This document shows, piece by piece, positions 1 to 64,000 of a stretch of DNA of 64,000 bases; the stretch's first letter is position 1; each line of letters opens with the position of its first letter. The notes under the pieces are model-generated. The model worked only from the letters and a program-made list of their open reading frames with translations. It ran no database searches and was not told where the DNA came from. Source of the stretch: Echinarachnius parma (Eukaryota > Echinodermata > Echinoidea > Clypeasteroida > Echinarachniidae); contig JBAMJV010007946.1 in NCBI GenBank assembly GCA_037951105.1, positions 1 through 64,000 of the forward strand, in the 5' to 3' direction. Position numbers and translations under genes: made by a program.

Positions 1-116
1 CACCCATGCATGGCCATGGAGAGGAAATGAACCCTGACGGACCTTTATACAATAAGGATGTTGCTTTATAAGTGTATGTGGAGGAGGGGAACATGGCAAA
101 AGAAGCAATACAACCC

Positions 117-117
<1 letters not shown>

Positions 118-148
<31 letters not shown>
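118..148. repeat. Poly-C tract (31 C)
   Basis: Uninterrupted run of C on the plus strand, the first of about fifteen such G/C homopolymers in this AT-rich window. The exact length may be a sequencing or assembly estimate. Confidence 0.9.
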
Positions 149-150
<2 letters not shown>

Positions 151-462
151 CACTTGGAACCTCCCCTACCCCCATACACACACCCAATGAGAGAAAATAA
201 TTAATTACATGTTATATTAAAAAACATTATAAAACAATTTTAACACTAGAGGGCATACTATGCACACAATGGTGTACCTCTTGCTATCTAGGGTAGATGT
301 CGATGTACTATAATGAGCAAAATGGAGAAGGCATGTTATAAACCAAAATCAAATTGTCAATAGGTTACAGGGGAGGGGGAATGAAAGAAAAAATCATCAT
401 GAATTGTAAAGATATCTGGAAGTGGCAAATGCCCTTTTATGAATCTCATCTGTTCTAAATTC

Positions 463-774
463 CAGGATGCGATAAGTGAGACTGACACTCAATGGTACTC
501 CACAAATCAGGAAAGCAAAGTCAACAAAAGCTACAGGCATGTGACTAAGTGACTAGGGCTGACCTGATAGGTCAGGTGACAGGTGTGAGATGGCAGATGT
601 AGTCTACAAACTAGACCTTTAGTCTACTGGCATGTGACTGAAATGACTTTGACTTTTAAAAACAAAGCAAAATAGTTACCATATGAAAAGTAATTCCAAG
701 ATGTGATTTAATTGAGAATGACACTCAATGATACTCCAGTAATCGGGGGAGCAAAGTAGACAAAAGCTCCAAGA
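463..774. repeat. Direct repeat, two units about 235 bp apart
   Basis: The segment from 463 (GACACTCAATGGTACTCCA and its surroundings, then CAAAAGCTACAGGCATGTGA) recurs diverged from 697 (GACACTCAATGATACTCCA, then CAAAAGCTCC). The second unit appears interrupted by the TTAA MITE at 775-1170, because the sequence after the MITE (GACTAGGACTGACTTTGTC) continues the repeat. Confidence 0.6.
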
Positions 775-1170
775 TTAAAGGTGCACCTGTAAAGTGTCAG
801 ATATTGCCAAAATGACATTTGAGACTTCAATCCTATACCAACATTCATTTGTAAGATATGTCTGATGATGTGTGAAAGTTTCATTGAAAGGAACACTGCT
901 TTCCTCGTTAAAAAAGGGGAAAAGGGAAAAGCGTCAGCCTTTACAACTAATTACATTATGACGCTTATGACGTTTATTGACCGTCTGTAGACGCTCTTGA
1001 GTTGAATGAATATCGATGATAGATATCTTCTCTTCATATAAAGGGGCATCTTAAAAGATCTAACCTTTTTTTATTCTTCTCTTACCATAAGCTAAACAAT
1101 ACAGTAGAAGAGAAATGTGAAGCTCAAATTAATTTGTGTGGAGTTAGACACTTTACAGGTGCACCTTTAA
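775..1170. mobile_element. TTAA-flanked MITE, family AGGTGCACCTGTAAAG (copy 1)
   Basis: TTAA occurs at both ends (775-778 and 1167-1170). Just inside lie inverted termini AGGTGCACCTGTAAAGTGTC and GACACTTTACAGGTGCACCT. It is 396 bp with no coding capacity. TTAA target duplication with AGG termini fits Kolobok/T2-type MITEs, as known from Xenopus; the superfamily call is inference. A longer relative lies at 9422-10609. Confidence 0.85.
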
Positions 1171-1204
1171 CTGACTAGGACTGACTTTGTCTACTGTAAT
1201 GTCA

Positions 1205-1712
1205 TTAACCTGTTCCCTACTAGATGTTGCAATCCCCATAGAGATTAATACAGGACCCCACCAGGTACCTGTAGGCAATGGGTTAACCTGTTCCCTATTA
1301 GATGTTGCAATCCCCACAGAGATAATACAGGACCCACCAGGTACATGTATGCAATGTGTTGACATGTTCCCTACTATCCCCATAGAGATTAATACAGGAC
1401 CCACCAGGTACATGTATGTAATGTGTTAACTTGTTCCCTACTAGATGTTGCAATCCCCATAGAGATTAATACAGGACCCACCAGGTTCCTGTATGCAATG
1501 TGTTGACATGTTCCCTACTATCCCCACAGAGATTAATACAGGATCCACCAGGTACCTGTATGCAATGGGTTAACCTGTACCCTACTTGATTTTGCAATCC
1601 CCATAGAGTTAATACAGGATCAACCAGGTACATACATGTATGCAATGTGTTAACATGTTCCCTACTTACTAGATTTTGCATTCCTACCAGGGTCCACCAG
1701 GTTCCCACGTAT
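1205..1712 (-). repeat. Minisatellite of 68-79-bp units, about 7 copies
   Basis: Units begin near 1205, 1283, 1358, 1426, 1502, 1569 and 1650. Each reads TTAACCTGTTCCCTACTAG, a middle with ATCCCCATAGAGATTAATAC, then CAGGACCCACCAGGTACCTG. Short units lack the GATGTTGCA segment, so long and short types partly alternate. On the minus strand this is the same family as 31749-32363. Open frames here are by-products of the repeat. Confidence 0.9.
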
Positions 1713-1715
1713 GAC

Positions 1716-2339
1716 AATTTAATATTCAACTGAATACTGAATTTAATCAAATTGAATAATACACATCTAGGCACAACCATTAGCAGTGCTACACAAATAA
1801 AACATGATATTCTCATTTGACTTTCAAATGCGAAGAGAGAGCACCTTGCATTGATGGTGTCTTGTAGGTGAAGCCATCTCTTGTTTTTGTAAGTTGCTGT
1901 GAACCACTGATTGGCATGATCGGCATGAGGATGCCATTTATGGTGTGTGTTACATACATGTATAATAATAATAATAATAAAGAAGTGTTATAATGCGACA
2001 ATTCCACCTTTTTCAAGGTGCTCAGGGCGCAGTTAACTCATATTTACACACATAAAGAGAAGGGAAAATTTAAAAAACATGAACATTTGAAACATAAGTA
2101 TGAACAACTTTGATACATGATAACATAAATGGTACCCTGAGTACCAAATGAAAATCCGACATTTTGTTTAATTATTTATTTATTTTTCAGGGCTGTACAC
2201 TGGGATACTAAAGAATATGAAATGATTTTCGTTATGCTTTATTTACGTTCAAAAAGCTCTCTTTTTGGCCAGGGCAGCGTGATTCTGGAAATCCCCACAC
2301 ACATTGTCTGTATCCCGACATGTTCCTGTATGCAACTGG
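1716..2339. other. Unassigned AT-rich stretch
   Basis: An (AAT)n microsatellite sits near 1962-1980. I see no convincing coding frame or terminal repeats. Confidence 0.5.
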
Positions 2340-2431
2340 TTAACACTTTTCATGCCAGGTATGTTACAGCTCTATGGCATCTGTGTGCATTGCGTGCTGC
2401 AAATTTGCAACATTGGCACTCAATGAGTTAA
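2340..2431. mobile_element. Possible short TTAA-bounded element
   Basis: TTAA at both ends with loosely inverted termini (TTAACACTTTTCATGCCA against TTAACTCATTGAGTGCCA). It resembles the other 75-100-bp TTAA units of the window but is diverged. Confidence 0.35.
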
Positions 2432-2496
2432 AGGGGAAGGAAACGCTGGAATTTTAGCTTCCTGTGTAAGTGCAGAATTCCTGTCACTTCTAGTTG

Positions 2497-2720
2497 TATA
2501 TTCAGTTTCAGTTTCAGTTAAGTTTATTTCATTTCCAACAAAAATTCAAATACATAGCATTGTACAAAACAATACAAGGTTTACATTTTTATGTGAAATA
2601 AATTAAAATAGCTGTACAATGAAAACTAGAATCATAATATGGTAAATAATATATTTGGAAATGGAGGGATCCACTAAAAAGCAATGCTTGTAGATTGTGG
2701 ACCCCTCCAGTAATAATAAA
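2497..2720 (-). mobile_element. LINE-type 3' tail
   Basis: Read on the minus strand, the segment ends in GAAATGAAATAAACTTAACT followed by a short (AACTGA)n microsatellite. This is the usual 3' end layout of CR1-like LINEs: a polyadenylation-like signal followed by a short microsatellite. Bases 2720-3140 further upstream hold no recognisable ORF. A similar (AACTGA)n tail lies at 6935-6975. Confidence 0.5.
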
Positions 2721-3149
2721 GCAATTAAATCCTAATTCATAATCAAATCAAATTGTACTTTAAAACATATTTTGTTTGTAATTAACAATAAATTGTACAT
2801 TTGAGTTGAAAAATTGCTTCCAGTAAAGATTACTAACAACAAATAAAGATGTGGGCCGACAGAGACTTCGACGAGCAGAACAAAACAATACGACACAACA
2901 CAATACAACGTGCATAGCACAGGATAGCACAGGATGCCAAATACATAAGATTACGAATGAATGAAAAGATTTGAAAGTAACATGGTAACATGGTAACATG
3001 AAGAGAAAGGATGGTTGGATATGGACAGACAGAACTGTTCACGCATACGAGTATAAGTGATATAAGAGCGCTCAATACAAAAACAAAACAAAAAATCAAA
3101 GAATATGGAAGGCAATTTTTAGTGAACAATAACACAAGCATACTGTATA

Positions 3150-3235
3150 AGCTGTAAATTTCGCGAGGGTTTTATTTTCGCGAATTTCGCGAATCAGTAC
3201 TGAGACGCGAAATTAACAACACGCCAAAATATGGC
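3150..3235. repeat. CGCGAA-word repeat
   Basis: Four CGCGA-type words occur in both orientations within about 60 bp (TTTCGCGAGG, TTTTCGCGAA, TTTCGCGAATCAG, GACGCGAAATT). It is a small MITE-like cluster with no coding content. Confidence 0.5.
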
Positions 3236-3648
3236 CAGTCATTTGTACGATCTTGGCAGCGGGCATTCGCATGCACTTGGTCGGCCAGTCCCCCAGCAGA
3301 CATCAAGTAGTGGTCTGGTAGCTACTGCAAAAAGGATAGCAGCGGCGAAGCTCAATTTATCTAGATCTAACCTGAACTAGAACTTCACCTCAATCTATTT
3401 CCTCTACGTACGTGACTGCAAGGAATTTGAGAACAATCAAGAAACAATGCGCGCTATATCAAGAAAACAGCACCATGTATATACTAATATATGCGTTTTT
3501 CACTGCTTCGCTTGCACATGAAGTTGAACTACGTAATACGAATAGAAAATGAAATTTTATCGGAGTCATCGCTTCATTGCATGTACACAATGATAATCGG
3601 CATGTTGTAAACGAATGACGCTAGTTGGCAGAAAATAGCCCAAAAAAG

Positions 3649-3682
3649 AATACTTGTAGTAGATGCGCATCTACAAGTATTC
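3649..3682. repeat. Hairpin, 12-bp arms
   Basis: GAATACTTGTAG and CTACAAGTATTC are perfect inverted arms around a 10-bp loop that itself contains ATGCGCAT. Confidence 0.8.
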
Positions 3683-3745
3683 AGACAATGGTTGAATAGG
3701 AGCTATTGAAGTGCATTAGTGCATGATGTCCGTACAAGCCTAATA

Positions 3746-4031
3746 ATGGCGGCCTCCAGTGTTCGCGTAAAATAGTGGTAAAGCCTATAGAGTTTTCACA
3801 TTTTTCTTCCAAAGCAGAAATCTGAGTCGGAGTATGTTACATATAATAAACAGGAATATTACGATGTATAAAGTAGTATAAACTCTTTTCTTGAGTTGCA
3901 TTGCCCTTTAATATATAAAATAAATAAGAGTGGGCCTATTGAGGCTTCCTTGTGGGTATCACTAATAATGGAAATAATCAATATTTTGAAACCACTATCA
4001 ACTGTTTTGACTGACCACTGGAGGCTGCCAT
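3746..4031. mobile_element. MITE with ATGGCGGCCTCCAGTG ends
   Basis: Left end ATGGCGGCCTCCAGTG and right end CACTGGAGGCTGCCAT are inverted with one mismatch, giving a 286-bp unit with further complementarity inside (ATAGTGG near the left, CCACTAT near the right). No ORF. No target duplication could be fixed. Confidence 0.6.
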
Positions 4032-4217
4032 GTTTTCCAAATGTACCCTATTAAACGTCATCTAAGCGCATCAGAGGGTGCACTAACAAAAGCGGGTTAC
4101 GTAACCACTGAAATAGCAGCAGATTCAACAATATCGGTAACAGCAAGTGAATCTTCCAGCGCTTCCTTCCCCTTTAAGTACAGCAAAATATGCAAGTTCA
4201 AAAATAGGCAACACAAT

Positions 4218-4442
4218 GGGTGGAATTCACAAAGGAGGTTTGTAGGAGGTTTGTAAAAACCATGGTTTGACCAAGGTTTACATCTATGGAATGCCATTTG
4301 TAAACTGATGGAGAAGAATGTAAACTCCATACTTGTTAACAAGGTTGATTTAAATACAATTTACGGTATGCGAGCAGCATTCCATAAATGTAAACCATTG
4401 TCAAACCATGGTTTGTACAAACCTCCTTTGTGAATTCCACCC
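4218..4442. mobile_element. Foldback MITE, family ATTCACAAAGGAGG (copy 1)
   Basis: Inverted termini GGGTGGAATTCACAAAGGAG and its complement at 4442, with arms of about 90 bp carrying TTTACATCTATGGAATGCC. AAT flanks both ends (4215-4217 and 4443-4445), consistent with a 3-bp target duplication. The interior is shared with 24485-24707, but the outermost bases differ there (GGCCCGTATTC). Confidence 0.85.
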
Positions 4443-4507
4443 AATATATTTCGTGACCAAAGGCAAAGCCAGTGGAGGATTTATCTAGCGTTTATATTGC
4501 GGTGTAT

Positions 4508-5275
4508 GACAAGTATGCGATGGACACGAAAGTGACAACACAAATTCCTTCAATTTCCTGCTATGTCAAATCATAACCAGGGCCTGGAGGGTGGACATTA
4601 TATTGGATTCCCTTACGTCAAAATGAACGACACATAAACCATACAGACATCTCAACACTCGATTGCTCTTGAAAAAATTGATCCTGAAATGAAAAAACAT
4701 TCACTTGGAGTTGTCCATGCTCAAAATGATGTAAATTTAAGATAGCGTCCTTCTGTTGCGGCCATATCTTCAAGTTCAGAAATAAACTATAATAATCAAG
4801 CTAGTGGCATTTTTAAAGTTAATAGTGACACAAGATTCAAATTATGCAAGAAAAGCTAATTAATTTGTAGTCTAACTCTTAGGCTAATTGAAATTTCCAT
4901 TCTAAATGTATGTACATGTATCGTGTATTATTGTTATCCAAGTTAAAAGACAATTCTACCTGTTACATGTTAACCCCTTGACTATGGGAGTAGGGTGGGT
5001 TGTGTACAAAGTCTATGGGAATTTCAGAAACCTGAAGGGAACCGGTTAAGTATGAGATGGACATGAAAGTGACAACACAAATTCGTTCAATTTCCCCCTC
5101 TCAAATAATAACCTGGAGGGCGGAAATTATATTGAATCAAAACGAACAACGCATAAACCAGACAGACATCTCAACACTTGATTGCTCTTGAAAAATTGAT
5201 CCTGAAATTGAAAAAAAAAAAACATTCAGAAGCGCATCAATTTCACGTGTCCACCCTAAAAATAATGTACATGAA
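4508..5275. repeat. Direct repeat pair of about 225 bp
   Basis: 4508-4735 and 5051-5275 share GTGACAACACAAATTC, ACAGACATCTCAACAC and TTGATCCTGAAAT in the same order. A TTAA mini-element (4970-5049) sits between them, so the duplicated host sequence abuts its right end. Confidence 0.7.
4970..5049. mobile_element. 77-bp-class TTAA mini-element (solo)
   Basis: Starts TTAACCCCTTGACTATGGGA and ends GAAGGGAACCGGTTAA, with GTACAAAGTCTATGGG inside. It is a solo copy of the unit that forms tandem arrays at 17308-17537 and, in a related form, at 1205-1712 and 31749-32363. TTAA followed by CCC suggests a piggyBac-like target preference; this is inference. Confidence 0.75.
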
Positions 5276-5600
5276 TTAAAGGGATAGTTGAGTTTTGGTT
5301 TAGAGGGCGCAACACAAAATAATTTTTTTGTGAGATAATGAAAAACTGAGTGTCAAATTCGAAAGAGAATACAATTTTAATGACATAATAAACTTTATTT
5401 GATCAAAATCGGTTCAGAAATGGCTGAAATATCCATAAACATAACCATTTGTAATAATTGTGTGGCCCCCAAAGTATTTGATAATTTTGAGCCAGCCGTT
5501 AACATTTTTTTTAAATGCTTGCTCTTTTCAAAAATTTACAAAAGAGGTTTTGAAATAGTTGTTGATAATCTCTCTATCTAATCACTATTTTAACAAAACA
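5276..5600 (-). mobile_element. Partial TTAA MITE of the GTAGTACAGTTTTGGT family
   Basis: TTAAAGGGATAGTTGAGTTT at 5276, then an AGGGCGC and a GAAAAACTGAGTGTC segment, match the right end of the intact copy at 28282-28831 in reverse. The other terminus is missing. Confidence 0.55.
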
Positions 5601-5823
5601 TTACATGCACAATATTTCATTTAAAATGGTTCAAACAGGTGAGTGTTTTGAGATTACTTTAACATGATTTTGTTATGAAAGGGTTAATTGTTTCTCCATG
5701 TTTGTGCATTTCAATTTGCTATTGAGCCATGAGATAGAATGGGACAACATATTGCTTGAGGCAGGTCTATACATCACCTGATGGAAGCAGGTGGTAGTCT
5801 TACATCAGGCTCTTACATTATTC

Positions 5824-6074
5824 TGACTGGATATAGCTAAATCCTGCACTTGTCGGTAAATATCAAAATGTAGATTTTCATATCATTAGAAAGGCCTCAT
5901 CACAAGCTTTCATTTGATGCTTTGTTCTAACAAATTGGTTAATGATTGGCAAAGAAATGTTTGTTTAAATTTAACAAAACAAAAGTATTTTACACGCAAT
6001 AATGTGAACTTAAAATGCCCATTGCTTCAAAACATGAATTACCGACAAGTGCAGGGTTTTGCTATATCCAGTGA
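5824..6074. mobile_element. Foldback element, family CACTTGTCGGTAA (copy 1)
   Basis: Left end TGACTGGATATAGC, then TGCACTTGTCGGTAA; right end TTACCGACAAGTGCAGG, then GCTATATCCAGTGAC. About 250 bp. Sister copies lie at 37065-37298 (reversed) and 44597-44846. Confidence 0.8.
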
Positions 6075-6179
6075 CAATTTCTTTGCAACGCATCGAGGAA
6101 GGTTAAAGTTGGTTATCTGTTTTGTTCTATATAGATGCATTTAATAAATTATTACTATTTACATCTGGGACTGCCCTTT

Positions 6180-6650
6180 ATCGTCACCATCCACTAGCTC
6201 TTATACGCAGCCTGGGTTTAAACTCTGGCCGATTAGTGTGAAGAACAGAGCTCTGACCACAAGACCAGAACACCTCTGGGTATACTTTGCAAATTGTCCT
6301 ACATGAAAATATAGCTCTACGTAATTAAAAGTAATGGGGCCCCTTTATGATTTTGTTTTGGGGGCCATTTCATAGTATTACATGCTCTTAGGCCCTGTGT
6401 TTATTTGATTCCCTATAGATACACTGTTTAATGGAAATATACGTACATGTAGTTCATTAGTATTGTGTGCACCTACAAGGTTGCCTGGCTAGAATGCTCC
6501 CCAGGGAGTGGAAAGCATGCACTTTGTGTGCTGGATTGATTGCAGTTTGTATCCGATGACCGGGGTAATAATATCATTGTCAAGCGCTTAGAGATATATC
6601 ATATAAGGTGCTATATTAATCAAGAATATCATTATTATTATTATTATGCT
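6180..6650. mobile_element. Degenerate tRNA-derived SINE pieces
   Basis: 6185-6290 read on the minus strand carries tRNA-like boxes (TTGTGGTCAGAG, then a decayed AGTTTAAACCC). 6490-6650 on the plus strand resembles the 3' part of the SINE at 60902-61237 (CCCCAGGGAG, GACCGGGGTAATAAT, GCGCTTAGAG, then ATTATTATT). Orientation differs, so these may be two insertions. Confidence 0.5.
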
Positions 6651-6818
6651 ACAGCATTGTATTCAGACTAAGTTTGCAGATGAGGTTAACAAATCCAGGC
6701 TTTATCCTCACGGCTTGGCTCAGGATATATCCCCAACACTAATGAAAGTACCACAGACCATGGGACATGCTACCTTTACATCATTGTGAGTGTCTCATTT
6801 TAGCCTAAAGCCCTCTGA

Positions 6819-6895
6819 ACCCTTTGACTACTGGAACCTGGTGTGCTTTGTACTGAGATTATGGGGATTTCAGGATCTTGAAGGGAATGTGTTAA
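6819..6895. mobile_element. Degenerate TTAA mini-element
   Basis: CCCTTTGACTACTGGAACC through GAAGGGAATGTGTTAA matches the 77-bp-class unit at 4970-5049. The left TTAA has decayed. Confidence 0.55.
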
Positions 6896-7330
6896 ATGAT
6901 GCGTTAAAATGCGAATGAACAAAATATGGCCAGTGAGCTTTATAAACTAAACTGAAACTGAAACTGATAACAGGTGAAGAATATGTATTGAACCTCATTT
7001 TGACATTTGATATTTAAAAAAATAAACATTTAACTGTATTACTGCAATTGCAAAATACTAGCTACAAACATCTTGCATTGACTTTGGCATTTATAATACA
7101 CGGGGCTCGGGCCCGCAATGCCAAAAAGAGCCCCCGAAAATCATAAATAGCCCCCGATATGTGCATAGAGTTTTATGCAAATCAAATATTTGAGTGTTAT
7201 TTTTTCATGCAGGCAAGCTTAAAAAGTAAAATAAATTATATGTTTGTCCCTGCTGGGTATTGATTAATTAGGGATATTCCTTTATTTGTACTTCCATGAT
7301 TTGTATTAGCGCATAGATCCCAATTTTGTC

Positions 7331-7681
7331 ACTCACACAGTACATGCAGCTAAATGAAAATGTATTTTTCAAATGTGAATGGGATCTGATAGGTCTTAGT
7401 AGTGTTACATGCCATACTGAACCTGACTATGTCAACTTGTGGCAAGAATAACAAATCTAATTATACTGTGCCTGTGCCTTTCCTATATAAAGAAAAGTGC
7501 TGATACAATCAACAGACATGGTAGCTAAATGAAAATGTCCTTTTTAAATGTGAATGGGATTTGATAGGCTTTACAAATGTGACATGCGATATTGAACCTG
7601 ACTGTGTCAATTTGTAGCAAGAATAACAGATTACTTACCCTGTCTATATATTGCCCGCGCTATAAAGAGGAGTGCTGATAA
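7331..7681 (+). repeat. Tandem duplication, two units of about 175 bp
   Basis: Both halves contain AGCTAAATGAAAATGT, AATGTGAATGGGAT, TGAACCTGACT and AAGAATAACA in order and end in AGTGCTGATA. They differ by many substitutions, so the duplication is old. Confidence 0.75.
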
Positions 7682-7693
7682 ATTGTTTCTTGA

Positions 7694-7992
7694 TACAAAC
7701 GTCAGACAGGATTTAAAACTACCGTGGAGGACTCCCGGTAGAATTTAATCAAGACAAAAATGCCTTTGAAAGGGGTATAGAGAGTGATGCAAATACAGAG
7801 CTACCAACATTGAAATTCAACAATCAGGAAGATTTAGGGAAATTTCATGAAAGGTACATAAAATGCATACAACCTAATGACAACAAATGTGTTTCGATAT
7901 TCAGGAAGATTGGCTATCCCAATGCAGTTATCTCGGACTATTTTCAGGAAGTCTTCTGTGAAATTATGAAGACTTGGCAGCTCTGCAAATAG
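7694..7992 (+). pseudogene. Unrecognised ORF, possible exon remnant
   Basis: An open frame of about 98 codons runs from the stop at 7691-7693 to TAG at 7990-7992. It has no good ATG. Its composition looks protein-like, with segments such as FNNQEDLGKFHERYIKC and IFRKIGYPNAVISDYFQE, mixed charge and few low-complexity runs. I do not recognise a family. It could be the last exon of a plus-strand gene, since an AATAAATAAAA signal lies at about 8757, or a decayed copy, or chance. A weak acceptor-like CAG precedes GATTTAAAAC. No other exon was found. Confidence 0.25.
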
Positions 7993-8228
7993 AGGTTAAA
8001 TGAAATTCTGATACAAAGTTATTTTATTGGAAACATCACAGCTCAAAATCACCACTGGCCCAAGCCACATTAAATTTTCATCTGGGCAACCAAACTTTAC
8101 AACAAAATTATTGCTTGGTGACAACAAACTCTGCTTCAAAGGAATCTCTAGGACTATTTAACTTGCCCTTCTATCAAGAATAGTATGCACATGCAGACTT
8201 TTATTTACATAAATAATGAGTTACTTTC

Positions 8229-8990
8229 GAGCTGTTCCATCTATAATTCATCACCCCCCTGGGAGAAAGAGTGTGCACTCTGCATAAATGCCTCATATAT
8301 AGTGGAGTTGAAAAAGTTGCCACAGAGAATGGTCATATCTATGCTGGTCACCTCATTATTAGATTGACTATTGCAAAAAGCCATTTATTTAGTTGCATAT
8401 TGTGTCACACAAATTCAAGAAAATGTATCTAATTATCTATAGTCCAAGCTTTTAAATATATTTCTTTCCCCCTTGAACTGTAACCATTTTGTTTTAATAG
8501 TAATCACATTTCCAATCAAACAGTAATTAATCACGACTTTTGGGATCTTTCAGACTTTCATGATTATTTAATTGTACTGCAATTTTGTTTTGTTTTTTAA
8601 ATAAGCTTCTTTATTGTATCTTAATGTAAGTTTAATTTTGTATTTCTGTAAAAAATTGTATTTTGTTTAATTTGTTTTCTGCATTTTGTATGTAAATATA
8701 CGGACTTGCTGAAAAACAGCCTAACGGCTGATAGCGAGTTTTTATTGCCATGTTTAAATAAATAAAACAAACAAACAAAACAAATGTGCATAATATTCAG
8801 TCATTGACTTTAATTAAAGTAGCAAGTTACATTCCAGCTGTTCCATCAATAATTCATCACCCCCCTGGGAGAATGATTGATCCGTTACCCATGCATGTTG
8901 ATCAGCCAACTGAGAAAACAGTGACAAACTCGTCACTGTGTGCTATAATTATTAGATGCTTGTTGACTCTAGATGGCTAATAATGCAGGT
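8229..8990 (+). repeat. Two diverged units of the GCCATCAATAATGTATCACC repeat family
   Basis: At 8229 and 8838 the word GCTGTTCCATC.ATAATTCATCACCCCCCTGGGAGAA appears with one variable base. These are outlying copies of the repeat that dominates 12270-14810. Confidence 0.6.
8460..8785 (+). mobile_element. LINE-like or mRNA-like 3' tail ending in (AACA)n
   Basis: AT-rich tract ending GAGTTTTTATTGCCATG, then AAATAAATAAAACAAACAAA. A polyadenylation-like signal followed by a short microsatellite is typical of CR1-like LINE 3' ends. It could instead be the 3' UTR of the ORF at 7694-7992. Confidence 0.4.
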
Positions 8991-9421
8991 GCTACTATGC
9001 AAAGGGCCATCACACAGCAACAAAAAATGTTTAAAGCTACATATTCATATATTTAACAGTATCTAGTTACTTTGTTCGCATTTACGGAAACTGATTAAAG
9101 GTCAATCAAATGGGGATTCAATTGATAAACAAATCTCTTAAATTTAATGTTAAATTGTTTTGTTTTGTTAATATACAATTGTCAATATAATTCATTTTCT
9201 ATGCTGTTTATCTTATGTTGTATCTACTATCATTGAACATTGTATCATTGTATGTTGTATGTTGTATCGCTCTGTACTTTGCATTAGATACTTGTTCACT
9301 GTGGATAGCTAATGATATGTACAGTGAACATACCTGATAATACAGGTGTGGTGCGTTGTAAATATGAGCTCATATTTAAAATTGGACCTTGAGAATTTCA
9401 TTCCTGAGGGCAGAAATGACC
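8991..9421. other. Unassigned AT-rich stretch
   Basis: A degenerate TGTATCATTGTATGTTG repeat lies near 9239-9268. Nothing else stands out. Confidence 0.5.
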
Positions 9422-10609
9422 TTAAAGGTGCACCTGTAAAGTGTCTAATGTTGCTTTCAAGCTTACGGACTTTTCATCGGATGCGTCCGGACGCATCCGA
9501 TGAAACGGCCAGCATGAATGCTACAGAGGTGAAAAAGCCAATAGAATAGGCGATGAAAAGAAGAGAAAAGGCGATTAAATTCTCCTACTTTAGAGTAGGA
9601 GAAATTCTCTTTCTATCGGTGTCACTCCGATAGAACAGGCAGCATGAAATGGTTCGGGTGAAAAACACCGATGAAAACGGTCAAAGGTCGTTATCTTAAC
9701 GCGCGCTTTTTTTCGGAACACGGCATGCGATAATATTATGCTGCGCCAGCATAGCTAGCTCGTGTAAAGTGAACCTCGAGTATCGTGCACGTGTTTTTGT
9801 TGATGTTTTGTTTACGTATAAATTGATTCGTTTTACTTGTATGTTGCATGAATATAAAGGTTTAAACAATAATAATAATTCATGTACATCGTTATAATAA
9901 TTTATTACAAAATATATATTTATATAACCAAATGATGAACTGAACAATAATTAAAACGGATCACTAACAAATTTATTGAAAGTATAGTGGATTTTTTTCA
10001 TCACGATCGTCGATATCGCACCCATGTTCTGTCTCTTTCCTTGGAATTCGCACTGTCAATCGCACTGCCAATCCACTAATCTGCCAGCCAGCGATTGCGC
10101 AACAATTCTTCACTTCCGGCCGGTGAATGCAAAAGGCTATTAAATTCCCCTGCACTATGAACGCGACAGAGGAGAAGTTGCGAATTGCCCGTTGTTTACA
10201 TAAGAAATTCCATCGGTCTTTTCTATCGGTATTTTCATCTGTACTGTAAGCTTGAAAATGGTATAACTCCACAAAAATGACTTTGAGCTTCCACATTTCT
10301 CTTCTACCGTGTTGTTTAGAAATAGTAAGAGAAGAATAAAAAAGGGTTAGATCTTTTCAAATGCCCCTTTACTATGAAGATATCTATCGTTGATAATCAT
10401 TCAGCTCAAGAGCGTCTACAGACAGTCATAAATGTCATAAGCGTCATACTGTAATTAGTTGTAAAAGCTGACGCCAATTTTCGGGAAGCAACAGTGTTTC
10501 AATGAAACTTTCACACATCATTCTGACATATTACAATGATTTTGGTATAGGATTGAAGTCTCAAATGTCATTTTGAGCAATATCTGACACTTTACAGGGG
10601 CACCTTTAA
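9422..10609. mobile_element. Long TTAA element, family AGGTGCACCTGTAAAG (copy 2)
   Basis: TTAA at 9422-9425 and 10606-10609 with the same inverted termini as 775-1170, but 1.19 kb long. The interior holds perfect palindromes (TTTCATCGGATGCGTCC and its complement at 9472-9505; TTCTCCTACTTTAGAGTAGG at 9582-9605) and TCTATCGG words. The right third matches the short copy. It may be a less deleted family member or one carrying a nested hairpin-rich element. Open frames of 83 and 107 codons on the minus strand show no family I know. Confidence 0.75.
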
Positions 10610-11195
10610 AAACAATATATTCCAGACTTCCAGTCCATGCTAAATGCACTCTCTTAAAAAATACTACTTTCTCCCTAGCTAATTTAGCCCAGCTCAATGC
10701 CATGATAAAGCACATGGGGTAATTTACAAGTAATACAGGTCCTCATCAGATGACTGCACCTGGGATGGGTGCATTGTGATGCGCATAATAGAGTGCCTGG
10801 ATGTAGGACATATATACATGTACCTGGGCATTGATTGGTTTTAAAGACATGATGCCATGGATACCCAATTTAAACTATTATTCTTGACATAAATCCTTCC
10901 AGGTTGATTAGAAACCAATTTAGTAATGACACACAGTCAGATGCAGTCTCAGTGGTACACAACCCAAAAAATACTTTTTATTTCACGGGGGCTATTTTTT
11001 TAATTTAGAAAGTAAAATCGCCCCTGTGTAAATTTTGTTCACGAGGGCTATCTAGGGGATCACAGGGGCCTTTTTTTAATAACTGATAATAAAGATCCCA
11101 CCCTATACTGAAGAGTGAAGACAAGCATTCTCAGTCCAATAAAAAGAACATTTTGCATGCATGGGACTAACTAAACTTGCGCGCATATCAAAAAT
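10610..11195. other. Unassigned stretch with GGGGGC-word repeat
   Basis: 10980-11075 contains CACGGGGGCTATTTTTTTAA and relatives that recur near 7100, 19110, 19660 and 33470. No coding signal. Confidence 0.4.
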
Positions 11196-12096
11196 TATGC
11201 CTCCGCTATCACGCGATTTTAATATCAAGCCCAAATTAACATGCACTGATTTAATTTTTTAAAATATTTTTTCATATAATTTGAGTCCTGTGACCTTGAC
11301 CATATGACCCTAATCTTTGATGGCTCCCTAAAAAACATTCAGGTACCAAGTTTGTTTGAAATCTGACATTTAGTTCTTGAGATTTTGGCATTACAAGCTT
11401 TTTTGCATGCATAATGAGTCCCGTGACCTTGACCTCAATCTCATGACCCCAACATTTTATGGCTACGTTAACTCTTTATGATACATTCAGGTACCGAGTT
11501 TGATTGAAATCCGACATTCAGTTCTTGAAATTTTGCCATTACAAGCCATTTTCGCATACATATTGAGTCCTGTGACCTTGACCTTTGACCGCATGACCCC
11601 CCAAATCTAATCAGATCAGTGGCACCCCGATATGTACACTCATACCAAGTTTGAAATTGATCCGTCAACCGGTTCTTGAGATATCGCAAGAACAAGGCTT
11701 TTTTACACATACATTGAGTACTGTGACCTTGACCTTTGACCTCATGAACCCCAAAATCTAATCAGATCATTGCCACCCCAATATCTACACTAATACCAAG
11801 TTTGAATTTAATCCGTCAACCAGTTTTTGAGATATCGCGAGAACGAGGCATTTTTGTATATATATTGAGTCCTGTGACCTTGACCTTTGACCTCATGACC
11901 CCTAAAATCTAATCAGATCATTGTCACCCCAATATGTACACTCATACCAAGTTTGAAATTGATCCGTCAACTGGTTCTTGAGATATCGCGAGAACGAAAA
12001 CGGGACGTACGTACGGACGGACAGACGGACGGACGGACGGACGGACAGACAACCCGAAAACATAATGCCTCCGGCCACTTCGTTGGCGGAGGCATA
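11196..12096. mobile_element. Element with TATGCCTCCGC ends and five 150-bp internal repeats
   Basis: The left end TATGCCTCCGC is inverted at the right as GCGGAGGCATA. Inside are five tandem units starting at 11283, 11416, 11565, 11716 and 11867 (last three spaced 151 bp). Each has GAGTCCTGTGACCTTGACC and most have TTGAGATATCGCGAGAACG. A GGAC microsatellite (12004-12050) and a hairpin (ATGCCTCCGGCCACTTCG...) close the right end. AAA flanks both sides but is uninformative in A-rich sequence. Confidence 0.7.
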
Positions 12097-12479
12097 AAAA
12101 TGTGATATACACAGCGAAGGCGATTTCGCTGAACAATTTAATTTTTGTTCGCCCCCGTGTTTCGGCTCACCATTAGTAGAATAAGACAGGCAGGAATACA
12201 ACAGGGTAGTTTTGGATTTTAAAAAATCAAATATGCAACTACATGAACAAGTGCTGACATCAATATTTTTTTTTCTTAGCACTTGGCTGTGCCATCAATA
12301 ATGCATCACCCCCTTATGAGAGTAACTGGTATACTGCATCTGAACTTGAGCAGTACACACTCCACACTGACCGTGGAATGACACCTGTGTGCGTGAGAAG
12401 GAATAACGTTAATTATGAAAATTAAAGGTTTTTCTTCCAAGTCAACAAGCCTCCACTGAACTATCTTTTTTTGTACTGG

Positions 12480-12738
12480 CCCGTTCAGGCAAGTAGAATC
12501 AGACATGTTTACATTTTACTTGCCCCAATGTAACATTTACTTGTCCTCTTACTTCTAGATGTGATTAATACACGTGAAATTACATTGTTCTCTTGCAGTT
12601 GAACAAATATTTAGTTGCCCTGATCATGCATGCCAGCAAACTAGACAATTTATGAAATTTTTCTTGCCCGATATCAATTTTTATTTGCCCTGGGCAAGCG
12701 GGCAAGGGCAAGCGGGCAAGTGCAAGTGTCGAGCCCTG
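12480..12738 (-). mobile_element. TTGCCC-word repeat ending in GGGCTCGACACTTG
   Basis: The minus-strand start is GGGCTCGACACTTGCACTTG at 12738. Toward 12480, CTTGCCC or TTGCCC words recur at least seven times. It shares its terminus with the GGCCAG-word repeats at 13720-14066 and 44480-44579. Confidence 0.5.
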
Positions 12739-13024
12739 AAGTCAAGTATGAACACTAATCCAATATTGCACTGCTAGTACTGCATGCAGTATGAGTTACT
12801 TTTGGGCTGTGCCATCGATAGTGTATCACCCCCCTGGGAGAATGGACTGATAATCATCATCACGAACTTGTCATTCTATACACACACCCCATACTGACCA
12901 TGAAATAACACCTGCATACGTGAGAGGAATGTACCACAGAACGGGCATTACAAAAATGAATTGTATGGCATCCAAGTCCAGTATGAATCTTGATAACTTG
13001 TGGGCTGTGCTATTAATAGTCTAC

Positions 13025-13046
13025 CCCACCCCCCCCCCCCCCCCCA
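13025..13046. repeat. Poly-C tract
   Basis: C run of about 20, broken once by A, replacing the CACCCCCCTGGG segment of one repeat unit. Expansion of the short C run present in sister units is a simple explanation. Confidence 0.85.
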
Positions 13047-13574
13047 CCCCTTCCCCGGGGTGTAACTGATTAAGAGCATCAAGAACTTGGTGGCGCATGG
13101 CACACTTCACACTGACCATGAAATGACACCTGCATACGTGAAAGGAAACCATAGTGTACTCCTAGAACAGATATTACACAAATTAAAGGTATTGCATGCA
13201 AGTCCAGTATGAATATTGTTTACATTATAAATGCCATTACACAGTGTGAGATAAGATAAGGTAACATTGACATGGCATTGTACACACTCAACGACGTCCG
13301 CGAAATTACACCTACATGTAAATGAGAGGTACTCTAAGAACTACATTACAAACATTAAAGTCCAGTAATGAATATTGGTCCAGTATACCATTGCACTGCA
13401 TGTAGTACTGGTTATGAGGTATTTCCAGGCTGTGCTATCAATAGTCCATCACCCCTCTGGGAAAGTGATTAAAATATCATCACAAACCTGGTGTTGTCCA
13501 CTTCACCCTGATGTAGACTGTAGTAATAACACAGGTGGTCAGGCATAATACGGATACTGAGATAAATTATGAAA

Positions 13575-13712
13575 TTTAACCTGCTCCCAACCAGATTTTG
13601 CCATTCTATAAGGACCAACCAGATTTTGCCATTCATATAGAGGACCAACCAGGTTTTGCCATTCGTATAGAGGAACAACCAGGTTTTGCCAAATTCCACC
13701 AACCAGGTTCCC
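13575..13712. repeat. Short tandem repeat, about four 34-bp units
   Basis: AACCAGGTTTTGCCATTCG with ATAGAGGACC recurs four times with few changes. The words resemble a trimmed version of the 77-bp minisatellite unit (GTTCCC, AACCAGG). Confidence 0.75.
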
Positions 13713-13719
13713 ATAGGCA

Positions 13720-14066
13720 GGGCTGGACACTCGCACTGCATGGTCCACTGGCCCGGGGCCAGTGAAATTGCACTTTGGGCCAGCAAAAAATGTATAAAAG
13801 TCATATTTTAGTGGCCCAATCAGGGAGGTGGATTTTCAACCCAACATTGACAAATTTAGAAAAATGTAATTCTTCCATGACATTCTTCATCTATAATCAT
13901 CTAGGCTTGATCAGGAAAGAGTGATATTTTTAATAGTAAAAAGTTAATTAATGAAATAACGTTTTTGGGCCAGTAAATTTTTATTTCGGGCCACCAGAAA
14001 AGGGGAAGAAAATATTTCACTGGCCCTACCAGGCCACCGACAAAAGAAGTTTGTGTGGAGCCCAGG
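13720..14066. mobile_element. GGCCAG-word element with GGGCTGGACAC ends
   Basis: Left end GGGCTGGACACTCGCACTG and right end GTGTGGAGCCC are near inverted repeats. GGCCAGT, GGCCAG or GGGCCA words recur throughout in both orientations (13750-14030). No coding frame. Confidence 0.55.
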
Positions 14067-14218
14067 TTGCCATAGGCAATAGGTTTGAAGTATTGCTTCA
14101 AGCATGCTTCAAGTAACTTAAATACATACAAATTTATCCTATAGCAAAGCATGTACATTTAGTAATAAATGGTGAGGTGCTACTTGGGAGCTATCAGCTA
14201 TGCCATCAATAATGTATC

Positions 14219-14250
<32 letters not shown>
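14219..14250. repeat. Poly-C tract (about 32 C)
   Basis: Expanded C run at the CACCCCCC position of another unit of the 12270-14810 family. Confidence 0.9.
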
Positions 14251-14252
<2 letters not shown>

Positions 14253-14323
14253 AATATGATTGATTAACATCATGGAGAACTCAACACTGAATGTGAAATA
14301 GCACCTGTGTGAGGGCGAATAAC

Positions 14324-14415
14324 TTAACCCCTTGACCACAGGAACCGAGTATAAAGTTGTGTACAAAGTCTATGCCTATGGGTGGAATTTCATAAACTCG
14401 TAGGGAACGGGTTAA
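14324..14415. mobile_element. Solo TTAA mini-element
   Basis: TTAACCCCTTGACCACAGGA to GTAGGGAACGGGTTAA; same family as 4970-5049, inserted in a repeat unit. Confidence 0.75.
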
Positions 14416-14805
14416 GAATGTAAATTATGAAAATTAAAGGTATTTGCTGCCAAAAATTGATCCAATATCAATATGCCATTACACTGCGTGTAGTACGATA
14501 TGGTTATGAAATACTTTGGGGCTGTGCCATTGGTAATGTATTACCCCCTGGGAAAATGATTGATTAATATAAACCTTCTTGTTAATATGATGGAGAACTT
14601 GGTGTTGCATACACTCCAGAGTTCACACCGACCTTGAAATAGCACCTGTGTGAGGTTGAATAACTTAGAACTTGTAAATTATGAAAATTAAAGGTATATC
14701 ACGGTCCACTATGAACATTGATCCAATATGCAGTAGTGGTTGAGTTACAGTTTACTTACTGGCTGTGCCATCAATAATGTATCACCCCTCTGGGAAAATG
14801 ATTGC

Positions 14806-15502
14806 TTAAAGGGAACCACCACGCAAAGAAGAACATAGGGTACTTTTTGCACTGTTGTTTGATATAGATGTTCAATATTTTGCAAAGGTAGTGTTATTAA
14901 TAAGTTAGTTTACAGTAGTTAAAGTCCTTCCCGTGCCAACGGCGCCTATCTCCCGATTCATTAGCCCTAGGCCACACGTCTACTAAATGTAGCGAAAGCT
15001 ACAGAAGGGGGCCAGTCCTCTGGTAACTCGTGGAATTAACTTTCCCTTCTCCATTTTATAAATGCTGAGCGCCTGGCTAGAAGGCAGAAGGTACCATTTT
15101 GTTTAAGTCTTTGGTATGACCGGTCTGGGTTCGAACCCGGGACCTCCCGTGCGTAAGTGGGACACTCTAACCGCTAAGCCACCATGCTCGGTTGTTATTC
15201 ATAAACAATGCAAGTAATAACCTGAAACTCACAGAACCAACGGAGCCAATGGTTCCGTATTAAGCCCCAAATGTTTGCGAGTGCGCCGATTCTATACCCG
15301 TGTACCTTTAGAGCACGTGGAAGTATACGTCCTAGACAATGGACTAGTCTGTAGACCCATGAACAATTACTTAAGTATTGTGATGCGTTTTCAAATTATA
15401 TAATTTGTCTGGAAACCAATTTTTGAACTTGTTGATGGAATGGACTAAAACTATTACATTTTATTTATAAGAATATTATTTGTGGGTGGTGGTTCCCTTT
15501 AA
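14806..15502. mobile_element. TTAA MITE, family AGGGAACCACCACGC (copy 1), with nested SINE
   Basis: TTAA at 14806-14809 and 15499-15502, with termini AGGGAACCACCACGCAAAG and TGGGTGGTGGTTCCCT. The flanks join into a normal unit of the host repeat (GATTGCTTAA to CATCATCACAACTTGG, compare GATTGATTAACATCATGG near 14260). A clean insertion at TTAA is therefore visible. A tRNA-derived SINE is nested at 14925-15191. Confidence 0.9.
14925..15191 (-). mobile_element. tRNA-derived SINE (family 1, copy 1)
   Basis: On the minus strand it starts CCGAGCATGGTGGCTTAGCG (pol III A box TGGCTTAGCGG), followed by B box GGGTTCGAACCC. The body has CTTCTAGCCAGGCGCTCAG, CTGTAGCTTTCGCTACATTT and ACGTGTGGCCTAGGGC. 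The full-length sister is at 50698-50991. It sits inside the MITE at 14806-15502, so it is the younger insertion. Confidence 0.85.
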
Positions 15503-15687
15503 CATCATCACAACTTGGTGTTGTGTGCACTCAATCCCGGCAGTGTAATATATAACACAGGTGTGACTGGAACAGCCTGGAAATGAAAATTAAAGGTAAC
15601 TAGACTTTAATAACGTCCAGGGAATCTGCGGTACTCAAAATAATATCTAGCTCACTAGCTCACTGGTCAACTGCCCAGCAAACTTCA

Positions 15688-15767
15688 TTAACCTGTTCCC
15701 TTCGAGTATCTGAAATCCCCATAGACTTTGTACACAACCCACCCTGTTCCCGTAGTCAAGGGGTTCA
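15688..15767 (-). mobile_element. Solo TTAA mini-element, reverse
   Basis: TTAACCTGTTCCCTTCGAG to CCCGTAGTCAAGGGGTT; the right TTAA has decayed to TTCA. Confidence 0.65.
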
Positions 15768-15829
15768 AATTACACTTGCAAGCTCAACCAATCATGAAAT
15801 AATTAATGGATGTTTTTTTGTTTTTTTGG

Positions 15830-16035
15830 GGGGGGGGGGGCAATTAAGTGGCCACTGTAGACAGGCAATCTCTACTTTTAAACAGGTTCCAAAAAACATT
15901 GCTGCTTTTTTCTCCGTAGGGGATCAAGGACAAGTTGGTTGCTCAGACAGGTTTGATTACAAGTAACTGCCATTTATATTTGTTATTTTTGTTTTATGGT
16001 TTGAATAAACTGAATCTAATCTAATCTAATCTACA
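15830..16035 (+). mobile_element. Poly-G tract followed by LINE-type 3' tail
   Basis: Poly-G at 15830-15841. Then, from about 15900, an AT-rich tail ends GGTTTGAATAAACTGAATC followed by (AATCT)n at 16012-16033. That layout marks a CR1-like LINE 3' end; no ORF remains. Confidence 0.5.
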
Positions 16036-16264
16036 TGTAAGTACACTTTGTACAAAATAACAAGTTGTCAATTTGAGATTGTCTTATTCCTGGCAGAATG
16101 TCCTGCGTGGATTGGCCGTGGCATATTTTGACTGAGCAGTTGGCCATTAATATGTATTGGGTATTGTTTTTTCCTCCTTTTTTGTACTGTAGTCACCTAA
16201 ATAGTCTTTACTTTGACCCCAAATATATCAATGTAGCCTTTGTTTTAAAAGTTTGGCGCTCATT

Positions 16265-16660
16265 TTAAAGGGACTTAGTAACATTGTCCAAATCCTCAAA
16301 ATAAAATTGTAATTCTAGCGGTTCCTTTATACCTTGTTGTATTCGTATTAACAATAAAATCATGGGACAGCTTTCGGTTTTTCAAATTTCCCTTTCATTA
16401 CAAAGATATGTATGATTGAAGTATTTAGATAAGAAAATCTCCGGGCGAGATTTTCATCCCTGTACAAAGTGAATGCAGTGAGTTGGTGAATATCACCCAA
16501 TATCACTTTGCATTTTCGCTCATTACTTGGCCATACATTGTCCATTTGACCTGAAATTTTCACACAATACCCTGAGGACATATGAGATAACAACAGTATA
16601 CATTGCATCAACCATTCATCAGTTTTTGCACATCTCAACAAAGTTACTAGATCCCTTTAA
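16265..16660 (+). mobile_element. TTAA MITE, family AGGGACTTAGTAACATTG (copy 1)
   Basis: TTAA at both ends with AGGGACTTAGTAACATTGTC at the left and AAAGTTACTAGATCCCT at the right. 396 bp. Related copies: 36581-36946 (reverse), 51173-51851 (expanded), 58550-58691 (partial). Confidence 0.8.
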
Positions 16661-16884
16661 GTACCATGCATGTTGTACAGATGTAACAACACCACCTATT
16701 TACTGGCCCAGTTCAAAACACATGGCCACATGTACATTTATCAGAGCTTGAAGGAATGTTGGCTAAAAAAAAACATTCTGAGAAAAGCCTTCAGTGACCA
16801 ACATTTGTCACCCAAATAAAGTCCAAATGAATGGCTACCTCATCAACTAGAAACAACAGGGTCAGACTAGCACTGGTGTCAGGG

Positions 16885-17240
16885 TCAGGCTGACCAATTT
16901 GTGTCAGCTAAATAAGGCACCGATGAATAACATGCTAGCTCAACTAGAATAATAATGTTCTACTATAAAGCACATCTAAATGTCAATGGTCAAAGTAGGG
17001 TATAATCAATTTCCCTGTAGCACAGGGTACATATACAATGCATGTGTTGGCAAGTCTCTGATACCTGCCAATTATGCATCGTCTATGCACAGCTTACTAC
17101 ACACAAAGGTATTGCAATGTCTGTATGAAAACGAGCACTGTAATGTCATGGACAGGCTGACCAATTTGTGTCAGCTAAATAAGGCGCCGATGAATAACGT
17201 GCTTCATCAAGTCGAAAAGTAATGTTCTTTGACTCGATGC
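16885..17240 (+). repeat. Direct repeat pair of about 90 bp
   Basis: CAGGCTGACCAATTTGTGTC and the following TCAGCTAAATAAGGC / CCGATGAATAAC segment occur at about 16890 and again at about 17152, ending near TAATGTTCT in both. Confidence 0.8.
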
Positions 17241-17307
17241 ACAATCATAATAGTTAGACTTCAAAGCTTATCACATTCAAGTGCACATTCAGCTTGACCA
17301 ACTCATG

Positions 17308-17537
17308 TTAACCCCTTGACTACGGGAACCGGGTGGGCTATGTACAAAGTCTATGGGGATTTCAGAATCTCAAAGAGAATGGGTTAACCCCTTGACTACG
17401 GGAACCGGGTGGGCTATGTACAAAGTCTATGGGGATTTCAGAATCTCAAAGAGAATGGGTTAACCCCTTGACTACATGAACCGGGTGGGCTATATACAAA
17501 GTCTATGGGGATTTCAGAATCTCGTAGGGAACATGTG
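17308..17537 (+). repeat. Three tandem 76-bp TTAA units
   Basis: TTAA boundaries at 17308, 17384 and 17460. Units 1 and 2 are nearly identical (CTACGGGAACCGGGTGGGCT, GTCTATGGGGATTTCAG, CTCAAAGAGAATGGGTTAA). Unit 3 ends GTAGGGAACATG. Adjacent units share one TTAA. This is the solo mini-element caught in tandem expansion. Confidence 0.9.
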
Positions 17538-17819
17538 AAGTGAATGAGATTACCGGCAAGTCAACCAAAAAGCGGGTCTCGAGAAGAGCATTTGCCCAAT
17601 TGCCCGGGGGCTAGTGGATATCAATTTTTCTATTTTCAATTTCAATTTTATCTTCACATCTCTAACAAAACTTTGTTTCCAAACAAATTGTAAATTCGGT
17701 ACATGACATTGCAGCAGATGTCGGGGATCTACAAAGAATATTAAAATCCTGTTGGGTAAATCCCTTTCTTAACTGCAATGAATCAAACAATTTAAACAAA
17801 CAAGTATTGGAAAGCCATA

Positions 17820-17841
17820 GCCCCCCCCCCCCCCCCCCCCC
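17820..17841. repeat. Poly-C tract
   Basis: 22 consecutive C. The overlapping poly-proline and poly-glycine frames are artefacts of this run. Confidence 0.9.
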
Positions 17842-18257
17842 TCCTCTACCAATGTGGATGAACATCAAGGCAAAATCAACGGAGGCCAATTACACGTTGA
17901 AGTCACCTGTGCAACTACTGCAAGTAATCAAGATCCAAGTTGTAAATGAGAAAATGTTTAAATATGATAGAGATATATTGGTACTACATGATAATGCAAG
18001 AAAGACAGTGACAACAACGTACTGCAGAATTTCTTCTGTCATGCAATCACTTAAATTTATCTGAGCGCTGTAAAATGGCAGTGACAAATTGAAAGCTCCT
18101 AGATATAGATCTTGATGTCCCTAATTCGGGCAAGTACAATGATTTTGGGGCAAGCTATATGAGAGACCTGACACAAAGGGGAATGTTTCTTGTTTTTTCT
18201 CCATTACTGCAAGATTAATACTATTCTAGTCCTGGCTGTAATAAGTCACATTACTTC

Positions 18258-18868
18258 CAAACTTAAAAAAGACTGGCAGCAAAGCCTACCGGTCAATTCC
18301 TCATCATGCCAAGCAGAGGAGGCAGCGAAGTGGGAATTACTAGAGCATTACGCTGAGAGGGTGATTAGAGGGAGTGAACAGATATTGGGCTGCCAATTGA
18401 TGAGCATGTCCAGTTAGTGGTATACTGTAGTTTAAAGCCCCATTCAGGGGGTTGTTGTCGATAATAACTATGCCATCTTGTGAACACGTTATGCTCAGTG
18501 CAAAATACACACTGGTTCAGTTTTATGAAGTGCAAATATAGCCTGGTTGAAGTGCCAACCCGCTGTAGCATTTCTAACACAATCCCCAAATGTGACAATC
18601 TTTTAAAAACTGAAATGGACTGGTGGCAAAGCCTACCAGTCAATTCCTTCATCATGTAAAGCTAGTCGAAGAGGCAGCAGCGGAGTGGGAATTACTAGAG
18701 AGCGGTCTGAGAGGGTGATTAGAGGGAGTGAAGAGATATTGGGCTGCCAATTGATGAGCATGTCCAGTTAGTGTAGTTTAAAGCCCCATTCAGGGGGTTG
18801 TTGTCTGTCTGAAATCATCTCAAATTTGTGCAGTTATTAGAAAATGGTGCCATCTTGTGAACGCCTAT
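18258..18868 (+). repeat. Tandem duplication, units of about 250-270 bp
   Basis: 18258-18500 and 18610-18868 share AGAGGGTGATTAGAGGGAGT, ATATTGGGCTGCCAATTGAT, GAGCATGTCCAGTTAGTG, CCCCATTCAGGGGGTTGTTG and GCCATCTTGTGAACRC. The second copy has small insertions. Confidence 0.85.
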
Positions 18869-18879
18869 ATGCATTTTAA

Positions 18880-19030
18880 AGCAAACTCAATTTATATAGC
18901 ACCTAATATGATTGATAATCATCTCTTACACTTTACAATGAGAGTATTACCCCGGTCATAGGATACAATGCAAACCAGCACACATTATAACGTTATGACG
19001 CGCACACGCTAAACTGGCGAATGACATGGT
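18880..19030 (-). mobile_element. SINE 3' fragment
   Basis: TTTATATAGCACCTAATAT, ATTACCCCGGTCATAGGAT and CGCACACGCTAA match, diverged, the body of the SINE at 60902-61237 in the same minus orientation. Confidence 0.5.
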
Positions 19031-19099
19031 AGCCTTTCAAACACTATCGGCAAATCATAACAATCAATCAATCTCTCACAGGGGAAAAATTTACATTCA

Positions 19100-19710
19100 T
19101 TTTTGGGGGGCTACTTTGAAACTTTCCTACATGAAAATAACACTTTAAAATTTGTTTTGCATTGAACTCTATGCATATTTACAGGGGCTCTTTTATGATT
19201 TTCGGGGCTCTTTTTGGCATTTTGGGAGCGAATTTGCCCTGAGTCTCCATCTATTTTTTCACTGCTCTCTCTCAACGTTTATATTCTCTGTTGGAAATTC
19301 AGGTAAGTGGCAATTTCATACTGAAAGACTTTGTTAAAAGCTTGCAGCCACATATAGATATTAAGGAAAACCAATTTGATACACAATGATATGTACATGA
19401 ATGTATGTAGGTTAGGAACAATAGACATCTTTCCCCATGTAGCATTCATTCTGAAATTAAATGAAATTTAAATGAAATTAAATTTTTTACCAAACAACAA
19501 GATCGTTTACATTGATATAACATAAATCACAATATGATAATTCTCCATGGACCAGGGAAAACAAATTAAATTTATATTTCTGGGCTACTTTTCAATCTTG
19601 CCTGCAAGAAAACAACGCTCTAAAATTTGTTTGTATTGAATTCTATTAACATTTATGTGGGCTCTTTTTGGCATTTTGGGGGCTCAATATCGTCCTGAGC
19701 CTTTTTTCAC
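19100..19710. repeat. Duplicated GGGGCTC-word repeat
   Basis: Two copies, at about 19106-19250 and 19580-19705. Both have a GGGCTACTTT start, AAAATAAC or AAACAAC, AAAATTTGTTT.TATTGAA and GGCTCTTTTTGGCATTTTGG. Relatives lie near 7097 and 51120. Confidence 0.65.
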
Positions 19711-19789
19711 TGCCATAGAACCCAGCCTAGGTAATTTGGAGACCAGTCTTGTATGACTTATAAGGGTTAAAAGAATGAACACTGCGAAC

Positions 19790-19925
19790 ACTGTGGTGGT
19801 TATTAATTGCACGGTTTATGAATTTTACACAACCCTTTGCAAAATGTTGGGTATCTATTTGATATCCCAAAACGGTAGCAAAACATATAATTATGTGTTG
19901 TTGTTTGCCTGGTGGTTCCCTTTAA
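19790..19925 (-). mobile_element. Truncated TTAA MITE, family AGGGAACCACC
   Basis: The right end GGTGGTTCCCTTTAA and internal CCCTTTGCAAAATGTTGGGT match the reverse of the copies at 20124-20687 and 46538-46975. The other terminus is missing. Confidence 0.7.
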
Positions 19926-20123
19926 ACAATATCCCATCATATGTAAACAAGTCATATAAATTTTCCTCTCAAACACAAAACATTGTTTCCAAAATATATA
20001 TCAATATGTACTGTTCAAGGTACTCAAATATATTCAGTAAGTCGGTCAATAAAATCTATAATGTCTGTTGGCTTGAATTTCAGCACTGCAGCTAACTGCG
20101 GTGAGTACATGTAGTTAATATAA

Positions 20124-20687
20124 TTAAAGGGGACCACCAGGCAAAGAATAACACATAACTATATGGTTTGGTACTGTGTGTGTGATATCAAATAGATGCC
20201 CAACATGTTGCTAAAGGGTTGTGTAATTCATAAACAACACTATTAATTACCACCACTTATGGAACCAACATGCACTCATAATGGTTTTGTATGTGCCAAA
20301 CATCTGAGAGTGCGCCAGTTCTATTCGTGCGCGTACGCTTGGAGACAATAGAATCACAAAAAATGCGTTCTTTTCTGCAGTCCAATTAATCTTGGTTGCA
20401 GTAGTTAAAGAAAATAGGCTTTGCTGTGATCGAACCTGAGACCTCCGGATTGCTAGACTGGTGCTCAACCATTGAGCCACAAAGACCCTTGAATGGGGGA
20501 CGCTCCAGTCCCATGAAACCCTTTTCATTGCTCAATTGAATTTAAATTATAAAGTTTGAATACAAATATTTTGGAGACGCATATTTCTATGGTTGCTGGT
20601 GGAATGGATGACTAAAACTAATCATTTTGATATGAATATATTATAAATCAAAGGATCAGGTTATTTTGGAGTGATGGTTCCCTTTAA
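20124..20687 (+). mobile_element. TTAA MITE, family AGGGGACCACCAGGC (copy 2), with nested tRNA-like SINE
   Basis: TTAA at 20124-20127 and 20684-20687; termini AGGGGACCACCAGGCAAAG and GAGTGATGGTTCCCT. A tRNA-like segment lies at 20408-20540. Confidence 0.85.
20408..20540 (-). mobile_element. tRNA-derived SINE (family 2, copy 1)
   Basis: On the minus strand it carries TGTGGCTCAATGGTTGAGCA (A box), then GGTCTCAGGTTCGATC (B box). The flanking CCCCCATTCAAGGGTC and GGGTTTCATGGGA are shared with 56465-56590. Confidence 0.7.
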
Positions 20688-20811
20688 AAAGCCAGCGTGT
20701 CATATAAAAGCATCATGTAGAGTTATACACATCAAGGCTGTCCATAATTAGTGCGCAACAATACAGCAGTTCTATTACTATTGATTTTGTGTTCGCCACA
20801 GGGCTCTAATT

Positions 20812-20931
20812 GGAAAGTAATGAATTGAACAAACGCTGGCTGTGCGCGGACAAGTGACATTGACTAGAATATACAGCTAATTTTATAATACACCACTGTT
20901 TGCAATCTCATTACATGGTACACCACACATT
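20812..20931 (+). repeat. Host repeat unit A, left part (interrupted by the next element)
   Basis: Matches 24205-24329 (CAAGTGACATTGACTAGAAT against CAAGTGACAATGACTAGAAT, then ACAGCTAATTT). The match resumes after 24119, so the 3.2-kb element splits this unit. Confidence 0.8.
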
Positions 20932-23900
20932 GGGCCGTATGCATAAAACGTAGCAATTGCTTATAAGCAATTGCTTCAAGCACAAGCAAGAGCTTGTCAA
21001 GCAAAACAGCCATTCCATTGTGACTCGCGTGACATTTATACAAAATTCCACCCTTGTTAAGGTGAAGTACTTCAAAACTTTAAGTTGCAGATCTGTTATT
21101 TTTACATATTTCAATCAATGTATTGACCATACACATTGTTAAAAAGAAATCGTTGATTTTAAGTCATTCTTGTTGGAGATATGTCGTTTTTTCTGTTGTG
21201 ACTCGCGTGACGCCATACTATTGAAGGTTTCTGACCTTACTGTACTTGACTGGATTTTTGTATGAAAGTACTTGTCCCATTTACACCAAATTTTCTGGAG
21301 TTCATTTTGAGACATTGGGCAATAATAAGACCAAATTCTATTATCCCTTGACTTTTTGTTTCATGTCAATCGCCATTTGAAAATGTGACTCGCGTGACAC
21401 ATGATTGTGACTCGCGTGACAAGTGTCATTTTTGACTAAAAGTTGAACCAATTATCATGATTTTATAAAGTAAAATGAGCCAAATTGTTAACATAACGTA
21501 TCATTTATGGTCAGTTACATCACATACATCTTTAAAATGAACAAATTATTTAATCCAAGCTCCGATGCGAGCTCTTGGAACTTTTCTTCTTTTTTCCCCC
21601 ATTAAATTAATAGTTCTGGAAATTAGTCTTTCTTTTGCAGCTAATTTTCTTTTTCTTTCTTATTTAACTACTTTAAAATCAAAGTAAAACTTTCCCTTAG
21701 GTTTACTTGAATAAACTTGAAAGTCCCTTTGATGCACTAAGAGTCTCTAATTCTTCTTACAAATAATGTTCATATATAATCCTTTTCTGTCTTATTTATC
21801 ATTGCGATGTCTGATATTTACATAATATTGACTGGCCTTGAGTGGTATATCACGAAAGAACAAGCCAGTCAATATTATTATCATTATACATACTATCCAG
21901 AGCAAAACATAAATAAACAAAAACATACATGTTACTCCGTCTTGTTCAGTGAAGAAGACCGATGTATTGAATCTCAAATTACTGATTAAACATTTTCAAC
22001 CCACAAAGGGCCATTTGCGCGTACTATACGTAGGTGCGCAGCGATTTATGTATTCACACGTCACAATTACGCACGCGCAGAGCCATTCATACGTCATTAA
22101 TAAACGCGCGTATGAATTTGCGCACTTCCACGCTGGATTGAATATCAGCTCCATGGAAGGGTTATATCGTCTGATATTGAATGGCAAATACACATTTTGA
22201 GAGCTGCATAATACACGTTAGGATAGTAATATCATAACAATATTGAGCGCTATGACTGACAAACCCAAGACGGAAACAAATACATGTTTTATTGAATTGA
22301 AAAACTGGCCTGTCTGTGTAATAATAAAATAATTATCAACTGTTTTGTTTTCTTTGAGCAAATTACATCACTTTAGAGTTAAATCAGCTTAGCCCTACAG
22401 AAGTTGACATTCCAGATAAAATATAGATTACTTATTGTATGTATTGTATCTCTTTATTTATCAAATAATAACATTTACCTTCAATGTAATAATTAGAATA
22501 ATTTACATAAATTATTTTAACGGCAGAGTTCATTTTTTTCAAACAAATTCTCTTATTTTCACAAACTTGTAAAATGTGACTCGCGTGACAACCCTACAAA
22601 TCTTAGCATGACTTTGTTCTGGCATTTTTCATAATGAAGGGGTTTACATATGGAAATCTTCTTTGCTGGTATGATTGAGGACCCTAAGATCCTCAAAAGT
22701 TATTAATTACAATTCATACAATCTACTACTTTTGAAGCAATTCAAAATATGGACATATTTTTGTGACTCGCATGAAACATTTTGAAGGTGTTTTCCAATC
22801 TGAAATATTGTCAAGCTGGTAACATATAAATGTAAAAACCAACTTGATATGGTAAAATGGGTGTAAAATAAAACTTGATACAAAAAATGATGTATCTGCA
22901 GATAAAAGAACATGCTTTAAATAGTGTGACTCGTGTGACAACCCTAAGAAACCTTGGCGTGACTCGCGTGACATTATTGTTCTGGTGTTTTTCATAATGA
23001 AGGGGTTTACGTATGGAAATCTTCTTTGCTGGTATGATTGGGGACCCTAAGCTCCTTACTATTTATCAACTGCAGTTCATACAATCTACTACTTTTTTAG
23101 CAATCTAAAATATGGACATATTTTTGTGACTCGCGTGACACTTTTCGAGGGTGTTTTCAATCTAAAATATTGTCAAGCTGGTCGCATAAAAATGTAAAAA
23201 CCAACTTGATATGGTAAAATGGATGTAAAATAATAGTAAATACAAAAAATCATGTATGTACAGATAATGGAACATGCTTTATATAGTGTGATTTAAAAAA
23301 GTACAAAATAGGCCTAATTTTTGTAGCAAATTTGATCTCTGTTCTGGGAGATGTAACTCGGTTGTTAGAAGGTGAAAGGAGGTGAAAATTCAGATTTAAA
23401 CCCTTTGAACATATACCTAGCCAGACATGAATTTTTGTTTTGATTGGTTGAACTTAAAATGTTGAGCCCCGGGTGCCTAGTTACACGGAATGGCTGAAAA
23501 GATCAAGTTCAAGCAATTGCTTAATTTCGTATGCATAAGCTTTTGCTTGTGCTAAAACCTTTTGCTTACACTGCCTAAGCAATTGCTTACGTGTTGAACA
23601 AAGCATCGTTACGGTTGTGAGAACATCGCACTGCATGACAACAAAGGGGATTCGTAGTGTATGCAAACGTAGTGTAGTCCCTTGCATAGCAGCTTTCCCT
23701 GGTCGTGCCCGACCTGGCAACAGTATTTTTCTTATGCAAATATTTTCAAATCATGAACAAAATTGCCTACATGGATATAAATGTCTAAAATAACAGCCAT
23801 TTTATATGTAATCACAACATAACCTCTGGAACCAGGAGTTCTAAATCATCCTGAAACGGTATGAAAACTTGATTCTAAAACGCGAATGTCCTTAGTAAGC

Positions 23901-24119
23901 AAGAGCTCAAGCTGGTCTGGAGGTGCTTGAAAAAACGCAAGCAATTGTTTATCAAGACAAGTAAAAGGTTTGTCTTATGCATACGGTTTTAAGCAATTGC
24001 TTATTTGGTTGTGCTTGTAAGCAAAAGCTTTTGCTTGCAAGCAATTGCTTGTTTGTGTGCATACCGATTCAAGCAAAAGGCTAGCACAAGCAATTGCTTG
24101 TTTTTATGCATACGGCCCA
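20932..24119. mobile_element. 3.2-kb TIR element with nine GTGACTCGCGTGAC words
   Basis: Perfect 17-bp TIRs GGGCCGTATGCATAAAA at 20932-20948 and inverted at 24101-24117 (allowing for adjacent bases). ATT flanks both ends, and the sister host unit at 24205-24360 has a single ATT at the matching point. Subterminal regions are rich in AAGCAATTGCTT in both orientations. The core holds GTGACTCGCGTGAC at 21020, 21198, 21385, 21407, 22576, 22959 and 23126, plus variants at 22763 and 22926. 22590-22940 and 22940-23300 are a tandem duplication. I see no transposase ORF, so it appears non-autonomous. Confidence 0.85.
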
Positions 24120-24204
24120 TTGATACAACATTGGCAGTTTTGTTATAATTTACATTTTAAACTAAAGTTTAGTTTATGTAAATTATGTTAAAACAATTAT
24201 GTTA

Positions 24205-24360
24205 AAACAATTAATAGAACAATCGCTGACTGTATGCGCAGACCCATCGGCAAGTGACAATGACTAGAATACACAGCTAATTTAAACAACAATGCTTGCA
24301 ATTTCATTACAGTACACTGTCACACAATTGGACATTGTTGGCGGTTTGGTATATTTATAT
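24205..24360 (+). repeat. Host repeat unit B (uninterrupted)
   Basis: Sister of 20812-20931 plus 24118-24155. It contains CACACAATTGGACATTGTTG where unit A carries the element, giving a paralogous empty site. Confidence 0.8.
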
Positions 24361-24484
24361 AATATACAAATTTATAATTTACAAGACACAAATGGACATC
24401 ACAATTGCTTATTTGTTCCGATCCATCGCGGTTGCTTGTTAATCAGATCAGTGGCACAAAATCAAATACACCATCCGAAACATA

Positions 24485-24707
24485 GGCCCGTATTCACAAA
24501 GGAGGTTTGTACAAACCATGGTTCAAACCGAGGTTTACATCTATGGAATGCCAATTGTAAACTGATGGAGAGAGAATGTGTACCATCAACATTGTTAACA
24601 AGTAAGGAATTTACATTCTCGCTCCATCAGTTTACAATTGGCATTCCATAGATGTAAACCTCGGTTTGAACCATGGTTTGTACAAACCTCCTTTGTGAAT
24701 ACGGGCC
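24485..24707. mobile_element. Foldback MITE, family ATTCACAAAGGAGG (copy 2)
   Basis: GGCCCGTATTCACAAAGGAG at the left is perfectly inverted at the right. Arms of about 100 bp are nearly identical (TTGTACAAACCATGG, TTTACATCTATGGAATGCCA, TTTACAATTGGCATTCC), so it can form a long hairpin. No target duplication is evident. Confidence 0.9.
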
Positions 24708-24999
24708 AAAGTGTCTGAACAATTGTGTGGCTTTTGAGCAAAATTCAATCAAAGTGTACATTATTTCTCCTTCAGTTTAAAAATACATCCTCTTTTTCAT
24801 TAAATTGGCAATTTTTGTTTACAAATATCATTGTTATTTCTTATATTTTCATTTAACTTAAAGAGAAAGAATATACACTTTCATGTTGTTCAAAGGCTAC
24901 ATATGTTCTCAGATAATGAAATAGTACAAATATAGCGATTCAGTTTTAGACCATGTTTTAAAATTTGACACATGGTACACACACATCTCCTTATGCCTA
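24708..24999. other. Unassigned AT-rich stretch
   Basis: No coding frame, terminal repeats or tandem structure seen. Confidence 0.4.
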
Positions 25000-25575
25000 G
25001 GTCACAAATGATCCGGGCGCCGTACGATTCTTCTCCCTACGGCGGATTTTCTACGATTTTGGGAAATTGTGATATCGTACGATGTCTGTGGTATTTTAGA
25101 GTAGCAGTCACATATTCTCCGGGGCCCGTACGATGACCTTTGTCTTAAAATAAAACATAAATCGCACGGCTCCCGTGAACACAAACTTAGTGCCCGTACG
25201 GGTGCCTTACGGTGCTCTTACGGTGACTCGACGGTACCCGTACGATTTGAGTGGCCAAATATTTAGTCTCAAAATCGTACGATATTCGAAAAAATGCTGC
25301 GATGTCCGTGCTGTGCCCGTGCGATGCCCTTGCGGTGCCCGTGCGATGCTCTCTACGATGTGTCTACGGGCTTAAGGCAAGTAAAAAATCGTACGATGCA
25401 TTTTTTTTTTTTACTCCGCGTTCAACAAATTTTTGACATCGTACGGCGAGGAAAAATGCAATGGCGACCGTACGATAGCCACGGCACCCGTGCGGGCTCC
25501 GCAAGATTCCCGTAAGATTTCACTTAAAAGTGGCATCGTACGGGCGCCGTAGCCCAAATCGGAGCATTTGTGACC
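25000..25575. mobile_element. TIR element filled with CGTACGAT words
   Basis: Left end GGTCACAAATGATCCG and right end CGGAGCATTTGTGACC are inverted. Inside, CGTACG occurs at least ten times, usually as CGTACGAT or CCGTACG, along with related CTACGG and GTGCGATG words. No coding frame survives scrutiny. No target duplication is clear. Confidence 0.75.
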
Positions 25576-26011
25576 GTAGCATATGTTGTGAAATTCAGCC
25601 TAATGATTTCACATCTACTCAAGAGAGTCAAGGCAACTCCACCTTTTGGATATTCTTTGAAATGATTGAAAATGATTTGAAAAAGATCTTTGACACTTAT
25701 GAAACTACAGAAGTTGCAAATTTGAGAGAATAAAGATCCCTTAGTATCAGCAATTTATCTCTTTGTTTGTTGCTTTTCAATATGAGAAACTTAGCATATC
25801 TCTCATCAGCACTATGTGTATTTTCAACACATTAATGAAAAGAAGGTAAAAATAAGCATAATTTGTTTGATATAAGAAACAGCAAAATATTACAAATTCA
25901 CCCCAATTCATTGACCACCAACAACAAAAAATGGTAGAAAACATGGAACATAAATATGAATAAATATTTAGCTGCCAATTTAGTGAAAATAGGAATCACA
26001 GAACTTGTAAC
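25576..26011. other. Stretch between CGTACGAT element and sialidase exon array
   Basis: AT-rich and likely intronic for the minus-strand sialidase locus. From about 25950 it belongs to the tandem unit that surrounds each exon fragment (GCTGCCAATTTAGTGAAAAT). Confidence 0.4.
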
Positions 26012-26083
26012 CTCTTGCCAGGGATAGATGCATCCACGTGGATATCTCCCCATTCGATCTGTTTCTCCTTTTCCTTGTCCTCC
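26012..26083 (-). pseudogene. Sialidase exon fragment (3' half), copy 4
   Basis: On the minus strand it encodes EDKEKEKQIEWGDIHV, then DASIPGK, matching the last third of the intact exon at 26305-26533. The donor reads GAG|GTTACA instead of GAG|GTAAGT, so splicing here is probably weak or lost. The flanking intron sequence (TTTAGTGAAAATAGGAATC) is copied too. Upstream exon sequence is absent. It is best explained as a decayed tandem copy. Confidence 0.75.
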
Positions 26084-26166
26084 CAACAACACAATGGCTG
26101 TAAGCTTGGATTATATATATGAATAAAGCTGCCAATTTAATGAGAATAGAGATCACAGCAAATTAC

Positions 26167-26222
26167 CTCTTGCCAGGGATAGATGTGACCACATGGATGT
26201 CTCCCCATTTGATCTGATACTC
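26167..26222 (-). pseudogene. Sialidase exon fragment (3' end), copy 3
   Basis: On the minus strand it encodes YQIKWGDIHVVTSIPGK followed by AG|GTAATT. It corresponds to the last 18 residues of the intact exon. The downstream intronic flank (GCCAATTTAATGAGAATAGA) is also shared. It begins abruptly at about 26222 without an acceptor. Confidence 0.75.
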
Positions 26223-26304
26223 CCATTTAAATAATGGTTGAAAATAAATATTAACATGTAAAGAAGGTTGCCAATTTAAAGATAATAGAGATCACAGAAC
26301 TTAC

Positions 26305-26533
26305 CTCTTGCCAGTAATAGATGCGACCACGTGAATGTCTCCCCATTCGATCTGCTTGTCCTTTTCCTTGTCCTCGCGCAGCTTGCCTCTCCTCAGGACC
26401 AGGTCCATGTGGGACCCCCAGTCCCGGAACGAGGTCTTCCTAGCCTCGCAGAAGGCCAGGAACACCCCTTGGTGGTAGACCAGGGCTGGGATGCGGAACG
26501 AGCTGTAGCCATTGTCACCCTGCCCAAACACCT
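26305..26533 (-). CDS. Sialidase (NEU2/3/4-like, GH33) internal exon
   Basis: One spliced exon of an exo-alpha-sialidase, an enzyme that removes terminal sialic acids from glycoconjugates. It starts after CTCTCTTCCAG and ends AAGAG|GTAAGTTC, so both splice sites are canonical. The 229 bp encode VFGQGDNGYSSFRIPALVYH, then GVFLAFCEARKTSFRDWGS and MDLVLRRGK, ending QIEWGDIHVVASITGKR. FRIP supplies the first arginine of the family's catalytic triad. The Asp in FRDW lines up with the catalytic Asp of NEU2. LVLRRG and WGDIHVV match NEU2/3/4 rather than NEU1. Phase in is 1 and phase out is 2, so the exon length is not a multiple of 3. Flanking exons (the next should start near SMNPCP) were not found in the window. 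Whether the locus is an intact gene is unknown. Only the exon call is secure. Confidence 0.88.
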
Positions 26534-26776
26534 CTGGAAGAGAGACAAGAGAGGAAACAGAATGGAAAAAATATTACTTAAAAGTATGCTCCCAAAGAAG
26601 TTGAGATGGTGTACAAGATACATGTAATTTTGCAGGTTTGAACTGTACCTGATCACCAAGGGAAATGATAATGCTATAGCAGGTAAGAACCCTATATAAA
26701 TGCAATCTAGTAGACTAATATAGTAAAGTAAATGTCCTCTGAAAGACCAACAGCATGTTACCAAAGACCCACCATC

Positions 26777-27019
26777 AGGGATGCTAGTGGCAAATAGCGC
26801 CAGGGCCTGAAAATTTGTGGAGACTCAAAATAATGCGCGCGAAGCGCACATTACGAGCGCGAAGTCCCTTTAGCTGGGGTCCAGATGCTCTCTGGTGCAA
26901 TCTGAGCCTATTTGGGGGATCATATACCCTACAAAAAATATTTAATTTTTTGAGCTGGAATTTGTGTAAAAAAACGGAAAAGCCGGAATTCCGGCTATAG
27001 CCGGAACTCTGGCATCCCT
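26777..27019. mobile_element. Small element with AGGGATGCYAG ends
   Basis: Left AGGGATGCTAG and right CTGGCATCCCT are inverted ends. The interior has GCGCGAAGCGC, and paired CCGGAATTCCGG and GGCTATAGCC palindromes near the right end. It lies between sialidase exon copies 1 and 2. Confidence 0.6.
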
Positions 27020-27040
27020 GCACTATTAATGGACAAAGCA

Positions 27041-27129
27041 CAAAGGCCAGGAACACTCCTTGGTGGTAGGCCAGGGCTGGGATGCGGAATGAGCAGTAGC
27101 CATTGTCACCCTGACCAAACACCTCTGGA
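27041..27129 (-). pseudogene. Sialidase exon fragment (5' half), copy 2
   Basis: After CTCTCTTCCAG it encodes VFGQGDNGYCSFRIPALAYH and QGVFLAF, then homology stops at 27041 and the frame runs into unrelated sequence. The acceptor and the FRIP motif are intact; the catalytic Asp region, the second half and the donor are gone. The AGGGATGC element begins about 20 bp further on and may be linked to the break. Confidence 0.8.
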
Positions 27130-27245
27130 AGAGAGACAGGAAAGAATTGAACAGATTGTATACTTATTACTTAACCCCTTGCTCAACAAGACATTGCATT
27201 ACATCCATCTATATGAGTTAATACATGCATGGTTTGGGTACACTA

Positions 27246-27387
27246 GGGCCCTGTTTCATAAAATGTTTCCAATTATTGTAACTACCAAAGCAACAGCTAG
27301 AAAGCTTGATGCTGATCGGCTGTTGCCATAGTAGTTACCACAATTAGACACTTACAACAATTGGAAAAGTTTTATGAAACAGGGCCC
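27246..27387. mobile_element. Foldback MITE GGGCCCTGTTTCATAAAA
   Basis: Inverted termini GGGCCCTGTTTCATAAAA; inner arms include TCCAATTATTGTAA and GTAGTTACCACAATT. 142 bp, noncoding. Confidence 0.85.
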
Positions 27388-27534
27388 TGATTCTGTGGTA
27401 TAGAATGACAGCATATTAAACAAACCACATTACCACATACTGATGGGGGAGAGTAACAGAGCAAAGCAAAATAATTTTAGCTGATTAGAGCCACAAAAGT
27501 AATCTCTTAAACTCATGATTAGTTTACAGTACCA

Positions 27535-27861
27535 TATAGAGTACAGAAGCCATGACGTCATAAAAAAATTTTAAATTTGAACTCCAAATGTCCAAATACC
27601 GAAAATAAATCAAATATATTACGTATTGGCTGAGATATGCCCATCCGAATGATGTTATGAACCAGTGCACTATCACTGATTGCCCATTGACAACAAAAAT
27701 CATTCGGATGGACATATCTCAGCCAATACGTAACCTATTCAATTGATTTTCGGTATTTGGACATTATTTGTTATGCTCTTTCTGAAAATGAAGTCCAATT
27801 TTGAAGAGAAAAAAAAGATGTTCATGACATCATTGATGACATCACACTTCACCACTCTATA
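27535..27861. mobile_element. Foldback element, TATAGAGT ends (copy 1)
   Basis: TATAGAGTACAGAAGCCATG at the left and an inverted TATAGAGTGGTGAAGTGTG at the right. Long inner arms with ATTGGCTGAGATATGCCCAT and CATTCGGATGG. Sister copy in opposite orientation at 30784-31158. Confidence 0.85.
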
Positions 27862-28029
27862 CATTGTTTTGAGATGTACAACATGTACATGCAGGGCCTA
27901 TACACTACTACACACGATTTTGATTTCCAATGTAAATTTAGCTCACAGTTACTGTTATGGGGAAGTAAATATTGTGAAATGTTAAATTAGATCCTCATAA
28001 AATCCCATAGTTGGCAAGACAGACTTAGC

Positions 28030-29110
28030 ATGAAACTATCTGTTATTGGAAAGTGGATGGTCACAATAGAGCGACGTTAAATCAGATTTTGTTATTGTAT
28101 TGATTAGAATCCAACATTGTGCTTTAATAACATACTGTAAATTCACAAGTTTGAATTTTAAACTTGCAGTAAATGAAGTATCTACTGTATGCGCAATGTA
28201 TCCATGTACATACCTGTATGTACCATCCGCAATTCCGATACAGATTTTAGCCCGAAAGTGGATGGTCACAATAGAGCAACGTTAAAGGGGTAGTACAGTT
28301 TTGGTAAGGCTGAACTTTAGTAACCAAACCTGGACAGTATCATTATAAACTAATAGTTATAACTCTACCATGCTCGAAAGGTATACAAAATTACAAACGA
28401 CTAAGTAAAAAGCCTGTTATCATTCAAAAAGAGCCATTAAAACACAAGACGGCGCTTTCTAAAAAGGCATTGGTTTCAACCGTTTTTCATACAAAATTAT
28501 GCATTTGTTTTATTGAAATAATGATTTTAGAAAAAGAGAGATCATCAACAACTATTTAAAAAACGCTTTTGTCAATTTTTGAAAAAGTGCAAGCATTTTT
28601 TTTTATTTTTTGAAAAAATCATCTAATTTATATTTGGGCCCCAAATAATTATAAGATCAGATATATATTTATTGATACTTCAGCCGTTTCTGGGTCGATT
28701 TTGACCAAATAAAAGTTTATTCTGCCATTAAAATTGCATGTTCTCTCAAATTCGACACTCAGTTTTCATTACCTCACAACAAAATTGTGATGTGTAGCGC
28801 CCTCTCTACCAAAACTGAACTACCCCTTTAAATCCCATTTTGTTATTGATTAGGGTCTACCATAGAGCTACATACTGTAGATTACTTACTCTACTTACAT
28901 TGCACATTGTACATTGTACACTTGGTATGAGCTTGAATTTCCACAACATACATTATCTTTGGGCAATGTTTTCATGTACACACACATCATACTCATTTCT
29001 AATACAGATTTCAGCCCGAAGCTATGTTATTGGAAAAGTGGTTGGTCACAATAGAGTGACATTAAATCAGATTTTGTTATTGATTAGGAGCTACCATAGT
29101 GGTGCGGCAA
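28030..29110 (+). repeat. Tandem host repeat, about three 230-bp units
   Basis: GGTCACAATAGAGYGAC with GTTAAATC and TTTTGTTATTGATTAG occurs near 28058, 28262 (interrupted) and 29043. TACAGATTTYAGCCCGAAG precedes two of them. The middle unit is split by the MITE at 28282-28831. Confidence 0.8.
28282..28831 (+). mobile_element. TTAA MITE, family AGGGGTAGTACAGTTTTGGT
   Basis: TTAA at 28282-28285 and 28828-28831, termini AGGGGTAGTACAGTTTTGGT and ACCAAAACTGAACTACCCCT. The flanks GAGCAACGTTAA and TTAAATCCCATTTTG rejoin to a sister-like host unit (GCGACGTTAAATCAGATTTTG at 28070). Partial relatives at 5276-5600 and 58700-58813. Confidence 0.9.
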
Positions 29111-29149
29111 GGTGAGTCTGATATTCACTGCTTGCCACTCAGTAGATGA

Positions 29150-29870
29150 CCCGGGGTGTGTTCACAAAGGCACAGATATCTTGTCATGAGGTTCTTTTAA
29201 AACGTATCAATGTTTCGTTTACAGACCTTTAGAGATTGTGGGAGTGTACAGTGTAACCAAGAATTATTTGGACACCTTGAAAAAATCACTTTAATTTAAA
29301 TGATGCTAGAACAAATTTTGAAGAAAATGTTTGGTAAAAAGCTGCCTAAAATTCATTGTATGTGTTTATTAGATGCTGCTTTGTTGAAATCAAGATAAAA
29401 TATAAGACCATTTTTGAAAAATTATCAAAATAGTAAGTTTCCTATTTTTCAGGGTGTCAAAATAATTGTTGGGTACACTGTATGTGTGTTCACAAAGGCG
29501 CATGAATTATTATCAAGTGGCTTTTTGTGCTAATTCCTAAAGCTTGAAATTGGGAGTTTTGGGTGTGTTTACTTAAAGGCACAAATATCTTCCTTACCTC
29601 ATGTATGTTCACAAAGGTACATGAAGAGGCTGTTTGCAAATTTCATATATTTGGGTTGTTCCTTCAGCTTGATCATGGGAATCTGAGTGGTTGTGTTCAC
29701 ACTGGTACATGGATCTTGCCAAGAGGCTGTTTTTAAATCTATGGGAGTCTGGGTGGGTGTGTTCATAAAGTACAGGAATTTTGATGGAAAGCTCTTTTAA
29801 AAAAATATAATATCATATCACATCAACGTTTCCTTCAATCTGTATCATGGGAGTCTGGGTGTGCACATTT
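29150..29870 (+). repeat. Degenerate GGGTGTGTTCACAAAGG tandem repeat
   Basis: GTGTTCACAAAGGCAC or close variants occur near 29157, 29486, 29563, 29607, 29692 and 29757, with AGAGGCTGTTT and TGGGAGTCTGGGTG in the later units. Confidence 0.55.
29249..29480. mobile_element. Mariner-type MITE, 232 bp
   Basis: TIR CAGTGTAACCAAGAATTATT (left) and its near complement (right: AATAATTGTTGGGTACACTG), both flanked by TA (29247-29248, 29481-29482). TA duplication and CAGTG termini are typical of Tc1/mariner derivatives. No ORF. Confidence 0.85.
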
Positions 29871-29948
29871 AACCTGTTCACTTCGGAATTCTAAAATCCC
29901 CATAGACTTTGTGCATAGCCCACCCGGTTCCCGTAAGCAACAGGTTAA
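29869..29948 (-). mobile_element. Solo TTAA mini-element, reverse
   Basis: TTAACCTGTTCACTTCGGAA to CCCGTAAGCAACAGGTTAA; reverse orientation of the 4970-5049 type. Confidence 0.75.
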
Positions 29949-30260
29949 AAGTTTAAGGTTCCAGTAGTGCATAAGCTTTGTGTGGCTTCTGAACAGGTCA
30001 TCTTGGATCATGGTGCTCCTTTAAGCAGTTCCATGATAACTCTGGCAAAAATTGCTCATTATCAATCTTTTGACTAGCTCAGCCTTTCGCGTTGTTCCTA
30101 TTGTTCATCGAAGCTGCGCTCCCCTTGACAAAAGGCTTCTCTTCAAGCTAAGTGGTACATGGTTTGCCCCCAACCGACTACAGCTGTGTTATACACACAT
30201 CAAGTGAATCTCTACAGAACATCTGCAGAAAATGGCTTCTTTTTATATTGTATACCTCAA

Positions 30261-30353
30261 TTAACCCGTTCAGGACTGATTGGTTTTGCTGTTACATATA
30301 TTCTCCATAGACCTCAGCCAGAGTATTTTGGGGACCAGTCCTGAAGGGGTTAA
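30261..30353. mobile_element. TTAA mini-element with CAGGACTG ends
   Basis: TTAACCCGTTCAGGACTGAT at the left; CAGTCCTGAAGGGGTTAA at the right. A decayed relative may lie at about 57144-57183 (AACAGTCCTGAATGGGTTAA). Confidence 0.7.
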
Positions 30354-30783
30354 GAAGGCAGAAGCCATGCACCATTTCACTGAGCTGAATATAAAGTTAT
30401 GTGCATTTTGGGCTATAATCTAGAGGCATTATTGTGCAGTTTTCAGTATTACTTTAAAGTTTTTAATGAAGGATATTAAATTCAAACTTAACATCAGATA
30501 TGAGGAAAGAATACATCCATAGATGAAATTGTATAAAATATATATTTTGTGGCACATCTAAAACTGGGCTTGGAATTAGCAAATGCCAGCTGGGTCAAAG
30601 CTTAGATTAGTATTACCTTGGCCCATTGGTTTTGAATACAATCAAAAAAGCATCGTGGAAGGCTTTTCATTCTATTTTCTGCTGGCAAACAACAAGGTAG
30701 TTTTATGTGATCCATTCATTTATGAAAATTCAACCAAAATCATTGTAGCTTTCACACTTGCTTGACTTGTTACTTGTTTGGCT

Positions 30784-31158
30784 TATAGAGTGGTGAAGTG
30801 TGATGTCATCAATGATGTCATTTTCAGAAAGAGCATTTACAAATAATGTCCAAATACCAAAAATCAATTGAATAGGTTATGTATTGGCTGAGATATGCCC
30901 ATCTGAATGATTTTTTTTGTCAATGGGCAATCAGTGTTATAGTGCACTGGTTCATAACTTTATGAACCAGTGCACTATAACACTGATTGCCCATTGAAGT
31001 AAAATTAATTCGGATGGGCATATCTCAGCCAATACGTAACATATTCAATTAATTTTCGGTATTTGGAGATTATTTGTGATGCTCTTACGGAAAATGGAGT
31101 TCAAATTTAAAAATTCAAGTGTTTTTATGACGTTAATTGTGGCTTCTGTACTCTATGG
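30784..31158. mobile_element. Foldback element, TATAGAGT ends (copy 2, inverted)
   Basis: Same termini as 27535-27861 but reversed. It contains a perfect central hairpin around ACTTTATGAACCAGTGCACT, with GGCAATCAGTGTTATAGTGC and complement on either side. Copy 1 lacks part of this centre. Confidence 0.85.
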
Positions 31159-31748
31159 TATTACAAAAGAATGAAATGGGTTTTGATTGTTCAAATGTCT
31201 CCCTAATTATGGGCATATTTCAGATTGAATTTGCCGTAAGCGTTGTACACACTTTGGACCGTAGTCGAGAAAGATTATCAGAATCCGAAGACTAAATCCT
31301 CCATATAATCCATATTCTGATACTTGACGATCTGGATAAAATCAGATATCGATTGACTCTTTTTCACTACATAAACATTATTTCTAAACTATGAACATCT
31401 CACATATCATTCTCAAGAATCTTCAAATGATATTGGTATAGACTCAAATATCACTTTGGGCAAAAAATATCAATTTAATCATTTAAAGAGAGGTGTGAAA
31501 GCTCCAAAATACTTTGGTTGGATTTTACAAAGTTAATAGATGCCTGTAAGAAGCTGAGCTTGTCAGACCTAAAGGTGTTTTCTTACACTACATCTTGCTG
31601 TCAAGTGCACAAGGGCTGACCAAATATAGGAGGCAAATCCAATTTAAGGATCAAATTGAGAAGTACATGTAGTCCTAAATGAAAACTGCAGAGGCAGAGG
31701 GATAACGTGTATCACCCATTACCTTATTAGCTTATTTCTCTGACTTAT
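31159..31748. other. Mostly unassigned; decayed TTAA-MITE body
   Basis: 31400-31475 (ATGATATTGGTATAGACTCA, TATCACTTTGGGCAA) resembles the body of the AGGTGCACC MITE near 10540. The rest shows nothing clear. Confidence 0.35.
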
Positions 31749-32363
31749 TCAACCCATTGGCTACATGAACCTGGTGGGTCCGGTATTAACTCTATGGGGA
31801 TTGCAAAATCCAGTAGGGAACAGGTTAACCCATTGCCTATGGGAGCCTGGTGGGTCTTGTATCAACTCTATAGGGATTGCAACATCTAGTAGGGAACAGG
31901 TTAACCCATTGCCTACATGAACCTGGTGAGTCCTGTATTAACTCTATAGGGATTGCAACATCTAGCAGGGAACAGGTTAACCCATTGCCTACAGGAACCT
32001 GGCGAGTCCTGTATCAATTCTATCTAGGGATTGCAAAATCCAGTAGGGAACAGGTTAACCCATTGCCTACATGAACCTGGTGAGTCCTGTATTAACTCTA
32101 TAGGGATTGCAACATCTAGCAGGGAACAGGTTAACCCATTGCCTACAGGAACCTGGCGAGTCCTGTATCAATTCTATCTAGGGATTGCAAAATCCAGTAG
32201 GGAACAGGTTAACCCATTGCCTACATGAACCTGGTGAGTCCTGTATTAACTCTATAGGGATTGCAACATCTAGCAGGGAACAGGTTAACCCATTGCCTAC
32301 AGGAACCTGGCGAGTCCTGTATCAATTCTATCTAGGGATTGCAAAATCCAGTAGGGAACAGGC
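31749..32363 (+). repeat. Minisatellite, eight 75-79-bp units with a 154-bp higher-order repeat
   Basis: Units TTAACCCATTGCCTACAGGA, CCTGGTGAGTCCTGTATTAA, GGGATTGCAACATCTAG, CAGGGAACAGG. From about 31900, two unit types alternate (TAACTCTATAGGG and CAATTCTATCTAGGG), giving a near-perfect 154-bp dimer repeated three times. Overlapping frames ending in REQVNPLPT are artefacts. Same family as 1205-1712, opposite strand. Confidence 0.95.
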
Positions 32364-32471
32364 TACATAATTACAAGTAAAGGTGGTACTACAAGTAGTG
32401 TTACTGCCTACTTGTGCAATACAAATGCAAAAAACTACTTTGCACTGTTTGGCACATGTTATGACTGGGTA

Positions 32472-33239
32472 GGGCCATTCTTTGAAAAGTGAAACTTTTT
32501 CGGAAAAATTGAAGTTTTATTTTTCTGTAGTTTTGTTCCATTTTTGGAATGATCCATGTGTAAAGTTTCATGAAATACATGATTTGAAGTTTAAAATGAA
32601 ACTTTTTTACTCATTTGCATAAATTTACATATTTCAATATTTTTCTAATAATCATAATTCAGAAAATAATCAAGATATCAAAAGGATAATTAACAAGCTC
32701 ATTCTTCTCACTTTCTTGTACAGGTTGATACCAACTTTGTAAAAATTCAACCTTTCATTCTTTTCTAAACCCGATATTATAAAATTCCCATTTTTCCATT
32801 CATATTGTACATGTCACACACGTGACCACCCCAAAATGTCACACACGTGACCAGACGTTGCCACATAATTAAGTACTATAAAGAACAACGGTTTGATATA
32901 ATTCTCATTCATTGCTATTGTTGTACTTACAAATGTATAGTACTTCTCTGGTAATAAGATGAACATTATAGCTATTCATATTTTAAAGAATTTTCCAAAT
33001 GAAATTTAGTTATGAAAAAAGCGCTCCGTGCGAAGTCACACACGTGACCCATGCCATTTGACCTCTGACATTGAGTTACGTAATCCTTATAAAATCTTTT
33101 GTGTTAAGTTTGAAAGACTACAACATATTCAAGTCACATATGAAGTAAAAATCATTATAGTCTCATACTTACTGAAATATAAGCATCCCATTTCAAAATT
33201 TGTCATGTTTTGGGTCACACACGTGACCAAGAATGGCCC
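32472..33239. mobile_element. 0.77-kb TIR element with four GTCACACACGTGAC words
   Basis: TIR GGGCCATTCTT at 32472-32482 and inverted at 33229-33239. GGTA flanks both sides, consistent with a 4-bp target duplication. GTCACACACGTGAC occurs at 32813, 32838, 33035 and 33214; the last abuts the right TIR. No ORF of note. Confidence 0.8.
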
Positions 33240-33369
33240 GGTACAGGAAAATACAATTTAATTTCTAGCTAGCTTTGTGGGCCTGCCCAAATTGCAATAG
33301 CACTCTCAGTTCTTTTTTTTTGCATTGGAATCTATGACAATTCATCTGTCACATTTATCACAAATCTAT

Positions 33370-33720
33370 CACAAGGGGGGGGGGGGGGGGAATTGAGAGT
33401 AACGTGGAGGGAGAGAGAGGGGGTGTGGGAGGAAGAGAGAGCAGGGTAGGAAATATACGGGGGGCTGATGGCGATTTGGCCCCCTAATTTTCAAAATAGC
33501 CCCCTGAAATCAGTAGGTAGCCCCTAAAATTACCATCATAGGGTGTTCTGTGAAATATTTTGTGATATCCCTCAGATTCAAAAAGTATCCCCCTGAATTC
33601 CTCCATAGAGAGAGGGTGCAGAGAAAAGAAAAAATACAATGAACCTTTGAAATCGCCTCCATGAGCCAGAACACAGGGGCAACAAAAAATGAAGATGTTG
33701 AACAAAATCGCCCTCTTTGT
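33370..33720. repeat. Poly-G, GA-rich tract and GCCCCC-word repeat
   Basis: Poly-G at 33376-33390, then GGGAGAGAGAGGGGG-type purine sequence to about 33450. From 33460, AGCCCCCT or ATCCCCCTGA words recur five times. Noncoding. Confidence 0.6.
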
Positions 33721-34515
33721 CGCATCTTAGTGCATTCTTTTTATTTGACTGTCAAGAATACTTGTTGTTTTCATTAAATAGGATGGGATCTTTTAATCAT
33801 TTATTACAAAGTCTGCCAATAGTAATTATATAAAAATGAACAAAACATATAAAGACAAGAGTAGCCCTCGTGAAAAAAAAAATTACCCTGGAGAGGTGGA
33901 TGCACACATCACATCATCATCTAACACCCTCTAAATATCTTGGTTCATTGCCCTATTGGGTTCTACAGTCTCATGAAAAATTGAGTAATCATATTAGCAG
34001 AAGTACTTTAGTAGATCCCCGAGTCATTATGTATTAGTGCATTAGCTTGGTGTTTGTATGCATACATGTACATTAACCCCTCACAAGACTATTTACTGGT
34101 GGTATAAAATGCATTCACCTTGGGTCAATACTTTAGACTGTCAAGTTAACAAGCAATTTAAAATCTGATTAGTAATAAGGTCTTCTATTTCTGACATCTC
34201 TCAATCACATATATGTTTTCCATTTTTTTAATGTACAGTAATTCAACAAGAAAAAAATTATTCTTCCTGTGAGCGTGAGAAAGGCATTTTCAATTAATAA
34301 ATCAAGTTTTGCAAATCATCTTGTTGGTTAGGGTTAGATCTGGATTAGATACAATTTATCATTTTAAAAAAAAGCAGCAAAAAAAATGAACGAGAGAAAA
34401 ATTGTGTTTCTGCAAGACTCCCAAACTTTTAGCATGTGACTTTATAGCGCTCTTCTAATTGTCAATTTACGACTTAGTTATCTTGTCCTTGACTGAAGTA
34501 GCTACCATGGGGAAA
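33721..34515. other. Unassigned AT-rich stretch
   Basis: No coding, tandem or terminal-repeat signal recognised. Confidence 0.4.
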
Positions 34516-34741
34516 ATGATGACACACGCAGTACCCCGGGGTACCGTTGTACCCCGGTATCCCAAGTTGTGTTGCGCCATCTTGTGTTCACTCCAAGTAC
34601 AACTGTATTGCGTTATGCATGCAGTGCAGCGCGCGATTGTATGCACGCTATACCCACAGTACAGCCCTAAAAATTAAATAAATAATTAAACAAAATGGCA
34701 GATTTTCGTCTGGTACCCCAGGGTACCGTTTATGTCATCAA
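34516..34741. mobile_element. GGTACC-word repeat with ATGATGACA ends (copy 1)
   Basis: ATGATGACACACGC at the left and TTTATGTCATCA at the right. GGGGTACCG, TGTACCCCGG, TACCCCAGGGTACC words inside. A related sequence at 52000-52245 shares GATGACACACGC, ATTGCGTTRTGCATGCAG and AAATAATTAAACAAAATGG but has few GGTACC words. Confidence 0.55.
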
Positions 34742-34742
34742 A

Positions 34743-36029
34743 TATAGGTTTTCCCGGTCAATTTCGCTATTTTCTCATGCAATTTCATATCAGCAGCATT
34801 CAATTTCACCAAATCCGCGTTTGGATTGACATATCGTCATTCAAATTCGTTTTTAGTCATTCATATTAATTAACGGAGCAACCAATTTCACACTAGCGTC
34901 ATGCCAATGTAAGCGATGGGTGCTCATTTTCGTTAATGGTCATTCAATTTCATCTCTAGCAGTCTTGGGTCTCATTTCGGTCATTCAAATTCGCGCATGG
35001 GCAAACAAGTTCATCACATTGGCATTCAAATTTTAAAAAGTGCAGTGGACATGTAATGTAACAGCGTGGTACATGTATGATATAGAAAACAAGATGAAAA
35101 TAAAGATACAAAATGGAGAACAGAAATTATGATACAATAACGATCACATGACAAATAAGAAAATGTGATGAAATAACATTATGAACTCGCATGATGATAA
35201 AGTTAAGACAAAAAGATGAACGAATGAATGTACAAATAAGAAAATACAGATTACATAATTGAACATAAAATCAGATCTAGAACAATTTGACTGAGGAATA
35301 TCGAAAAGTGAAGATTAAATGTTGAAAAGTATATCTAAAAAAAATGGAAAATATAGCCCGATGAAATGGTTGAGACTATGTAAGAAAAAAGGTGAATGTA
35401 TGTGCGTGTGTTTATGTAAGCGTAACCAGTTGCGTACGCAGGATTTGTTCAAGGGGGGGGGTAGTCGCAGGAAATTTTCAAAGCCGAGGCCGAAAATTTT
35501 CGACATTATTGAGGCCGAGACCAGGGTTATGCACACTTTTCGAGGCCCGAGACCAGCGATAATGACTGTCGAGACCGGGGGGTTGAACCAACGAACCCCC
35601 ACCCCCCCCCCCCCCCCCTCCCTGGGTACGCCTATATGTTCGTAACTATGTGGTTGTATACATAAATGTATATACAGTATGTTTATTTGTGAATACGTAT
35701 GGATGGTGTTTGTGTAACTTAAATTGAATGAGCATGTCTGGAAATTGGTCACCCATAAACGAAATTGAATGCACAAACAAGCTATTGCCCAGCTTATCGT
35801 ATTAAATTGAATGCCCATTTGTTGAAAATAGCGCCCAATGATGAAATCGAATGCCCATTTGCGAATTTGAAGTTCGCGATTTGACATTTGGGTGCCCATA
35901 TACGAATGTGGATGCTCGGAATATGAATTTGAATGACCAAAGTGACTCATCCACGGCAACTGCACGAAATTGAATGCTCATAAACGAATTTGGGCGCGTA
36001 AAGTAGGAAATTGGCCGGGAAAACCTATA
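34743..36029. mobile_element. 1.3-kb TIR element with mirrored ATTCAATTTC words
   Basis: TIR TATAGGTTTTCCCGGTCAAT and complement (one mismatch); TATA sits at both outer edges and could be a 4-bp target duplication. Left third: CATTCAATTTC, CATTCAAATTCG or CATGCAATTTC at least eight times. Right third: the complement (AAATTGAATG, GAATTTGAATG) at least seven times. A second element is nested at 35428-35638. The 216-codon minus frame is an artefact of these words. Confidence 0.8.
35428..35638. mobile_element. Nested element TTGCGTACGCAGGATTT with CGAGGCC/CGAGACC words
   Basis: Starts TTGCGTACGCAGGATTTG plus poly-G and ends poly-C plus TGGGTACGC. Between are CCGAGGCCGAAA, AGGCCGAGACC, AGGCCCGAGACC and GTCGAGACCGG. 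Bounded by G and C homopolymers in the way 57773-58549 is. Confidence 0.55.
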
Positions 36030-36580
36030 ATAGTGAAAGAAAATATTGAAGTCAAGCCTCGTACATAATTACAATTTTGATCAGGGCAGATTTCTTATTT
36101 GATCTCAACAAAAACAATTTAGTCCAAACCTTAAAACAAATATAAAATGGTTATGAGCCAAGACTATCGGTTACAAACAGTATATATCCTTTCCACTACA
36201 CATCACTAAGTAAGTTAGTTCAGAGGACGTCTTCATCAAAACTGAAATATTTGGAAAACAAAATGGAGTCAATCAGTCAAATAAATATAGGGCAACCCAT
36301 TGCCAAGTGTTTTTTCCACGAAGCAGAAAATTCATCAATTTACCGGGCCAGAACCAACAATCCATGGCAAAATCAATCTAACAGTCGTGCATATGATCTA
36401 ATTTCTGCTTATATATGCCATATAATATTTGCTTTTAGCGTGGCAAACAACTGAACCAAAAATAATTACCCACCATACTATACGTATGCACTGAAAATGA
36501 TACGTATGAACTATGAAGTGCATATTTTATATCAATTCATCTAATCCACAGTAGCACTGTACAGTATCTTTTCAGATTGT
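36030..36580. other. Unassigned AT-rich stretch
   Basis: A 67-codon plus frame at 36251 shows no family. Nothing else seen. Confidence 0.35.
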
Positions 36581-36946
36581 TTAAAGGATGGGATCTACTT
36601 AATTTTATTATGTGCAAATAGTGATGAATGGTTGATACATATATAAACTGTTGTTATCTGATATGTCCACTGCGTGTTGTGTGAAAATTTCAAGTTAAAA
36701 GGACGTTATATGGCCGAGTAATAATCAAAAATGCAAAGTGATATTCACTTACTCATTGCAATCACTTTTTACACGGTTACGACGATCCAGTGGATAATTT
36801 AACATCTGAACACTTCAATCGTAAATATCTTTTTAACGAAATGGAAATTTGAAAAAATGAAACCACAAATACAACAAGGTATGAGGGAACCACAGGAATT
36901 CCAATTGGATTTTGAGGATTTGGACAATGTTACTAAGTCCCTTTCA
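36581..36946 (-). mobile_element. TTAA MITE, family AGGGACTTAGTAACATTG (copy 2, reverse)
   Basis: TTAAAGGATGGGATCTACTT at the left matches the reversed right end of 16265-16660. GACAATGTTACTAAGTCCCT at the right is the reversed left end, with its TTAA mutated to TTCA. Confidence 0.75.
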
Positions 36947-37064
36947 TTTTATTTGATCACTTATATGTCAGATGCCTGATGCCACTCATATTGTCATACT
37001 TTTTAGCTGGTATTTTTGCATCAAAGTACTCAAAAGTGCAAAGTGCCCCTCCCCCAGGCAAATT

Positions 37065-37298
37065 GTGACCGGCTATAGAAAACCCTGCACTTGTCTGTAA
37101 TTCATGTTTGGAAGAAACGGGCATTTGAAGTTCACATAATGTGTGTAACAGACTTATGATTGTAAAATTGAAACAATCATATCTTCGTCAATTATTGACC
37201 GATTTGTTAGAACAAAGCATCAAAGCTTGTGATGAGGCGTTTCTAATCTACATGTTGATTTTTACCGACAAGTGCAGGGTTTTGCTACATCTGGTCAC
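37065..37298 (-). mobile_element. Foldback element, family CACTTGTCGGTAA (copy 2, reverse)
   Basis: GTGACCGGCTATAGAAAACC at the left, GCAGGGTTTTGCTACATCTG then GTCAC at the right, and ATTTTTACCGACAAGTGC inside. Confidence 0.85.
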
Positions 37299-37967
37299 TA
37301 TTACTAAAGGGAACAATATTACCCAGCACGATGCAATCATGCAATTGCAATGCTAACGCTCTATTGTATTTTTTTCCTGTTATGATGCAAACACTTTTTT
37401 GTTGGATATGTAAAATTAGGTTTGACCCCTATAGGTAGGCTGTCAGTAACCATTCAAAAAGTTTGACATTGTACGTACAAAAAAAGTTGTTTTTCATTTC
37501 TCTAAATATTCACTTATTGTTGGTATCCCCTTCATATTTTGAGCTCACGATATACTCCCATCATGCACATGTAATATAAATGCAAACTGTATAATGTTCC
37601 TAGAACTGCATACTTTGCTATCACAACTAACCATATAAACTCGCAATGGAATGCCATTATCTAATGTGAAGGATATCTTTTGAAAAATCGTATTATAATC
37701 GATTATGAGAAAGTACTCTTCATGATAAAACTCAGTATGCAAAGTCAAGCCTCCTACATGCACATTATATTTGCCAAAATGGTATTCTATTAATCATCCA
37801 TTGCCAAACTCCACTTAATTGCATAATTTCACATATCTAGCCTTTTACCAATTAAGACCTAATCCTGATGCATTATGGGCTCGGTTTTGGAGAGAATGTG
37901 TAATTTAAAAGTGGGCTGGGTTCAATCCCAACATTATAAACTCATGCACACTGTGTAGCAAGTTACA
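37299..37967. other. Unassigned AT-rich stretch
   Basis: No features recognised. Confidence 0.35.
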
Positions 37968-38315
37968 ACAAGCTCAGAAAAATATGTTTCCAGAAAAAAA
38001 ATATAATTGGAAAACGCATCACCATACTACAACATATATGGGTCTGCATGTACGAAGACTACCTTTGTCCAAAGCGAACGAATCGTCCAAGATTCTATTG
38101 TCTCTTAACGTACGCGTGAATAGAATTGGCGCATTCGCAAATGGTTGGCGAGTACGGAACCAGGAAATAATAGTGGTTCCGTAAGTAGTGGTAATGAATT
38201 GCATTGTTTATGAATTATACGACCCTTTGCAAAATGTTGGGTTTGTATTTGATATCACAAACGGGTACACAACTAAATAATTATGTGTTGTTCTTTGCCT
38301 GGTGGTCCCCTTTAA
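37968..38315 (-). mobile_element. TTAA MITE, family AGGGGACCACCAGGC, left end missing
   Basis: Reverse of the 46538-46975 copy: TTTGCCTGGTGGTCCCCTTTAA at the right end (22 bases, split here as TTTGCCTGG and TGGTCCCCTTTAA), ACCCTTTGCAAAATGTTGGG and GGAACCAGGAAATAATAGTG inside. The far terminus is lost. Confidence 0.7.
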
Positions 38316-39118
38316 GCCCCCTCACTACGGCCAATCAATGGCAAATGAATACCACTCAGTATTTTGTGTAAGGGCTGGCAAAAACTTGCGTGGGCTGCAG
38401 TCAGTGTCAGAGCCCAGTTTGACTGATTGGGGGGGGGGGGGGGGCACACAAATTAACAAATTATTGGGGGGAACTAGAACACCCTAAAGTTGAACATTCA
38501 AAGATTGTTTGCAGACTCTGCACCCTGCCCTTTGTAAAATTTATTTTTGGTGTATTGGGGGGTGGGGGGGGGGGGGGGCACCTGGGAAGCATAGGGCACT
38601 GGTTTTTTTAAAGATGCCAAATGTGTCAACCAACATGGTCAAAATTGAAATTAAGTGAACTAACTTCAAACATGTTTTTTTAACATTGACACAACTTATA
38701 TTTTCGTGAAATATAAATATCTGGGCTTAATCTATCCCCAATTCTGCAAAATATCTATGAACATTTAGGATTTCCTGTATTTAAAAGAAAAATATGATAA
38801 TTTTCACATTGCCATACTAAAATCCTACTATTCCAAATGGCATTACAAATAATACAAATAATTAAAGTGGGCTTCTGACATCATGTGTGCCATTTTGGGG
38901 GCTTCTGTTTCTTAAATTTTAGTTTTTAGGTCATTTTAAAGTGAAAAATAGCCTTAAAATTTGGATTTTGCAATTTGAAGTTTTTATAATGCAAATTTTT
39001 TTTACTGTTGTTGGTTCAAACTTATTGTATGGAAACAATACATGATAGGACATATTTACATGATATAAAATTGGAGCAAGACACTTGCAAAAAAAATTCA
39101 AATTTGATTCTTGTATGT
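38316..39118. other. Stretch with two poly-G tracts
   Basis: Poly-G tracts at 38431-38444 and 38564-38578, each followed by GGCACA or GGCACC. The rest is AT-rich and is possibly the left part of the GTTTCGGACGTTAC region, whose left end I could not place. Confidence 0.5.
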
Positions 39119-41695
39119 GTTTCGGACGTTACACATTGTTAACATTTACCCTTTTTTCACACTTCTATGACCAGTTGTGGTTTAAATCTTTGCTGTTTTG
39201 GAATATTTAAATACAGAAAGTATATGTTTAGATGTAAATCTATCCAAATTCTTCTTCGAAATGGTCAAATTAACTTCATAGCACAGAAAGGGGTCTTTTA
39301 TCAACCATATATGACATTATACATTACAGTACATGTAAATTTGATTTATCTATAATTATGTTCAGATCTCCAAAGTAGAGACAATTTTAAGGGTTTTAGT
39401 GAAATTATGAAGTACCTAGTACTACAATAACTACAATTTGAGAATTGTGATCTATAATTTATTGTAGCAAAGTTGCATTATGTTATGACATACCCTATTT
39501 TGTTTCGGACGTTACATGGTGTTAACATCACTTCAAAACATATCTTAACTCGCTTTGTTTGCATGATTTTGCAAGCAAAACCCATAAATATGTGCATTAA
39601 TTGAACTCCCAAGGAAAGGGATAGTGAATGTAGTCCATATTGATAGACAAAATCCAAGATTTTGTACAAATATTACATGCAATTAGAAACTGTTATTATA
39701 TACCGTCAAAGGATGATCGATGTGACTTTCCAGAGTTTCCTTCATCATTTTACAAAAGATAAAAGTATATGTACATTATTGTACAATGACATACATTGTA
39801 TATGATTTAAATTTTCCATTTTCTTATTTTGATAAAATATGAAGCTCAAACTAATATTATCAAACTATTATCGAAAATTAGAATAACTGTCAGAAATGCA
39901 TTACTCATATTAGCAAAACCTCAAATTCAAGTTATAATGGCACATGTACAGTACACTTGTGTGTACCACATAAGGTTACAGTCAAGAAATTATATTTGTT
40001 CCAGCAGATATGGTTATATTTTTCAAAGTTGACTTGCACAAAAATGTAATTGATCATAAACCAGTAATGTTCTGGAAATTGTCTTAAGAATATGATAAGG
40101 AATTATCTTGGTGTACATGTACCTATAGTTTACATGGCATATGCCATATAGTATTTCAAAAGTAACTTTCGTTTTAACATGTGGATTTTTTTAATACAAA
40201 TGATTAACATTTTAATTATTGTCAGTAAAACATGTGGATCAACGCAGATTATGTTCTTCTTATCAAGTTTAAGTATGGAAAAACATATTTTGCAACTAAT
40301 GAATGATACCAGAAGAGTAAATTTAGCATAGTTATACTGTACTTTTGTATACCACTAAAAGGCTTTGTTAATGAAAATGTCTATATTTCCACTAAATGAA
40401 TAATGAAACAGAGACTTAACATTTGTTTCTTATAGAACATTATAAAGGCAATCAACCTAATAATGCATTTGATGTGATACAAAAAACAAAATCAGTATAC
40501 ATGTAGTTCTGTGTACTTTACAACATGAACAATTATGGGGCAAAAATAGCAATTCCTCACATGTTATAAATAAAAGTTCCTTCCCAGAGACAAATAACTG
40601 ATCATTTATTTTTCAAAACACTTTTGCTGGAGCAGGAAGCATATAGATCATGAAAAATGCAGATAATACTTTTTTAAATGTTCCAAATTGAATTTTTTGT
40701 GCAATCAAAATGTGTGTTAACACCATTTTGTAACGTCCGAAACGAGCTCACAATACCATACAAAAGATTCTGTAAATGGTTAACAAAATACAGGAGTTGT
40801 TGTAGCAGGTAGTGTTTCAGTTCCACAAAAGAAAGGTTATTGTTCTAAGTTGATTAGTCATATCATTCACTATATCAAGTGTCTTGTAAAACTTTAGTGG
40901 TTACAAATTAGCTGAGAAAAATCGATGACAAATTGGTGAAAATGTGGATTTGGGGCAGACTAAGCATCTAAATGTTGTTAAAGCATCATGTATTTTGATG
41001 ATTATGTTTCATTTACTTGATCTAAATGAATAATAATAACCATATATTATCATTTTGAAAATAAATGCACCAAAATATCAATTTTGTGTTAACAATTACC
41101 CCATGTAACGTCCGAAACACATTTGTTTACATTGGTTGATCTCAAACATTTGTTTTGGCAATTAATTACCCAATTCATGTGTAAATTTGTTTTAAAATGA
41201 ATACTATTTTATATTATGATGATTGATTCATATAATGTGCCCTTTCCTGTGACTTATGAGCTTATAAGTTACATTTTTTGTTTCGGACGTTACATTTGTT
41301 TCGGATGTTACAAATGTTAACGGAAAGTTAATTTTGAATATATAATCATAACGCAATGAGCTATTACATTTTTTTTTTCTGTGATGGGAAGGTACATCAA
41401 GTCTCTTCAAAACTGAGATAAATAATTGTTTGTGTTATCCCCCTTTTAAAAATTATTTCTAAAGAAATATTGTTTCGGACGTTACACAATTGTTAACGGA
41501 AAATGAGAGCATGTGTGCATTTCATGTTTTTTTTTTTTTTAATCACTGGCTTAAGAAATCAGTCATTTCCCTTTTAGGCAATATGATGAGGAAACTGTTA
41601 GTTCAATTTTCATACTGATATCATTTCAATAAATTATGATACTGGTAGGGGTAATGAGGGGTTAAATTGTTAACGGAGGATGTAACGTCCGAAAC
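39119..41695. mobile_element. Region with eight GTTTCGGACGTTAC words, termini unresolved
   Basis: The word occurs forward at 39119, 39502, 41280, 41298 (one change) and 41472, and reversed at 40730, 41105 and 41682. GTTAAC or GTTAACGGA lies within 40 bp of most copies. Between them is AT-rich sequence with no long ORF. A possible right terminus is the GGGCCAATTGTTAACGG complement ending near 41889. No matching left end was found. Confidence 0.65.
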
Positions 41696-42059
41696 ACCAA
41701 TTTTGATGGCATTGTACTGTCAAAATATTACTTTACATATTAAGCGCCGTTAATTTTCTGAAAGTTTAACTCACACTCGTTCATAATTTTTAACAAATAA
41801 AAAAAGAAAAAAATCTGTTAGTGTTTTTTTATACCTGAACATAATTGAACCCATTTTTGGTTGACAAATTTCCGTTAACAATTGGCCCTTTAGGGTTATC
41901 TGACCTATATAAAGGGAAGTCCAAATATTTTCGTTAAGGTATGGGAGATCAATCTAGGTGGATGCTATAAGAAAATACAAAAATAAGTTTTCAGTTCAGT
42001 ATGTTTTTAAAAATACAGGCCCTCAAAGTGCCATTAAGCCTTTTGGCACCTTTAAAAAA

Positions 42060-42135
42060 ACCAGAGCCATAGGCAATTTTTGGAGAACACATTGCCCCCC
42101 CCCCCACCCCACCCCTCAACTACACCCCTGCTGGG
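42060..42135. repeat. Poly-C tract with CACCCC flank
   Basis: CATTG followed by a C run and CACCCCACCCCTC at 42092-42115, then CTACACCCCTGCTGGGCTG. Resembles the C-rich edge of other elements here. Confidence 0.6.
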
Positions 42136-42562
42136 CTGTTTAGTACTCCCAACATGCACTGTTCAAAGGTCAATTACATTTGAACTTGGTACATTGCCCT
42201 TAATACTTGCCGTAAAATCATATGAGATGATTATTGGATTTAATTTTTTTTAATGAAAAAAAATATTCATCGTTAACTTACATACTCGAAAAAGCCATTT
42301 GAACATGAACATTGCCCTTAATTGCCATAAAATTGTCAAACACATGGGGATGATTAAATGCGTTTTAACCAAATCAAATCTTCTTCTTAGAAAGGTTACA
42401 TGATAAACCCATTCTGAGTCTGAGCCTCACCAGGCTGGCAAAATGTTACCTGACATTAATGGAGAAACCATGTTAGAAGTTCACTAATTTATGCACTTGT
42501 TACTGGTGTATTGTAATACATTGTGCATGTGTGAGAATGTGTAATGTGTGTATATTACTTTG

Positions 42563-43130
42563 TTAAAGGGCAATGAAACCCAAGCAAAATGTTGCTTTCA
42601 TAGTCTTGAAGAGATTAAGATCTTGAATAATCTCTGAAAGTTAGAGCATAATCGGGTAAGAAACAAGAAAACTACGGCTCTTTGAAGATGTCCATTTATT
42701 CCTATGGGGAACTCAAATTGGCAACGCACTCTGATAAGTGTGTGGACAACTCCCCATATGTTTTGTACACAAATGTTCCCATTTTTACAGTTTTCTTCAT
42801 AGTCACATTTTTCCATTCCCCCAACTCATGATATGTTATGTATAAAAGCATTCTACAAAACATATGTTGAACTCGAACGAAGGGTAAACATAAATTTTGA
42901 GAAAATTGAACAAAACTGAAATTTTGTGTACAAAATGTATGGGGAGTTGTCCACAACTTTGCCAGAGAGCGTTGCCAATTTGAGTCACTCGAAGAAATAC
43001 ATGGCTCTTTTCAAAGAGCCATAGTTTTCTTATTTCTTGACCGATTGTGCTCAAATTTTCAGAGACTATTCATTATATTTAGTGTCTTATAGTGCACACA
43101 ACAATTTGTCTGGATTTCATTGTCCTTTAA
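42563..43130. mobile_element. TTAA foldback MITE, AGGGCAATGAAACCC ends
   Basis: TTAA at both ends; AGGGCAATGAAACCCAAGC at left, TCTGGATTTCATTGTCCT at right. Long inner arms: GTGGACAACTCCCCATA with TTTTGTACACAAA against its complement at 42918-42955, and AGAGCCATAGTTTTCTT at 43015. Nearly the whole 568 bp can pair. Confidence 0.85.
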
Positions 43131-43143
43131 CTGGTGGTGGAGA

Positions 43144-43286
43144 GGATATCACGGAATGTTCAACTCCGAGGGTTTTAAATGCTATTGAGGGAAGATTATA
43201 AGTCCCGAGATGTAGTCGAGGGACTTATTTTCTTCACGAAATAGCATTTAAAATCCCGAGGATTAGAACATTCCATAATTTTCCTG
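43144..43286. mobile_element. Foldback around CCGAGGGATTTTAAATGC
   Basis: CGGAATGTTCAACTCCGAGG and GTTTTAAATGCTATT pair with AATAGCATTTAAAATCCCGA and GGATTAGAACATTCC. A central GTCCCGAGATGTAGTCGAGG hairpin. Confidence 0.75.
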
Positions 43287-43389
43287 ACAACAAAGTTAAC
43301 AAAGTTCTGTTATCATCTGATTGTTTAAATTAAAACGAATTGAAATCATAATCCGTTTCGTGGACGTTGGGTTTTTCACTCACTCGACT

Positions 43390-43415
43390 CACACACACAC
43401 ACACACACACACACA
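43390..43415. repeat. (CA)n microsatellite
   Basis: Thirteen CA repeats. Confidence 0.95.
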
Positions 43416-43831
43416 AGTCATCTCGCAATGCAACAAAGCACACGGTCGATTTTCATACCTAATTTCCCTCTCTCCGCAATAATATCTCAACATGTTCCGA
43501 TTACTGCATTTCTATATTGGAAATATGTGTTGATTGTTTCCTTCGATTATGTTAATCAGGTAATTATCTGTTCAAGTGTACTGGAAATCGCTGATTTTCG
43601 TTTGTATTTAGTGGCTGCGAGCCCGCTGCGAGAAGAACGATTATCGCACAGTACGGTACGGTACCGTACGTCCTGGTTGGTGTACATTTTGTGTAATGTT
43701 GATTGAATGGCAGGTGGGTGTCATACCTCCCCGAAGCAGTGTCATACCAAATTGACACCCCATCCATGAACTGTGTTTAGCCAATCACAGACGCGTATTT
43801 TACTAAGTCAGATGATATAATGTATTGCTCT

Positions 43832-44162
43832 TTAAAGGGGACTACCACGCAAAGAACAACACCATCAAAAAGATGTCTAACACCTTGCAAAGGGTTGTGC
43901 TATGCAATGCAATTAATCACTGAGACTAACGGAACCAACATGGCCGATGGTTCCGTAAGTGCTAAACGTTTGTGAGAGCGCCAATTCTAACCCGCGTACG
44001 TCCTAGACAATGGTCTAGTCTTCATGATCTGGGTTTAAAATTGTATAATTTGTCTGGAAACAAATTTCTCTGAACTTGTTCAGGGGAATGGACCATTAAA
44101 ACTATTTACCATTAGATTTCATTTATCAGAATATATCATTTTTGGGTGGTGGTACCCTTTAA
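43832..44162 (+). mobile_element. TTAA MITE, family AGGGGACTACCACGC (copy 3)
   Basis: TTAA at both ends; AGGGGACTACCACGCAAAG at left and TTTGGGTGGTGGTACCCT at right. 331 bp, the shortest intact copy. Confidence 0.85.
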
Positions 44163-44479
44163 GGACTTTTAGGACTGTGCCATGCTCATTGAATGTATGC
44201 ATCTATTGCTATTAGCGCAATGGACAGACACAATTATTGATCAATTCTGGTCTATAAATAACCCTCTGCACATTAGAAGCTGACCACAAATGGAATTTCA
44301 AATTTGATTTGATGCCTACTACACATCTAGATCAAGTTACTGGCCCCAAAAGTCCATTTCATGAGTAACCTTTTATATCACTCTTCCCTGATCAAACCTA
44401 TAATTATAGATGAAGCATGACATGTAAAAAACAAGATTATTCTAATTTTGTCAATGTCTGATTGAAAATCTGCTTGCCT

Positions 44480-44579
44480 GATCGTGCCACCAAAATATGA
44501 CTTTTGTACATTTTTGCTGGCCCGAAGTGCAATTTCACTGGCCCCTGGCCAGCGGGCCAGTGCGAGTGTCGAGCCCTGG
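44480..44579 (-). mobile_element. GGCCAG-word repeat end (GGGCTCGACACTCG)
   Basis: Minus-strand start GGGCTCGACACTCGCACTGG, then GGCCAGGGGCCAGTGAAATT and GGGCCAGCAAAAATG. Matches the left part of 13720-14066. Confidence 0.6.
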
Positions 44580-44596
44580 TTTAACTGTCTAGATAT

Positions 44597-44846
44597 GTGA
44601 CCGGTTATAGCAAAACCTTGCACTTGTCGGTAAAAATCAAAAAGTAGATTTTCATACCATTAGGAAGGCATCATCACAAGATTTCAATTGATGCTTTGTT
44701 CTAAGAAATTGGTCAATAATTGGCGATGATTGTTTCAATTTTACAATCATATAGGTCTTTTACACACGTTATGTGAACTTAAAATGCCCATTTCTTCAAA
44801 ACATGAATTACCGACAAGTGCAGGGTTTTGCTATATAGCGTGTCAC
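44597..44846. mobile_element. Foldback element, family CACTTGTCGGTAA (copy 3)
   Basis: GTGACCGGTTATAGCAAAAC at left; GGTTTTGCTATATAGCGTG and TCAC at right. ATAT flanks both ends, consistent with a 4-bp target duplication. Confidence 0.85.
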
Positions 44847-45024
44847 ATATTGTCAACTTTTTACATTCACAGACAGAAAAGTTATGATAATCTTTCACAT
44901 CGTCAGGGATAAAAAGTGCATATTTTTTTAAAATGTTGCTTGGGGTGTTTCCTAAAACTATTGTTTAGCTCTAAAAATAAACGTCAGTACTACACAGCAC
45001 TGTAATCAGTATAAGTTGCTTGAC

Positions 45025-45040
45025 CCCCCCCCCCCCCCCC
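45025..45040. repeat. Poly-C tract
   Basis: Sixteen consecutive C. Confidence 0.9.
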
Positions 45041-46537
45041 TACAATGTAAACTAGTAGTATGGGCAAGTGGCAATGAAGTTACCAATTCCATTTAAACCA
45101 TTCAGGACTACATTGTAAGTCACAAAGATATTTGGGCTACGGCAATGATAGAAATAAACTTTTGTGCCTATACACATGCAAGTAAAACAAGAATTTTTAA
45201 AATTCTAATGGCCTGAAACCCCAAACAAAGAAAAAAACAAATATTAACAAATTACTATTATAACTGGTTGCCTGTATGAGCCTGTATGTAACAATGAAAT
45301 TAGGTGCCCCATTGCTAATTTTGAGTTACCCCGGGTCAGTGGGCCTAGATGCTAATTTCAAGTAATGGCTAGGGTCTATGGGTATGCATGTTGCATGATA
45401 CTGATATTATATGGGCAATTCCGTGGTAACGGAATTACAATTCAGAGAAATTTTGCTCATTCTTTTTCATAATATGGATTAGTCCTATGACCTAAAGGCT
45501 TATCAACACTTTAATAAGTTCTGGAGATATACCTGCTGTCATATAGAAACAAAAATATGGAAATTTCATACATGAGGAAAGTGCTAGCACGTATGATACG
45601 TCGGTAACGGAATTACGGCAGAGAATGGGCCTTTTTTCCCACATTCAACTTTCACATGAATTCCTCTGAAATTTAAAAGACATTTTGTGTAGATTTATTT
45701 TAAAATTCATTGCTATGGGTGTCAACTTCATGATAACATTCATTTTTTCCTTTATGTTCATCTTGTTTGGTCGTAACTGACCATGTTTCAAAAAAAGGCA
45801 GCGGTAACGGAATTACATAAATGGTAACGGAATTACGCCTTCTGAAATTTACCTTAAAAAGTTTAATTTTTTGAATACCAGATAAGCTAAAATCCCTTTA
45901 AAATGTTATTTTTATGTTCAAACATTTATAAAAACCAAAATGCAAGATACTTTTATGCCAAATTATGAAGTAATATTTGAATACGCCTGCTTAATTTGTT
46001 AATTTGGTAACGCAGTGTGAAATTTCTAAAAAAAATAACTATTTGTATTTGCAAAATTCAAGTCAGTCTTCGTTTACATAGTCCTTGTTATCAAACTCTG
46101 CAGTCCTGGCTCAAATCAATGGTCACATATTTCTCTATTTATACTAGAAAGCTATCTAATGAACATGGTAACGGAATTACACTAGTAACACTGCTTTGTC
46201 AATTATCCACAAATTATTCTAAACTATACGTATCCATTGGATAAATATCACTTCTACCAAAGTATTTCATACACATATACTACAAAAACACTTTTTTGAT
46301 CATGTACACTTCCTTATATTATGCAATTTGGACAAAACAGATTGGGAAGCAAGTGCTTAGCAGAACAATAAATCAAAGTCAGATGTCAAATGATGCATGT
46401 ATCAAGGGTAACATGAATTGCTTGAAGTATATCATGCAATACACAATGTGTACAACTTGATATTATAATTCAGAAAACCCTGGGAAGACTTATACATTCG
46501 ACATGTACTAACAAAGTATGTAACCATGCTGGTAAGT

Positions 46538-46975
46538 TTAAAGGGGACCACCAGGCAAAGGACAACACATTATTATATGTTTTGGTACCGTTTTGTGATA
46601 TCAAATAGATACCCGACATTTTGCAAAGGGTTTTGTAATTCATAAACAAATCAATTAATTTCCACCACTTACGGAACCACTGCTATTTCTTGGTTCCATA
46701 CGGGCCAAGCATTTGCGAGTGCGCCAATGCTTTCACGCGTACGTCAATAGAATCCCGGATGATTCGTTCGCTCTGCACAGAGCGCTCTGGCTCTGCACGC
46801 ATACAGTCTTTGCAATTCAGACCGCATGAAAACATGGTTGAGAATGGTGATGCTTTTTCCAATTATATATTTTTTTCTGAAAACATATTTTTGTGAGCTT
46901 GTTGAAGGAATGGAATACTAAATATGTTACCTTTCTATAATAAGAATATTATTTTTGGGTGGTGGTACCCTTTAA
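46538..46975 (+). mobile_element. TTAA MITE, family AGGGGACCACCAGGC (copy 4)
   Basis: TTAA at both ends; AGGGGACCACCAGGCAAAG at left and TTTGGGTGGTGGTACCCT at right. The paralogous site at about 48335 (GACAAGTCAAATGGCCAGC) lacks it. Confidence 0.9.
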
Positions 46976-47170
46976 TGGCCAGCACGGATAGGGTTCAATC
47001 CTATTGTCTGAATGTTAATACCAATAATTCTGGGAAGTTAAAAGCCAGGAAACTATTTAGTATGTTATGAGTAATTATATGAAGGAAAGTGTATCTCTTC
47101 TGTCCATTTGTGGCTCATTGAGGGTATCTATGATATGCTATTAGACCTGTAAATAATGTCTACCTGTATG

Positions 47171-48001
47171 TAGTGCTGTTATCCGATCCGATCCGAGAAG
47201 GGAATTCCCGGCGAACATGGCCTTCAACCGGGAAATTAGCGGTCCGAGAAATGGCCCTTTTTTTCTATAATTCTCGTTTTGGCAACCCATTTTTTTCAGT
47301 AATAATAACAAATTTGTATACTGTACATATAAGAAAAAAATGGGATGAAGTAATTTGCAGTAGGTATGACAGATTTACGACTTGTGGCTAGGACCAGGAG
47401 CAGAGAAGGTCACAATGTTTAAACAGGTTGAGCCTTGAAGTCAATTACCTGAATTTGTGCAGAGCTATACAAAGGGTTTAAGGAGAATGCCCCCACCTGT
47501 TGGAAAGCTTACCCCCAGCCTTTGAATATACTTTTTTAGTCTTTTTCTTGACTCCCACAAACATATATTGTGAACTGGCTTTTCATGTGTATGCTTTATT
47601 GAACATAACTATACACAAAAAAAAACACATAACTCTGCCCCAAACACTGGCACACCCCCAAAATAAATGACCCCAATGCTGCCGCCCATTTTTTTGGGAC
47701 AAACTTTTTAAACATTGTGTTTCTTGTAGTCATAAAAAATTCGCCCAAACATGATCTTACACAGGCCCTGAGTTCACATGTGGTTGTGAGTTTGGTATAT
47801 ATGCATGCCCACTGAACCTTGGCTAATATATATATATGGTATGTCTCCTCATAACTCCCCAAAATAGCAACTGTGTGTGCATGGGTACAGACAGCGTTTT
47901 TGTTCATTCACAAGGGAACCGGGACGAACCGGGACCCGTTAATCATTTTTTATTTCTACGAGCCGGGATCCGAGACGGGATATTTGTTTTACCTAACAGC
48001 A
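47171..48001. mobile_element. Element with GATCCGAGA/CCGGGA words
   Basis: Left TGCTGTTATCCGATCCGATC and right GAGACGGGATATTTG...CCTAACAGCA are loosely inverted. TACCTGTATG flanks both ends (47161-47170 and 48003-48012). GAATTCCCGG, CAACCGGGAA, GGAACCGGGACGAACCGGGA and GCCGGGATCCGAGA words cluster at the two ends. 103 minus-strand codons inside show no known family. Confidence 0.55.
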
Positions 48002-48532
48002 TTACCTGTATGCCATCTACTAAATTGTTCTAAATTAAACTCATCCATCTGATCAAAATCACTACTACTGAAGAATACTACCAAGACACTTTTTTGATCA
48101 TGTACACATACTTGATGCAATTTGGACATAATACATTGTTAGAAGCATGTACAAGAACATTAATTTATAGTCAGAGATAAGGTGATACATGTATCAGGGA
48201 TACAATTAATTGTTTGTAGTATATTATGTAATGCACAATGTGTACAACTTGATATTAAAGATGTTTAAGTTTTAAAAATCCTAAACTTATTTATAAACTG
48301 TACTAACAAAGTATGTTACAATACTGACAAGTCAAATGGCCAGCAAGGATAGAGTTCAATCTTATTGTCTGAACTTTAATTCATCAGCAATAATACTGGC
48401 AAGCTACATTTTAAAGCCAGTGAATAAGTTAGCATGATACATGCATTTATATGAAGAAGAGTATATATCTATTCTGTCTGTTTGTGGCTCTTTTACATAT
48501 CTAAGACCTGTGAATAATGTAATTGGCCCGAA

Positions 48533-48970
48533 TTCTCAAATCAGTAGCTCAACTTGAGCTTGACTTAAAAAGACAAAACCTACCGGTAGCAATATTCACC
48601 AGTAGACCTATTGTGTAGTTCCTGTATGGTGCTATAATATTTGAATGGTTTCCTTTCATTATCTAGTCAATCCCTTGAGTTCTGATATTAGGCAACAGGG
48701 CAATGGGCCCTTTGAAATATAGCTGAAGTATAGTCTGTCATCAGCCCAATTGTGTCTGGATCATCCTGGACATTTGCAGGTGACCTCTTATAATATTGAC
48801 AGAATTTCAAAGGGCCCATTGTCTTAATGCTTTTAAGCAGAAGCAAGGGATTGACTAGATAATGAGATGAAACTTTATACTAAATACTCCTGCTGGCGCA
48901 AAGTGGTACTGGTAGTCTTGGTCTTTTTAGACCAATCTCAAGTTGAGCAACTGATGATATTTCAAGCCAA
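48533..48970. mobile_element. Foldback element TTGGCCCGAATTCTC
   Basis: Left arm TCAGTAGCTCAACTTGAG then TTAAAAAGAC; right arm GTCTTTTTAGACC then CTCAAGTTGAGCAACTGA. Inner arms CTAGTCAATCCCTTGAG with GGGCAATGGGCCCTTTGAAA, and the complement near 48810-48862. Confidence 0.75.
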
Positions 48971-48972
48971 AG

Positions 48973-49256
48973 TCATCTACTATGTGGCCAACCATACTTC
49001 TCTGGTACTGTTTGCTTCAATAATTTGACAGTAATGTTACTATCCACAGCTTCTATCACTTGGCCAATTAATTTGTTGGCATTGTTTTCTTTGCAGTGTT
49101 GAAATACCACCATTTCAATTTGAGGTCCTCCATGCCGCTGCTGCTGACATTGCTAATATAGACTGTGTTGTTGCTTTTTCCTCTTTTCTGAGTGTTCTTG
49201 CTGTTATCTTAGACACTATCTTCCTCAATACTACCTGCAGTCTTAGACTTCAACAA
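48973..49256 (-). pseudogene. Possible frameshifted coding remnant
   Basis: On the minus strand, 49140-48973 encodes GGPQIEMVVFQHCKENN, NKLIGQVIEAVDSNITVKLL and KQTVPEKYGWPHSR before TGA. Upstream, in a frame shifted by one base, 49246-49120 encodes LRKIVSKITARTLRKEEKA and TTQSILAMSAAAA. The two parts read as one protein with a single frameshift. I do not recognise the family. It lies inside the GTAACGGAATTAC element and could be the relic of its protein, a captured exon, or chance. No start codon or other exon was identified. Confidence 0.25.
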
Positions 49257-49260
49257 GGGG

Positions 49261-49577
49261 AGGGTGTTGGGGTTGGGTGATCTATTTTTTTTTTTCTTGC
49301 CAAAGACTGCAAGATTTTGTTTGTTTATACTTTGTGAAAACTATGCCTGACATATATGTTTAATAGATAAACTGTTTCTCAACTATTTTTATGGCAAAAG
49401 AACAGAAGGTCATAAGAGAGGATCTATCTCATTTGATATCTTCCTTTATATTCATAATTTGTTTTTACTCATCAGAAGTTGGATTTTGTTTTCCCCCCTG
49501 TATGCAGGTGGAGTTCCTTTCTTTCAAAAACTTCCTACCCACTTTGAAGTCAAATTAATGTTGCGTCCCCTACCGAT
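49261..49577. other. Interior of GTAACGGAATTAC element
   Basis: AT-rich with a T12 run at 49286; no word copies, no coding frame. Confidence 0.4.
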
Positions 49578-50140
49578 GTAATTCCGTTACCGGTGTAATT
49601 CCGTTACCATGTAATTCCGTTACCGATGTTTTCATAGAAATGGGTGAAGATATTAAAGAATTGGGTGTTTGGGATTTCAAGGACACATATTTTAGCATTG
49701 GATTTACAATTACAGAATAATTCATCAATATTAAAGTTCTTTAAAAAAACTTTCTTGGAATTTCGGTAACGGAATTACATACAAATTGGAGTAGATTTGG
49801 TCATTCTGTCCAGCAAATATTGGTTCCGGTTGGAACAAGTGCTTTACAAAATAAGAAGATTATCCATATACTAGTATAACTGCAAAGTATACAAAGGAAT
49901 AAGTTCAGGGATCAATGATTTATTGATTTGGTATTGAATTTAGTCATTTTTTCAATTCTGAAGCCTAGAAAACACAAAAAGTTCAAACACTGCTTTCAGA
50001 AAAACAGATTAAGTTATTCACAAACGGTCTTCTATTCACTAATATATAGGACGTTGTCCACCCAAAACATGCTTTGAAATTGTATTTCATAAACTTTTAA
50101 ATTTTCCATTTTTGGCCTCTCTCATCCGGAATTGCCCATA

Positions 50141-50510
50141 TTAGCCTTGTGAGGGTTAAGAGATAAATTAGAGTGAGAATCAGCTGGTCTGGATTCTATG
50201 TGCATCATACAAACCAACCCTCCAACCCGCCGTAATCTGTTTAATTGTACCATCAATGGGTCTGCACATTTATGAGAGAGCAATTAAAACTCGACACTGT
50301 GCAACAGGGTCAGAGCTCTGCTCTTCGCACTAATACCCAAAACGTACCTTTATTTCCTAATGATTCGGTATTATTTTGTTTATTTAATGTTTTATGATTT
50401 GTTGTTATATTGTATATTATTGTAAACGCTGTGATATAGTTTAAGTCCTATGAATAGCATAGCCATAGCTAAGTGCCTAATAATAATGCATTATCTGATC
50501 ATGGATAACG
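50141..50510. other. Unassigned stretch
   Basis: 50290-50480 (GGTCAGAGCTCTGCTCTTCG, then TATTGTAAACGCTGTGATAT, AATAATAATG) resembles a decayed SINE body and tail on the plus strand. Confidence 0.35.
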
Positions 50511-50690
50511 CAGTCAAACCTTCTCTCGCGGCCACCTGTATATAAACCACCTGACTATAGAGACCACTATTCTTGACTTCCTTGAATTAATGCAGTTTAC
50601 ATGTAAATGAACCTGTCTATAAAGACTACCTGCTGATAAAGACCACATTTTCTGTCTCCCTTGGGTGGTCTTTATAGACAGGTTTGACTG
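50511..50690. mobile_element. Mariner-type MITE CAGTCAAACC
   Basis: CAGTCAAACC at the left and GGTTTGACTG at the right, TA at 50691. Arms with GACCACC, TATAAAGACCAC and GGTGGTCTTTATAGACAGG. About 180 bp. Left flanking TA has decayed to CG. Confidence 0.8.
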
Positions 50691-50697
50691 TACATGA

Positions 50698-50991
50698 CCG
50701 AGCATGGTGGCTTAGCGGTTAGAGTGTCCGCCTCATGCACGGGAGGTCCCGGGTTCGAACCCAGACCGGATCATACCAAAGACTTTTTAAATGGTACCCT
50801 CTGCCTTCTAGCCAGGCGCTCGGCATTTATAGAATGGAGAAGGGAAAGTTAATCACACGAGTTACCAGAGGACTGGCCCCCTTCTGTAGCTTTCGCTACA
50901 TTTAGTAGACGTGTGGCCTAGGGCTAATGAATCAGAGATAGGTGCCGCCTTATGTGCCAACATTGGCACAGGATCGTCTTTAACTTTACTG
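50698..50991 (+). mobile_element. tRNA-derived SINE (family 1, copy 2, full length)
   Basis: Starts CCGAGCATGGTGGCTTAGCG with A box TGGCTTAGCGG and B box GGGTTCGAACCC. Body as in 14925-15191. It begins within 8 bp of the mariner MITE end, which suggests insertion at that TA-rich junction. Confidence 0.9.
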
Positions 50992-51172
50992 ACATACCAT
51001 GTCCCTGTGGGTTAACCATGTCAATGCACATTCTACAGCATCAGCCATTTGGGCCATTCGGCCAGAGGGTAATAACAAATGTAATTTTGTGGGGTCTATC
51101 CTGTATAAAGCCTGCCTGCAATTAAATAGCACTCTGAAATTTGTTTGCACTGAACTCTAACAGAGTTCAACT

Positions 51173-51851
51173 TTAAAGGGATCGAGTAACATTGTCCAAA
51201 TCCACAAAAATTAATTACAATCTATCTAACTAGTGGTTCCGTCATAGTGTGTAGTATTTGTAAATTACCAATTTAGAAGCATGGAACTTTTTTCTTACCT
51301 CTATTCTTCTCTAAGCCTTACACTCTGATCACATTTTCTTTGACTGCAGCCACTTAAGGACCCACCCATGCCTGTTTTTACCTGATTGGTCAAGCAGTCC
51401 TGACACTCACCCACTCACAGTTGCTTTCATTGTTTTGTGTCTCCGCCTCCTTTCCTCTTTCCAGCCCCCCTTCCATACATGTATGTGTTTATGTTGGTAT
51501 ATATTCTGTGTTTTTTCTGTAGTTACTGTCGTTTGTGCCCTGACGAAGATTCTGCTAGGATCGAAAGCTAGGCTGTATAGAACTTTTTTCTTCTTCAAAT
51601 TTCCCTTTCGTTAAAAAGATATTACGATTGAAGTTTTCAGATTTTTAAATATCCACTGAATAGTCATAACTTTGTATAAAGTCAGTGGCTCAGTGCAACA
51701 ATTTAGTGAATATCACTTGTCATTTTCGCTCATTACTCGATCATATAACATCCATTTAACGCAAAATTTTCAAACATATTACTCAGTGGACATATATCAA
51801 CAATTCATCACTTTTTGCACACATGTCAACAAAATTATAAGATCCATTTAA
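51173..51851 (+). mobile_element. TTAA MITE, family AGGGACTTAGTAACATTG (copy 3), with inserted segment
   Basis: AGGGATCGAGTAACATTGTC at left, TCAACAAAATTATAAGATCC at right, TTAA at both ends. Between about 51270 and 51590 it carries foreign sequence including CCTGACGAAGATTCTGCTAG then GATCGAAAGCTAGGCTG. That resembles the GACGAAG...CGAAA segment often near Penelope-like retroelement ends (inference). Confidence 0.65.
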
Positions 51852-51894
51852 AAGCAAGTGATGCTCTTGAAAGCATTTATTTTCTTCGACACTC

Positions 51895-52245
51895 AACATG
51901 GCTCAAAATTATCACTAGCCCACTGATTCAGGGCCACCAAAGGTTAATGTAGCTTTGGGCCACCAAAATGTTATTCATTTACAATTTTGATTGTCCAAAT
52001 GATGACACACGCGATGTCCACGCGATGTACAACCGTACCGCAGAGCAATCATGGAGGCCGCTGGTGTATTGCGTTGTGCATGCAGCGCTTGTATGCATGC
52101 TACCCCCCCGCAAAGAGAGCATTTTGAACGTAAATAAAGCATTTAACGAAAATAATTTCACACTCTTTGGTACCCCAGTGTACATCCCTGAAAAATAAAT
52201 AAATAATTAAACAAAATGGGGGATTTTCATTTGTCATCAAATGGG
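51895..52245. repeat. GGGCCACC words and second copy of the ATGATGACA repeat
   Basis: 51925-51970 has AGGGCCACCAAAGG and GGGCCACCAAAATG. 52000-52245 is the diverged sister of 34516-34741 (GATGACACACGCGATG to TTTGTCATCAAAT). Confidence 0.5.
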
Positions 52246-52400
52246 CAACCAAATATATATGTACTTTGACTTTCCTGTGGCACTTTTCTTTGTTTGGCAT
52301 CACAAGATCTATGCCATACTTGTAGATATCTGACCATAATATATTGATGCATGATTGTGTATCAATTAAAAACTAATTCAATGCCAGAAATGGACTATTT

Positions 52401-52980
52401 TCATGGTGCCCCAGGCCATGGGGTAAGTGAATTCATGGTGCCCCAGGCCATGGGGTAAGTGAATTCATGGTGCCCCAGGCCATGGGGTAAGTGAATTCAT
52501 GGTGCCCCAGGCCATGGGGTAAGTGAATTCATGGTGCCCCAGGCCATGGGGTAAGTGAATTCATGGTGCCCCAGGCCATGGGGTAAGTGAATTCATGGTG
52601 CCCCAGGCCATGGGGTAAGTGAATTCATGGTGCCCCAGGCCATGGGGTAAGTGAATTCATGGTGCCCCAGGCCATGGGGTAAGTGAATTCATGGTGCCCC
52701 ATGCCATGGGGTAAGTGAATTCATGGTGCCCCAGGCCATGGGGTAAGTGAATTCATGGTGCCCCAGGCCATGGGGTAAGTGAATTCATGGTGCCCCAGGC
52801 CATGGGGTAAGTGAATTCATGGTGCCCCAGGCCATGGGGTAAGTGAATTCATTGTGCCCCAGGCCATGGGGTAAGTGAATTCATGGTGCCCCAGGCCATG
52901 GGGTAAGTGAATTCATGGTGCCCCAGGCCATGGGGTAAGTGAATTCATGGTGCCCCAGGCCATGGGGTAAGTGAATTCAT
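52401..52980 (+). repeat. 32-bp satellite, 18 copies
   Basis: The unit GGTGCCCCAGGCCATGGG plus GTAAGTGAATTCAT repeats every 32 bp from 52405 to 52980. Only two units vary (CCCCATGCCATGG near 52697; TTCATTGTGCCCC near 52848). Each unit has an EcoRI site and a near-palindromic CCCCAGGCCATGGGG. Homogeneity implies recent expansion. Confidence 0.98.
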
Positions 52981-53153
52981 CAAATTTGGCTGGCCCCGAA
53001 TCAGAATCAAATGGCTCCAAACACAGAAAAACATGAGAATTGATTTTTAATTTGGTTCCCTAGTCGGGCAAGTAAAATGTTAAATATTTGACATTGACCC
53101 CCCAAAATCTAAGTAGTTCGAAGGTCATTTCTGGTGGCTAATTTCGAGCCCTG
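52981..53153 (-). mobile_element. GGGCTCGAAATTAGCC-ended repeat
   Basis: The minus-strand start is GGGCTCGAAATTAGCCACC, and GGGCAAGTAAAATG and TGGCCCCGAATC words lie toward 52981. Related terminus to 12738 and 44579. Confidence 0.45.
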
Positions 53154-53761
53154 GCTAATGAAAATCTCAAATGTAAAATTTTGCTATCAAGAGCCAAATA
53201 ATTTGTCGTAGCGGATGACATTTTACTTGACCAGCCGAGCAACTAGCAGAAAGGGTTAGAGTGGAGACTTGTCCGAGGTATGTGTAGTTCGTTTTTTGCT
53301 GGATTGGCACAATCTCCGTTAGATTAAGCTTTAATGAAGTGCATCTACTCTAGATGGTAAAGGTATACTAGTCTTATTCCAAGCCTCAAATGAAAGATGA
53401 ATGCTTGTTAGTGGTGCGTGTTTAATAGTGAATTTAGCATCTCAGTCTTTAATAAATACATGGAATAATTTTTTAAATAATGAATTAGCAAGCTGTTATT
53501 TCAAAGCAATTTGATAACTTTAGATGAACGTTTGTGAATACTTTCAAGTTTCAAAGCAGTTTAGTGACATTAGATTTTTTTTAAACCACGGAACATTGTT
53601 AAAGAATAACCCATTATTGAAAAAAAAATGGATTCATGAGCAAGTTTCTTATAGATTCAAAAGCAGTTAAATGATAAAAATTAAAAAAACAAGCATGAAT
53701 GTTTGTGATCAAACAGGTTAGTGTTCGTATGAAAGCATTTGTTGTTAGAGAATGCGTGTTG
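53154..53761. other. 3' flank of the 194-residue ORF
   Basis: AT-rich. On the minus strand, ATTAAA polyadenylation-like signals lie at 53448-53453 and 53421-53426, about 310-340 bp past the stop codon. A repeat of CTTTAGATGAACGTTTGTGA type lies at 53520-53570. Confidence 0.35.
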
Positions 53762-54346
53762 CTATGGTAACAAGATGTTATATACGGCACCTTCCGGTTC
53801 ATTCTCGTGCAGCGGCAGCTTCAGGATCGGTGGGAGCCGTGGCCAGAGGTGGCGTCTGATTGGTCGATGCAGCAACCAGATGAATATCCTCCGCACATCT
53901 TGGCAAAAGGTGCGCACCTCTCCGACGCATCGCCCCGGACATCGACAGAAGCAGCGACACACGCAACGAAGACAGGCACACGTGCGCGTGACGATTATCA
54001 CAAACAGGAGCCAAACGGTTTCGAGTATGTTCGCGATACCGAGCAAGATGCGGCGAGGGAAGCTCATGTTTGACCGTGAACGTGAAGACGGGCGCATATT
54101 GTCTCCCCCCTCGGCGGTAGAAGTGCGACTCTCCTGGAGTTCTATGGGTACACGGGTGTAGGACATCACTCGGTGCAGAAGGATGGTGACCACCGCTAGA
54201 AGGATCGCCCACAGGAGCAGGCAGTGCTGGTTGTCCCCGTCTATGTACCAGGCAGCAGGTTGCTGGTAACCGTTCCAAGCCTGCTCCTCCTCGGCAGGTT
54301 GTTGGAGATTGTTCAACGTCTGGTGACTCTGCTTCTCTTCTTCCAT
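53762..54346 (-). CDS. Hypothetical two-membrane-segment, cysteine-rich protein, 194 aa
   Basis: ATG at 54346 in a good context (GAGATGG) and TAG at 53762. Residues 1-38 are polar and acidic (MEEEKQSHQTLNNL). Residues about 40-60 are hydrophobic (HCLLLWAILLAVVTILLHRV), and residues about 102-120 again (LLGIANILETVWLLFVIIV). A run of cysteines follows at once (CACLRCVCRCFCRCPGRC), which could be palmitoylated or bind metal. A basic tail (RPIRRHLWPRL) ends the protein. The region is much richer in GC and CpG than its surroundings, which supports real coding over a shadow frame. I do not recognise a family. It could be a single-exon gene or a last exon; the overlapping plus frame of 140 codons is less protein-like. 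Confidence 0.5.
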   Translation of the reverse strand: MEEEKQSHQTLNNLQQPAEEEQAWNGYQQPAAWYIDGDNQHCLLLWAILLAVVTILLHRVMSYTRVPIELQESRTSTAEGGDNMRPSSRSRSNMSFPRRILLGIANILETVWLLFVIIVTRTCACLRCVCRCFCRCPGRCVGEVRTFCQDVRRIFIWLLHRPIRRHLWPRLPPILKLPLHENEPEGAVYNILLP

Positions 54347-54363
54347 CTCAATCCATAATTTGT

Positions 54364-54466
54364 TTAACCCGTTGACAGTTGTTTTTCTATGAATGTACGC
54401 ACTGTGATTTCAATTGCACATGTATGAATATGGCCCACAGAAAGGTTCCAGTTTGTGATGGGTTAA
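54364..54466. mobile_element. TTAA mini-element just upstream of the 194-residue ORF
   Basis: TTAACCCGTTGACAGTT at left, GTTTGTGATGGGTTAA at right. It begins only 17 bp upstream of the predicted ATG, so any 5' UTR or splice acceptor must be within or beyond it. Confidence 0.55.
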
Positions 54467-54708
54467 TGGCATTTACTCCTGGATCAATTTGTCAAAGGAA
54501 CCTGTCGCTTTAATCGCATCGGAGAACTGGAGAATTCAGGAACTTCTTCAAAGGGTGTTAAAGCGTGAAATCTTGAATATCGTATATTTCATATTCCTTT
54601 TTTAAAAATAAGCAATTATGGACTCATCACTCAAGAGAATAGATGTGTAAATGCTCAATATCAATGAATGCATACATTCAATGGTAATAAATGGCAAGTA
54701 CACATAAA

Positions 54709-54721
54709 AGGTCAAAGGTCA
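54709..54721 (+). promoter_or_regulatory. DR1-type nuclear receptor site
   Basis: AGGTCA A AGGTCA, a perfect direct repeat with one-base spacing as bound by RXR/HNF4-type receptors. It is 360 bp upstream of the 194-residue ORF start. Function is untested. Confidence 0.35.
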
Positions 54722-54975
54722 CTTGAAAACAAGATTGTGCTGGGCCTCTTTCCACTCCGATGTTCTAAAGTTCTATTTCTAAATAACAAGGTTGACACTG
54801 AATAGTTCAAAGGTCAAACGTCAATTTTTCTATCTAGTCTATAGATGAATATGATATATTTCTAAATTTCAGAAGGTTGACATCAAATAGGAGTTGCGAG
54901 TTCAGGGGTCACTGGGTCAAGGCTAGTACACATGAAAGTTCGCAGGTCAGACTGACATTCAGAGCAGGTAGATTG

Positions 54976-55013
54976 GGGTCAAACAGGGTCAAACAGGGTC
55001 AAACAGGGTCAAA
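54976..55013 (+). repeat. 10-bp tandem repeat GGGTCAAACA
   Basis: Four head-to-tail copies. Confidence 0.95.
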
Positions 55014-55989
55014 TGTAGCGCTAAAAGACGGGAACATTCACACAGGTAGAACAAGCACAAGGCACTGAGACATATCTGGGGAAAAAACAACAAGAAAGAG
55101 ACCATAAATAAGAAGCAACTTTAGGTTCAATGACATACACATCTAAAGCCAAAGGGAAGAAAGTAAGTTTACATGATAGTTACAACATGAACATGATTAA
55201 ATATACAATTGAATCAAGTTTCATACATGTACAGTCAGTACGGTAGTCAAGAGAGAGAAAAATGCATGAAACCGTCCGCCCCTCTTCTACATCTACAATC
55301 AATAAAGTACATCAATATGCTTACATCACATCGATATTATCTTATTATTAAGCAATCATAATGATCATTTGCTAAAATTTTCCAAAGGTTTTTTTTTCGC
55401 ACAAAAAATATGGAGTTTTCAGGTGGTGGACAAAATCTGGCATAACATGCACACTGCACTGTCACTGCATATGAACACACTAAACTTTTAATAGTCTAAA
55501 ACACAAACCTTCTCTAAATAATCTAGGCATTATTATTAAATCACCAGGCTTAGCAGTAGTACAGCCCAGGCGTAGTCATGCATGTAATTGTAATTAATGT
55601 ATCGGTCTGAAATTAGGGTTTTTAGTTTTACATTTACAATGACTCAGTAACAACACTGTTACTTAGTTTACAGACCAATAAATTCACGGCATTTCTGGGC
55701 CTCTTTTACATACTGAAATGTCGTTCACTGTCGACAGTTCAGTTAACATAAAAAAGAGGCCCCAAAACGCAACAAATATCTATCTTGCAGAGTGATATAT
55801 TATATGAATTACATGCAAACACAGATCATATCATTAACATGAGGAGAAAATTAGGCATGCCGAAAATTAAAAGGATGTCACAAGTTTGTAACTGTAGACT
55901 TAGTGTAAGTTGTAACTAACTTCTACAGACTGAGTAAAGAGTAAAGTAGCATATATACCGTAGAATCTTCAATTCAACAAGGTCTTACC

Positions 55990-56130
55990 TGTTAATGGTG
56001 CCACTTTTCTATCCATGGCCATGTCCACAAATCAACAAATAAACCACAAGCCTTGACCGACATAAAATTCCAAACCAACGTCGTTCGTTAGGGTACAGCT
56101 TCCGTTAGCGAACAGTCGACGTTACTTTGC
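55990..56130 (-). other. Possible first exon and CpG-rich promoter region
   Basis: On the minus strand, ATGGCCATGGATAGAAAAG runs on through 13 more bases to ACAG|GTAAGACC, a strong splice donor at about 55994. This gives a short coding start MAMDRKVAPLT. Upstream (56080-56130) is locally CpG- and GC-rich (GTCGACGTTACTTTGCCCGG). The phase (1) does not fit the acceptors I can see before the ORF at 54346, so the link between the two is unproven. Confidence 0.3.
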
Positions 56131-56464
56131 CCGGGGCCGCTGGGCTAGCGTTTTGACGAATTACCGTTGCCAGTTTAATGCACTCACTTTTTGTTGCAGC
56201 TGTACGTACCGTATGCCGTATCATTTGCGTGTACCGCTTATTCATCGAGATCGACCAACAATAGAAATGCGAGGGGATTCCCCAATTAGGAGGTTTCGCG
56301 CTTCGCTCAGCTCAGATAATCGCAATGCGAAAAAGCAACACAAAAGAAAAATATACCGATAGATGGCGCTATTGCAGTTTTTGACCACAGAAATACGACA
56401 CAGGACGGTAGGTATTTTATTATTCCAGCAAGTTCGTATAAAAAGGTTGAAAATGAGCAAAGAA

Positions 56465-56590
56465 AATAATAGGCTTCGCCGGGAATTGAACCCGAGACCT
56501 CCGGATTGCTAGTCCGGTGCTCAACCTTTTGAGCCACAAAGACCCTTGAATGGGGGACGTTTCCACGAAACCCTTTTCATAGCTCGATAA
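56465..56590 (-). mobile_element. tRNA-derived SINE (family 2, copy 2)
   Basis: On the minus strand: TGTGGCTCAAAAGGTTGAGC (A box), then a perfect CCGGA/TCCGG anticodon stem, then CTCGGGTTCAATTCCCGGC (B box). The acceptor stem does not close, and it shares CCCTTGAATGGGGGACG with 20408-20540, so it is a SINE and not a tRNA gene. Confidence 0.75.
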
Positions 56591-56704
56591 GTCAGTTATC
56601 GTTCGATAAACCGGGAACTAATCCAAAGATAATTAAATTAACTTTAAGAAAGAAAGTGCGAGGGAGAACACGAAGACTTTGATGCAAAGTTTTTAGAAGA
56701 TATA

Positions 56705-57148
56705 CTATTTTTTTTATTTATTTTTTTTTATACTGCAGGGTAGGCCTGTTCAGTTATGCAAAACTGCTTTACAAAGGCGCCCTACATTTCAACTTGCATG
56801 TTGAAAAAACAACAAAATATAAACATATTATATATACATTACATTATTATAATAATTAAAAACGAACATGATGGGGAGAGTGAATATATTTATACAAGAC
56901 ATCATTAAATATATACACGCATAATAATATAGCATGTTAAGTATCGTCTATTATGAAATATAATTCAAATCAATTTGAAGCTTTATATTGTTTTTTAAAC
57001 GTATATATATATATAGGGATGTGCACGACTGCACTGTTATAGGGAGTTTATTATACAGGCTAGCTCCAATATATGTAAACGAATTTCTTTTATATTCAGT
57101 CTTTGGGCGTGGTAAGTAGAGGGGACATCTTTGTATCAACTCATTCAA
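56705..57148 (-). mobile_element. LINE 3' fragment with ORF2 C-terminus
   Basis: The minus-strand frame 57148-56951 reads RPKTEYKRNSFTYIGASLYN, then KLPITVQSCTSLYIYIRLKN, matching the C-terminal end typical of CR1/Jockey-like reverse-transcriptase ORFs (RSFSYRGA.LWN.LP....SL..FK pattern). A stop follows at 56951. The 3' tail (GGGCGCCTTTGTAAAGCAG, GAACAGGCCTACCCTGCAG, AATAAATAAA) runs to 56705. A (TA)n microsatellite at 57003-57014 disrupts the frame. 5'-truncated; no catalytic domain remains. Confidence 0.8.
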
Positions 57149-57301
57149 GACGGATGGTTTCGGGAACAGTCCTGAATGGGTTAATCTTGCATCAATACTA
57201 TTTTATTTATGTGATCATAACTGTGTTTTATTTGTTCTTTGGGTGGCTTATTTTGAACCATTGTTCTCATGAGAAGAGTTTGTGGTTGCAAAACGTGTTA
57301 A

Positions 57302-57522
57302 GCCCGGCGCAGACAGAGCCGACTCGACCCGATCCGACTGGTTTTCAGTCAGGCTAGAGTCACTTTCGCTCAGTCGGAGCCGATCCAACATGTTGAATCG
57401 GCATTGAATGACCTCCGACTTGCACTTAACTGGAAAACCCGGAGTTCTGAGGCAGCACATACTGAGTTAATCAGGCTGAAAACCAGTCGGATCGGTTCGA
57501 GTCGGCTCTGTCTGCGCCGGGC
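57302..57522. mobile_element. GC-rich foldback GCCCGGCGCAGACAGAGCC
   Basis: GCCCGGCGCAGACAGAGCCG at left inverted at right (CGGCTCTGTCTGCGCCGGGC). Arms continue with GACTCGACCCGATCCGACTG. 221 bp. Confidence 0.9.
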
Positions 57523-57772
57523 ATAAGACACCAGTTTGCAAATCTGCGTTGCGTTGTACATATCGCATTATGCTTTCATAATGAAATTATCATTAATGAT
57601 CGATATAATCACCAACTCAAATCGCAATTATCTCACATATAGATCTAAATAAGACTATTATTTCTGTTTACAACTAAACTGATATGGGTATATAGTTGGA
57701 CTAAATAAGTTAATTTTTTTGGTATTTAGGGTTGCACTGACAATTGTTTATGAATTAGAGAGACTTAGGATT

Positions 57773-58549
57773 GGGTACGAACCCGGGGGGGGGGCGGGTC
57801 TGTCCTCATAGAAAGGGGGGTATCATGCGTGCCAAAAGCACCCTAAACGAGTATTTCCGTGGTGCAAAAAATACACCCTAAGTAAGTATGATTATCGGTA
57901 ATTTGATACCCTAAGCAAGTAATCAATTTTTTTGTAAACCCCTAAGCAAGTATTTTTGATACCCTAAGCAAGTAATCAATTTTTTGTAACCCCCTATGCA
58001 AGTTCGAACTATTTTTGATACCCTAAGCAAGTAATCAATTTTTTGTAACCCCCTAAGCAAGTTAGAACTATTTTGATACCCTAAGCAAGTAATCAATTTT
58101 TTGTAAACCCCTAAGCAAGTATTTTTGATACCCTAAGCAAGTAATCAATTTTGTGTAACCCCCTAAGCAAGTTATAACTATTTTTGATACCCTAAGCAAG
58201 TAATCAATTTTTTGTAAACCCCTAAGCAAGTCATAACTATATTTAATACCCTAAGCAAGTAATCTTTTTTTGTGAACCCCTATTAAAAGCAAGTGATAAC
58301 TATTTACCCTAAGCAAGTAAGCTGAGTTTTTGAGACCCTAAACGAGTAATTAATCTTTTTGAGACCCTAAACGAGTAATTTATCAGCCTTTTCCTGATTT
58401 TGGGTGATTTTGAGACCCTATTCGAGATACTCGAGTATCTCGCCTGATCGTAAAAAACCACCCTAACTACTCGTTTTCTTGGTAACGCATGATACCCCCC
58501 TTTCAATGAGGACAGACCCCCCCCCCCCCCCCCCCCCCGGGGTACGAAC
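57773..58549. mobile_element. TIR element filled with CCCTAAGCAAGT words
   Basis: TIR GGGTCTGTCCTCATAGAAAG then GGGGGGTATCATGCGT, inverted at 58485-58525. G and C homopolymers sit at the two outer edges. GGGTACGAAC flanks both ends (57773-57782, 58540-58549), a 10-bp target duplication. Inside, CCCTAAGCAAGT with AATCAATTTTTTGTAA recurs at least 15 times; near the right it drifts to CCCTAAACGAGTAAT. Noncoding. Confidence 0.88.
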
Positions 58550-58813
58550 AAAATATTTACGATTGAAGTGTTCAGATTTTTAGATATCCATTGGAAAGTT
58601 ATACAAGTGTACAAAGTCAGTGCTACTTATGAGTTAGCGAATATCACTTTGCATTTTCGCTCATTACTTGGCCATATAATACACCCATTTAAGGGGATGT
58701 TTTGACAATTACTCATTTGGTATATATCAGCTGACAAGATTGCACTTTAAAGAGATATATATTTTTTTTACTAAAACTGTACTCTCTCTACCATAACTCA
58801 ACTATCCCTTTAA
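58550..58813 (+). mobile_element. Right ends of two TTAA MITEs
   Basis: 58550-58691 matches the right half of the AGGGACTTAGTAACATTG family (TCACTTTGCATTTTCGCTCA, TTACTTGGCCATATAA, ending CCATTTAA). 58750-58813 matches the GTAGTACAGTTTTGGT family end (CTACCATAACTCAACTATCC then CTTTAA). Confidence 0.6.
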
Positions 58814-59138
58814 TGGCTAATATCAACGAGCAACAAGGTATATTATAGTTTCATAAACAATAACTCTTTATAGCTGTATTTGGGCTATATGTCAATATTC
58901 AATACATAGAAAGTGTCACTAATGTTGACAAAAGATATTGTTATTACCTCTCTAAAATTATATATTACTATAATGAACATGTGAAGCAAGTTCAAGAATA
59001 AAAGGCTAAATAATGAGAGGGGGTTGAGAAACACTCCATTTAGTTAAGTACTTCTAATACTTGTTAAGCATTCGTGCTTCATTCCACTGGGGTTCGTTCC
59101 TCGCACTGGACACTGCATATGAGGTTACAAGAGCCATT
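58814..59138. other. Unassigned AT-rich stretch
   Basis: No features recognised. Confidence 0.4.
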
Positions 59139-59370
59139 TTAATAATAATAATATGAATAACAACAATAATAATAATAATTATAGTGATATTAATAACAGT
59201 TGTAATCATAATGATAACAATATTGAGCAAAATAATAGTAATAATAATAACAGTAATAATAACAATAATGATGATGATAATAATAATAATGATAATAAGA
59301 AAAGCAGTATATTAACTATAATAATACGCATTCTAAAAGTAATAATTATAATCATAATATGAATTATACA
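59139..59370. repeat. AAT-rich low-complexity tract
   Basis: AATAATAATAACAATAATG-type sequence on the plus strand. The Asn-rich frame of 69 codons is an artefact of this. Confidence 0.95.
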
Positions 59371-59685
59371 AATGAAGAGCTCATTTCCAAAAGGCGCTAA
59401 ATCCACTTTCCATAAACATTGAGTTTATGATATCAGTACATTAATGATTTACGTAGCTATCTAGTAATCCAAGTTGTAGGACTAATGCCACAATCAAAAT
59501 ATGGAAGGTTCCATGTTCATATTCCCATAGGCATGTGTACAAAATTGAGCAAAGAAATCTGTTTTTCTCGATAGTTAAAAAGTAGATTAACGCCTTTTGA
59601 AATTAAGCTCTTCATTAATAATATCAATAATGGTAATCCAATAAGTACTACAATGGCAGCGCTGAACATAAACTCTTGGCACTAA

Positions 59686-60438
59686 TGCTACGTAATGTCC
59701 CCGGCGGCCACGGCAGCCCCGTTTGCCCAAAACGTAGTGCGCCGTGAGATTTTGACAAATTTTTCCTCTGTATTCAAGTTTTGTTAGGTCTTGCCAAGTT
59801 TTCTCACGGTCTATCACGGTATCCGTGACGGGCCGTGGGGGGGAAGAGCCCCTTCCCCCACTGATGGTGCGTTTACACCATGTTCCTGGCTGCCACGGCA
59901 GCCCCGTTGTAGGCCACCGTGGACAAAACAGGATGGACGTGAGACAACGCGGGGGGACGGAATTGGCAAACGTGACAGGCCGCGATTGCCGTGGATGCCG
60001 GGCCAGATTTTTAAACTGTCAACAAATTTGCCACGGCAGTCACGGTGCGGATGAGAAGCCTAGCATGCAATAGTAAAACGGGATGAACGCAACAAAACGT
60101 GACAGTACATAATAGGCCGTAACAAAACTTGGAGGCTGTCCGTAGTAGGACGGGAAAGGACCGTGAGATGTCGGGGAATGTCTTCCCGTCCTACTACGGA
60201 CAGCCTCCAAGTTTGGTTACGGCCTGTCACGTTTTGTTGCGTTCGCCCCGTTTTACTACGGCCTGCTAGGTTGCCGTGGCAAATTTGTTGACAGTTTAAA
60301 AATCTGGCCCGGCATACACGGGTGTCACGTTTGCCCATTCCGTCCCCTCGCGAATTGTCTCACGTCCATCCCGTTTTGTCCATGGTGGCCTGAAACGGGG
60401 CTGCCGTGGCCGCCGGGGACATGGTGTAAACGTAGCAT
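59686..60438. mobile_element. GC-rich foldback, 0.75 kb
   Basis: TGCTACGT at left inverted at right; TAA flanks both ends (possible 3-bp target duplication). CCCCGGCGGCCACGGCAGCC and complement near each end; a central hairpin has arms GGAGGCTGTCCGTAGTAGGA. GGCCGT, CACGGT and ACGTGACAGGCC words recur throughout. The left arm has an extra internal copy of CGTTTACACCATGTTCC at 59870. Confidence 0.85.
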
Positions 60439-60901
60439 AATTGGGAGGATTTTAAACTCTTTTTATGTCAGGGCTTAATTGTTCGATTACGCATGCTAAT
60501 ACTTTGCATGAACACAGAAGAACATGCCCATGCACTTGCGCACAAAATACGCGATATACAAACACACACATAATTGACGGGGGGGGGGGGGGGGGAGGGG
60601 GAGGGGGAGATGTCTGGGCGGGTAGTTCTTGCGGGATAGTTGTCCGAGGGTAGTTGTCCGGGGGTAGTTGTCTTGGGGGGTAATTGTCTTGGGGGGGGGG
60701 GGGGGGGGGAAAGGGGTAGTTGTCCTAGGCCAGGGGGTAATTGTCTTGGGGTGTCCGGGGGGTAGTTGTCTTGGGGGGTAATTATCTTGGGGGGTAATTG
60801 TCCTGGGGGTACTTGTCTTGTGGAGTAATTGTCATAGGGGGTGATTATCCGGGTGGTAGTTGTCTTGGGGGGGGGGGGGGGGGTAATTGTCTGGGGGGTA
60901 A

Positions 60902-61237
60902 TAACAATAATAATAATAATAATATATCGCACTTATATAGCGCCTAATGCAGAACAGCTCTAAGCGCATTATTACCCCTGGTCATATGGTACAGTTCAGA
61001 CCCGCACAATTATCTTGTACACATTCTCAACTCCCCGGGGAGCATACTAGCGGCGGGCAACCCTATAGGTGCACCAAGCTAATTTTCATCAGACCAGGTA
61101 CCCATTTATACACCTGGGTAGAGAGCAGCAATGTGGATTAAATGCCTTGCTGAAGGACAAACGGAGTGGGCAGGGTTCGAACTCGGAGTCTCACGATCAG
61201 AAAGCACGCGCTCTACCGATCTTGCCACACCACTTCC
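60902..61237 (-). mobile_element. tRNA-derived SINE (family 3, copy 1)
   Basis: On the minus strand: GGAAGTGGTGTGGCAAGATC head with GGTAGAGCGCG, B box GAGTTCGAACCC, body GCAAGGCATTTAATCCACAT, TGGGTACCTGGTC, CGCTATATAAGTGCGATATA and an (ATT)n tail. Full length. Confidence 0.9.
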
Positions 61238-61670
61238 GGGGGGTAATTGTTCAGGGGGTAGTACTTCATAAACGTGCTGCCTACATAGTTAGCGGCAAAA
61301 CCTGGGCTACACCATCACACGAAGTTTGAGAAAACCTTACTTGGCCCACTCTTATACAAACACACACATAATTGACGGGGAGGGGGGGGGGGGGGGGTTG
61401 TCTGGGGGGTAGTTGTCCGGGAGTAGTTGTCCGGGGGTTGTTGTCTTGCGGGCAGTGGGCCTAGGGGGGGGGGGGGGTAATTGTCTTGGGGGGGGGGGGG
61501 TGTCTGGGAGGTAGTTGTCTTGGGGGGGTAGTTGTCCTAGGGGGTAATTGTCTTGAGGGTAGTTGTCCGGGGGTAATTGTCTTGGGGGTAATTGTCTTGG
61601 GGGCAGTTGTCTGGGTGGTAGTTGTCTTGGGGGTAATTGTCCGGGGGGGGGGGGGTAATTGTCCGGGGGG

Positions 61671-62001
61671 TAATAATAATAATAATATATCGCACTTATA
61701 TAGTGCCTAATGCAGAACAGCCTCTAAGTGCATTATTACCCCTTGTCATATGGTACAGTTCAGACCCGCACAATTATCTTGTACACATTCTCAACCCCCC
61801 GGGGAGCATACTAGCGGCGGGCAACCCTATAGGTGCACCAAGCTAATTTTCACCAGACCAGGTACCCATTTATACACCTGGGTAGAGAGCAGCAATGTGG
61901 ATTAAATGCCTTGCTGAAGGACAAACGGAGTGGGCAGGGTTCGAACTCGGGGTCTCACGATCAGAAAGCACGCGCTCTACCGATCTTGCCACACCACTTC
62001 C
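61671..62001 (-). mobile_element. tRNA-derived SINE (family 3, copy 2)
   Basis: Nearly identical to 60902-61237 and carried along by the segmental duplication, so it is not an independent insertion. Confidence 0.9.
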
Positions 62002-62156
62002 GGGGGGGGGGGGTAATTGTCCAGGGGGTAGTACTTCATAAACGTGCTGCCTACATAGTTAGCGGCAAGACCTAGGCTACACCATCACACGAAGTTTTAG
62101 AAACCTTACTTTGCCCACTCTTCTACAAACACACACCTAATTGGTGACTTGCCATT

Positions 62157-62690
62157 TGGTCTACAACCATTTGGTCCACTACCCATTTGGTCCACTGTCA
62201 TTTAGTCTAAACCCGGTTCGTCCACAGTAAGTTCGTCTACGAGCCATTTGGTCTATAAGCCAATTCGTCTACATGCCAATTCGTCCAATAACCACATGGT
62301 CTACTACTCAATTAGTCTAATGTGCATTTCGTCTAATAGCCAGTTAGTCTACTTATCAATTGGGCTACTACCAATTGGTCTATACATCATTTAGTCTACA
62401 AATCATTTGGTCTACATGTACATTTGGTCTACTATTTAGTTGGTCTACTAACCAATTAGTCTACTATACATTTGGTCTACTATTAATTTGGTCTACAATA
62501 GATTTGGTCTACAACTCATTTCGTCTACAAATCATTTGGTCTACATGTACATTTGGTCCACCTTCCTTTTCGTCTACCAAACAAGTGGTCTACAATATAT
62601 TTGGTCTACCAGTCATTTAGTCTACACATCTGTTCGTCTACAATCGATTTGGTCTATTTGGTCCACAATCCATTTACAAGCCAAATAGTC
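62157..62690 (+). repeat. CATTTGGTCTAC word array, about 35 copies
   Basis: CATTTGGTCTAC and variants (CAATTCGTCTAC, CATTTAGTCTAC, CATTTGGTCCAC) follow one another every 14-22 bp. Spacing is irregular, unlike a true satellite. Frames across it are artefacts. Confidence 0.95.
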
Positions 62691-64000
62691 AATCTGCCAT
62701 GTAGTATATCATTTGCCATTTATTTTACGAGTGGCGAGAGCATGCAAATTACGTGGAGGAACGCCCTATGCATCTCTTTTTTTATGAACCCCTTACGTTT
62801 GATGTTTTGATCAAATTATTATAAGTATTATCATCATCATTAGAATGTATCCCTTTTATGTTTTCTTGTCTTTTTTAAATGGGGGGGGGGGGGGGGAGTT
62901 TATACAGCATAGATGTAATGCAGATGTGTAGGACTGTCTTGTAGCTGCTATGCTACCTTGGTGGTCATTTATTAAATTCTGTTATAGCACACACGTAGGC
63001 ATATATACCTCCTTGATAGATCTAGCTATAAACATTTGTATGGATATCCAAGAAACATTAACAACTCTCAGATACATGTTTATGAACGAAATTCAGTCAG
63101 GATATGATCACTGCAGTCCCACGTACTGTACTGTATTCCAAGAACATACCACTCAAGAATGCGAACGAGCATTCTCATTGGATGATACGAAGGAGTGTAC
63201 GAATTCAAACAACGCAACACTGCACCAGTCCAGCTCGGAACAACACACGCGTGCTGTGCGTGAAAGAGAAAATCTCTCTCCCCTTCTCTTTTCATCACGG
63301 GGAATCACATGACGTGGATCACGCAGCTTCACAAAATGACGTCATCATTCTACCGCTAACTGGCCAATCACAGCGCTAGATCGAGTATTTTCCTATACTG
63401 CGAGTCGTTACGATTTTGACAGTGTAGATGGGTTAGATTTTGCTGGATCCTGACTCATATTACAACAGTTACACCACCTCATTTATATTTTCGGAAAGAA
63501 GAATAAATGGCGATTCTAAACGTTAGACTTTCATTTGGGCTCAAAAATAAAACTATGTGTCAAAATTCGAGTTGTTTTCAAAGTTTTGTCTTTTGTAAAA
63601 AACACATTTTGAACGTGAAAATTGAATAATTTACATGAATCCTATAATAAATATTTTTAGATATTCAGTAACTCCAGATATTTATTATGATATTGCAAAA
63701 AACAGAGCGCAGAAAAGTGATAAAATAAAGGAGATATCGTCGTTTGGAAATGTGCCTTCGCGGAGAGCTCTACGGTATGGGTCAAACCGGAGTCGGTACC
63801 CTGTAGAATGAAATAGACGTGATTTTGCACGCCTGAAGATTGGCTGCTATAGTTTATTCCAGGTTGGCATCTAGGTAGCCTTTGTCAAGCCCGTGTCTGG
63901 CTCCAATCCGGTGAAATGTGTCAGTTCAATATGTGTTCTCATTTCTTATTGCTGTTATCCATTACCTTGACGATAGGCTATAATGGGATTGCGGGCGAAG
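62691..64000. other. Unassigned right end of window
   Basis: Poly-G at 62881-62896. A 120-codon plus frame at 62950-63312 shows no known family. 63230-63380 is richer in CpG and holds a TGACGTCA palindrome (63337-63344) and a GGCCAATCA box (63362-63370), a promoter-like combination without a recognised gene next to it. Confidence 0.4.

What the first reader, a model, noticed from the sequence alone, without database searches (positions are those of the whole stretch)
20932..50138. Four separate loci each filled with their own 13-14-bp word of shared layout GTNNC-N(3-4)-NTNAC
Seen: GTGACTCGCGTGAC (9 copies, 20932-24119), GTCACACACGTGAC (4, 32472-33239), GTTTCGGACGTTAC (8, 39119-41695), GTAACGGAATTAC (9, 45411-50138). 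Each word stays in its own locus, is nearly invariant, and lies in otherwise diverging AT-rich sequence. All begin GT and end AC, as two 5-bp halves around 3-4 bp. Three of four loci have TIRs starting GGGC. Known: CACTA, hAT and other DNA transposons carry repeated subterminal sites bound by their transposase. Inference: these are non-autonomous elements whose word is a site for a diversifying family of DNA-binding proteins, multiplied through the interior and kept by selection or gene conversion.
Basis: partly seen in the sequence, partly recalled or inferred. Interest (0 to 1): 0.9.

Follow-up and report, generated by a model that had tools for sequence, protein, structure and literature searches.

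The report
Jumping-gene chassis with swappable address words
Four DNA 'words' seen in one stretch of an animal genome mark families of protein-less jumping genes; most families built on such words place them at nearly the same distances from the element's ends while the word itself changes as a set, which looks like a swappable address read by an unseen mobilising protein.

Summary
The four word clusters are real. Each lies in a non-coding element with short terminal inverted repeats; 32 of 33 elements with both ends read have exact 4-bp target duplications. Six words (four given, two found here) occur 27,069 times exactly in the 1.2-Gb genome, against 107 for the same words read backwards.

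New result: in seven families the word lies at about +14, +192, +390 and +408 from one terminus; in five of them also near 360 and 515-526 from the other. F1/F1b and F4a/F4b share a word although their spacers are largely unalike. F4c carries a changed word at all nine sites of the complete copy read; F5, found by a blind scan, has another word on the same grid.

Corrections: only two of four termini start GGGC. F1's TIR is CAGCCATTCC, nested in another element; F3's is GGCACTGG, and F3 does not fit the left grid.

Most likely the words bind a transposase or helper supplied in trans, as in Sleeping Beauty IR/DR ends. No autonomous partner or transposase was found; the superfamily is open.

The parts
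21007..23496 (+). F1 element, 2490 bp, TIR CAGCCATTCC/GGAATGGCTG, TSD AAAA
   Evidence: TIR and TSD in the window; 10 further complete copies in the genome, 9 of them with an exact 4-bp TSD and one (L020) with 3 of 4
21020..21420 (+). F1 left-end words GTGACTCGCGTGAC at 21020, 21198, 21385, 21407 (+14, +192, +379, +401)
22576..23139 (+). F1 right-end words at 22576, 22763 (2 mismatches), 22926 (1 mismatch), 22959, 23126 (908, 721, 558, 525, 358 from the right end)
32472..33239 (-). F2 element, 768 bp, TIR GGGCCATTCTT, TSD GGTA; its right end is the gridded end
32813..33227 (-). F2 words GTCACACACGTGAC at 32813, 32838, 33035, 33214 (+414, +389, +192, +13 from the right terminus)
   Evidence: same 25/197/179 steps in most clusters of the listed genome places
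38595..42068 (.). F3 element, 3474 bp, imperfect TIR GGCACTGG/CCAGAGCC, TSD ATAG
   Evidence: inverted arms, sequence, shared left boundary with L050, TSD
39119..41695 (.). F3 words GTTTCGGACGTTAC at 39119+, 39502+, 40730-, 41105-, 41280+, 41298+ (1 mismatch), 41472+, 41682-; a GTTAAC follows each at a short distance (for the close pair 41280/41298, once after the second word)
   Evidence: does not fit the left-end grid
45413..50137 (+). F4a element, 4725 bp, TIR GGGCAATTCCG, TSD ATAT
   Evidence: five further complete copies
45426..46180 (+). F4a left words GTAACGGAATTAC at 45426, 45604, 45804, 45824, 46168 (+14, +192, +392, +412, +756)
49578..49778 (.). F4a right words: 49578-, 49595-, 49611- (548, 531, 515 from the right end) and 49766+ (360)
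20932..24118 (.). Outer host element of F1 (TIR GGGCCGTATGCATAAA, AAGCAATTGCTT palindromes); not part of the word system

Best explanation
Shown: the words are repeated sites inside non-coding DNA elements with short TIRs and 4-bp target duplications. Seven families share one left-end grid (about 14, 192, 390 and 408 bp from the terminus), five of them also sites near 360 and 515-526 bp from the right end, while the word differs between groups of families and is nearly uniform inside each. Inferred: the words are pseudo-palindromic (GTNAC-like half sites) binding sites for the DNA-binding part of a transposase or helper made by autonomous relatives that I did not find. The site at +14 places the protein for cleavage; the inner sites, about 178 and then 197 bp further in with a close pair, recruit more subunits and pair the two unlike ends, as inner direct repeats do in Sleeping Beauty. 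Spacing is kept because the protein-DNA complex needs it; spacer sequence drifts. When the protein's specificity shifts, all sites of a successful lineage are replaced, so that each clan carries one word as its address.
For: 32 of 33 exact 4-bp TSDs. Four left sites present in 28 of 32 complete elements (F1 9/11, F2 1/1, F4a 6/6, F4b 6/8, F4c 1/1, F5 5/5). Site positions vary by sd 0.3, 1.3, 4.1 and 4.5 bp across seven families. Right site at 358-361 in 27 of 31 non-F2 elements. Same word with largely unlike spacers in F1/F1b and F4a/F4b. Changed word at all nine sites of F4c. F5, found without using a word, falls on both grids. Within elements, flanks of sites are near chance. A terminal word copy lies 13-14 bp from the end in all seven families.
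Against: No autonomous copy, transposase or binding data. Word columns are no better kept than spacers between copies of F1. F3 shares word type and TSD length but not the left grid. The +14 site is imperfect in F4b (1 mismatch in 8 of 8) and F5 (2-3 mismatches in 5 of 5), and F1b L019 lies at 14/164/350/371 and the F1b right site at 328 in L026. Some other family pairs give spacer z up to 2.9, close to F1/F1b (3.3, 2.4), so ancient common descent of the whole left end is not excluded.
Confidence: 0.72

Rival explanations
1. Host-factor sites: the words bind host proteins (silencing, nucleosome positioning, replication), one per linker at a nucleosome-like pitch, and are not read by a transposase.
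For: Steps of 175-200 bp recur in all families including F3; every word holds a CpG, against 21% of 13-bp stretches of the window.
Against: Different families in one genome use different words, and one copy sits 13-14 bp from the cleavage end in all seven gridded families; a host factor would be expected to keep one word.
Confidence: 0.13
2. Decayed tandem array: about 180-bp tandem units duplicated long ago and the words are what is left of them; spacing is inherited, not selected.
For: Pitch near 180-200 bp; F1 still holds a 350-bp tandem duplication at about 85% identity (22575-22929/22925-23291); F4c repeats the 179-180/197-198 steps internally at +615/+795/+993.
Against: Flanks of sites inside an element are near chance; sites also come in pairs 14-25 bp apart; the positions are fixed to the terminus across families with different words.
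Confidence: 0.08
3. Homogenisation only: gene conversion among the copies of an element spreads a word without any protein reading it.
For: Uniform words within families and concerted replacement in F4c.
Against: Conversion tracts of 13-14 bp with flanks near chance are unlikely, and conversion does not explain positions shared by families with different words.
Confidence: 0.04

Closest known systems
Sleeping Beauty and other IR/DR Tc1/mariner elements
   Same: Several direct transposase sites per end, one at the terminus and others well inside; all sites needed for synapsis; activity raised by CpG methylation (passages of PMC7827188)
   Different: Two sites within a TIR of about 220 bp at each end and TA target duplications there; here four sites over about 410 bp at one end, other positions at the other end, 4-bp TSD, and a word exchanged between families
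Ac/Ds and En/Spm (subterminal AAACGG and TNPA sites; recalled, no call)
   Same: Many short CpG-holding subterminal motifs in direct and inverted order bound by a transposon protein
   Different: Motifs there crowd a few hundred terminal bp without a position grid shared by families; termini and TSDs differ
Sola2
   Same: 4-bp AT-rich target duplications and short TIRs (passages of PMC3627910)
   Different: AWWT targets there; 8 of 32 exact TSDs fit AWWT here; no Sola transposase seen; no word grid in the passages read

Membership tests
Non-autonomous cut-and-paste DNA transposon (general) | Short TIRs and a target duplication of fixed length | tested here: met
   32 of 33 exact 4-bp TSDs, the other 3 of 4
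Non-autonomous cut-and-paste DNA transposon (general) | No transposase gene inside | tested here: inconclusive
   No ORF of 150 aa or more inside the window elements; 10 of the stop-free stretches from elements scanned against Pfam, no family above its cut-off; not all stretches were scanned
Tc1/mariner (Sleeping Beauty type) | TA target duplication | tested here: not met
   4-bp TSDs of many sequences; TA rule from PMC10045372 passages
Tc1/mariner (Sleeping Beauty type) | Several transposase sites per end | not testable with these tools
   Sites are present by sequence; binding cannot be tested
PHIS (Harbinger, ISL2EU, Pangu, Nuwa) | 2-3-bp target duplications of set sequence | tested here: not met
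   against PMC4482050 passages
hAT | 5-8-bp target duplication | tested here: not met
   range from PMC4482050 passages
CMC/CACTA | CACTA-like termini (recalled); 2-4-bp TSD | tested here: not met
   Termini are GGGC, CAGCC or GGCAC; the TSD length alone would fit
piggyBac | TTAA target (recalled) | tested here: not met
   TTAA in 1 of 32 exact TSDs
Sola2 | 4-bp AT-rich TSD (AWWT) | tested here: inconclusive
   Length met; AWWT in 8 of 32
Sola2 | Sola2 transposase | not tested
   No reference protein at hand and no autonomous copy found

The most novel reading that the evidence does not exclude
A modular 'chassis plus address' transposon system: one ancestral, position-fixed array of sites is shared by many families, and the recognition word is exchanged as a unit at every site together with the specificity of its protein. 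One genome thus holds several mutually orthogonal transposition clans built on one architecture, with the CpG in every word possibly making binding methylation-sensitive.
Probability: 0.35. Interest if true: 0.82.

Novelty: new variant of a known kind. Interest (0 to 1): 0.64.

Why it matters
How a DNA-binding protein changes specificity when many sites must change together is an open question. If the words are protein sites, one genome here holds a series of words on one fixed grid (GTAACGGAATTAC, GTAACGGAAGGAC, GTAACGCCGTGAC, GTGACTCGCGTGAC, GTCACGTGTGTGAC), a natural experiment in concerted site replacement. The fixed positions hint at the geometry of an unknown transposition complex. The grid is also a word-independent way to find and classify elements that carry no transposase.

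Tried and rejected
Chance or artefact: rejected by genome counts against reversed words and by the spacing scan. Simple tandem repeat: flanks differ. The outer GGGCCGTATGC repeat as F1's end: rejected, since other F1 copies end at CAGCCATTCC with a TSD. GGGCCAATTG at 41888 as F3's end: rejected, since two other copies continue past it. Autonomous partner: I followed longer or odd copies (L009, L014, L016, L042, L046, L052, L053, L054). They hold later insertions or foreign sequence (in L016 an F4b element; in L042 retroelement-like reading frames, my reading of the ORF text) and I saw no transposase-like frame; only 10 stretches, none from L042, L046 or L052-L054, were scanned against Pfam, with nothing above a cut-off. 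Pairing F1 left and right ends by place (the tool scored 40 of 98 and 40 of 91 candidates) pointed to C3580, which carries an insertion. Relatives elsewhere: one scan of viral contigs, 0 hits. Printed mention of the six words: 0 papers in one full-text search of the held library. Searches for multi-site elements with a 4-bp TSD brought up no paper recognisable as describing the grid; of their hits and the papers named, passages of four were read (PMC10045372, PMC4482050, PMC3627910, PMC7827188), the rest only as listings.
Full report
Observation. All four words are present with the stated counts. Inside each locus the words are 95-100% identical while the 25-bp flanks are near chance (23-32%). 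An unprompted scan for dispersed 12-mers puts the F4, F1 and F3 words first; F2, with four copies, stands among a few other 4-5-copy words. The genome is held (1.2 Gb, 14,790 contigs). Exact copies, both strands, with the reversed word as control: F1 575/4, F4 6800/19, F5 3121/7, F3 1617/9, F2 6021/24, F4c 8935/44; together 27,069 against 107. Copies cluster: of the 100 places listed for F2, 99 have another copy within 415 bp (my count from the capped list), mostly at the same 25/197/179 steps. For F1, 93 of the 100 listed places have an exact neighbour in their cluster (my count).

Element ends. F1 is 21007-23496 (TIR CAGCCATTCC), F2 32472-33239 (GGGCCATTCTT), F3 38595-42068 (imperfect GGCACTGG/CCAGAGCC) and F4a 45413-50137 (GGGCAATTCCG). 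Of 33 elements with both ends read (F1 11, F2 1, F3 1, F4a 6, F4b 8, F4c 1, F5 5), 32 have an exact 4-bp TSD and one matches 3 of 4.

Positions. Measured from the terminus, left sites are F1 14/192/379/401; F1b (L017) 14/191/387/408; F2 (its right end) 13/192/389/414; F4a 14/192/392/412; F4b 14/195/391/412; F4c 14/193/390/404; F5 14/194/391/405. Standard deviations over the seven are 0.3, 1.3, 4.1 and 4.5 bp. Of 32 complete elements, 28 have all four left sites (third site at 372-392); the exceptions are F1 L016 and L020 and F4b L029 and L030. The +14 site is imperfect in all 8 F4b copies (1 mismatch) and all 5 F5 copies (2-3 mismatches). A right site lies at 358-361 in 27 of 31 non-F2 elements; the others are L021 at 365, L049 at 367, L046 at 319 (my arithmetic) and L041 none. 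The next right site lies at 519-532 in F1, F4b, F4c and F5, on the same strand, where present; in F4a it lies at 515-516 on the opposite strand. Exceptions to tell: a second F1b left end, L019, is at 14/164/350/371; the F1b right end, read only in L026 and L027, has its site at 328 in L026, and F1b has no verified TSD. F3 does not fit the left grid (374, 584, 758 and 776 from its right end), though its left-end distances 525 and 908 equal two of F1's right-end distances.

Word-free scan. Looking for any 12-mer repeated, with at most one change, at 173-185 and again at 178-205 bp with unlike flanks gave 38 hits in 317 kb on both strands. 33 of them lie directly behind an element terminus (L042 and L010 overlap and show one element twice); one is a tandem array at 58320. 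A single mononucleotide shuffle, one strand, gave 0. Most loci were fetched because they hold words, so the independent part is the window itself (F1, F2 and F4 found, F3 not, one false hit) and nested elements that came along unasked: F4b in L016, F4c in L014, L029 and L030. F5 was found by a blind scan for dispersed words.

Word replacement. F4a and F4b share GTAACGGAATTAC with weakly alike spacers (z 4.5 and 5.8); F1 and F1b share GTGACTCGCGTGAC (z 3.3 and 2.4). The other 13 family pairs give z from -1.4 to 2.9 against mononucleotide shuffles, so faint common descent of whole left ends is not excluded. The complete F4c copy carries GTAACGGAAGGAC at nine sites and no copy of the F4a/b word. 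Read as half sites the words are GTNAC-like inverted repeats (by eye). All six contain a CpG, against 21% of 13-bp stretches of the window.

Decay. Between 11 F1 copies, word columns are 95.2% and spacer columns 93.8% conserved. Of 31 mutations in 97 F1 word instances, 19 are CpG transitions, 10 or 11 of them one inherited change at the site 558 from the right end. So individual copies are not policed; constancy comes from the lineages that transpose.

Mechanism. Shown: elements, TSD, sites, positions, word numbers. Inferred: a trans-acting DNA-binding transposase or helper reads the words, the terminal copy placing it for cleavage and inner copies building the synaptic complex. The nearest working parallel is the Sleeping Beauty IR/DR (passages of PMC7827188), whose activity rises with CpG methylation, perhaps because compact chromatin brings distant sites together; the 178-198 bp pitch here invites the same idea but does not prove it.

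Classification. The TSD length speaks against Tc1/mariner, hAT and the described PHIS groups (passages of PMC10045372; PMC4482050). By length alone Ginger, MuDR-like, CMC and piggyBac elements would fit, but the termini or target do not fit CACTA or TTAA (both recalled). Sola2 has AT-rich 4-bp TSDs (passages of PMC3627910), but its AWWT fits only 8 of 32 here, and no protein was found. I leave the superfamily open. A MAP3K-like gene beside an F1b copy fits an animal genome.

Limits. Genome letters were limited: 46 regions were read, chosen mostly from the first 100 places of contig-ordered lists. Words are counted genome-wide, elements are not. The absence of an autonomous copy is therefore weak evidence, and only ten stop-free stretches from elements were scanned for domains.

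Noticed in passing
window 20932-24118: Outer element around F1 with 16-bp perfect TIR GGGCCGTATGCATAAA and many AAGCAATTGCTT palindromes near its ends; TSD is ATT or, if the TIR starts one base later, CATTG. The same palindrome recurs in L027 2697-3247.
   Followed up: partly
L029 3984-6476; window 41865-41888; L031 2470: Terminus-like sequence inside elements: F4c has a second 179-180/197-198 set of words at +615/+795/+993, F3 an internal GGGCCAATTGTTAACGG, F4b an internal GGGCAATTCCAC, as if ends had been duplicated inward.
   Followed up: partly
L016, L029, L030, L017: Elements of one clan sit inside elements of another (F4b in F1, F4c in or beside F4b, F5 in F1b), which orders their activity in time.
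   Followed up: partly
L009, L011, L012, L014, L015, L016, L018, L020, L024 against F1 position 706/707: Relative to these copies the window's F1 lacks about 31 bp at one point; L009 has about 2.1 kb and L014 about 1.8 kb at the same point.
   Followed up: no
window 31751-32362, 52400-52980, 57902-58384, 62153-62656: Tandem arrays with units of 76/154, 32, 59 and 16/129 bp.
   Followed up: no
window 24474-24718, 42562-43131, 48523-48970, 59857-60445: Long self-complementary stretches (65-90% over 250-630 aligned bases), likely fold-back elements.
   Followed up: no
window 56470-56544: tRNA-Ala (AGC) gene on the minus strand; 20407-20536 is 83% alike to 56459-56588 and may be a tRNA-derived repeat.
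   Followed up: no
L046 960-5956: About 5-kb insertion in an F5 copy with a 2-bp overlap at its ends and no long reading frame.
   Followed up: no
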